A program made the translations under genes and the position numbers. A stretch of 35,518 nucleotides of DNA from an uncultured Eubacteriales bacterium. Lineage in GTDB: Bacteria; Bacillota; Clostridia; Lachnospirales; Lachnospiraceae. The notes under the pieces were generated by a model that was not told the DNA's origin, searched no databases, and saw only the letters and a program-made list of their open reading frames with translations. The stretch spans positions 1-35,518 of the forward strand of contig CASFBK010000022.1 of assembly GCA_949292785.1 (NCBI GenBank), read 5' to 3'. Below, one piece after another: positions 1-35,518 of this stretch; position 1 is the stretch's first letter, and each line of letters opens with the position of its first letter.

Positions 1-161
1 GGAATTATGTCGCAAGCGACTGTGCTCGGCGCGGCAAAGTGTGTTCCGCTTGATAGGTAATGTATATTCGTGAGAGTGTGCGGAGCACACTTTGTTCTAT
101 GAAAGGAAAGAACGTCTTACATTCACATAGAAAGCTTTGAAAAAAATACATATGCCTACTC
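1..161. other. Intergenic stretch with small palindromes, no gene seen
   Basis: No convincing ORF is present. Two short hairpins can be read: GTCGC/GCGAC at 9-20 and AGTGTGC/GCACACT at 75-91 with a three-base loop. The second is followed only by TTTGTT, so it would be a weak terminator for a gene left of the window. The segment has the look of a dispersed intergenic repeat. Confidence 0.4.
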
Positions 162-190
162 TTGACAACCTATACCCCCATAAGTATAAT
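162..190 (+). promoter_or_regulatory. Strong sigma-A promoter of the metal ATPase gene
   Basis: A consensus TTGACA (162-167) is separated by exactly 17 nt from a consensus TATAAT (185-190). The start of transcription would lie near 197, about 34 nt before the ATG at 231. Such a near-perfect promoter normally requires tight repression, which fits the operators overlapping it. Confidence 0.9.
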
Positions 191-215
191 ATGCCTATAC
201 CCCTATGGGTATAGG
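169..215. promoter_or_regulatory. Tandem CsoR-like operators over the promoter
   Basis: Positions 194-215 form a perfect inverted repeat with arms CCTATACCC and GGGTATAGG around CTAT, lying on the predicted transcription start. A second, imperfect copy (CCTATACCCC then GTATA) lies 25 bp upstream at 169-190 and covers the spacer and -10 element. The ATACCC...GGGTAT pattern with a C/G-rich core resembles operators of CsoR-family metal sensors such as those before copZA in Bacillus. The identity of the repressor is inferred; no csoR gene is in this window. Confidence 0.7.
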
Positions 216-230
216 AAGGAGCATATATTT

Positions 231-2102
231 ATGAAAAAATTAGAGGAATGGTTGGAAATCGGTGGCATAAAAAAAGATATCACACTGCTTATTCTTTCCG
301 GTATTGCACTTCTGATAAGTCTTTTTGGCTTTATTGAGATGCCCTTTGATGCAGCATGGATAGCTATTGTATTATGCGGTATTCCGATTATTCTGGAAGC
401 AATCATTGGACTGGTTACAGCCTTTGACATAAAAGCAGATGTACTGGTATCACTTGCGTTGATTGCTTCTATTTGTATTGGAGAGGATTTTGCAGCGGGC
501 GAAGTTGCTTTTATTATGCAGCTGGGAGCGTTGCTGGAGGATTTAACGGTGGCAAAAGCAAGGGCAGGGATTGAAAAGCTTGTTCATCTTACGCCCCAAA
601 AGGCAAGAGTGATAAGAGGGAGAGAAGAAAGGGTGATTCCTGCGGAAGAGGTGAAGGTAGGAGATGTACTTCGTGTGCTTCCGGGCGAAAGCGTTCCGGT
701 GGATGGCATCATCACCATGGGACAGACTTCGATTAACCAGGCGGTCATGACAGGAGAATCCCTTCCGGTGGATAAAACTGCAGGAGATGAAGTTTCCAGC
801 GGTACCGTCAATCAATTCGGTACCTTTGAAATGAAAGCCACAAAGGTCGGGGAGGACAGCTCCATTCAACGGATGATACGGCTGGTGCAGTCTGCTGATG
901 CAGGAAAAGCAAAAATCGTGGGGATTGCAGACCGGTGGGCAACCTGGATTGTAGTAATTGCTCTTTTAGCGGCGCTTCTTACCTGGATTTTTTCCGGAGA
1001 AATCATTCGTGCGGTTACGATTTTAGTTGTATTTTGTCCCTGTGCATTAGTGCTTGCCACACCTACCGCTATTATGGCAGCAATCGGAAATGCTACAAAG
1101 CATGGATTTCTGGTACGTGAGGGAGATGCGTTAGAGCGGTTAGCCGCGGTAAAAAAGATTGCCTTTGATAAGACAGGAACCCTTACCTATGGAACACCGA
1201 AGGTGACGGCGGTAAAAAGTGTAAGTGCTGATTATACAGAAGAGATGCTTTATGCTTACGGAGCTTCTGCGGAACAGTTTTCAGAGCATCCCTTAGGGAA
1301 AGCGGTTGTCCGCTGCTTCAGGGAAACCGCTTCAACAGAAATCCTTACCTCCGAGCAGTTTCAGATGCTGCCGGGACGCGGCGTATCAGCGGTGGTAGAG
1401 AGAAGAAAAATACTTGCCGGAAATGCAGAAATGCTGGCAGAACATCAGATTGGATTATCTGATGAAGTACGTGATGAAGCGGAAAATTACCTTAAAAAAG
1501 GCAGTACGGTAATTTATATTGCGGCAGATGGTGCTCTAATTGGATATATTGTACTTTCCGATACCATTCGTTCGGAAAGTGGTCAGATGATTTCAGATTT
1601 AATATCACTTGGAGTTGCGCCGGTTCTTTTGACCGGGGACCATGAAAATGCGGCAGGCAGTATTGCCGGGCAACTGCATATCAATGAGGTACATGCAAAT
1701 TGTCTGCCAGAGGATAAGTTAAACTGGATAGATAGCTATCAGCAGAAAAAGGAAGCGGTCTGCATGATTGGGGATGGAGTAAATGACGCTCCCGCCCTAA
1801 AGAAAGCAACTGTTGGAATTGCAATGGGCGGCGTTGGCAGTGATATTGCAGTGGACGCAGCGGATATTGCACTTGTGGATGATGAGGTAAGGGAACTGCC
1901 CCATTTACTGGCATTGTCGAAACGAATGATGATAACTATCAAATGCAATTTAAGTTTTTCCATGGGACTTAATTTTCTTGCGATTGTTCTTGCAATTACA
2001 GGAATTTTGAATCCTGTGGTGGGAGCTTTGGTACATAATGCAGGCTCTGTCCTTGTTATTATAAATTCAGCATTATTATTGAAGTGGAGGAAAAGAAAAT
2101 GA
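231..2102 (+). CDS. Heavy-metal translocating P1B-type ATPase without N-terminal metal-binding domain
   Basis: This is an integral membrane pump of 623 residues that would export (or transfer) a transition metal at the cost of ATP. Visible motifs in order are TGES (174-177, actuator), CPC (269-271, metal site in the membrane), DKTGT (313-317, phosphorylated Asp), an SEHPLG segment of the nucleotide domain and GDGVNDAP near residue 520. The last helix carries HNAGSVLVIINSALLL, close to the zinc/cadmium-type TM8 but with Asn where these have Asp, so metal choice cannot be fixed. There is no N-terminal HMA domain: the protein starts directly with transmembrane helices. The ATG at 231 was chosen because AGGAAGGAG precedes it and the longer reading (from 162) would begin inside the promoter. 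CsoR-like operators suggest copper or a related metal. Confidence 0.9.
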   Translation: MKKLEEWLEIGGIKKDITLLILSGIALLISLFGFIEMPFDAAWIAIVLCGIPIILEAIIGLVTAFDIKADVLVSLALIASICIGEDFAAGEVAFIMQLGALLEDLTVAKARAGIEKLVHLTPQKARVIRGREERVIPAEEVKVGDVLRVLPGESVPVDGIITMGQTSINQAVMTGESLPVDKTAGDEVSSGTVNQFGTFEMKATKVGEDSSIQRMIRLVQSADAGKAKIVGIADRWATWIVVIALLAALLTWIFSGEIIRAVTILVVFCPCALVLATPTAIMAAIGNATKHGFLVREGDALERLAAVKKIAFDKTGTLTYGTPKVTAVKSVSADYTEEMLYAYGASAEQFSEHPLGKAVVRCFRETASTEILTSEQFQMLPGRGVSAVVERRKILAGNAEMLAEHQIGLSDEVRDEAENYLKKGSTVIYIAADGALIGYIVLSDTIRSESGQMISDLISLGVAPVLLTGDHENAAGSIAGQLHINEVHANCLPEDKLNWIDSYQQKKEAVCMIGDGVNDAPALKKATVGIAMGGVGSDIAVDAADIALVDDEVRELPHLLALSKRMMITIKCNLSFSMGLNFLAIVLAITGILNPVVGALVHNAGSVLVIINSALLLKWRKRK

Positions 2103-2227
2103 TTTTTTATGTGATTGGTCTGATTATTGGTGTAATGATTCTGGCAGCAGGATTATTCTATCTTATCAAAGAAAAGAGGGAAATTCTATCATTAACTTCT
2201 ATTGCTTTTCCATCGGAAATACTCTAA
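2099..2227 (+). CDS. 42-residue single-helix membrane protein
   Basis: The ATG overlaps the stop of the ATPase gene in an ATGA junction, which implies translational coupling. The product starts MIFYVIGLIIGVMILAAG, a single hydrophobic helix of about 20 residues, followed by a basic segment (KEKRE) and a short tail ending FPSEIL. No Cys or His metal ligands are visible. It is not recognised as a known family. Position and coupling suggest a small subunit or stabiliser of the ATPase, as small one-helix proteins such as KdpF are for other P-type ATPases; this role is an inference. Confidence 0.6.
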   Translation: MIFYVIGLIIGVMILAAGLFYLIKEKREILSLTSIAFPSEIL

Positions 2228-2263
2228 TCTAACGGATAGAGGGAAGTGGATAGGAATGAAACC

Positions 2264-3232
2264 ATGCAGGATGCAAACTTATATTTAAACAAAATATTAA
2301 AAAAAGTAACCTCAGACGGTATTGTAGATGCGGTAAAGCAGATTCCGCCGGAGCTTGGAACCATAATGCTGGACTGCAAAAATGCCCGGGAAAATATCCT
2401 CTACATGGACTGGAGCATGTGCTTTGCGCAGGACTTAGATGTCAGTCGAACCGGAAATTACGGGAAGGATGAAATTCAGATGATTTTCAATCTGAACCGG
2501 GAGGCAGAGTGGCGGATTGAAGAAAACAACCGCACGGTACATATGAAAAAGGGCGAGCTTTGGATTTATCGTGATGTGGACTATACCACTTCCATGCATT
2601 ATGAAAAGGGCTGTGAATTTTTGTTTAAGAGTATTCAGATTTCCACGACTCATTTTCGGGAGCTGCTGTCTCATTATTTCCCTAAATCTCAGATTAAGCA
2701 GCTGGAGCAGATTTTTTTACGGGAAATCACCAGTCTGGAAATTACACCGGATATGTACCGGATTTTGCATGAAATGAATCAGGCAGAGCGTTATAAGGAG
2801 TTCAAAGCGCTTTACATGGAAGGAAAAATGGTGGAGCTTTTGTCCGTGGTTCTACATGCCATAACATATCATAAAACGGAGAGAATAGCCAAAGAACTGT
2901 CACTGTCTGCCGCAGATGAAAAGAGTATTCAGGAACTAAAGCGGCAGATTGACGAAAAGCCCTCTGCCGATTATGGAGGCGGAAAAATAGCAAAAAGCAT
3001 AGGAATGAGCGTCTCCCGGCTGAATAAGAGCTTTTCTCTGCTCTATGGCACCTCCATGCATAGCTACGTCATTCAAAAAAGATTAGAGTATGCCGCAATG
3101 CTTTTGGCAGACAGAAGCTGTAATGTCAGCGAGGCGGCGGCAAGGGCAGGATATACCAATCTCAGTCATTTTTCTAATGCATTTAAGAAGCAGTATGGAA
3201 TTCTTCCCAGAGATTATGCGAAAAAGTGTTAA
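2264..3232 (+). CDS. AraC-family transcriptional regulator
   Basis: A 322-residue protein with a long N-terminal ligand/dimerisation region and a C-terminal AraC DNA-binding domain over about the last 95 residues. The first helix-turn-helix includes IAKSIGMSVSRLNKSFSLLYG and the second the hallmark AARAGYTNLSHFSNAFKKQYG followed by PRDY. The ATG at 2264 has AGGAA seven bases upstream; an in-frame GTG at 2246 is possible but poorly spaced from its purine-rich stretch. The gene lies directly before a pair of ABC half-transporters, the arrangement of YbtA with YbtPQ in Yersinia, so it probably controls them in response to the imported ligand. Target and ligand are inferred from position. Confidence 0.85.
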   Translation: MQDANLYLNKILKKVTSDGIVDAVKQIPPELGTIMLDCKNARENILYMDWSMCFAQDLDVSRTGNYGKDEIQMIFNLNREAEWRIEENNRTVHMKKGELWIYRDVDYTTSMHYEKGCEFLFKSIQISTTHFRELLSHYFPKSQIKQLEQIFLREITSLEITPDMYRILHEMNQAERYKEFKALYMEGKMVELLSVVLHAITYHKTERIAKELSLSAADEKSIQELKRQIDEKPSADYGGGKIAKSIGMSVSRLNKSFSLLYGTSMHSYVIQKRLEYAAMLLADRSCNVSEAAARAGYTNLSHFSNAFKKQYGILPRDYAKKC

Positions 3233-3246
3233 AATCCAATCGTTTT

Positions 3247-3307
3247 TTGGTAGAAAATAAAAGAAAAAATATTTAAAATAAGGCAGAAAGGTTAGAAACA
3301 ACTAACC
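3247..3307 (+). promoter_or_regulatory. Promoter and GGTTAG-N6-CTAACC box before ABC pair 1
   Basis: A weak promoter can be read as TTGGTA (3247-3252), 17 nt, TATTTA (3270-3275), with TAAAAT (3274-3279) as an alternative -10. The perfect 18-bp inverted repeat GGTTAG-AAACAA-CTAACC at 3290-3307 would sit at the transcription start region. The same box recurs before four other genes in this window, so it is probably a shared repressor site. Confidence 0.6.
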
Positions 3308-3321
3308 AATCTGCCTTTTTT
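3280..3321 (+). terminator. Intrinsic terminator with an embedded operator-like inverted repeat
   Basis: AAGGCAGA (3280-3287) pairs with TCTGCCTT (3310-3317), with an inner stem GGTTAG/CTAACC and a 6-nt loop, followed by a T run to 3321. It lies between the AraC gene and the first ABC gene. Confidence 0.75.
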
Positions 3322-3354
3322 GTGTTACAAAAGGAAGGAAAGGAGAGAAACAAA

Positions 3355-5118
3355 ATGATTCAAAGAATTATGAAATATGCAGGTCCCTACAAAAAGAAAA
3401 CCATTCTTGCGACGGTCTGCATTTTTATAGCGGTATTAATGCAGGTATTGCCATTTTTGCTGGCATATCAGCTCATTGCGCCGCTGATTATGGGAAAGGA
3501 GCTTTCCTTGGAATATGTGGTGCTTCGTGTGGGTGGCGTATGTTTTTGTCTGATTCTATACAGCGTGCTCTACTGCGTAGGACTCAGCTTTTCCCATGAA
3601 GCAGCCTTTGGCATCTTAGAGCAAATCCGCATTTCCCTGCAAAAAAGAATGGAAAAGCTGCCCTTAGGCGTCATTCAGGAAAAGGGCGTGGGGATGATAA
3701 AACGGCTGTTCGTAGATGACGTAGAAAGCATGGAGGCGCTGCTTGCCCATGCCATACCGGAGGGCTTTGGAAATATTCTCATACCGGTGGTGATTTATGC
3801 AGCCATGTTTTTCACTGACTGGAAACTGGCGCTGATGTCGTTGTTTTCCGTGGTAATCGGTTTCTTTGCCATGATGAAAATGTTCACCATCGGAACTGCC
3901 GAAATGGAGAATTATTACCGTGCCGGAAAGGTCATGAACAACACCATCATCGAGTACATCAACGGAATGGAGGTCGTGAAGGTATTTAACAAGGACGGAG
4001 AATCCTTCGAGCGTTTCCAGCGGGATGTAAAGAGTTATCGCGACCTTACCCTTGCATGGTATAAGGCATGCTGGCCCTGGATGGCACTTTACAACAGCTT
4101 AGTGCCCTGTGCGGCGCTTTTAATGCTGCCGCTGGGAGCATGGTTCGTGTTGCAGGGATATTCCTCTCTGACGGATTTGATTCTGGTGCTGTGTCTGTCC
4201 TTCAGCGTGGGAATGCCGCTGTTAAAAGCCCTTGGCTTCGTTCCACAGTTTCCCCAGTTGGACTATAAGCTGCAGCAGCTAGAAGCGGTCATTGATGCAG
4301 AGCCCTTAAGGCAGACAACGGAAAAGTTCCATGGGAAAAATCATAGCGTTACCTTTGAAAATATCGGCTTTGCCTATGAAGAACAGGCCGTATTGGAGCA
4401 GGTCAGCCTTACCTTAAAGGAAGGACAGACCACCGCACTGGTAGGGGAATCCGGTTCCGGCAAAAGCACCCTGGCAAAGCTTCTGGTACACTACTATGAC
4501 GTAAACAGCGGAAGCATTAAGCTGGGCGGACAGGACATTTGCAGTATGAGTCTGGAAGCGTTGAATCAGGAAATTTCCTATGTAGCCCAGGAACAGTTTT
4601 TATTCAACACCTCTATTCTGGAAAATATCAGAATAGGAAAATTAAACGCCACCGATGAGGAAGTGCTTCAGGCGGCAGAACGGGCGCAGTGCATGGAATT
4701 TATACAAAAACTGCCCGATGGCATACATACTCTTGCAGGCGACGGCGGCAAAAAGCTTTCCAGCGGACAGAGACAGCGGATTGCCCTAGCAAGAGCTATT
4801 TTAAAGGACGCTCCTGTGGTGGTGTTGGATGAGGCAACTGCGTTTACCGACCCAGAAAACGAAGAGAAAATGAACGCGGCAATTCAGGAGGTCGTAAAAG
4901 GAAAAACCCTGCTTGTGATTGCTCATAAGCTTTCTTCCGTGAAAAATGCAGACCAGATTTGCGTCATGGAAAAGGGAAAAATCGTTGCCACAGGAAAGCA
5001 CGAAGCGCTATTAAATACCTGCGCCGAATACCAGAAGCTGTGGAAGGCTTCCGTAGAAAGCGCGGAGTGGAGAGTGGGAAAGGAGGAAGACTATGTTTCA
5101 GCTCATTCGGTTAATTAA
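3355..5118 (+). CDS. ABC transporter, fused permease/ATPase half-transporter (pair 1, first subunit)
   Basis: The 587-residue product has an exporter-fold transmembrane domain (six helices, about residues 15-300) and a C-terminal nucleotide-binding domain. Walker A GESGSGKST lies near residue 365, signature LSSGQRQRIALARAIL near 467, Walker B VVVLDEAT near 488 and the switch His in IAHKLSS. The sequence AHAIPEG in the membrane domain recurs as AHILPEM in the second pair. The ATG at 3355 is preceded by AAAGGAGAG; an upstream GTG at 3322 overlaps the terminator and was rejected. It overlaps the next half-transporter by 26 nt, so the two form a heterodimer. The paired half-transporters with an AraC gene resemble YbtPQ/IrtAB, which import siderophores despite the exporter fold; drug or peptide export is the alternative. 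Confidence 0.88.
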   Translation: MIQRIMKYAGPYKKKTILATVCIFIAVLMQVLPFLLAYQLIAPLIMGKELSLEYVVLRVGGVCFCLILYSVLYCVGLSFSHEAAFGILEQIRISLQKRMEKLPLGVIQEKGVGMIKRLFVDDVESMEALLAHAIPEGFGNILIPVVIYAAMFFTDWKLALMSLFSVVIGFFAMMKMFTIGTAEMENYYRAGKVMNNTIIEYINGMEVVKVFNKDGESFERFQRDVKSYRDLTLAWYKACWPWMALYNSLVPCAALLMLPLGAWFVLQGYSSLTDLILVLCLSFSVGMPLLKALGFVPQFPQLDYKLQQLEAVIDAEPLRQTTEKFHGKNHSVTFENIGFAYEEQAVLEQVSLTLKEGQTTALVGESGSGKSTLAKLLVHYYDVNSGSIKLGGQDICSMSLEALNQEISYVAQEQFLFNTSILENIRIGKLNATDEEVLQAAERAQCMEFIQKLPDGIHTLAGDGGKKLSSGQRQRIALARAILKDAPVVVLDEATAFTDPENEEKMNAAIQEVVKGKTLLVIAHKLSSVKNADQICVMEKGKIVATGKHEALLNTCAEYQKLWKASVESAEWRVGKEEDYVSAHSVN

Positions 5119-6844
5119 GCGTATCCTGAAGCTGTCAGGAACCTATGCAGGAAGAATTAAGGGAGCCTTTGTACTTTCAGCAGTAAAGTCCATGATGACC
5201 CAGATGCCGGTATTTGTAGCTTATTTAGTGTTGCTACAGTTTTACGAAAACAAAATGACAACGGAAAAGTGTATTTACACAGGAATTGCCATGGTAGGAA
5301 TCGTGGCAGTACAGGCGCTGGCGCACCTTTACAGTGACCGTCTGCAAAGTGCGGCAGGTTACATGGTATTTGCGGAGAAACGTATGGAGCTTGGAAATCA
5401 TTTAAAGAAGCTTCCCATGGGATATTTCACCGCAGGAAACATCGGAAAAATCAGTTCTGTTTTAAGCACCGATATGATTTTTATAGAAGAAATCTGCATG
5501 AGTACCATTGCGGACATGATGAGTTATATTTTTAACGCGATAGTTATGGCTCTTTTCCTGTTTTTCATTGATGTCAGAATCGGTATTATTATGCTGCTGT
5601 TTACTCTGCTTACCGTTTGTATTGCCGGTAAAATGAACCACTTGTCCATGGCAGAGGGAAAGATAAGACAGGAACAGAGCGAAAATCTCACCGGTGCAGT
5701 GCTTTCCTTTACAGAAGGAATCGGCATCATCAAAAGCTATAACCTGCTGGGAGAAAAGTCAAAGGAGCTTTCCGATAATTTCCGAAAGTCCAAAAAGACC
5801 TCTCTGCAATTTGAAAAGAAAATGACACCGTGGCAGATGACCTTGTTTCTGGTGTACGGAATCGGAACCGCAATCATACTGGGAACCGGTGTGTATCTTC
5901 AAAGAACCGGCGCACTTTCCCTGCCTTATCTGGTGGGACTGCTCTTCTTTGTGTTCAACCTGTTTGAGCCGTTGAAGGCGCTGTATTCCCAGGCCACCAG
6001 ACTGACGGTCATGAGCAGCTGTCTTGACCGGATTGAAGCGGTTTTCGATGAAAAAGAGCTTTTGGATAACGGAAAAAAACACATTCCCCAGGAGAACACA
6101 AAGGAGCCGGAGGTCAGCTTTTCCAATGTGACCTTTGCCTATGACAAGGCGGATGTAATAAAAAACGTCAGCTTCGAGATGAAAAAGAATACCATGACTG
6201 CGCTGGTAGGACCCTCCGGCGGGGGAAAATCTACCCTGGCAAGTCTCCTTACCCGCTTTTGGGATGTAAAGGAGGGAGCAGTCAAAATCCGCGGTGTAGA
6301 TGTGCGGGAGATTCCTCTGGCAGAGCTTATGAATCATATCAGCATGGTATTCCAGCGGGTATATCTGTTTCAGGATACAGTATACAATAATATCAGCATG
6401 GGAAAACAGAACGCCACGAGGGAAGAAGTTATGGAAGCGGCGAAGAAAGCAAGATGCTATGACTTCATCATGCAGCTTCCCGAAGGCTTTGACACCGTAA
6501 TCGGAGAGGGCGGTGCAACTCTGTCCGGTGGAGAGAAGCAGCGGATTTCCATTGCCCGCTGTATTTTAAAGGATGCTCCTATTGTTATTCTTGATGAGGC
6601 AACTGCAAGTGTGGACACGGATAATGAGAGCTATATTCAGGAGGCAATCAATGAGCTGGTAAAAGGAAAGACTTTGCTGGTCATTGCCCACAGGCTGAAC
6701 ACCATCCAGTCTGCGGAGCAGATTCTGGTGGTAGCCGACGGAGAGATTGCCGAGCAGGGAACTCATGGAGAGCTGATGGAAAGAGACGGCATTTACCAAA
6801 AATTTGTGGAGATACGGAAAAATTCTGGATTTACTCTGGAATAA
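5093..6844 (+). CDS. ABC transporter, fused permease/ATPase half-transporter (pair 1, second subunit)
   Basis: A 583-residue partner of the preceding gene. The ATG lies inside the end of the first gene behind AAAGGAGGAAGACT, so translation is coupled. Six membrane helices are followed by a nucleotide-binding domain with Walker A GPSGGGKST near residue 373, signature LSGGEKQRISIARCIL near 476, Walker B IVILDEATASVD and switch IAHRLNT. Both ATP sites of the heterodimer therefore look intact, apart from LSSGQ in place of LSGGQ in the partner. The gene ends just before a terminator, closing a two-gene operon behind the GGTTAG box. Substrate is not determined by sequence; a metallophore is the favoured guess from operon layout. 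Confidence 0.88.
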   Translation: MFQLIRLIKRILKLSGTYAGRIKGAFVLSAVKSMMTQMPVFVAYLVLLQFYENKMTTEKCIYTGIAMVGIVAVQALAHLYSDRLQSAAGYMVFAEKRMELGNHLKKLPMGYFTAGNIGKISSVLSTDMIFIEEICMSTIADMMSYIFNAIVMALFLFFIDVRIGIIMLLFTLLTVCIAGKMNHLSMAEGKIRQEQSENLTGAVLSFTEGIGIIKSYNLLGEKSKELSDNFRKSKKTSLQFEKKMTPWQMTLFLVYGIGTAIILGTGVYLQRTGALSLPYLVGLLFFVFNLFEPLKALYSQATRLTVMSSCLDRIEAVFDEKELLDNGKKHIPQENTKEPEVSFSNVTFAYDKADVIKNVSFEMKKNTMTALVGPSGGGKSTLASLLTRFWDVKEGAVKIRGVDVREIPLAELMNHISMVFQRVYLFQDTVYNNISMGKQNATREEVMEAAKKARCYDFIMQLPEGFDTVIGEGGATLSGGEKQRISIARCILKDAPIVILDEATASVDTDNESYIQEAINELVKGKTLLVIAHRLNTIQSAEQILVVADGEIAEQGTHGELMERDGIYQKFVEIRKNSGFTLE

Positions 6845-6866
6845 AAATGGTTTGTACAAAAAGGGA

Positions 6867-6900
6867 GGCAGTTTTATCATTGGGATGAAACTGCCTTTTT
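6867..6900 (+). terminator. Intrinsic terminator after ABC pair 1
   Basis: GGCAGTTT (6867-6874) pairs perfectly with AAACTGCC (6888-6895) and is followed by TTTTT. It lies 23 nt after the stop codon. Confidence 0.85.
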
Positions 6901-7173
6901 CGTCTAAATAAATAGTTGGTTCAGCTAGTCAATTAACAATTCTGAAACAAAACTCAAACAAAACAAAAATAAAACCCGTCTATACTTAAAACAACAATAC
7001 TGATAGCAATCCCTTCTTTAGATATTCGTATTTCAGAGTTAAAAATATGCCGGTTATGTGGTATTATTTTAAGGATTCCGGACGAGACATCGACCGGAAC
7101 AGTGAAGCACGTACTACGAATCAGATAAGAAAACAATAGAAAGACCGGTTAGAGTTCGGTCAGGAGGAAAAAT
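6901..7173 (+). promoter_or_regulatory. Intergenic control region of the two-component operon
   Basis: No gene is seen here. A weak promoter TTAAAA (7039-7044), 17 nt, TATTAT (7062-7067) is followed by an inverted repeat TTCCGG (7076-7081) / CCGGAA (7094-7099), which would sit near the transcription start. A second small inverted repeat, GACCG/CGGTC, lies just before the AGGAGG ribosome site at 7162-7167. The repeats may be binding sites of the encoded response regulator (inference). Confidence 0.4.
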
Positions 7174-7845
7174 ATGATTAATATTCTTGTGTTGGAAGAT
7201 GATTTAAAATTAAACCAGACCGTATGTACCTATTTAAATGACAGCGGTTTTCAGGCAAAGGGATGTCTGAATGCCAATGCTGCTTATGAGGAAATGTATA
7301 ACAATTTATACGAGCTGATTATTTCGGATATTATGCTGCCGGAGATAGATGGCTTTGAATTTGCGGAAAATGTAAGACGTGTAAACAAGCATATCCCGAT
7401 TCTTTTTATGTCGGCAAAGGACGATTTACCATCGAAGCAGAAAGGCTTTCAGCTGGGCATTGACGATTACATGGTAAAACCCATTGAGCTGGACGAACTG
7501 CTTCTTCGTGTAAGGGCACTGCTGCGGCGTGCCAATATTGAAATGGACAGAAAACTGGTGGTGGGAAATCTCAAGCTGGATGCAGATGCCATGACAGCCA
7601 CCATTGCAGGAGAAGAGATTGCCGCAACAACAAGAGAATTTAATATACTTTATAAGCTGCTTTCCTATCCCAACAAGACATTTTCCAGAGCACAGCTCAT
7701 GGATGAATTCTGGGGCGTGGACAGCGAAACCAGCCTGCGGGCAGTAGATGTGTATATCACAAAGCTTCGGGATAAGTTTTCCGCCTGTGACGGATTTGAG
7801 ATTAAGACCGTGCGGGGGCTTGGCTATAAGGCGGTGATGAGATGA
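7174..7845 (+). CDS. OmpR/PhoB-family response regulator
   Basis: The 223-residue protein has an N-terminal receiver domain, with acidic pocket LEDD at 7-10, phospho-acceptor Asp52 in ISDIMLPEIDG and the conserved Lys in MVKPIELDELL. A C-terminal winged-helix domain follows (FSRAQLMDEFWG, DVYITKLRDK, TVRGLGYK). AGGAGG precedes the ATG. The gene overlaps the histidine kinase by 4 nt (ATGA). It probably activates or represses the downstream membrane protein and MFS genes in response to envelope stress or a toxic compound; the signal is not known. BceR/VanR-like regulators have the same layout. Confidence 0.93.
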   Translation: MINILVLEDDLKLNQTVCTYLNDSGFQAKGCLNANAAYEEMYNNLYELIISDIMLPEIDGFEFAENVRRVNKHIPILFMSAKDDLPSKQKGFQLGIDDYMVKPIELDELLLRVRALLRRANIEMDRKLVVGNLKLDADAMTATIAGEEIAATTREFNILYKLLSYPNKTFSRAQLMDEFWGVDSETSLRAVDVYITKLRDKFSACDGFEIKTVRGLGYKAVMR

Positions 7846-8933
7846 GAAAAAAGGAATTTCAGGATGCGCGGGTAAAGAAAAAGATATTTCCGGTTTCCAT
7901 ATTTTTAGCGGTATTTGTGGCGTTTGGGTTATTCACAACCATACAGATGCGTATGATTGGAGAAAAAATTGATTACCAGAACATATCCCGTCAAAGTCAG
8001 CTTGCAGTTATCGGGCTTTGGTTTTTAGCTGCGGTAGCCTTTACTTTGTGGACCAATTATCAGATTACCAGGTATTACCAAAAACCTGTGGAAGAATTTT
8101 CGGAGGCTGCCCGTAAAGTAGCTTCCGGAGATTTTTCCGTTTATCTTGCGCCGCATCATACCGCAGATAAATTCACACATCTGGACGTATTGTTTACGGA
8201 TTTTAATAAGATGGTGGAGGAGCTTGGCAGCATTGAAACTCTGAAAACGGATTTCTTTTCCAATGTTTCTCATGAGATTAAAACCCCTCTTGCAGTTATA
8301 CAGAATAATGCGCAGCTGCTTCTCATGGATGACCTGACAGAGGAGCGGCGGAAAGAATATGCGGAGACCATTCTCCATGTCACAAGGCGGCTTTCCAATT
8401 TGATTACCAATATGCTTAAATTAAATAAGCTGGAAAAACAGACCATCAAGCCCGTACCTCGGAAGTATGATTTGTGTGCCCAGCTTTGTGAATGTGCCCT
8501 GCAGTTTGAAGATATGTGGGAGCAAAAGAATGTGGAGTTCGCTGTGGAGATAGAAGAAAGAACTACCATAGAGGCAGATCCGGGGCTCTTGGAGCTGGTC
8601 TGGACAAATCTGTTGTCCAATGCCTTGAAGTTTACGCCCTCGGGGGGAACCGTTACGCTGTCACAGACATCGGACGAAGAGGAAGTGACCGTTTCGGTTG
8701 CGGATACCGGCTGCGGTATGGATGAGGAAACAAGGAAAAAAATATTTGACAAATTTTATCAGGGAGATACATCTCATTCCACAGAAGGAAATGGACTGGG
8801 ACTTGCTCTGGTGAAAAGGATTCTTCAACTGACAGACGGCAGTATTTCCGTAAAAAGTCACATAGGAAAGGGAACGACTTTTACCGTAAGATTGCCAAAA
8901 CATAAAAAAGAAAATGGAGAGGAAGTGATGTAA
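7842..8933 (+). CDS. Membrane sensor histidine kinase
   Basis: A 363-residue partner of the preceding regulator. Two membrane helices (about 16-36 and 54-72) are separated by an external loop of only about 17 residues, so the signal is probably sensed in or at the membrane. A HAMP-like linker follows, then the phospho-acceptor His144 in NVSHEIKTPL. The ATPase domain has N box NLLSNALKFTPSGG, G1 DTGCGMDEE and G2 GNGLGLALVKRI. All catalytic motifs are intact. The reading frame starts within the stop of the regulator gene and its own stop overlaps the next start by one base (TAATG), making a tight operon. Confidence 0.92.
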   Translation: MRKKEFQDARVKKKIFPVSIFLAVFVAFGLFTTIQMRMIGEKIDYQNISRQSQLAVIGLWFLAAVAFTLWTNYQITRYYQKPVEEFSEAARKVASGDFSVYLAPHHTADKFTHLDVLFTDFNKMVEELGSIETLKTDFFSNVSHEIKTPLAVIQNNAQLLLMDDLTEERRKEYAETILHVTRRLSNLITNMLKLNKLEKQTIKPVPRKYDLCAQLCECALQFEDMWEQKNVEFAVEIEERTTIEADPGLLELVWTNLLSNALKFTPSGGTVTLSQTSDEEEVTVSVADTGCGMDEETRKKIFDKFYQGDTSHSTEGNGLGLALVKRILQLTDGSISVKSHIGKGTTFTVRLPKHKKENGEEVM

Positions 8934-9496
8934 TGCAGGAAGATAAAAACAGAAAGTCTTATATTGGATATGAATATAAAGAAATTACAGTAAATGAAAA
9001 TCAGGTATCCATGTATCTGGACTGTTATGAGAATTTTGGCTGGATTGCAGAAAAAGAGTTGACAGACAGAAATCCGTACCAGAGACCGCATCAGAATCCA
9101 TACCAGGGGAAGAATCAGGTGACAATTCAAATGAAGCGTGACCGAAAAATCATCAACAAAATGGAGTTGACACGGTTACAGCGGAATTTTGAAGCCTGTG
9201 TTCATGAAATCGGAATGTTAGAGCAGGCAAAAACCAGGCTCGCACTCATTTGGGCGTTGGCGATTGGAATAGCAGGAACTGTATTCATGGCAGGCTCCAC
9301 CTTTGCCGTTACTCATGAGCCGCCAATTATCTGGCTGTGTGTCCTGCTTGCCATTCCGGGCTTTATCGGCTGGGTTCTGCCTTACTTTGTATATCGGGAA
9401 ACGGTAAAAAAACAGACGGAAAAGCTGCAACCGCTGATTGAACAGAAAATGGAAGAGATTTACGAGGTCTGCGAAAAGGGACATTCTTTATTGTAA
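8933..9496 (+). CDS. Unknown two-helix membrane protein in the two-component operon
   Basis: The 187-residue product is not recognised. The first 100 residues are polar, with a short internal repeat NPYQ...NPYQ (about residues 46-60) and a basic segment KRDRKIINK. Two hydrophobic helices follow (about 102-125 and 132-150, the second ending in YFVYRE), then a charged, probably coiled-coil tail rich in Glu, Lys and Gln. The start overlaps the kinase stop by one base. Its place between the kinase and an efflux pump suggests an accessory envelope-stress protein or a modulator of the kinase; neither can be shown from sequence. Confidence 0.7.
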   Translation: MQEDKNRKSYIGYEYKEITVNENQVSMYLDCYENFGWIAEKELTDRNPYQRPHQNPYQGKNQVTIQMKRDRKIINKMELTRLQRNFEACVHEIGMLEQAKTRLALIWALAIGIAGTVFMAGSTFAVTHEPPIIWLCVLLAIPGFIGWVLPYFVYRETVKKQTEKLQPLIEQKMEEIYEVCEKGHSLL

Positions 9497-9528
9497 ATAC
9501 AAAGATTGAATGAAAGGAAAGAAAAATA

Positions 9529-10914
9529 ATGTCAGTAAAGCTAAGCGATAAACAAAGACTGCTGGTTTTTATTAATGTAATGATAACGGGAATTGCCACT
9601 TCCATGCTGGCAACCGCAATGACAACCGCGCTTCCGCCGGTCACGGAATATTTTGGAATCAGCACTACAACAGGACAATGGATGACAAGCGGTTATTCCC
9701 TGGCAATGGGAATCGTAATGCCATTAACCGCATTTCTGGTCAAGAAAATTCCAACGAAAAGGCTGTATATTTCCGGTATTATATGTTTTATTATTGGCGA
9801 GCTTATTTGCATATTTACTCCGGTATTCAGCATTATGATGGTTGGCAGGGTACTTCAGGCAATTGGAAATGGGGTACTAACTTCTATGGGGCAGGTAATT
9901 ATACTGTCCGTGTATCCGGCAGAGAAAAAAGGGACTATGATGGGCTGGTATGGACTTGCAGCCACAGCGGCGCCGATTATTGCACCAACAATAGCCGGAG
10001 TATTGGTAGATACGGTTGGATGGAAGTATATATTTATTTATACCATGGTCATCATGCTTATTTCTCTGGTAATGTCTATTGCTAATTTTAGTAATGTACT
10101 GGAGTTGCAGGAAATTGACTTTGATGTTCTTTCCTTTGTACTTAGCATATTTGCATTTGGTGGAATCACCCTTGGAATTGGAAATATAGGAAGCTTTGGC
10201 ATTACAAATCTGATGTCAGGACTTCCATTGATTATTGGCATTGTAGGAGCGGTATTTTTTGTATTCAGACAGCTAAAATTGGAAAAAGCGTTTTTAGATA
10301 TCCGCATTTTAAAGAAAAAAGAATATGCGCTGGCAGTTATTTCCAGTATGCTGTTGTATCTGGTCATGATGGGAGGCTCTGTGTTAATGCCTTTATATGT
10401 TCAGTCCGTGTTAGGCTATTCCGCAGTAACGTCAGCCCTTGTTACACTGCCTGGCTCTGTTGCTACTGCAGTGATCAATCCATTTGCAGGCCGGATTTAT
10501 GATAGGATAGGGATTAAGAAATTATATGTGGTAGGTTCCATCTGCCTGCTGATAAGTAATCTGGGTATGTATTTTGTGGCATTGTCTACGCCTCTGATAG
10601 TGTCAGCCATTTTTAATGTAGTACGAAATGTGTCTATTGGGTGTCTTATGATGCCGCTTCTGACATGGGGAACCAGTCAGGTCGGGAAAGAAAAGGTCGC
10701 TGACGCCTCGTCTCTGCTTACATCATTGCGAACAGTAGCCGGTTCTATCGGTTCCGCTGTCTTTGTTGCAATTATGTCGGCAGTAGCAATTTCTTCTAAA
10801 GCCAGTTATGGGGCGGGGGCATCTATGCATGGAGTGAATATTGCATTTGTTTCTATGTCGGTCAGTACGTTAATCATGGTGGGAATCGCATTGTTTGGAG
10901 TAAGGAAAAAATGA
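9529..10914 (+). CDS. MFS transporter, DHA2 (EmrB/QacA-like) drug:proton antiporter family
   Basis: A 461-residue membrane protein with 12 or more hydrophobic helices. The opening helix ends in an ALPPVTEYF segment typical of DHA2 pumps (ALPxI). Helix 4 contains GRVLQAIGNGV, the motif B Arg/Gly pattern, and helix 5 contains GLAATAAPIIAPTIAGVL, an antiporter motif-C-like stretch. AAAGGAAAG precedes the ATG. It follows the unknown membrane protein by 32 nt and ends before a strong terminator, so it is the last gene of the two-component operon and its likely output. Substrates cannot be predicted; efflux of an antimicrobial compound is most likely. Confidence 0.88.
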   Translation: MSVKLSDKQRLLVFINVMITGIATSMLATAMTTALPPVTEYFGISTTTGQWMTSGYSLAMGIVMPLTAFLVKKIPTKRLYISGIICFIIGELICIFTPVFSIMMVGRVLQAIGNGVLTSMGQVIILSVYPAEKKGTMMGWYGLAATAAPIIAPTIAGVLVDTVGWKYIFIYTMVIMLISLVMSIANFSNVLELQEIDFDVLSFVLSIFAFGGITLGIGNIGSFGITNLMSGLPLIIGIVGAVFFVFRQLKLEKAFLDIRILKKKEYALAVISSMLLYLVMMGGSVLMPLYVQSVLGYSAVTSALVTLPGSVATAVINPFAGRIYDRIGIKKLYVVGSICLLISNLGMYFVALSTPLIVSAIFNVVRNVSIGCLMMPLLTWGTSQVGKEKVADASSLLTSLRTVAGSIGSAVFVAIMSAVAISSKASYGAGASMHGVNIAFVSMSVSTLIMVGIALFGVRKK

Positions 10915-10949
10915 CACTATAGTTTTTTTATAATAATAATGATTTTGCG

Positions 10950-10990
10950 ACACCTCTTGCAAAAGGAAGTTTTGCAGGAGGTGTTTTTTT
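10950..10990 (+). terminator. Intrinsic terminator after the MFS gene
   Basis: CACCTCTTGCAAAA pairs with TTTTGCAGGAGGTG (one wobble) across a GGAAG loop and is followed by seven T. Confidence 0.9.
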
Positions 10991-11086
10991 AATATTTTCC
11001 AAACAAAATTCAAGTAAAACTGAAATATTCAAAGGGTACGATACAGGCATAGAAACGGAAACGAGAAATCTTATCACTTGAAGGGC

Positions 11087-11139
11087 TTGATTTTCCAAAT
11101 AAAATAAATTATGATGGAAAAGGTTAGTTTTATCTAACT
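11087..11139 (+). promoter_or_regulatory. Enolase promoter with GGTTAG-N6-CTAACT box at the start point
   Basis: TTGATT (11087-11092), 17 nt, TATGAT (11110-11115) makes a good promoter, with transcription expected near 11122. The inverted repeat GGTTAG-TTTTAT-CTAACT occupies 11122-11139, that is, the first 18 transcribed bases. One of twelve arm bases departs from the shared box. Confidence 0.7.
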
Positions 11140-11159
11140 AAACTTGAGTGTAAATCATG

Positions 11160-12554
<1,395 letters not shown>

Positions 12555-12608
12555 GCATAAAAAATAAGCGTAAAAAGTAAAAACGTAAATAATAAAGAGA
12601 ATACCCTG

Positions 12609-12640
12609 AAAATGGATGGCTGAAAAGTCATCCATTTTTA
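12609..12640 (+). terminator. Intrinsic terminator after enolase
   Basis: AAATGGATG pairs with CATCCATTT, with a small inner CT/AG pair, followed by T residues. An AT-rich stretch with short AAGCRTAAAAA repeats lies between it and the stop codon. Confidence 0.8.
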
Positions 12641-12665
12641 AAATTTAAAAGTGAGGTAAAGTAAT

Positions 12666-12979
12666 ATGTTGATAATAGAAATAATAATCGTATGTCTGTT
12701 GTTTTGGGGAATATGTTATTTCAATACCGGAAGTGATGAAAAAAACATAAAAAGTTTTTCTTCTTATCCGGATGAAGTACAGCGTATAGTAAAAGAAAAC
12801 CCGGCCTTAAATGAAAAGATTAAATCCCCGGCACCTTTCGTCTCATTTATATCTAATGTACTTGTTTTTGGGGTGGCATTTACAAAAATCCCAGAAAACA
12901 TGTTGTTTCTTTCTTGAAAGGAATTTTGATGTTTTTGATTGTCGCGTTCATTGACAGTTTAATACTATTATTTTTTTAG
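12666..12979 (+). pseudogene. Membrane-protein gene broken by internal deletion and frameshift
   Basis: A 252-nt open frame (12666-12917, GAGGT ribosome site) encodes a membrane start MLIIEIIIVCLLFWGICYF, a soluble stretch with SSYPDEVQRIVKENP and the start of a second helix (NVLVFGVA), then falls into an unrelated tail of about 12 residues ending FLS. In another frame, from 12884 to the TAG at 12977, the DNA encodes KNPRKHVVSFLKGILMFLIV and further hydrophobic residues, which reads as the proper C-terminal helix of a similar protein. The middle of the gene appears to have been lost near 12880, putting the two ends out of frame. The intact family, as I recall it, is a protein of about 150 residues of unknown function in Clostridia. 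The fragment is probably non-functional. Confidence 0.6.
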
Positions 12980-13004
12980 AAATATCGGTTAGAAGAGACT
13001 AACC
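12951..13004 (+). promoter_or_regulatory. Promoter and GGTTAG-N6-CTAACC box upstream of the amidase gene
   Basis: A consensus TTGACA (12951-12956) is followed after 18 nt by TTTAGA (12975-12980). The perfect box GGTTAG-AAGAGA-CTAACC lies at 12987-13004, at the expected transcription start. The promoter overlaps the end of the decayed membrane-protein gene. Confidence 0.6.
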
Positions 13005-13041
13005 CAAAAAACAACACACGGAGAAAGGGGTGTCAGGCAAA

Positions 13042-13070
13042 TTGACACAGAAAGATATGGATGATAAAAT
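13042..13070 (+). promoter_or_regulatory. Second promoter candidate of the amidase gene
   Basis: TTGACA (13042-13047), 17 nt, TAAAAT (13065-13070), 61 nt before the ATG. It lacks the GGTTAG box, so the gene may have one controlled and one constitutive start. Confidence 0.5.
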
Positions 13071-13130
13071 CCAGATAATATGAAGTCTGCTTTATCCGGC
13101 GGAAAATTTTGATTACAGGAGGACGGTAGT

Positions 13131-13961
13131 ATGCGAAAATTTATGGTAGCTGTTTGTCAAATGGATTCTCAAAATGATAAAGAAGAAAACCTGCAAAAGG
13201 CAGGAGAGATGATTGCGGAGGCAGCCGAAAAGGGAGCCAGGCTGGTGGCATTTCCGGAAATGATGAATTTTATGGGAGAAGGGTACTGCGAACAGGCGGA
13301 AACCATTCCGGGACATACGGCGGATTTTCTATGTGAAAAAGCAAAGGAGCATAACGTCTGGGTAATCAGCGGAAGCTTTCCGGAAGAGACGGGGAGCGCA
13401 AACCCGAAGAATACGCTAATGCTGATTAATCCGAAAGGCAGCATCTGTTGTAAATACAGTAAGCTTCATATGTTTGATGTAGAGATAAATGGAGTATCCT
13501 ATTGCGAATCCGCACAGAATGCAGCGGGAAATGAAATCGTTCTGGCAGATACGGAAATCGGCAGGATAGGATTTGCAATCTGCTATGACCTGCGGTTTGG
13601 TGAAATGTTCCGTATTATGGCGCTGCAGGGGGCACAGATTATCTGCATTCCATCAAGCTTTACGTTGGAGTCGGGAAAGGACCACTGGGAGGCATTGCTC
13701 CGGGCACGGGCTATCGAGAATGGGGTATATATTATTGCACCAAACCAGATTGGGAAAAAATCCAGTATGAATGCATATGGAAACTCCATGGTGGTGAATC
13801 CCTGGGGAACTGTCATCGCCAGAGCAGGGGAACAGCCGGGCTGTGTCATGGCAGAAATTGATTTGGATTATGTTGAACATGTCAGGAAACAGGTTCCGGC
13901 ACTTTTGAATCGGAGAGAAGATGTGTATCAAATTGACAGCGGTAAGGTAAAGATATATTAA
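13131..13961 (+). CDS. Carbon-nitrogen hydrolase (nitrilase superfamily), omega-amidase/Nit2-like
   Basis: A 276-residue cytoplasmic amidase. The catalytic triad is visible: Glu43 in AFPEMMN, Lys111 in YSKLHMFD and Cys151 in GFAICYDLRFGEMF. The KLHMFD and CYDLRF contexts are those of the Nit1/Nit2 group, whose members deamidate alpha-keto acid amides such as alpha-ketoglutaramate or deaminated glutathione; true nitrilases differ here. AGGAGGACGGT precedes the ATG. The gene is monocistronic, between the decayed gene and a terminator. Assignment to the superfamily is firm; the exact substrate is not. Confidence 0.9.
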   Translation: MRKFMVAVCQMDSQNDKEENLQKAGEMIAEAAEKGARLVAFPEMMNFMGEGYCEQAETIPGHTADFLCEKAKEHNVWVISGSFPEETGSANPKNTLMLINPKGSICCKYSKLHMFDVEINGVSYCESAQNAAGNEIVLADTEIGRIGFAICYDLRFGEMFRIMALQGAQIICIPSSFTLESGKDHWEALLRARAIENGVYIIAPNQIGKKSSMNAYGNSMVVNPWGTVIARAGEQPGCVMAEIDLDYVEHVRKQVPALLNRREDVYQIDSGKVKIY

Positions 13962-13980
13962 AAGATACGGAATTATGGAA

Positions 13981-14026
13981 GGGCTGTGTATCAGGTGAAA
14001 ATAACCTGTTGCGCAGCTTTTTGTTT
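13981..14026 (+). terminator. Intrinsic terminator after the amidase gene
   Basis: GGCTGTG pairs with CGCAGCT (one wobble), with an inner stem CAGGT/ACCTG, followed by TTTTTGTTTT. Confidence 0.8.
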
Positions 14027-14089
14027 TACATGGAGGATGTGGTAATGAATATTAAAACTGATAAAAACTATCAGCAAGCACACATTCTA

Positions 14090-14161
14090 TTGACAAATCA
14101 TGAAAAGCAGGGTATATTCATAACAGTGTTTCAAAACGGTGTTATGAATATACCCTGCTTT
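14090..14161. promoter_or_regulatory. Promoter embedded in a long perfect palindrome, upstream of the TetR gene
   Basis: TTGACA (14090-14095), 17 nt, TATATT (14113-14118) forms a promoter reading toward the TetR gene. A perfect 22-bp inverted repeat (arms 14104-14125 and 14140-14161, 14-nt centre with an extra GTTT/AAAC pair) covers the spacer, -10 and start point. It may be the autoregulatory operator of the TetR protein. It could also be a hairpin terminator or a small palindromic element; no long T run follows. Confidence 0.55.
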
Positions 14162-14247
14162 ATTATTACAAATCATAAGAACGTAGCAGAAGTATAAAAC
14201 CATAACCGAAATGAAACCGGAAATGAAAAGCGAAAGGAATTAAAGCA

Positions 14248-14874
14248 ATGGCAAAACAAATCGAAGGAGTATACGAGCGTATCTTAGCCTGTGCCAAAGA
14301 AGAATTTTTAACCAAAGGCTTCAAAGACGCATCCCTGCGTGTGATTGCAGCCAACGCTAATACCAGCACCGGCTCCATTTACACCAGATTTCACGACAAG
14401 CAGGGCTTGTTTCAGCAAATCGTAGAGCCTGTGGTGCAAGGACTGATGGAGATGTATCTGAGGATTCAGGAAACCTTTTCCCGGATGGATGGAAAGACGC
14501 AGGTTGAAAATATGGGAAGCTATACCTCCGCCTCCATGGATGACATGATTGATTACATGTATGACCATTTTGATGAATTCTGCCTGTTGTTAGATGCTTC
14601 CTATGGAACCAGATTCCAGAACTTCATGGAAGAAATGATTCGCATTGAGGTAGAATACACCTATAAATATATGAAACACATTGACTGTCAGAGCATCTCC
14701 GGCGGGGAAGTAACAGAAGAATTTTTCCATATCGTAGTCACCTCATATTTCAACAGTGTATTTGAGGTCATCCGCCACCGCATGAGCCGGGAAGAAGCCA
14801 AACGCTATATTCGGCTGTTGAATAAATACCACATGGCGGGCTGCGACACAATATTTTATCCGGAACGATACTAA
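14248..14874 (+). CDS. TetR/AcrR-family transcriptional regulator
   Basis: The 208-residue protein has an N-terminal helix-turn-helix: ILACAKEEFLTKGFKDASLR, then VIAANANTSTGSIYTRFHDKQGLF, the standard TetR recognition pattern. The remaining 150 residues are helical and acidic and would bind a small ligand. AAAGGAATTAAAGCA precedes the ATG, a modest ribosome site. It lies 184 nt before the second ABC half-transporter pair, separated by a terminator and a GGTTAG box, and so probably controls that pair and itself. It is also one candidate protein for binding the recurring box, although the palindrome before its own gene has a different sequence. Confidence 0.9.
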   Translation: MAKQIEGVYERILACAKEEFLTKGFKDASLRVIAANANTSTGSIYTRFHDKQGLFQQIVEPVVQGLMEMYLRIQETFSRMDGKTQVENMGSYTSASMDDMIDYMYDHFDEFCLLLDASYGTRFQNFMEEMIRIEVEYTYKYMKHIDCQSISGGEVTEEFFHIVVTSYFNSVFEVIRHRMSREEAKRYIRLLNKYHMAGCDTIFYPERY

Positions 14875-14883
14875 AACGCTAAC

Positions 14884-14923
14884 AAGGTTGTCTTTAAACT
14901 GCGCAGGAAGACAGCCTTAAAAT
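14884..14923 (+). terminator. Intrinsic terminator after the TetR gene
   Basis: AAGGTTGTCTT pairs with AAGACAGCCTT (one wobble) across 13 nt. The T run is short, so termination may be partial. Confidence 0.6.
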
Positions 14924-14950
14924 ATAACAATGAGTTAGTAAAAACTAACC
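14918..14950 (+). promoter_or_regulatory. -10 element and GTTAG-N6-CTAAC box before ABC pair 2
   Basis: TATAAC (14923-14928) or TAAAAT (14918-14923) can serve as -10; no good -35 is visible, which suggests activator dependence. The box AGTTAG-TAAAAA-CTAACC lies at 14933-14950, with one arm base off the perfect form. A 108-nt leader with a perfect AGCGACC/GGTCGCT hairpin (15011-15031) follows. Confidence 0.55.
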
Positions 14951-15057
14951 AAACAAAGCCGCCTGGTAAGCTCGAAAAGACTTTGCTAACAGCGGCATGC
15001 ATCGCACGTAAGCGACCCAAATACGGTCGCTAAGTGCTCATAACAAGGAGGAACTAT

Positions 15058-16800
15058 ATGAAAAAACAAAGTCCGCTGCTTCGCATATGGGAGTTGGGTG
15101 AAAAAGAGCATGGAAGACTGATACGTTCCATCGTATCTGCCGTTATCGGCGTGCTCGGAGGAATGATTCCCTATTATGCAGCAGCACAAATTATTATTGC
15201 ATTAGTAAACGGAGAAAAGGAGCTATCCTTTTATCTTACATGGTGTGGAATAGGGCTTGCAGGATATATAGCACGTACCTGTCTTTACACCCTGGCGTTG
15301 TCCATGTCTCATAAGGCAGCATTTTCTGTCTTAAAGGATATCAGAAGACGTGTGCTGGAGAAGCTTCCCAAAATGCCTCTGGGAACCATAATAGATACCT
15401 CAAGCGGCAGAATGAAGCAGATTATTGTAGACCAGGTGGACAGCATGGAGACCACGCTTGCACATATTCTGCCGGAGATGACTTCCAATGTACTTGGGGC
15501 AGTATGCGTAATTATTTATCTGTTTATTTTGGACTGGCGCATGGCATTGCTTTCGCTGGTTTCCCTTCCCGTAGGATTTCTTTTTATGGGAGCTGTGATG
15601 GGAAACTACAGTAAAAAATACGAAGGCTCTGTAAGAACCACCCAGGCAATGAACGAAACCATGGTGGAATACATTGGCGGAATAGAAGTTATCAAAGCCT
15701 TTAATCAGGGAAAAAATTCCTACGCCAAATTTACAGACAGGGTAGTGGCAAATGCCGCATACTTTTATAACTGGATGAAGGAATGCCAGCTTCCCATGGC
15801 GCTTGCCAAAACAATAGCGCCTACGACACTGATTACCATTCTCCCGGTAGGATGGATTCTGTACCAAAATGGAAGCCTTAGCATGGAGACCTTTGTAACA
15901 ACGATAATTTTGTCTCTTAGCATTGTGGGACCATTGATGGCAGCAATGAACTTTGTGGACAGTCTGGCGAAGATAGGAACTATCGTAGGTTCTGTAGACG
16001 AGATTCTTCTTGGAGAAGAACAGGAGCACGGAGAACTGCCGGTCATGTTCGGAAAAATGGATATTTCCGTAGAAAACGTATCCTTCGGCTACCATGAAGA
16101 AGAGGTTCTTCACAATGTCAGCCTTACCATTCCAGCAGGAAGCATGACGGCATTTGTAGGTCCTTCCGGCAGCGGAAAATCAACCCTCGCCAAGCTGATT
16201 GCAGGCTTTTGGGATGTAAATGCCGGAAGCATTACCATGGGAGGCTGTGACTTAAACAAAATACCGTTACAACAGCTTTACGCCCAGGTGGCATTCGTGT
16301 CCCAGGATAATTACCTGTTTGACGAGACCATCCGGGAAAATATCCGTATGGGAAGACCGGGAGCCAGCGACAGCCAAGTGGAAGCAGTTGCAAAAGCAGC
16401 AGGCTGTGATGATTTTATCCGCAAACTGGAACAAGGCTACGACACCAAAGTTGGCGGTGGCGGAGCACATTTGTCCGGCGGAGAACGTCAGAGAATTGCC
16501 ATAGCAAGAGCTATGTTAAAGGATGCACCTGTTGTTGTCTTAGATGAAGCAACGGCATACATAGACCCGGAAAACGAAGCGGTCATTCAGCGGGCAGTGG
16601 CACAGCTGATAAAAGGAAAAACAGTAATTGTCATTGCACACAGACTTTCTACTATTATAGATGCAGACCAGATATTTGTCATAAACAACGGTTCCATAGA
16701 GGGTGCAGGAAATCACGAGGAGCTGTTGAAAAACTGTGCACTATATCAAAACATGTGGCAGGCGCATATTGGAGCAAAGGATGGTGACGAGTTATGTTAA
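15058..16800 (+). CDS. ABC transporter, fused permease/ATPase half-transporter (pair 2, first subunit)
   Basis: The 580-residue product has the same architecture as the first subunit of pair 1: six membrane helices, the AHILPEM motif, then a nucleotide-binding domain with Walker A GPSGSGKST, signature LSGGERQRIAIARAML, Walker B VVVLDEATAYIDPENE and switch IAHRLST. Similarities such as LSMSHKAAFSVL and MPLGTI to pair 1 (LSFSHEAAFGIL, LPLGVI) show that the pairs are paralogues. The ATG at 15058 follows AAGGAGGAACTAT; an upstream in-frame start at 15034 lacks a ribosome site. It overlaps the next gene by 7 nt. Both importer (YbtPQ/IrtAB-like) and exporter roles are possible; regulon context favours uptake. 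Confidence 0.88.
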   Translation: MKKQSPLLRIWELGEKEHGRLIRSIVSAVIGVLGGMIPYYAAAQIIIALVNGEKELSFYLTWCGIGLAGYIARTCLYTLALSMSHKAAFSVLKDIRRRVLEKLPKMPLGTIIDTSSGRMKQIIVDQVDSMETTLAHILPEMTSNVLGAVCVIIYLFILDWRMALLSLVSLPVGFLFMGAVMGNYSKKYEGSVRTTQAMNETMVEYIGGIEVIKAFNQGKNSYAKFTDRVVANAAYFYNWMKECQLPMALAKTIAPTTLITILPVGWILYQNGSLSMETFVTTIILSLSIVGPLMAAMNFVDSLAKIGTIVGSVDEILLGEEQEHGELPVMFGKMDISVENVSFGYHEEEVLHNVSLTIPAGSMTAFVGPSGSGKSTLAKLIAGFWDVNAGSITMGGCDLNKIPLQQLYAQVAFVSQDNYLFDETIRENIRMGRPGASDSQVEAVAKAAGCDDFIRKLEQGYDTKVGGGGAHLSGGERQRIAIARAMLKDAPVVVLDEATAYIDPENEAVIQRAVAQLIKGKTVIVIAHRLSTIIDADQIFVINNGSIEGAGNHEELLKNCALYQNMWQAHIGAKDGDELC

Positions 16801-18533
16801 ATGCATTAAAGAAAATCTGGCAGTTTGCAGGGGAAGAACGAAAAAACATTAATAAATCCATTGTAATAGAATTTTTCTATGCTATTTTCCATATGTTCCA
16901 GATTGGAGCAATCTATTATGTGATACTGGCATTGACAGGAAAGGAAACCGGAAACAGCGTAGCGTGGAAAGCTCTGTGCTTTCTGGGAATCAGTATCTTA
17001 GGAAGAACCGTGCTGAACTACTTTGCACAGCTTGAACAGACCCATGCAGGTTATTTTATGGTGGCAAATAAACGAATTGAGATTGGAAACAAGCTAAAGA
17101 GCGTTCCCATGGGATACTTTAATCATAACAATCTGGGAGAAATTACAGGTGTAGCCACCAGCGTGCTGGAGGAGGTAGAATTTACAGCACCTATGGTATT
17201 GGTGAATATTCTGGGCGGTTTTATCAATGCGGTAGTATTTATGCTTATGATTCTTGTATTTGACTGGAGGATTGGGCTGATTGTAGTGGCAGGAACTGCC
17301 CTTTACCTTATCGTTACTTCCAGTATGGAAAAAAAGTCTGCAAACGTGGCGCCAAAGCGTCAGGCGGCAACCGCTCATCTGGTCAGTGCAGTGCTAGAGC
17401 AGATTCAGGGGATGAGTGTCATTAAATCCTTCAATCTGACCGGAAAGGGAGACAAAAACCTGCAGGAGGCATTAGAGAAAAGCAGAAGCACCAATCTTGC
17501 CATGGAACAGCTTTTTACTCCTTATACTATCGCACAGGGAATTTCCCTTCAGATTGCCGGTATTGGAATGATAATGGCAGCCACGGTATTTTATTTAAAC
17601 AGCAGTATGAGCCTTGCAAATGCATTGATGGTTATCATCATGTCGTTTCTGGTTTTCTCCCAGGTAGAATCTGCCGGAAGTGGTATGTCAATCTTAAGAA
17701 TCGTTGCAAGCTCCATTGACCATGCTAACCAGATGGATGAGATTCCTCAGATGGATGAAAAAGGAAAAGAAATTGTTCCGAAAAATCACGAGATTACATT
17801 TGAACATGTATGCTTCTCCTATGAAAAAAAGGAGATATTGCATGACATATCGGTCCATATTCCCGATAAGACCACTACGGCAATTATCGGACCTTCCGGT
17901 TCCGGAAAAACAACCATGTGCAACCTGATTGCAAGGTTCTGGGATGTGGACAGCGGCTCCATAAAAATAGGCGGAAAAGATGTGCGGGAGTATACCTTAG
18001 AATCCCTGATGGAACAGATTAGTATGGTGTTTCAGAACGTATACCTGTTTGCAGATACCATCGAAAACAACATCCGCTTCGGAAGACCGGAAGCCACCCA
18101 TGAAGAAGTGGTAGAAGCTGCAAAGCGCGCCTGCTGCCATGAATTTATCGAAGCCCTTCCCGAAGGGTATCAGACGGTAATCGGCGAAGGAGGCGCCAGC
18201 CTTTCCGGTGGAGAAAAACAGCGTATCTCCATAGCAAGAGCCATGTTAAAAGACGCACCTATTGTTATTCTGGATGAAGCCACCGCAAACGTAGACCCGG
18301 AAAACGAAGACCGCCTGCAAAAGGCAATCGAAGAATTGACCAGAGACAAGACCATCATTATGATTGCCCACCGCCTGAAAACGGTCCGCCACGCAGACCA
18401 GATACTGGTAGTGGATGACGGAAAAATCGTTCAGCAGGGAAAACACGAAGAATTAATCGGACAGAAAGGCATCTACGCGGACTTTGTTTTGGGAAGAAAC
18501 GAAGCAATCGGATGGAAATTAAACTCCCAATAA
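16794..18533 (+). CDS. ABC transporter, fused permease/ATPase half-transporter (pair 2, second subunit)
   Basis: A 579-residue partner of the preceding gene, starting inside its end. The membrane domain includes VPMGYFNHNNLGEITG, matching LPMGYFTAGNIGKISS of the second subunit in pair 1, so first and second subunits form separate paralogous lines. The nucleotide domain has Walker A GPSGSGKTT, signature LSGGEKQRISIARAML, Walker B IVILDEATANVDPENE and switch IAHRLKT, all intact. It closes the operon before a terminator. The substrate is unknown; heterodimer formation with the first subunit is inferred from coupling and family precedent. Confidence 0.88.
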   Translation: MLNALKKIWQFAGEERKNINKSIVIEFFYAIFHMFQIGAIYYVILALTGKETGNSVAWKALCFLGISILGRTVLNYFAQLEQTHAGYFMVANKRIEIGNKLKSVPMGYFNHNNLGEITGVATSVLEEVEFTAPMVLVNILGGFINAVVFMLMILVFDWRIGLIVVAGTALYLIVTSSMEKKSANVAPKRQAATAHLVSAVLEQIQGMSVIKSFNLTGKGDKNLQEALEKSRSTNLAMEQLFTPYTIAQGISLQIAGIGMIMAATVFYLNSSMSLANALMVIIMSFLVFSQVESAGSGMSILRIVASSIDHANQMDEIPQMDEKGKEIVPKNHEITFEHVCFSYEKKEILHDISVHIPDKTTTAIIGPSGSGKTTMCNLIARFWDVDSGSIKIGGKDVREYTLESLMEQISMVFQNVYLFADTIENNIRFGRPEATHEEVVEAAKRACCHEFIEALPEGYQTVIGEGGASLSGGEKQRISIARAMLKDAPIVILDEATANVDPENEDRLQKAIEELTRDKTIIMIAHRLKTVRHADQILVVDDGKIVQQGKHEELIGQKGIYADFVLGRNEAIGWKLNSQ

Positions 18534-18557
18534 TATAATTCTCTGTGAGCTGCCAAA

Positions 18558-18608
18558 AAGCTGCCGTTTTCACGATAAAAAGAAAAAATCGTGGAGCGGC
18601 AGTTTTTC
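18558..18608 (+). terminator. Intrinsic terminator after ABC pair 2
   Basis: CTGCCG pairs with CGGCAG and CACGAT with ATCGTG inside it, followed by TTTTT. Confidence 0.85.
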
Positions 18609-18749
18609 AGTGTAGTTTTATTTATCGTTCTATGGTATGATATGGATAATTGGTGAGATAAATTAGAGCCTGATACAAAGAATACCTGCCCACATATCCA
18701 GATGTTTTCAAGTTCATTGTGCAGGGTGATACAAGGGAGAATATTTTTT

Positions 18750-18995
18750 ATGAAAGTGGTGAATTTTACATGTCCGGGCTGTGGCGCTCAAATGGTAGTA
18801 AAGCCCGGTGGAAGAGAGGCTGTATCCGCACTTATTACAAACGAGGTGGTTTCTGCCGAACCGGTCAAGATGTTTCTTTTGACTGACGGTAAAAATTTTC
18901 TCTATGATGTGTACGAAGTCGGCTACAAAATGCGTGACGATAGTGTGAAAACAGTATATATCAGGACAGTGTGCTTACCGGATATTTTCACTTGA
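18750..18995 (+). CDS. Small zinc-ribbon-like protein, possibly truncated
   Basis: An 81-residue ORF with AAGGGAGA nine bases before the ATG at 18750. It begins MKVVNFTCPGCGAQM, half of a zinc ribbon (CPGC). The second Cys pair expected of such a fold is absent; only one further Cys occurs, near the end (VCLPD). The rest, with LLTDGKNFLYDVYEVGYKMR, is not recognised. The gene may be a remnant of a longer zinc-ribbon protein, or a small protein that dimerises around one metal. It sits alone between the ABC terminator and the AraC gene. An earlier in-frame start at 18702 has no ribosome site. Confidence 0.45.
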   Translation: MKVVNFTCPGCGAQMVVKPGGREAVSALITNEVVSAEPVKMFLLTDGKNFLYDVYEVGYKMRDDSVKTVYIRTVCLPDIFT

Positions 18996-19046
18996 TGAGA
19001 TAAAAATGGATATTCAGACCTATCAGGAGTCCGACATGAAATTAAT

Positions 19047-19076
19047 AGAACGATAGTAGAAAGAACGATAGTAGAA
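19047..19076. repeat. Tandem duplication of 15 bp
   Basis: AGAACGATAGTAGAA occurs twice head to tail (19047-19061, 19062-19076) in the region upstream of the AraC gene. It could be a direct-repeat activator site or a simple slippage duplication. Confidence 0.8.
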
Positions 19077-19081
19077 GGATA

Positions 19082-19114
19082 TGTAAAACTGTATTTTACA
19101 TCGTACACTATAAT
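19082..19114 (+). promoter_or_regulatory. Promoter of the AraC gene with a 19-bp inverted repeat in the -35 region
   Basis: TGTAAAA-CTGTA-TTTTACA (19082-19100) is a perfect inverted repeat. It is followed by a consensus TATAAT (19109-19114) with no recognisable -35, the position where an activator or autoregulator would bind. A start near 19121 would leave a leader of about 33 nt. Confidence 0.55.
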
Positions 19115-19153
19115 TATTCGTGAGAACGAATGATTGCAGCGGGAGTGCAGAAA

Positions 19154-20347
19154 ATGAAAAACTTTGTAACTATTCAGGAAATTGCAGGAAGATGGAACAT
19201 CTCTCCCCGCCGGGTTCAATATCTTTGTAAAGATAATCGAATTCAGGGAGCGAAGAAAATCGGGGATATATGGCTTATCCCTGATGATGCTCCAAAGCCT
19301 GCAGATATGAGAAAAAAGAAGATAGTAAAGGAACCGGTCTTTCCCATTGACGACCTGGATATTGAAACATTATATGGACCGGACACAAGGCAAATCCGGG
19401 ATGATGAGCTGTGCAGTATCTATCGAACAAAGCATGGAAACGGAACAGGTGTGGTAACAAAGTATGACGTGCTTCCCGGCATACAGCTTTTCTATCAGGA
19501 CTTTCATCTGGACAGCCTGGATTACAGTCGGACGGAACAGGATTTTTCTAAAAATGTCATTACGATTAATCATTGTCGTTTGGGGAGGTTTGAAGCTGAA
19601 TTTTCTAACGGAGAATTCATTTATCTTGGTGAAGGGGATTTGGCAATGAACCTTCCTGAAAAAGCTCCTGTTCGCAATACTTTTCCTCTATCCCATTTTC
19701 ACGGCATTACCATCACGATTTCGACCCCGGAAGCGGCACAGGGCATAAGAGAGTTAGAGGAGGTTTTCGGAGAGATACCCATACACTTTGAAATCCTGCG
19801 GGAACGGTTGTTAAAGGGGAATGAGCTTGTTATCTTCCGTTCTGAACCGGCGCTGGAACATATTTTAGGGGAAATGTATGAGGAACAGAAACGTACCCGC
19901 CTGTTTTATCTGAAATTAAAGGTTTTAGAGCTTTTGTGTTATCTTCTTTCTTCTAATGCGGGAACAGCAGATGAACGTCCATACTTCTATAAAAATCATG
20001 TTGTGGCAGTAAAGGCCATGACGGAGTACATGGTAAAAAATATTGACCGTCATTTTACTTTGGAGGAATTGTCCGCAAAATTTGAAATACCGCTGACCTC
20101 TATGAAAAAATGCTTCAAGGGCGTCTATGGGATGCCGGTACAGACTTATATGCGGGAATATCGTGTTCATGTGGCGGCTGAACTGCTCCGGCAGACAGAC
20201 CTTTCAATTGGGGAGATTGCGGAGCAGGTAGGCTATTCCAACCAAAGCAAGTTTACAGAAGTATTCAAACGAATTTTGAATGTTTCTCCTGCCCGGTACC
20301 GAAATAATTGTTGTCTGGATGGGAGAAAAGAGAACTTTTCAGATTAA
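19154..20347 (+). CDS. AraC-family regulator with an added N-terminal HTH domain
   Basis: The 397-residue product starts with a short helix-turn-helix of the excisionase/MerR-like kind (TIQEIAGRWNISPRRVQYLC, then IGDIWLIPDDAPKP), residues 1-50. An AraC-type ligand region follows (about 75-290), then a C-terminal AraC domain with LEELSAKFEIPLTSMKKCFK and GEIAEQVGYSNQSKFTEVFK, ending SPARYR. The ATG at 19154 has GGGAG eight bases upstream; an in-frame ATG at 19130 lacks a ribosome site. It is next to the ECF transporter operon and probably controls it. Two DNA-binding modules in one chain are unusual for AraC proteins. It is not similar over its N-terminal part to the AraC protein at 2264. Confidence 0.85.
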   Translation: MKNFVTIQEIAGRWNISPRRVQYLCKDNRIQGAKKIGDIWLIPDDAPKPADMRKKKIVKEPVFPIDDLDIETLYGPDTRQIRDDELCSIYRTKHGNGTGVVTKYDVLPGIQLFYQDFHLDSLDYSRTEQDFSKNVITINHCRLGRFEAEFSNGEFIYLGEGDLAMNLPEKAPVRNTFPLSHFHGITITISTPEAAQGIRELEEVFGEIPIHFEILRERLLKGNELVIFRSEPALEHILGEMYEEQKRTRLFYLKLKVLELLCYLLSSNAGTADERPYFYKNHVVAVKAMTEYMVKNIDRHFTLEELSAKFEIPLTSMKKCFKGVYGMPVQTYMREYRVHVAAELLRQTDLSIGEIAEQVGYSNQSKFTEVFKRILNVSPARYRNNCCLDGRKENFSD

Positions 20348-20389
20348 CGCCGCCTGCCACAACTATGCTAAACTATACAGGCGTAAGGA

Positions 20390-20417
20390 AATCGCTCCTT
20401 CAAGGGGCGATTTTTTT
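20390..20417 (+). terminator. Intrinsic terminator after the AraC gene
   Basis: ATCGCTCCTT pairs with AAGGGGCGAT (one wobble), followed by seven T. It separates the regulator from the ECF operon. Confidence 0.85.
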
Positions 20418-20426
20418 ACGAACATA

Positions 20427-20444
20427 GGTTAGTGAATTCTAACC
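20427..20444. promoter_or_regulatory. GGTTAG-N6-CTAACC box before the ECF operon
   Basis: A perfect 18-bp inverted repeat (spacer TGAATT) that ends immediately before the AAAGGAG ribosome site of the EcfT gene. No convincing -10 is seen between the terminator and the box, so binding may act on read-through from the AraC promoter or on a weak local start. Confidence 0.65.
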
Positions 20445-20461
20445 GGAAAGGAGAAAAACAC

Positions 20462-21160
20462 ATGACCAGAATGTTAGACCCACGGATTAAAGTGGCGGTT
20501 CTGCTTTTTGTAAATCTGCTGATGTACAGTTCAATTGCATATTGGGTAGAGGCGGTCTGTGTCCTGGCAATAGCACTTGGATTACTTTATCAACAACAGT
20601 ATAAGGATGCGGCGATTTCCCTGACAGGCTATGGGATGATTGCAGCGCTCACTTTTCACATGGTAATCATTGGCGGCAGGGTATCTATGGCTATCGGTGC
20701 ATTTTTGCTGCTGGTTCGAAAAATGTTTCCCGTTTTTATGGCGGCAAAGCTGCTGATTCATTCGCCGTCCGGTCAACTGATTTGTGCCCTGCAAAAATGG
20801 CATTGCCCGAAAGTCTTAATTGTAAGTATTACAGTCATTCTCCGGTTCTTTCCCACCCTTGCGGAAGAATTCAGAAGTATCAAAAGCGCAATGCTGGTAC
20901 GGGGAATTCCGTTGAATGTAAAAAACAGCATTTGCCATCCGGCAGCTACAACGGAGTTTGTTCTGGTCCCTCTGATTTCAAGGCTTTCAATTGTTTCAGA
21001 CGAACTATCGGCGGCAGCGTTGACCCGTGGAATTGAGGTCCCGAAAAAGAGGACTTCCTATTATAAGTTGAGAATAGGATATCCCGATGTGTTCTTGTTT
21101 TTGCTGCTGTTCTTGTTACTGTTGGCAGCTTATCTTCCAAAATTGGGGGTGACATTTTGA
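20462..21160 (+). CDS. ECF transporter transmembrane component (EcfT/CbiQ family)
   Basis: A 232-residue membrane protein with about five helices. It carries the two coupling motifs of EcfT proteins that contact the ATPases, SAMLVRGIP (about 142-150) and AAALTRGIE (about 183-191). AAAGGAGAAAAACAC precedes the ATG at 20462; the open frame extends further upstream through the operator but has no usable start there. Its stop overlaps the TTG start of the ATPase gene by four bases. It would assemble with the fused ATPase and the substrate-binding membrane subunit encoded next to form one dedicated (group I) ECF importer. Confidence 0.88.
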   Translation: MTRMLDPRIKVAVLLFVNLLMYSSIAYWVEAVCVLAIALGLLYQQQYKDAAISLTGYGMIAALTFHMVIIGGRVSMAIGAFLLLVRKMFPVFMAAKLLIHSPSGQLICALQKWHCPKVLIVSITVILRFFPTLAEEFRSIKSAMLVRGIPLNVKNSICHPAATTEFVLVPLISRLSIVSDELSAAALTRGIEVPKKRTSYYKLRIGYPDVFLFLLLFLLLLAAYLPKLGVTF

Positions 21161-22710
21161 TTAATATAAAAGATGTGTCTTTCTCCTATGGTGGGAAAGA
21201 AGAAAAAGCCCTAAGTCGCGTCAGTTTGCATATTGACAGGGGAGAATGTGTGCTGCTTGTGGGACTAAGCGGCTGCGGCAAAACGACACTTACAAGGCTG
21301 CTGAATGGGCTGGTGCCTGCTTTCTATGAAGGAAAGCTGTCCGGTGAGGTTCTGATTGAAGGAAAGGCGGTCTCCGAATATAAAGATGGCTGCCTGTCCC
21401 AAAAAGTAGGCTCGGTTTTCCAAAATCCCCGCAGCCAGTTTTTCAATGTGGATACCACCGGAGAAATTGCATTTGGTTGTGAAAACATCGGCATATCCCA
21501 TGAGCAGATATTAGAGCGAGTTTCCAAAGCAAGTCATGAACTGGAATTAGGCGGGCTGTTGGAACGGGATATTTTTTCCTTATCCGGCGGAGAGAAGCAG
21601 TTAGTGGCAATCGCTTCGGTATATGCCATGAATCCGGACATTTATGTGATGGACGAGCCATCCGCTAATCTGGACATGGAAGTTACAGAGCGCCTGAAGA
21701 AAATCATTGCCCTTTTGAAAAGTCAGGAAAAGACCATCATTATCGCAGAACACAGGATTGCCTATCTTCGTGACCTGGCAGACCGGGTGGTCTATATGAA
21801 AAACGGTTCGATTGTTCGTGATTATCCCCAAGAAGATTTTCTTGACCTCACAGACGAAGAACGTAGAGAAATGGGATTGCGGACGGTATTTCCTGAACAG
21901 CTTTGCATACCCTGCCCGGCAGCGCCAGCTCCAAAGGAGCATGTGCTACGAGAAGCACGGATGGGAATAAAACTATTGCGTGAAAACCGGTCTGCAGAGG
22001 TCTTTGCCACGCAAAACTTAGCCGTAAGCTACTCAAAACGAGAACCTCTGATTGAGTCCATTTCCACAACAGCCCATGCCGGAGAGGTCATAGGGATTAT
22101 TGGACGCAACGGACAGGGCAAATCCACTTTCGCAAAGTGTGTATGCGGTTTGCTGGGAGAGTCTGCCGGGAAAATTCTTGTGGATGGAAGTGTCCTGTCA
22201 AAAAAGCACCGAGCCGGAAAAATTTATCTGGTTATGCAGGAGCCGGGGTATCAATTATTCGCTGACAGCGTGGAAAAAGAATTGCGGGTGTCTTTTGGTC
22301 ACAAAAAGACAGATGCAGACAAAGAGCGTTCGGAACAACTTCTTGAACAGCTGGGGCTGACAGGGAAAAGAGAACGGCATCCCCTTTCTTTATCCGGCGG
22401 GGAAAAGCAACGCCTTTCTGTGGCAGCGGCTCTTATGCAGGATGCCCATATCTTCTTTTTGGACGAACCCACCAGCGGTCTTGATATGGAAAATATGAAC
22501 CGGGTAAGCGCACTGCTTAAGTGTCTCCGTGCAGAAGGGAAAACGGTCTTTGTCATCACACATGACTATGAATTCCTTCTGAATACCTGTAACCGGGTAT
22601 TATGGCTGGAAAATGGGAAAATCCGGCAGGATGCGCAGCTGACGGTGGAAATTTTGCCTGCATTGCAGGAATTTTTCAAAGTCAGGAAGCCTTTCGCAGG
22701 GGATTCCTGA
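21157..22710 (+). CDS. ECF transporter ATPase, two ABC domains fused in one chain
   Basis: The 517-residue product joins two complete ABC ATPase domains. The first has GLSGCGKTT (about residue 36), LSGGEKQLVAIA and VMDEPSANLD. The second has GRNGQGKST (about 315), LSGGEKQRLSVAAALM and FLDEPTSGLD. Both lack membrane helices. The start is TTG at 21157, within TTGA overlapping the EcfT stop, behind GGGGGTG. No ATG near the N-terminus fits, and INIKDVSFSYGG is the proper beginning of an ABC domain. Fusion of EcfA and EcfA' is common in group I ECF systems and guarantees a heterodimeric arrangement. It would power uptake through EcfT. Confidence 0.9.
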   Translation: MINIKDVSFSYGGKEEKALSRVSLHIDRGECVLLVGLSGCGKTTLTRLLNGLVPAFYEGKLSGEVLIEGKAVSEYKDGCLSQKVGSVFQNPRSQFFNVDTTGEIAFGCENIGISHEQILERVSKASHELELGGLLERDIFSLSGGEKQLVAIASVYAMNPDIYVMDEPSANLDMEVTERLKKIIALLKSQEKTIIIAEHRIAYLRDLADRVVYMKNGSIVRDYPQEDFLDLTDEERREMGLRTVFPEQLCIPCPAAPAPKEHVLREARMGIKLLRENRSAEVFATQNLAVSYSKREPLIESISTTAHAGEVIGIIGRNGQGKSTFAKCVCGLLGESAGKILVDGSVLSKKHRAGKIYLVMQEPGYQLFADSVEKELRVSFGHKKTDADKERSEQLLEQLGLTGKRERHPLSLSGGEKQRLSVAAALMQDAHIFFLDEPTSGLDMENMNRVSALLKCLRAEGKTVFVITHDYEFLLNTCNRVLWLENGKIRQDAQLTVEILPALQEFFKVRKPFAGDS

Positions 22711-22749
22711 CTCTGGCAGAAATAAAACAAAAGTAAAGGAGTATTTACA

Positions 22750-23343
22750 ATGTCTCAAAAAATGAAACTCAAAGATGTCATATTTATCGCTATTTTTTCA
22801 GTACTGTTTTTTGCAGTTATGCTGGTAGCTGTGGCGCTGCTGGGCAGCACCCCGGTTACATTCTTTTTTACCCATGGCGTGGGTGCTGTTCCCTGCGGTA
22901 TCATCTATATGTATGTCCGTGCGAAAGTCCCGCGCAAAGGAAGCGTTCTTCTGATGTGTACGCTGGTTGCCCTCATTGCGTTCTGCCTTGGTATCACATG
23001 GCCGTCTGCACTTGGACTGTTCATCGGCGGTATTTTTGCTGAACTTATCAGCGCAGTTGGCAAATACACAGGCAGGTTGTGGAACGTGATTGGCTATATC
23101 GTGTTCATTTGCGGTTTCTGGCTCGGTCAGGCGTTCTACATGATTTTCGGAACGGAAATGTTTATGAATTCTATGGTTCGTCAGGGGACAGACCTTGAAT
23201 TTGCACAATCTTTGGTAGACTTTGTGAGCGGACCGATGTTTATTGTGTGCCTGTTGACGACCATTATTCTGGCTGCGCTTGGTGGGCTTTTGGGATATAT
23301 TCTGTTCAAAAAGCATTTTTCAAAACTGGAATCCGTTATTTAA
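22750..23343 (+). CDS. MptA/Trep_Strep-type ECF substrate-binding (S) component
   Basis: A 197-residue, very hydrophobic protein with five or six helices. It starts KLKDVIFIAIFSVLFFAVM and has a helix-loop pattern VTFFFTHGVGAVPCGIIYMY and then FIGGIFAELISAVGKYTG. This is the pattern I associate with the Trep_Strep (TIGR02185) family, also called MptA, of putative S components with unknown ligand. It follows the ATPase gene by 39 nt with AAAGGAG as ribosome site, completing an EcfT-EcfAA-S operon. The family is recognised from memory, not by search. The ligand is unknown; the shared operator with the ABC pairs suggests the same nutrient class. Confidence 0.8.
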   Translation: MSQKMKLKDVIFIAIFSVLFFAVMLVAVALLGSTPVTFFFTHGVGAVPCGIIYMYVRAKVPRKGSVLLMCTLVALIAFCLGITWPSALGLFIGGIFAELISAVGKYTGRLWNVIGYIVFICGFWLGQAFYMIFGTEMFMNSMVRQGTDLEFAQSLVDFVSGPMFIVCLLTTIILAALGGLLGYILFKKHFSKLESVI

Positions 23344-23559
23344 TCTCAATAAATCCTACAAACATTTTACAAAACAAAGAGCTGTAGCCAAAAACTACAT
23401 TTAAATATGATTCTGGGAATATAACAGAGGCAGGGGGATTATGTTATTGCACATCTGGGTCAGCTTACGGAATTTATTGGTAAAATTGGTAAATATTGAA
23501 TTTTGTCGAATTTTGTGTTAAGATAAATTTCAAGAAATTTTATCAGGTGGTGAAGATAG
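23344..23559 (+). promoter_or_regulatory. Intergenic region with promoter of the IbrA-like gene
   Basis: No gene is seen. A short hairpin TGTAG/CTACA near 23383-23400 is a weak terminator candidate for the ECF operon. TTGAAT (23496-23501), 17 nt, TAAGAT (23519-23524) is a fair promoter for the downstream pair. The stretch is AT-rich with short TTGGTAAA repeats. Confidence 0.5.
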
Positions 23560-24879
23560 ATGAGACGGGAGTATCTTTCCTTGAATGTGTATGAGGCTTT
23601 TCAACGGCGTTTGCTCTTTTTATTCGAAGAATTTGAAAATATCCTTGTGGCGTTTTCCGGTGGGAAGGATAGCGGATTAATGCTAAATATGGTGTTGGAT
23701 TTTCAGAAAAAATATTATCCCGACAGGAAAAACGGAGTTTTCCATCAGGATTTTGAGGCACAGTATAGCGAAACCACGGCATACATAGAACGAACCTTCA
23801 CCAGGATTGAAAATGAAGTAGAGCCCTACTGGGTATGTCTGCCAATGGCAACGCGGACAGCTTTAAGCAGCTATGAAATGTACTGGTATCCCTGGGACGA
23901 TACGAAAGAGGAGGCATGGGTGCGCCCTATGCCTCAGCGTTCTTATGTTATAAATCTGCAGAACAATCCCATGACGACATATCGTTACAGGATGCATCAG
24001 GAGGATTTGGCAAAGCAGTTCAGCCGCTGGTACCGACTCTCTCATGGTAATAAGAAAACAGTATGTCTTCTGGGAATCCGGGCGGATGAATCGCTACAGC
24101 GGTACAGCAGTATCCTCAATAAAAAGTATGGTTACAGGGGAACCTGCTGGATCAGTAAACAGTTCAAGGATGTATGGTGTGCCTCCCCTATGTATGATTG
24201 GACGTCCAGTGACGTATGGCATGCAAATTATAGATTTCAGTATGATTATAATCATCTGTATGACCTTTATTATATGGCAGGTCTCAAGCCCGAGCAGATG
24301 CGGGTGGCATCTCCCTTTAATGATTATGCGAAAGACAGTCTGAATTTGTACCGGGTCATTGACCCGGAAATCTGGGTGAAGCTGGTAGGAAGAGTGCAGG
24401 GAGCCAATTTTGCAGCTATTTATGGAAAGACCAGGGCAATGGGATACCGGAATATTACTTTGCCGGAAGGGCATACATGGGAATCCTATACCAAGTTTCT
24501 TTTGTCGACCCTTCCCGTAAGGCTCCGCCAGAATTATATTAAAAAATTTCAGGCTTCCATTAATTTCTGGCATAAGACCGGAGGCGGACTGGAGGAAGAG
24601 ACCATTCAAGAGCTGATAGATCATGGGTATAATATTTGCCGTAACGGTGTTTCTAATTATACAGTGATGAAGAACTCCAGGATAGTTTTCTTAGGGAAAA
24701 TTCCGGATCACACGGATGATATTAAGTCTACAAAGGATATTCCAAGCTGGAAGAGAATGTGCTTTTGTATTCTGAAAAACGACCATATCTGTCGTTTTAT
24801 GGGATTTGGACTGACCAGAGAACAGCAGAAAAACATTGATGCGCTGAAACAGAAGTATCAAAAGGTAGGTGAGCAGTAA
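23560..24879 (+). CDS. IbrA-like PAPS-reductase-family protein (DUF3440)
   Basis: The 439-residue product begins with a PP-loop ATP-pyrophosphatase fold: ILVAFSGGKDSGLMLNMVLD, with SGGKDS at 33-38, as in PAPS reductase, FAD synthetase and DndC. Further segments are LGIRADESLQRYS, CWISKQFKDVWCASPMYDWT and DVWHANYRFQYDYNHLYDLY, typical of the DUF3440 group to which E. coli IbrA belongs. IbrA was described as an activator of immunoglobulin-binding surface protein genes together with IbrB; its chemistry is unknown. AGGTGGTGAAGATAG precedes the ATG. The gene overlaps the ParB-like gene by one base, the same pairing as ibrAB. An adenylation or sulfur-transfer step is possible from the fold. Confidence 0.82.
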   Translation: MRREYLSLNVYEAFQRRLLFLFEEFENILVAFSGGKDSGLMLNMVLDFQKKYYPDRKNGVFHQDFEAQYSETTAYIERTFTRIENEVEPYWVCLPMATRTALSSYEMYWYPWDDTKEEAWVRPMPQRSYVINLQNNPMTTYRYRMHQEDLAKQFSRWYRLSHGNKKTVCLLGIRADESLQRYSSILNKKYGYRGTCWISKQFKDVWCASPMYDWTSSDVWHANYRFQYDYNHLYDLYYMAGLKPEQMRVASPFNDYAKDSLNLYRVIDPEIWVKLVGRVQGANFAAIYGKTRAMGYRNITLPEGHTWESYTKFLLSTLPVRLRQNYIKKFQASINFWHKTGGGLEEETIQELIDHGYNICRNGVSNYTVMKNSRIVFLGKIPDHTDDIKSTKDIPSWKRMCFCILKNDHICRFMGFGLTREQQKNIDALKQKYQKVGEQ

Positions 24880-25418
24880 TGGAATTCGTAAGTCCGGTTT
24901 ATCATGTTCAGGCAATTCCCGTAGAAAAGATTGAACCCAATAATTATAATCCCAATGCGGTTGCTCCGCCGGAACTGAGGCTTTTGTATGACAGTATACG
25001 GGAGGATGGTTATACCATGCCGATTGTTTGCTATTATGACAGGGAACGGGACAGATACATTATTGTAGATGGGTTTCACCGTTACCGGATTATGCTGGAT
25101 TACCCCGATATTTACAAGCGGGAGAAGGGAAAGCTTCCGGTATCGGTAATTGACAAACCCATTGATTTTCGGATGGCGAGTACCATACGGCACAACCGTG
25201 CCAGAGGTTCCCATGACGTAGACCTTATGAGCAACATAATAAAGGAACTCCATGAACTGGGACGTTCTGACGCATGGATTGCAAAGCATTTAGGAATGGA
25301 TAAGGATGAGATTCTGCGGTTAAAACAGATTACGGGGCTTGCAGCGCTTTTCCGGGATGTGGAGTTTGGAGAGGCCTGGAGAGCGGTGGAGGATGATTTG
25401 CAGGATGCTGGAAAATAG
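24879..25418 (+). CDS. IbrB-like ParB-domain protein
   Basis: A 179-residue protein with a ParB/Srx N-terminal fold: it opens VQAIPVEKIEPNNYNPNAVA, then RYIIVDGFHRYRIML, with the GxHRxxA-like motif that binds CTP or ATP in ParB relatives, and HNRARGSHD. A C-terminal helix-turn-helix-like segment SDAWIAKHLGMDKDEILRLK follows. There is no centromere-binding extension of a chromosomal ParB and no parA neighbour, so it is not a partition protein. Start and stop of the two genes overlap (TAATG). Together they match the ibrA-ibrB module found in enterobacterial prophages and other mobile DNA. Its molecular role is not established. Confidence 0.82.
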   Translation: MEFVSPVYHVQAIPVEKIEPNNYNPNAVAPPELRLLYDSIREDGYTMPIVCYYDRERDRYIIVDGFHRYRIMLDYPDIYKREKGKLPVSVIDKPIDFRMASTIRHNRARGSHDVDLMSNIIKELHELGRSDAWIAKHLGMDKDEILRLKQITGLAALFRDVEFGEAWRAVEDDLQDAGK

Positions 25419-25512
25419 AATTGCTCTGGTATTATGGAAATCTTGTAAAATACCTGTAAAAAGAAAAAAGCGGTTTCTATTTGAAAAAAAATGTGCTATA
25501 CTGGAAAAAACA

Positions 25513-25549
25513 GAAAGGCTTATGGAATTCCCCATAGGTCTTTCCTTTT
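25513..25549 (+). terminator. Terminator-like hairpin after the IbrAB-like pair
   Basis: GAAAGGCTTATGG pairs with CCATAGGTCTTTC (two wobbles) and is followed by CTTTT. It lies 95 nt after the stop. An extended -10, TGTGCTATACT, sits just before it at 25492-25502, so an attenuator for the following genes is the alternative reading. Confidence 0.6.
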
Positions 25550-25579
25550 GAGAATGTAAGAAAAAGAGAGGTGAAAAGA

Positions 25580-25723
25580 ATGGACAGTTGTGATAGTTGC
25601 GGGCGAAGTAGGTACGATGGACATAGGCACATGTGCGTGAGAAAACAGCAGTATGCCGTGTGCAATCCGGCTGTCTGTTCTTTTGGCGCGGAAGGTGTAG
25701 AGCAGAGCGGTACGGCTGTATAA
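25580..25723 (+). CDS. 47-residue Cys-rich ORF
   Basis: The frame starts MDSCDSCGRSRYDGHRHMC with GAGAGGTG seven or so bases upstream of the ATG. Cys occurs at 4, 7, 19, 28 and 33 and His at 15 and 17, a zinc-binding pattern. The rest is polar and ends EQSGTAV. No family is recognised. It lies between the IbrB-like gene and mgtE, 80 nt before the latter, so it could be co-transcribed with either. It may be a genuine small metal-binding protein; its short length leaves a real chance that it is not translated. Confidence 0.4.
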   Translation: MDSCDSCGRSRYDGHRHMCVRKQQYAVCNPAVCSFGAEGVEQSGTAV

Positions 25724-25802
25724 GCTGGAGATTTTATGTCCATCTATTTGGTCCTCATAAAAATAATTCATTTGCAGAAACTGAGTACAGGAGGAAAAGA
25801 CG

Positions 25803-27236
25803 ATGGAAACGAACAATGAAAAAGAGATTCGGAAAGAATCTGACATCATGCCGGAAAAACCGGATTATGCCAAAGAACTGGAAGCCATCATCAAGAGCAA
25901 TGCATCGGATGCAGAGATAAGAGAGCAGCTGGATGATTACCATGAGAACGATATTGCAGATGTATTAGAAGAATTAACCCCTCAGGAGAGGAAAAAACTC
26001 TATCGCATCTTAGGAAAAGAAATTGTATCAGAGATTTTTACCTATCTGGAGGATGTAGAAACTTATATCAATGAGCTGGATTCCGAAGTAGCGGCTGACA
26101 TTATCGAATCCATGGATGCGGATGATGCGGTAGACGTTCTGGATGAACTCGAAGACGAGAAAAGTCAGGAATTAATCGAACTGCTGGATGAAGAATCCCG
26201 GCATGACATAGATTTGATTCATTCTTATGATGAAGATGAAATCGGCAGCCGCATGACCACTAATTTTATTGTGATAAAAAGAGGGGTTACCGTACGTCAG
26301 GCAATGAAAGCACTGGTAGAGCAGGCGGCAGAAAATGACAATATCGGAACCGTGTATGTAGAAGAGCAGGACGAGACCTTTTACGGAGCCATTGATTTAA
26401 AGGATTTGATTATTGCCAGAGAATATATACAGCTAGAGGATTTAATCAGTACCTCATATCCTTATGTATACGCCAAAGAGACGGTAGAGCAGTGTATTGA
26501 GGATTTGAAGGATTATTCCGAAGATTCCATTCCGGTGCTGGATAACGACAACCGGATTCTTGGGGTTATTACTGCACAGGACTTGATTGAGGTCGTAGAC
26601 GAAGAGATGGGCGAAGATTACGCCATGTTAGGTGGTCTGACCGCAGAAGAAGATTTGCAGGAGCCGGTACTACAGAGTATTCGCAAACGTATGCCGTGGC
26701 TGGTTATCCTGTTGTTTTTAGGTCTGGGCGTTTCTGCCGTAGTAGGAATTTTTGAAAAAGTAGTGGCAGAGCTTACCCTGGTAATGTGTTTTCAGTCCGT
26801 CATTCTTGGTATGTCGGGAAATGTTGGAACCCAGTCCCTTGCAGTAACGCTTCGTGTTTTGATGGATGAGAACCTTACCATGAAGGAGAAAATATATCTG
26901 GCATGGAAAGAAATGCGCATTGGTTTGTCTAATGGGTTATTGCTTGGTGTTATGTCCTTGGTGATTATCGGAGGTTACATTATGCTGTTTAAGGGAAAGA
27001 GCTTTTTATTCGCTTTTTCCATATCGGGATGTATCGGTATCTCTCTTGCGGCGGCTATGATGATTTCCGGATTTAATGGAGCAATTATACCAATTATCTT
27101 TAAAAAAATGAAAATTGATCCGGCAGTGGCATCCGGTCCGTTAATCAGTACCATAAATGATTTGGTTGGAGTCGTAGTTTACTATGGACTGGCGTGGGTA
27201 TTTCTGATAAATATACTGCATTTGAATCTGTTGTAA
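25803..27236 (+). CDS. mgtE: Magnesium transporter MgtE
   Basis: The 477-residue product has the three MgtE parts. The N-terminal helical domain (about 15-150) is rich in Asp/Glu (DYHENDIADVLEELTPQER, MDADDAVDVLDELEDEK). A pair of CBS domains follows (about 155-270; IGSRMTTNFIVIKRGVT, DNDNRILGVITAQDLIEVV). Five C-terminal helices include SVILGMSGNVGTQSLAVTLR and the conserved FNGAIIPIIFKK. It is a Mg2+-gated channel-like importer in the cytoplasmic membrane. AGGAGGAAAAGACG precedes the ATG. No magnesium riboswitch could be recognised upstream. Confidence 0.96.
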   Translation: METNNEKEIRKESDIMPEKPDYAKELEAIIKSNASDAEIREQLDDYHENDIADVLEELTPQERKKLYRILGKEIVSEIFTYLEDVETYINELDSEVAADIIESMDADDAVDVLDELEDEKSQELIELLDEESRHDIDLIHSYDEDEIGSRMTTNFIVIKRGVTVRQAMKALVEQAAENDNIGTVYVEEQDETFYGAIDLKDLIIAREYIQLEDLISTSYPYVYAKETVEQCIEDLKDYSEDSIPVLDNDNRILGVITAQDLIEVVDEEMGEDYAMLGGLTAEEDLQEPVLQSIRKRMPWLVILLFLGLGVSAVVGIFEKVVAELTLVMCFQSVILGMSGNVGTQSLAVTLRVLMDENLTMKEKIYLAWKEMRIGLSNGLLLGVMSLVIIGGYIMLFKGKSFLFAFSISGCIGISLAAAMMISGFNGAIIPIIFKKMKIDPAVASGPLISTINDLVGVVVYYGLAWVFLINILHLNLL

Positions 27237-27259
27237 ATAAATAAAAAATATGCTATACT
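27231..27259 (+). promoter_or_regulatory. Promoter of the CapA-like gene
   Basis: TTGTAA (27231-27236), 17 nt, TATACT (27254-27259) with an extended -10 TG at 27251-27252. It overlaps the end of mgtE, so transcription of the next gene can be independent. Confidence 0.7.
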
Positions 27260-27385
27260 AAATCCGCATGAGAAGCAATCACTTTCCTAAGAGCGGGAAA
27301 GGGGTTACATTTGCGTGGAAGGAATAAGCCGGATTAGATGCGTGCACTCCAATTTGGCGCCGCCCACGAACGATGAGGTACATTC
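27260..27385 (+). other. Structured 5' leader of the CapA-like gene
   Basis: The leader of about 120 nt can fold with a closing stem AATCCG/CGGATT (27261-27337 region) around an inner hairpin CTTTCC/GGAAAG. A GC-rich segment GGCGCCGCCCACG follows, and the ATG lacks a clear AGGAGG (only GATGAGG 10 nt upstream). It does not match any riboswitch class I know. Confidence 0.4.
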
Positions 27386-28813
27386 ATGGACAGAAGAAGA
27401 AAGACCGGGATTTTACTGGTGATGCTCTTTTGTATGATGGTATGTGGCTGTACAAAAGATACAAAGGAGTCTGCTTCCGATAATGTGAGGCTGGACCACT
27501 TAGACCAGACTGTTTCGGAAGAAGTAAACGAGAGTGATGCGTCAGGAGACCAATCCACCAATCAGATTAATGATTTGACCGATTCCATAGAACAGATTTT
27601 GGAACATGCGGCAAAAGAGTTTGTTGGCGGATATCTGGTTGATGAATCATTTTTTATGTGGTTGTCGAAGCAGTATGGAGATGAGTGCATTTATAATTTG
27701 GCAGATGCTGTAATGGAAAATGTCCAGAACAGTGAGAGCTGGTATGAAATTACAGGAAAGTCCATACATGTGTTGTGGCTGGAGTATTGTGAGCATACGG
27801 GCTTTCAAAGCTATATGCTTGAGAATGTATATTGGAAGGAATGTACCGATGAGCATCAGGTGGTGTTGGATTTCAGCGGAGACATTAATCTTTCGGAAGG
27901 CTGGTCCACTACAGAATATATGGATACCCAGGCAAATGGCATAGAGGATTGCATGTCAGCATCATTGCTGTCAGAAATGCGTGGAACAGATATTCTGATG
28001 ATAAATAATGAATATACCTATAGTACCAGAGGAACACCGTTAAAGGGAAAGGCATATACATTTCGGGCGAATCCGCAACGGGTAAGTGTACTTGATACCT
28101 TAGGAGCGGACATTGTATCCGTAGCCAATAATCATGTATATGACTATGGAGAAGAAGCGTTGGTAGATACCTTAGAGACCCTGGAGAATGCGGGGATTCC
28201 CTATGTGGGCGCAGGAAGAAATATTACAGATGCCATGAAGCCGGTCTCCTTTATTGCAAATGGGAGGAAAATCACCATTGTATCGGCAACGCAGATAGAG
28301 CGTTCCACCAACTATACGAAAGAAGCCACAGAGGACAGCCCCGGGGTATTAAAGACATTAAAGCCGGATAAGTTTATTTCTGTAATTGAAAAGGCAAGGA
28401 AGAACAGTGATTATGTCGTTGTTTTTGTGCACTGGGGAACAGAAGGAACCAATCAATATGGCAGTGACCAGGTGACTCTGGGTCAACAATTTATTGATGC
28501 AGGGGCAGATGTCATTATTGGTGGACATACCCATTGCCTGCAGGGGTTTGCGTATTACGAAGGAAAGCCCATTATTTACAGTCTTGGTAATTTCTGGTTT
28601 AATAATCAGAAGCTGGATACGGGATTATCTCAGGTGGTGATTCATACAGATACCAATCAGATAGATTTTCGTTTCCTGCCGTGTATTCAGCAGGGCTGTG
28701 TCACTTCTCTGGTAGAAGATGCCGGAGAAAAACAGCGTATCCTGGATTTTATGCAGGAGATTTCCGCACCGGGTGTTACTGTAGACGGTGAAGGATATGT
28801 GAGAGAAGAATAA
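27386..28813 (+). CDS. CapA-family lipoprotein (poly-gamma-glutamate synthesis protein-like)
   Basis: The 475-residue protein has a short basic start, a hydrophobic helix and a lipobox VCGC (Cys22), so it is a lipoprotein on the outer face of the membrane. A low-complexity acidic linker follows, then an N-terminal region of unknown function. The CapA/PGA_cap metallophosphoesterase-like domain lies from about 155: LDFSGDINLSEGW, VSVANNHVYDYGEEALVDTL, VVFVHWGTEG, IGGHTHCLQGFAYYEGKP and YSLGNFWFN. CapA proteins take part in making or exporting poly-gamma-glutamate, but no capB or capC is nearby, and many stand-alone members are of unknown role. A wall- or polymer-related phosphodiesterase is equally possible. 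Confidence 0.88.
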   Translation: MDRRRKTGILLVMLFCMMVCGCTKDTKESASDNVRLDHLDQTVSEEVNESDASGDQSTNQINDLTDSIEQILEHAAKEFVGGYLVDESFFMWLSKQYGDECIYNLADAVMENVQNSESWYEITGKSIHVLWLEYCEHTGFQSYMLENVYWKECTDEHQVVLDFSGDINLSEGWSTTEYMDTQANGIEDCMSASLLSEMRGTDILMINNEYTYSTRGTPLKGKAYTFRANPQRVSVLDTLGADIVSVANNHVYDYGEEALVDTLETLENAGIPYVGAGRNITDAMKPVSFIANGRKITIVSATQIERSTNYTKEATEDSPGVLKTLKPDKFISVIEKARKNSDYVVVFVHWGTEGTNQYGSDQVTLGQQFIDAGADVIIGGHTHCLQGFAYYEGKPIIYSLGNFWFNNQKLDTGLSQVVIHTDTNQIDFRFLPCIQQGCVTSLVEDAGEKQRILDFMQEISAPGVTVDGEGYVREE

Positions 28814-28821
28814 GACAGAGT

Positions 28822-28865
28822 GCCGCAATTTATGCAAATATTTTTGTAAAAGTGTTTGCTGCGGC
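28822..28865 (+). terminator. Hairpin between the CapA-like gene and gpmI
   Basis: GCCGCA pairs with TGCGGC and inner GCAAA with TTTGC. There is no proper T run, so it may be a weak terminator or a leader stem of gpmI. Confidence 0.4.
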
Positions 28866-28915
28866 TTCCATATAAAAAGAAAACAACAAAATTTAAAAAG
28901 AAAGAGGAGATTATT

Positions 28916-30457
28916 ATGAGTAAGAAACCTACCGTGTTAATGATTCTGGATGGATTTGGATTAAATGAAAAGCATGAAGCGAATGCTGTTTATGAAGCAA
29001 AGACTCCGAATATTGATGGATTAATGAAAGAATATCCATTTGTAAGAGGATATGCAAGCGGACTTGCAGTAGGACTTCCGGATGGACAGATGGGTAACTC
29101 CGAAGTAGGACATCTGAATATGGGTGCCGGAAGAATTGTATACCAGGAATTAACCAGAATTACCAAGGAAATCGAAGATGGAGATTTCTTTAAGAACGAA
29201 GCGCTGCTTACCGGAATGAAGAATGTAAAGGAGAATAACTCTGCACTTCATTTATTTGGATTATTGTCCGATGGTGGAGTACACAGCCACAATACACATT
29301 TGTATGGACTGTTGGAAATGGCAAGAAGAGAAGGAATTGAAAAGGTATATGTACACTGCTTCTTAGACGGTCGTGATACAGCGCCAACCTCCGGAAAAGG
29401 ATTCATGGAAGAGTTAGAAAGCAAGATGAAAGAAATCGGTGTAGGTGAAATTGCTTCCGTAACCGGTCGTTACTATGCAATGGACCGTGACAACCGTTGG
29501 GACCGTGTAGAGGCTGCCTATAAAGCCGTTGCAAATGGAGAAGGAAAGAAAGTTTCTAATGCAGTAGAAGCAGTAGCTACTTCCTATGCAGAAGAAGTTA
29601 CAGATGAATTCGTAGTACCAACTGTTGTGGAAAAGGATGGAAAGCCGGTTGCAACTGTAAATGATAAGGATACTATTATCTTCTTTAACTTCCGCCCGGA
29701 CCGTGCAAGAGAGATTACCAGAGCATTTTGTGCAGATGATTTCGACGGCTTTGACAGAGGCGCAAGAAAAGATGTTACTTATGTATGCTTTACCGAATAT
29801 GATGTAACCATTCCAAATAAAATTGTTGCATTCCACAAGGTAGAACTGAAAAATACCTTTGGACAGTTCTTAGCTGACAATGGTAAGACTCAGGCAAGAA
29901 TTGCAGAGACAGAAAAATATGCACATGTTACTTTCTTCTTTAATGGTGGTGTAGAAGAGCCAAATCCGGGAGAAGACAGAATTCTTGTAAAATCTCCAAA
30001 GGTAGCAACCTACGACCTGAAACCGGAAATGAGCGCGTATGAAGTTTGCGACAAGCTGGTAGATGCGATTAAGTCTGATAAGTATGATGTGATTATCATC
30101 AACTTTGCTAATCCGGATATGGTAGGACATACCGGCGTAGAAGCAGCAGCTATTGCAGCGGTAGAAGCAGTAGATACCTGTGTTGGAAAAGCAGTTGCAG
30201 CAATCAAGGAAGTAGATGGAACAATGTTCATCTGTGCAGACCATGGAAATGCAGAGCAGTTGATTGACTATGAGACCGGAGAGAGCTTTACAGCACATAC
30301 CACAAATCCGGTACCATTCATTCTGGTAAATTATGATTCTGCATATACCTTAAGAGAAGGCGGATGCCTGGCAGATATCGCGCCGACCCTGATTGAGATT
30401 ATGGGAATGGAACAGCCGGCAGAAATGACCGGAAAGTCCTTATTGGTGAGAAAATAG
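28916..30457 (+). CDS. gpmI: 2,3-bisphosphoglycerate-independent phosphoglycerate mutase
   Basis: The 513-residue cytoplasmic enzyme interconverts 3- and 2-phosphoglycerate, the step before enolase, using two Mn2+ ions. Visible are the N-terminal metal motif LMILDGFGLNE, the phosphoserine loop MGNSEVGHLNMGAGR, the inserted transferase domain (HLFGLLSDGGVHSHNTHLYG, DGRDTAPTSG, GRYYAMDRD, NFRPDRARE) and C-terminal metal ligands in NFANPDMVGHTG and CADHGNAEQ. Length is standard. The ATG at 28916 follows AGAGGAGATTATT; a longer in-frame start at 28856 has no ribosome site. It ends before a bidirectional terminator. Confidence 0.98.
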   Translation: MSKKPTVLMILDGFGLNEKHEANAVYEAKTPNIDGLMKEYPFVRGYASGLAVGLPDGQMGNSEVGHLNMGAGRIVYQELTRITKEIEDGDFFKNEALLTGMKNVKENNSALHLFGLLSDGGVHSHNTHLYGLLEMARREGIEKVYVHCFLDGRDTAPTSGKGFMEELESKMKEIGVGEIASVTGRYYAMDRDNRWDRVEAAYKAVANGEGKKVSNAVEAVATSYAEEVTDEFVVPTVVEKDGKPVATVNDKDTIIFFNFRPDRAREITRAFCADDFDGFDRGARKDVTYVCFTEYDVTIPNKIVAFHKVELKNTFGQFLADNGKTQARIAETEKYAHVTFFFNGGVEEPNPGEDRILVKSPKVATYDLKPEMSAYEVCDKLVDAIKSDKYDVIIINFANPDMVGHTGVEAAAIAAVEAVDTCVGKAVAAIKEVDGTMFICADHGNAEQLIDYETGESFTAHTTNPVPFILVNYDSAYTLREGGCLADIAPTLIEIMGMEQPAEMTGKSLLVRK

Positions 30458-30478
30458 TATATAGGAAAAATAGAAAAG

Positions 30479-30513
30479 GAAAAGCCAGTAGACGAAAAAT
30501 CTACTGGCTTTTC
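30479..30513. terminator. Bidirectional terminator between gpmI and the PilZ gene
   Basis: A perfect 13-bp stem GAAAAGCCAGTAG/CTACTGGCTTTTC with a 9-nt loop, giving T-rich ends on both strands between convergent genes. Confidence 0.9.
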
Positions 30514-30527
30514 TTAAATTTAAAATA

Positions 30528-30872
30528 TTATGTATGACTGGAAACATGTTTTCGGATATTTGTCAGTAAGTTCGGCTCTGGATTTACAAATTCTCCACCG
30601 TAAGAGTAACGTGTTCCGTCAATAATATCGCAGCGGATGATTTTAAGAGTCGCATTAGCTTCTTTTCCGTCTGTAAAATTTACAGAAGCATTAAAGTAAT
30701 AGTCCAGAGGCAGGATACATTCCGAGGTGAATCCTACACCGTGTTCCGAAATATCAGTGACATCAATGGGGGACTCCAGATGATGAATACCGGAAGTCTC
30801 CTGTTTGTAAAGGTCGCAGATACTTAACGTAAGGTGTATTGGGGCTCTGGGACTTCTTCTTTTTTCTATCAT
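30528..30872 (-). CDS. PilZ-domain protein (putative c-di-GMP receptor)
   Basis: The 114-residue protein is almost all one PilZ domain: EKRRSPRAPI near the start carries the RxxxR motif (RRSPR), and IDVTDISEHGVGF carries the D/NxSxxG motif, both needed for c-di-GMP binding. The C-terminal part (RCDIIDGTRYSYGGEFV) is the usual closing strand. Minus-strand AGGAGG at 30884-30889 precedes the ATG. It is a single gene convergent to gpmI. A strong promoter lies about 300 bp upstream, so the mRNA would have a leader of about 290 nt holding two copies of an 83-nt repeat. Binding of c-di-GMP is inferred from motifs; the partner protein is unknown. Confidence 0.85.
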   Translation of the reverse strand: MIEKRRSPRAPIHLTLSICDLYKQETSGIHHLESPIDVTDISEHGVGFTSECILPLDYYFNASVNFTDGKEANATLKIIRCDIIDGTRYSYGGEFVNPEPNLLTNIRKHVSSHT

Positions 30873-30927
30873 AATTGTAAAAACCTCCTAGGTGAACGTT
30901 GGTCTGGTGGGAGTTCAAACGGAATCT

Positions 30928-31010
30928 CGAAGGGTACGCGTGATTGCGCGTTGCTGCATCCCGCTTGGGGCGTTCGCCTCATATATTGCGATGCAAGCAC
31001 CCCTTAGCAG
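30928..31010. repeat. 83-bp repeat, copy 1
   Basis: This copy and the one at 31032-31114 are direct repeats with 5 differences in 83 bases, 104 bp apart. Each has internal complementarity: TGCATC/GATGCA, GGGCG/CGCCT-type and ACGCG/CGCGT-type stems, plus AGGGT near the left end against ACCCCTT at the right end. On the minus strand a three-stem RNA can be drawn. Confidence 0.85.
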
Positions 31011-31031
31011 TAGTGCTGGTGAACGAAAGTC

Positions 31032-31114
31032 CGAAGGGTACGCGTGATTCCGCGTCGCTGCATCCCGCTTGAGGCGTTCGCCCCATATATTCCGATGCAA
31101 GCACCCCTTAGCAG
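31032..31114. repeat. 83-bp repeat, copy 2
   Basis: The partner of the copy at 30928-31010. ACGCG-TGATTC-CGCGT gives a cleaner hairpin here than in copy 1, and the changes G/C and T/C in the arms partly keep pairing. A 21-bp unrelated spacer separates the copies. Confidence 0.85.
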
Positions 31115-31168
31115 ACAAGTCTGCACGGTATGCTCGCCCCGTAATCTACCCTTCTCATCGCTAACAAC

Positions 31169-31196
31169 ATTATACTAAATATTTCGGCTTCGTCAA
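31169..31196 (-). promoter_or_regulatory. Minus-strand promoter for the PilZ transcript
   Basis: Read on the minus strand, TTGACG (31196-31191), 16 nt, TATAAT (31174-31169). Transcription would start near 31162 and run through both 83-nt repeats before the PilZ start codon. Confidence 0.7.
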
Positions 31197-31317
31197 AATA
31201 AGAGATAATAAAATTATTTATAAGAATGACTTATAAAACAACTAAATTATACAAAATATCTAAAGAAACAACAGAAAATTTCTACAGATAGAAAAGTGGT
31301 ATCAGGATGGAAATTCA

Positions 31318-31347
31318 TTGACTTAAAGAAAGAGCCTGTATTATAAT
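31318..31347 (+). promoter_or_regulatory. Promoter of purC
   Basis: TTGACT (31318-31323), 18 nt, TATAAT (31342-31347), 66 nt before the ATG. No purine riboswitch fold or PurR-type box was recognised in the leader. Confidence 0.75.
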
Positions 31348-31413
31348 CAAAACGTATGTTAAAATATGCACGTAGTAGGTGCAATATCAGGAAAGTGAGA
31401 ATGGAGGATAACA

Positions 31414-32292
31414 ATGAGTATTCAGGAATTTAAACCGGTAAAAGAAGGAAAGGTACGTGAAGTTTATGATAACGGAGACAATCTGATTATTGTAGCGACA
31501 GACAGAATTTCTGCTTTTGATGTTATTTTAAAGAACAAAGTTACAAAGAAAGGTGCAATCCTTACACAGATGTCTAAGTTTTGGTTTGATTTTACCAAGG
31601 ACATTGTGCCGAACCATATGCTTTCCGTGGATGTAAAAGATATGCCCGAATTTTTCCAGAATGAGAGATTTGATGGCAATAGCATGATGTGCAAAAAGTT
31701 AGAAATGCTTCCAATCGAATGTATTGTACGTGGATATATTACAGGAAGCGGCTGGGCAAGCTATCAGGAAAACGGAACTGTTTGTGGAATCAAGCTGCCG
31801 GAAGGATTAAAAGAATCAGACAAGCTGCCGGAGCCGATTTATACACCAAGTACCAAGGCTGAGCTTGGCGACCATGATGAAAATATTTCTTTTGAAAAAA
31901 GTGTAGAAGTATTAGAGAAGGTTTACCCTGGAAAGGGTGCTGATTACGCACAGCAGATTAAAGAATGTACGATTGCATTATATAAAAAATGTGCAGAATA
32001 TGCACTGAGCAAAGGAATTATCATTGCAGATACCAAGTTTGAGTTTGGTTTGGATGAGAATGGTAAGGTTGTTCTGGGAGACGAAATGCTTACACCGGAT
32101 AGCTCTCGTTTCTGGCCATTAGAAGGATATGAAGCTGGAAAGTCCCAGCCATCCTTTGACAAACAGTTCGTAAGAGACTGGCTGAAAGAGAATCCGGACA
32201 GCGATTATTTACTGCCGGAAGAAGTAGTAGATAAGACAGTAGATAAATACAAAGAAGCATATGAATTATTAACCGGTAAAAAATTTGCATAA
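31414..32292 (+). CDS. purC: Phosphoribosylaminoimidazole-succinocarboxamide synthase
   Basis: SAICAR synthase joins aspartate to CAIR with ATP in the eighth step of IMP synthesis. The 292-residue product shows KEGKVREVYD (nucleotide-binding loop), VATDRISAFDVIL, the signature LPIECIVRGYITGSGWASYQ and IIADTKFEFGLDE with LGDEMLTPDSSRFW. It is somewhat longer than the 240-residue Bacillus type, closer to the 290-300-residue form. AATGGAGGATAACA precedes the ATG. It is the first gene of a purC-purF-purB group and lies 17 nt before purF. Confidence 0.97.
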   Translation: MSIQEFKPVKEGKVREVYDNGDNLIIVATDRISAFDVILKNKVTKKGAILTQMSKFWFDFTKDIVPNHMLSVDVKDMPEFFQNERFDGNSMMCKKLEMLPIECIVRGYITGSGWASYQENGTVCGIKLPEGLKESDKLPEPIYTPSTKAELGDHDENISFEKSVEVLEKVYPGKGADYAQQIKECTIALYKKCAEYALSKGIIIADTKFEFGLDENGKVVLGDEMLTPDSSRFWPLEGYEAGKSQPSFDKQFVRDWLKENPDSDYLLPEEVVDKTVDKYKEAYELLTGKKFA

Positions 32293-32309
32293 TAGAACTG
32301 GAGAAACCT

Positions 32310-33755
32310 ATGGACAACGATAAGATAGAAAAAAATGTTCAGGGAGACGAACTGCATGAAGAGTGCGGCGTCTTTGGAATGTATGATTTTGATGGAAACG
32401 ATGTGGCTTCCACCATATATTACGGCTTGTTCGCATTACAGCACAGAGGGCAGGAAAGCTGTGGTATTGCCGTAAGTGAGACGAATGGTCCGAAAGGAAA
32501 GGTCACTTCCTATAAGGGAATGGGACTGGTAAATGAAGTATTTACCCAGGAGAATCTGGAGTCTATGAAGGGAGACATCGGTGTGGGACATGTACGTTAT
32601 TCTACTGCCGGTGCGTCTACCCGGGAAAATGCACAGCCCCTGGTATTAAATTATGTAAAGGGAACACTGGCACTGGCACATAACGGTAATTTAATCAATG
32701 CCAAGGAGCTGCGCCATGACCTGGAGTATACCGGAGCAATTTTCCAGACGACCATTGATTCCGAAGTAATTGCATATCACATTGCAAGAGAGCGTTTGAA
32801 CTGTAAAACGGTAGAAGAAGCAGTAGGACGTGCTATTCGAAAAATCAAAGGAGCGTTTTCTCTGGTAGTGATGAGTCCGCGGAAACTGATTGGTGCAAGA
32901 GACCCCTTTGGTTTTAAACCGCTTTGTATTGGAAAACGTGATAATGCTTATATCATAGCATCGGAGACCTGTGCCCTGGATACCATTGGTGCAGAGTATG
33001 TACGAGATGTACTTCCGGGAGAAATCGTAACCATTACTCCGGATGGAATTCAGTCTGATACCAGTTTGTGTCTGCCAAAAGAGCAGGAAGCAAGATGTAT
33101 TTTTGAATATATCTATTTTGCAAGACCGGACAGCCATATTGACGGCGTAAGCGTTTATGGTTCCAGAATTAAGGCAGGACGTTTCCTTGCCATGGATTCA
33201 CCGGTAGAAGCTGACCTGGTAGTAGGGGTACCGGAATCCGGAAATGCAGCAGCACTTGGTTATTCCATGGAGTCCGGAATTCCTTATGGAACTGCCTTTG
33301 TAAAAAATGGCTATGTTGGTCGTACTTTTATCAAGCCGAAGCAGAGTAACCGTGAGTCCAGCGTAAAAGTAAAATTAAATGTGTTAGAAGAATCGGTAAA
33401 GGGAAAACGCGTCATCATGATTGATGATTCCATTGTACGTGGAACCACCTCTGACCGTATTGTAAGAATGCTGCGTGAAGCGGGAGCAACAGAGGTACAT
33501 GTGAGAATTTCCTCCCCGCCATTTTTGTGGCCATGTTATTTTGGAACAGATATTCCTGAGCGGGAACAGTTAATTGCTTATAACCGTACCATAGAAGAAA
33601 TTCGTGATATTATCGGTGCAGACAGTCTTGGTTATCTTGGAATTGAGCGTCTGGCAGAGATGGCAGAAGAACTTCCTATCTGTAAGGGATGCTTTACCGG
33701 AAAATATCCGATGGAACCACCGAAAGAAGATATCAGAGGTGACTTTGAGCGATAA
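32310..33755 (+). CDS. purF: Amidophosphoribosyltransferase
   Basis: Glutamine PRPP amidotransferase catalyses the committed first step of purine synthesis. The 481-residue precursor has a leader of 18 residues and then ECGVFGMYDF, where the Cys becomes the N-terminal nucleophile after cleavage. The glutaminase part has LFALQHRGQESCGIA and HVRYSTAG; the synthase part has the PRPP loop VIMIDDSIVRGTTS. Cysteines in ARCIFEYIYF, FLWPCYFGTD and CKGCFTGKYP match the ligands of the oxygen-sensitive Fe4S4 cluster in the Bacillus-type enzyme, consistent with an anaerobe. The ribosome site is weak (GGAGAAACCT). Confidence 0.97.
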   Translation: MDNDKIEKNVQGDELHEECGVFGMYDFDGNDVASTIYYGLFALQHRGQESCGIAVSETNGPKGKVTSYKGMGLVNEVFTQENLESMKGDIGVGHVRYSTAGASTRENAQPLVLNYVKGTLALAHNGNLINAKELRHDLEYTGAIFQTTIDSEVIAYHIARERLNCKTVEEAVGRAIRKIKGAFSLVVMSPRKLIGARDPFGFKPLCIGKRDNAYIIASETCALDTIGAEYVRDVLPGEIVTITPDGIQSDTSLCLPKEQEARCIFEYIYFARPDSHIDGVSVYGSRIKAGRFLAMDSPVEADLVVGVPESGNAAALGYSMESGIPYGTAFVKNGYVGRTFIKPKQSNRESSVKVKLNVLEESVKGKRVIMIDDSIVRGTTSDRIVRMLREAGATEVHVRISSPPFLWPCYFGTDIPEREQLIAYNRTIEEIRDIIGADSLGYLGIERLAEMAEELPICKGCFTGKYPMEPPKEDIRGDFER

Positions 33756-33846
33756 GCAGACTGCGAATAGCTGAAGCGAAGCGGATTCGCGGTGGTCGCT
33801 GTTTATTGCAGAGAAAACACAAATAGAGTAAAAAAGGAGAACACAT

Positions 33847-35298
33847 ATGTCAACAGATAGATATAACAGCCCATTATCCGAGCGTTATGCAAGTAAAGAG
33901 ATGCAGTATATTTTTTCTCCGGATATGAAGTTCCGTACCTGGAGAAAACTGTGGATTGCCCTTGCAGAAACAGAGATGGAGCTTGGATTAAGTGAGAACG
34001 GAAAACCGGTTATCACACAGGAGCAGATTGATGAACTGAAGAGCCACGTAGACGACATTAATTATGAGGTGGCAAAGGAAAGAGAAAAGCTGGTGCGTCA
34101 TGATGTTATGAGCCACGTATACGCATACGGACAGCAGTGTCCAAAGGCAGCAGGAATCATTCACTTAGGAGCAACCTCCTGCTATGTTGGTGACAATACC
34201 GATATTATCGTCATGAACGAAGCATTGAAGCTGGTTCATAAAAAGTTAGTAAATGTAATTGCAGAGCTTGCAAAGTTCGCAGATACTTATAAAGACCTGC
34301 CTACTTTGGCGTTTACCCATTTTCAGCCGGCGCAGCCTACGACCGTAGGAAAGCGTGCGACTCTTTGGGCGCAGGAATTTATTATGGACTTAGAGGACTT
34401 AGAATATGTACAAAACAGCTTAAAGCTGTTAGGTTCTAAAGGAACTACCGGAACCCAGGCAAGCTTCCAGGAATTGTTTGCAGGAGACCAGGAGACCATT
34501 GATAAGATTGATCCGATGATTGCAAAGAAAATGGGCTTCGAAGAGTGCTATGCAGTATCCGGTCAGACCTATTCCAGAAAGGTAGATACCAGAGTGGCAA
34601 ATGTTTTGGCAGGAATTGCGGCAAGTGCACACAAGATGTCCAATGACATTCGTCTGTTACAGCATTTAAAGGAGGTAGAAGAGCCGTTTGAAAAGAATCA
34701 GATTGGTTCCTCTGCGATGGCATATAAGAGAAATCCAATGCGTTCCGAGCGTATTGCATCCCTTTCCCGTTATGTCATGATTGATGCTTTAAATCCTGCA
34801 ATTACTTCCGCAACACAGTGGTTTGAAAGAACGCTGGATGACTCCGCCAATAAGCGTCTTTCTATTCCGGAAGGATTCCTGGCAATCGACGGAATTCTTG
34901 ACCTGTGCCTGAACGTAGTAGACGGATTGGTAGTATATGACAAGGTAATCCGTAAGCACATGATGGCAGAGCTTCCATTTATGGCAACAGAAAACATTAT
35001 GATGGATGCCGTGAAGAACGGCGGCAACCGTCAGGATATGCACGAAAAGATTCGTGAATTATCCATGGAAGCAGGTAAGAATGTTAAGGTAGAAGGAAAA
35101 GACAACAATCTGTTAGAATTGATTGCAGCAGACCCGGCATTCAACCTGACATTGGATGAACTGGAGAAGTCCATGGAACCATCTAAATATGTAGGACGTG
35201 CTCCGCTTCAGGTGGAAAAATTCCTTCAGAACGTAGTAAATCCGGTATTAGAGAAAAACAAAGAAATACTGGGAATGACTGCGGAGATAAATGTATAA
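33847..35298 (+). CDS. purB: Adenylosuccinate lyase
   Basis: Cleaves SAICAR to AICAR and adenylosuccinate to AMP, releasing fumarate. At 483 residues it is of the longer type also found in animals and many Clostridia, opening YNSPLSERYASKEMQYIFSP. The catalytic His context is IIHLGATSCYVGDNTD and THFQPAQPTTVGKR, and the superfamily signature is GSSAMAYKRNPMRSERI. AAAAAAGGAGAACACAT precedes the ATG. It follows purF by 91 nt, including a small GCGAA/TTCGC hairpin, and ends before a strong terminator. It uses the product of the purC reaction. Confidence 0.97.
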   Translation: MSTDRYNSPLSERYASKEMQYIFSPDMKFRTWRKLWIALAETEMELGLSENGKPVITQEQIDELKSHVDDINYEVAKEREKLVRHDVMSHVYAYGQQCPKAAGIIHLGATSCYVGDNTDIIVMNEALKLVHKKLVNVIAELAKFADTYKDLPTLAFTHFQPAQPTTVGKRATLWAQEFIMDLEDLEYVQNSLKLLGSKGTTGTQASFQELFAGDQETIDKIDPMIAKKMGFEECYAVSGQTYSRKVDTRVANVLAGIAASAHKMSNDIRLLQHLKEVEEPFEKNQIGSSAMAYKRNPMRSERIASLSRYVMIDALNPAITSATQWFERTLDDSANKRLSIPEGFLAIDGILDLCLNVVDGLVVYDKVIRKHMMAELPFMATENIMMDAVKNGGNRQDMHEKIRELSMEAGKNVKVEGKDNNLLELIAADPAFNLTLDELEKSMEPSKYVGRAPLQVEKFLQNVVNPVLEKNKEILGMTAEINV

Positions 35299-35345
35299 GT
35301 AAAGAACTTGTATAAGTAAAAAAATTCGTAGGGTAGCGATAAGGG

Positions 35346-35398
35346 AACAGACCCTGATAAGTTAAAATGAAACATTAACTTATTGGGGTCTGTTTTTT
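35346..35398 (+). terminator. Intrinsic terminator after purB
   Basis: AACAGACCC pairs with GGGTCTGTT and inner ATAAGTTAA with TTAACTTAT, followed by TTTTTT. It closes the pur operon. Confidence 0.93.
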
Positions 35399-35399
35399 A

Positions 35400-35453
35400 C
35401 TCTATAGGAAATACTGTGTTGCGTTAAAGCGTAAAATTGTGATTCCTATAGAG
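35400..35453. repeat. Inverted repeat of 11 bp near the right edge
   Basis: CTCTATAGGAA (35400-35410) and TTCCTATAGAG (35443-35453) are perfect inverted copies around 32 nt that show further weak complementarity. The segment from here to 35518 has no gene and looks like an intergenic repeat or the start of a control region lying beyond the window. Confidence 0.6.
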
Positions 35454-35518
35454 CAAAAAGCACTCCGTGCAGGATGCGCACTACTGTGTACGCTATTACA
35501 CTAAGCTCGAAATTACCT

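Follow-up and report, generated by a model that had tools for sequence, protein, structure and literature searches.

EqbA, encoded by the equibactin locus of ICESe2, and the DtxR/IdeR regulators of Actinobacteria are the closest described parallels to the system reported here. As published, the EqbA operator has the core GTTAG-N6-CTAAC, and EqbA, which shares 33% identity with MntR, binds that promoter and responds to Fe2+, Zn2+ and Mn2+; its deletion raises eqbE 13-fold (PMC3672683). The available account of IdeR describes a 19-bp box, TTAGGTTAGSCTAACCTAA, in which two TTAG-N6-CTAA motifs lie 5 bp apart and each serves one dimer (repeats 1 and 3, and 2 and 4), and reports that a single IdeR dimer binds TTAGG-N4-CCTAA (PMC8464063). 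The first-pass annotation of the present DNA had given DtxR/IdeR boxes a one-base rather than a six-base spacing, which this account contradicts. A survey of the open-access literature, mostly at listing level, found no description of an iron operator or regulon from the Lachnospiraceae.

The window, which is the whole stretch of 35,518 nucleotides analyzed, contains five copies of a palindrome with the consensus RGTTAG-N6-CTAACY and the core GTTAG-N6-CTAAC. Judging from sequence, this box is very probably the operator of an iron-activated DtxR-family repressor, the EqbA-like P0001, a protein of 123 residues encoded outside the window (G000:C9:206765-207133). We infer binding of P0001 to the box, with iron as co-repressor and repression as the sign of control.

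The likeness to EqbA, as far as its published description extends, includes the operator core, a short DtxR-family protein without an SH3 domain, iron uptake genes including an ABC importer as targets, and kinship to MntR, the nearest solved relative of P0001. EqbA also carries Asn at the position of DtxR Met10, and a Cys as in DtxR; the corresponding N9 and C100 are present, together with E12, H78, E103, and H104, in P0001 and its 80 homologues (81 of 81 aligned). Likened to EqbA on this description, P0001 would belong to an EqbA-like subclass. However, the EqbA palindrome is described as 36 bp long and precedes a single siderophore operon carried by a mobile element, whereas here an 18-bp box is found family-wide at many chromosomal promoters (feo, flavodoxin, enolase).

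With DtxR/IdeR, as described, the system shares TTAG-N6-CTAA per dimer, an iron regulon, and a box placed on the -10 element or the start point (PMC8464063, PMC10317159). Two interleaved dimer sites are found there and one here; since the 19-bp IdeR box holds TTAG-N6-CTAA twice, the box here corresponds in its geometry to a site for one dimer. The classical two-dimer TTAGGTTAGSCTAACCTAA is thus not matched, and neither is the redefined 14-bp TTAGGNNNNCCTAA, of which the TTAG-N6-CTAA spacing is kept while the inner G occurs in 3% (75 sites, both strands). The inner G of TTAGG has given way to an outer RG, and Gln43, which contacts the inner base, corresponds in the inferred register to Val42 in P0001, which also differs in lacking the SH3 domain and in having Asn9 for Met10. 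MntR of Bacillus and E. coli resembles P0001 in being a short two-domain DtxR-family protein and provides its nearest solved structures, but P0001 has Cys100 where MntR has Glu, the boxed targets are iron genes, and the scores of P0001 fall below the cut-offs of the NCBIfam MntR models (80.4 vs 153 bits and 62.1 vs 138 bits).

Five boxes in the window

All five boxes, which carry no strand, are intergenic and lie where the first-pass annotation had placed them. Box 1 (GGTTAGAAACAACTAACC, 3290-3307) precedes the two half-type ABC proteins of ABC pair 1 (3355-6844, plus strand, ATG at 3355; ABC_membrane and ABC_tran; ORFs 3322/3355-5118 and 5093-6844), a pair that follows an AraC-type regulator with an HTH_18 match (2246-3232, plus strand). 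Box 2 (GGTTAGTTTTATCTAACT, 11122-11139) precedes an enolase gene (11259-12554, plus strand), and box 3 (GGTTAGAAGAGACTAACC, 12987-13004) an amidase-type gene for a carbon-nitrogen hydrolase of the amidase/nitrilase type (13131-13961, plus strand), whose NCBIfam matches are all under cut-off. Upstream of ABC pair 2, again two half-type ABC proteins (15058-18533, plus strand; ORFs 15034/15058-16800 and 16794-18533), lie box 4 (AGTTAGTAAAAACTAACC, 14933-14950) and a TetR-type gene (14248-14874). Box 5 (GGTTAGTGAATTCTAACC, 20427-20444) adjoins the ribosome-binding site of an ECF transporter operon (20462-23343, plus strand) with a CbiQ-type T component, a double ATPase, and a Trep_Strep (MptD-type) S component; an AraC-type gene (19130-20347) is located upstream of this operon.

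The arms are perfect in boxes 1, 3, and 5 and have one mismatch in boxes 2 and 4, and the 6-base centers vary. Allowing up to one mismatch, a scan of the window gives these 5 matches, against a mean of 0.03 and a maximum of 1 in shuffled sequences (0 of 100 reach 5). The matches obtained with 3 mismatches allowed were rejected as meaningful, as 10 were found where 10.22 were expected; only near-perfect copies are therefore meaningful. A -10-like hexamer ends 11, 7, and 10 bases before the box core at ABC pair 1, eno, and ABC pair 2, respectively, the candidate eno promoter being TTGATT-17-TATGAT (11087-11115, plus strand). Promoter searches at the amidase and ECF boxes returned poor matches only, such that the earlier claim of an upstream -10 at four sites is slightly too generous, three being seen at 7 to 11 bases before the core.

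Spread of the box and its candidate regulator

The 6-base spacer is fixed. Across 80 loci (856 kb) picked by regulator homology and independently of the box, GTTAG-Nk-CTAAC is found 71 times with k = 6, versus at most once with every other k from 0 to 15. The box is not equally common in coding DNA: 73 of the 75 sites listed in relatives are intergenic, with 88.6% of those bases coding. A scan of 200 genomes of the family found 698 boxes versus 77 for a reversed-pattern control. The only other genome in the source genus, G176, has 2 strict boxes versus 3 in the control and hence no excess; one box lies by its regulator gene (locus L033).

P0001 matches PF01325 at 36.7 bits (cut-off 26) and PF02742 at 52.5 bits (cut-off 27). 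It has the N-terminal Fe_dep_repress HTH and the Fe_dep_repr_C metal/dimer domain that define the DtxR/MntR superfamily, and the presence of both Pfam domains settles its family. There is no SH3-like domain, given its 123 residues and the 117-130 residues of the 81 aligned sequences, a comparison in which homologue translations end at 130 codons. The gene is divergent from feoA-feoA-feoB on contig C9. As for whether a regulator gene carries a box of its own, which the first-pass annotation had proposed to look for, 49 of 77 loci have one in the 400 bp upstream of the DtxR-type gene, with 44 of the boxes exact and 2 hits for the reversed control, and in 47 of these 49 the box covers the feoA -10 element, behind TTGACA-17. 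The other 28 loci have no box inside 400 bp, one of them (L065) being boxed farther out. Outside the family, a box lies within 500 bp on either side in 9 of 28 regulator loci.

Across the class, when a P0001-type protein is defined by E <= 1e-25, a limit chosen after the list was seen, the box occurs in 51 of 58 genomes with such a protein versus 14 of 60 others, with 187 boxes versus 33 for the reversed-pattern control in the former and 30 versus 30 elsewhere. Splitting the class at any match with E <= 0.001 gives boxes in 59 of 87 versus 6 of 31 genomes (counted by hand). Within the family, the strict box is absent from 6 of the 10 genomes without a P0001 relative versus 30 of the 190 with one (p 0.003). 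Some genomes have boxes and no regulator was found in them. G295, which is 99% complete, has 11 boxes, including sites before feoA-feoB and a gene for a Shr-like heme-binding protein, yet neither a DtxR-family protein nor a PF02742 match was found in the genome, and six stretches around its boxes, searched for a relative, gave none. Its class-mates G200 and G240, from the same family as G295, do carry one, and loss of the gene from the G295 assembly is therefore possible. Four genomes of the source family (G030, G063, G145, and G196) have 2-4 boxes, and neither a P0001 relative nor a PF02742 match was found in them.

Among 81 flanking downstream proteins, the Pfam tally is ABC_tran 10, DUF3793 7, enolase 4, DtxR-type 4, FeoB 3, FeoA 3, and Trep_Strep 2. 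In the source genome, the boxed genes include feoA/feoB, a FeoB-associated protein, FecCD, and DUF3793-flavodoxin; overall, the targets include feo, the FecCD importer, flavodoxin, ABC pairs, ECF systems, and one enolase type. Enolases of the window type have a box in 17 of 30 loci from many genera versus 1 of 18 for other enolases, and a second enolase of the source genome (G000:C15:90375, 60% identity to the window type) has no box within 261 bp upstream. The box is thus conserved at orthologous genes of related species, both here and at the regulator/feoA loci described above. Neither of the two outcomes that the first-pass annotation had named as refuting it, equal frequency in coding DNA and lack of conservation, was observed. 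Taken with the spacing, the intergenic placement, the targets, the promoter overlap, and the co-occurrence with P0001-type proteins, these results support the earlier reading of the box as the operator of a dimeric repressor, and of its targets as an iron regulon.

Other possible binders and RNA hairpins

The regulator had been left unknown, with DtxR-like, Fur-like, and TetR-like proteins as candidates; an EqbA-like member of the DtxR family is now a strong candidate, and the other two are much less likely. Binding by a Fur-family protein instead of a DtxR-family one would be in line with the iron genes among the box targets, and the genome encodes a Fur-like protein on contig C11, which scores 150.7 bits against the Bacillus Fur model (cut-off 220), along with a PerR-like protein and a third, short Fur-type protein beside feoB. 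However, the Fur box is TGATAATNATTATCA, to which the box arms, compared by eye, show no resemblance, and Fur was rejected as the main binder for this reason. The class-wide excess of boxes also tracks the P0001-type protein, and the EqbA precedent, as described, is a DtxR-family protein; we consider Fur an improbable binder of the box. A separate Fur-box-like sequence with 2 mismatches adjoins the feoA box, in a scan where matches with 2-3 mismatches are frequent by chance, and joint control of feo by Fur is possible. Genes of TetR and AraC type adjoin several boxed operons and MarR-type proteins lie near others, which could suggest that a different dimeric regulator of one of these types binds the box. 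This is very unlikely, as the neighboring regulators change from site to site while the box stays one, no such neighbor is shared by feo, flavodoxin, and enolase genes with a box, and the DtxR-type gene is the only one found repeatedly beside the box. Two MarR-type genes with weak PF01325 matches (C9:14527 and C9:121067) were set aside, having better scores as MarR or general winged-helix proteins.

The palindromes might also be RNA hairpins, i.e. terminators or attenuators, rather than operators. Box 1 is indeed the core of a terminator-like hairpin, AAGGCAGA..TCTGCCTT (3280-3317, plus strand), with a T run after it; positions 3270-3330 fold at -20.7 kcal/mol as RNA. This hairpin looks like the terminator of the upstream AraC-type gene, and the site at 3290 is therefore ambiguous when taken alone. 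On the other hand, the arms are constant in sequence beyond mere pairing, and the 18-mer by itself has a folding energy of only -5.5 kcal/mol. Since the box overlies the -10 element of feoA promoters, it would be mostly untranscribed there, and an Rfam search of the window at gathering cut-offs gave no match; on these two grounds the box was rejected as an RNA element, a reading we find scarcely credible.

Proposed control by iron and its reach

Under control by the DtxR-family repressor, one P0001 dimer would occupy each box, with each arm meeting one winged helix; no second dimer would contact the 6-base center, which would thus be free to vary. When Fe2+ is sufficient, the repressor would block transcription from a position over the -10 element in promoters of the feoA type and over the start point in those of the eno type. 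When iron is short, it would leave, and feoA-feoA-feoB, the FecCD importer, the half-type ABC pairs, and the ECF systems would be turned on, as would the flavodoxin operon and the enolase. The regulator gene, which adjoins one box of its own, may control itself. Given that one enolase type is boxed and the others are not, enolase would be switched or boosted during iron shortage, raising the idea of an enolase under iron control.

Whether the Lachnospiraceae and many other Clostridia possess a global iron regulon, run by mini-DtxR repressors of the EqbA type that act at single-dimer boxes, and extending into central glycolysis through one enolase type, with the equibactin repressor of a mobile element as an offshoot borrowed from this ancient system, is a question on which we are evenly poised. 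The box would be a natural example of a single-dimer DtxR-type site, the role of which is called open for IdeR in the account available (PMC8464063). Lachnospiraceae rank among the most common bacteria of the gut, where iron supply shapes the community. With a fixed, easily recognizable box and a candidate repressor, it may become possible to read from sequence how hundreds of uncultured genomes respond to iron.

A spaced inverted repeat before iron-related genes

The five intergenic copies of the 18-bp inverted repeat GGTTAG-N6-CTAACC (hereafter the box) claimed by the first-pass annotation (3290-3307, 11122-11139, 12987-13004, 14933-14950 and 20427-20444) are borne out: all five are present at up to one mismatch and lie between genes, and dinucleotide shuffles held 0.03 copies on average, none of 100 reaching five. 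By Pfam, the genes behind them encode a half-type ABC pair, an enolase, a carbon-nitrogen hydrolase, a second ABC pair and an ECF transporter operon carrying a Trep_Strep S component. Box 1 sits inside a hairpin (3280-3317) that resembles a terminator and lies where an AraC-type gene ends. Unrelated to the box question, a DUF3440/PAPS-reductase-type gene is followed by a gene for a ParB_N-domain protein (23560-25418).

In the whole assembly (G000; 3.65 Mb in 30 contigs, of which the window is C22), the exact core GTTAG-N6-CTAAC occurs 18 times, against 4 for the reversed pattern, our control. Thirteen of these sites are clearly intergenic, one falls in a doubtful ABC start region (C9:12530) and four are intragenic, the number predicted from the control. 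Outside the window, exact intergenic sites mark a DUF454 gene with YgbA_NO and an ABC protein behind it (locus L012), an ABC pair with Trep_Strep (L013), ABC-FtsX (L018), DUF3877-TetR-methyltransferase genes (L019), a FecCD siderophore-type importer (L023), DUF3793-flavodoxin genes (L024), feoA-feoA-feoB with a divergent dtxR-type gene (also L024) and a 51-residue FeoB-associated protein (L027). Weaker copies (CTAAYY or one mismatch) stand before AMP-binding/carrier protein and thioesterase genes (L013), ECF systems and ABC pairs (L020, L021, L022) and feoB itself (L024). There is no obvious iron link for the ABC-FtsX, DUF3877, methyltransferase and amidase genes. Across L013-L014 (G000:C4:140500-163500), the boxed AMP-binding/carrier and thioesterase genes are followed by the ABC pair with Trep_Strep and next by ketosynthase and condensation-domain genes, possibly a siderophore-like NRPS/PKS locus.

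The spacer is constant at 6 bases: across 80 loci (856 kb) picked by homology to the candidate regulator and not by the box, GTTAG-Nk-CTAAC (k = 0 to 15) was found 71 times at k = 6, once each at k = 2, 9 and 10 and never at the other twelve values, and the reversed pattern at k = 6 once. Across 200 genomes of the bacterial family, RGTTAG-N6-CTAACY occurs 698 times versus 77 for the reversed pattern, with at least one copy in 164; G176, the sole other genome of the genus, has 2 strict boxes versus 3 for the control, no excess at this strictness. Among the listed sites, the 75 from relatives (17 genomes) are, according to a simple gene caller, intergenic in 73 cases, although 88.6% of bases are coding. 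We tallied Pfam families in 81 proteins whose starts lie no more than 400 bases from these sites in either direction, a set that differs from the automatic list by two proteins added behind two sites first called coding and two very short ones removed; since divergent sites contribute proteins from each of their sides, some tallied proteins are non-targets. Of the 84 families, the 25 most frequent include ABC_tran (10), ABC_membrane (8) and DUF3793 (7) at the top, then enolase, DUF2325, AraC-type, methyltransferase and DtxR-type (4 each), and lower down FeoB (3), FeoA (3) and Trep_Strep (2).

A DtxR-type candidate regulator

The candidate binder of the box is P0001, a DtxR-family protein encoded by 123 codons on contig C9 (G000:C9:206765-207133), divergent from feoA-feoA-feoB; it is predicted to act as a repressor with iron as its metal. 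Both DtxR domains exceed the Pfam cut-offs, and the protein falls below every NCBIfam equivalog cut-off (MntR, 80.4 vs 153 bits; DtxR, 29.5 vs 290). Its closest solved relatives are MntR proteins. Cys100 corresponds to the iron ligand of DtxR-type proteins; MntR carries Glu at this position. N9, E12, H78, C100, E103 and H104 are invariant in 81 aligned sequences, those of P0001 and 80 homologues, as are K37, S39 and S41 of the recognition helix. A gene for a short Fur-type protein, matched only by the N-terminal part of the FUR model, lies directly after feoB (L024 8485-8916, minus strand).

At up to one mismatch, the 400 bases upstream of the regulator gene contain a box in 49 of 77 loci (44 exact; reversed control 2), three of the 80 fetched being cut short by contig ends; the other 28 have none in that interval, the box of L065 lying farther out. 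Of 28 loci from beyond the family, 9 carry a box no more than 500 bases from the gene in either direction.

Box and protein type also co-occur in 118 genomes of the class (55 families), in counts that are not phylogeny-corrected. At E <= 1e-25, a limit picked after the list was seen, 58 genomes have a P0001 match and 51 of these a box (187 boxes vs 33 control), as against 14 of the other 60 (30 vs 30). A hand count at E <= 0.001 gave a box in 59 of 87 genomes with a match versus 6 of 31 without. Chief among the exceptions is G295: it has 11 boxes, including some before feoA-feoB and before a gene for a Shr-like haem-binding protein, yet a DtxR-family protein was not found there; in its locus L283, two tandem boxes lie between the gene for that type of surface protein and an M20 peptidase gene. 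Lesser exceptions are G030, G063, G145 and G196.

Promoter placement and the boxed enolase

In 47 of the 49 boxed regulator loci, a feoA promoter on the opposite strand, with TTGACA (44) or TTGACT (3) followed by 17 bases, has its -10 inside the box; this -10 reads TATACT in 43 of the 49. A simple promoter score locates the -10 of feoA and of the FeoB-associated gene in G000 within the box (offset -13), and that of others about 7 bases ahead of it. Among 16 boxed loci of the enolase set (15 before enolase, and L214 before a flavodoxin gene), the gap is exactly 7 in nine and the offset -13 in three. Since the two placements lie 20 bases apart, or about two helical turns, the side from which a repressor meets polymerase would be the same, and once bound the repressor would block the promoter in either placement. 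Directly beside the feoA box is a Fur-box-like sequence with two mismatches (L024 11603-11617), with similar ones in several relatives' feo promoters, and Fur and the DtxR-type protein may share control of feo; matches of this kind are, however, common in the scan, with 8 at up to two mismatches in 186 kb, two of these within 120 bases of a box.

Of 30 loci with window-type enolases, 17 have a box in the 400 bases upstream (15 exact; reversed control 0), as measured from the tblastn match, which is sometimes not the start codon. Among further enolase genes from the same bacterial family (42-74% identical to the window's), 1 of 18 loci has a box, L240, as two one-mismatch copies. G000 itself has two enolases, 60% identical (window 11259-12554 and C15:90375-91661), with the iron box before the window copy only; the 261 bases upstream of the second, up to the contig end, contain none. 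The window type seems to be the sole enolase of some genomes, and full repression is therefore implausible there; such genomes would require either partial control or a second promoter. Leaders after the box share a stretch like GTGTGAATAAATCAT (window 11140-11258; L196, L197, L201, L205, L206, L210, L211, L215, L219), also seen in the L214 flavodoxin leader, and in aligned leaders structures resembling variable hairpins come after it, ahead of the ribosome-binding site. A common 5' leader of the boxed enolase genes and this flavodoxin gene is possible; a search of the window against Rfam at gathering cut-offs gave no match.

Relation to IdeR and EqbA

A study of IdeR, the actinobacterial DtxR-type iron regulator, describes each dimer as contacting repeats 1 and 3 or 2 and 4 of TTAGGTTAGSCTAACCTAA, and the half site TTAGG-N4-CCTAA as bound by one dimer (apparent KD ~78 nM) (PMC8464063); rewritten as TTAG-N6-CTAA, this half site has the geometry of the present box. 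The two differ in the base beside TTAG: IdeR has an inner G, whereas the present box has it in 3% of 75 listed sites and keeps the outer R-G, the outer R being imposed by the search pattern. Gln43, by which IdeR contacts that inner base, would correspond to Val42 of P0001 if the register of the P0001-MntR alignment, which is ungapped, carries over to IdeR.

The closest precedent for the box and P0001 is EqbA, the repressor of the equibactin locus, beside which we set P0001 by published description. In the published account, the proposed operator is AACTATTATTGTTAGATGTATCTAACAATAATAGTT, which includes GTTAG-N6-CTAAC as does the present box; EqbA binds its promoter with Fe2+, Zn2+ or Mn2+, is described as being without an SH3 domain and as having Asn13 and Cys104, its loss raises eqbE 13-fold, and its authors term it a likely new subclass (PMC3672683). 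With P0001 likened to EqbA by description, the present data suggest that this subclass occurs widely among Clostridia, together with an iron regulon on the chromosome.
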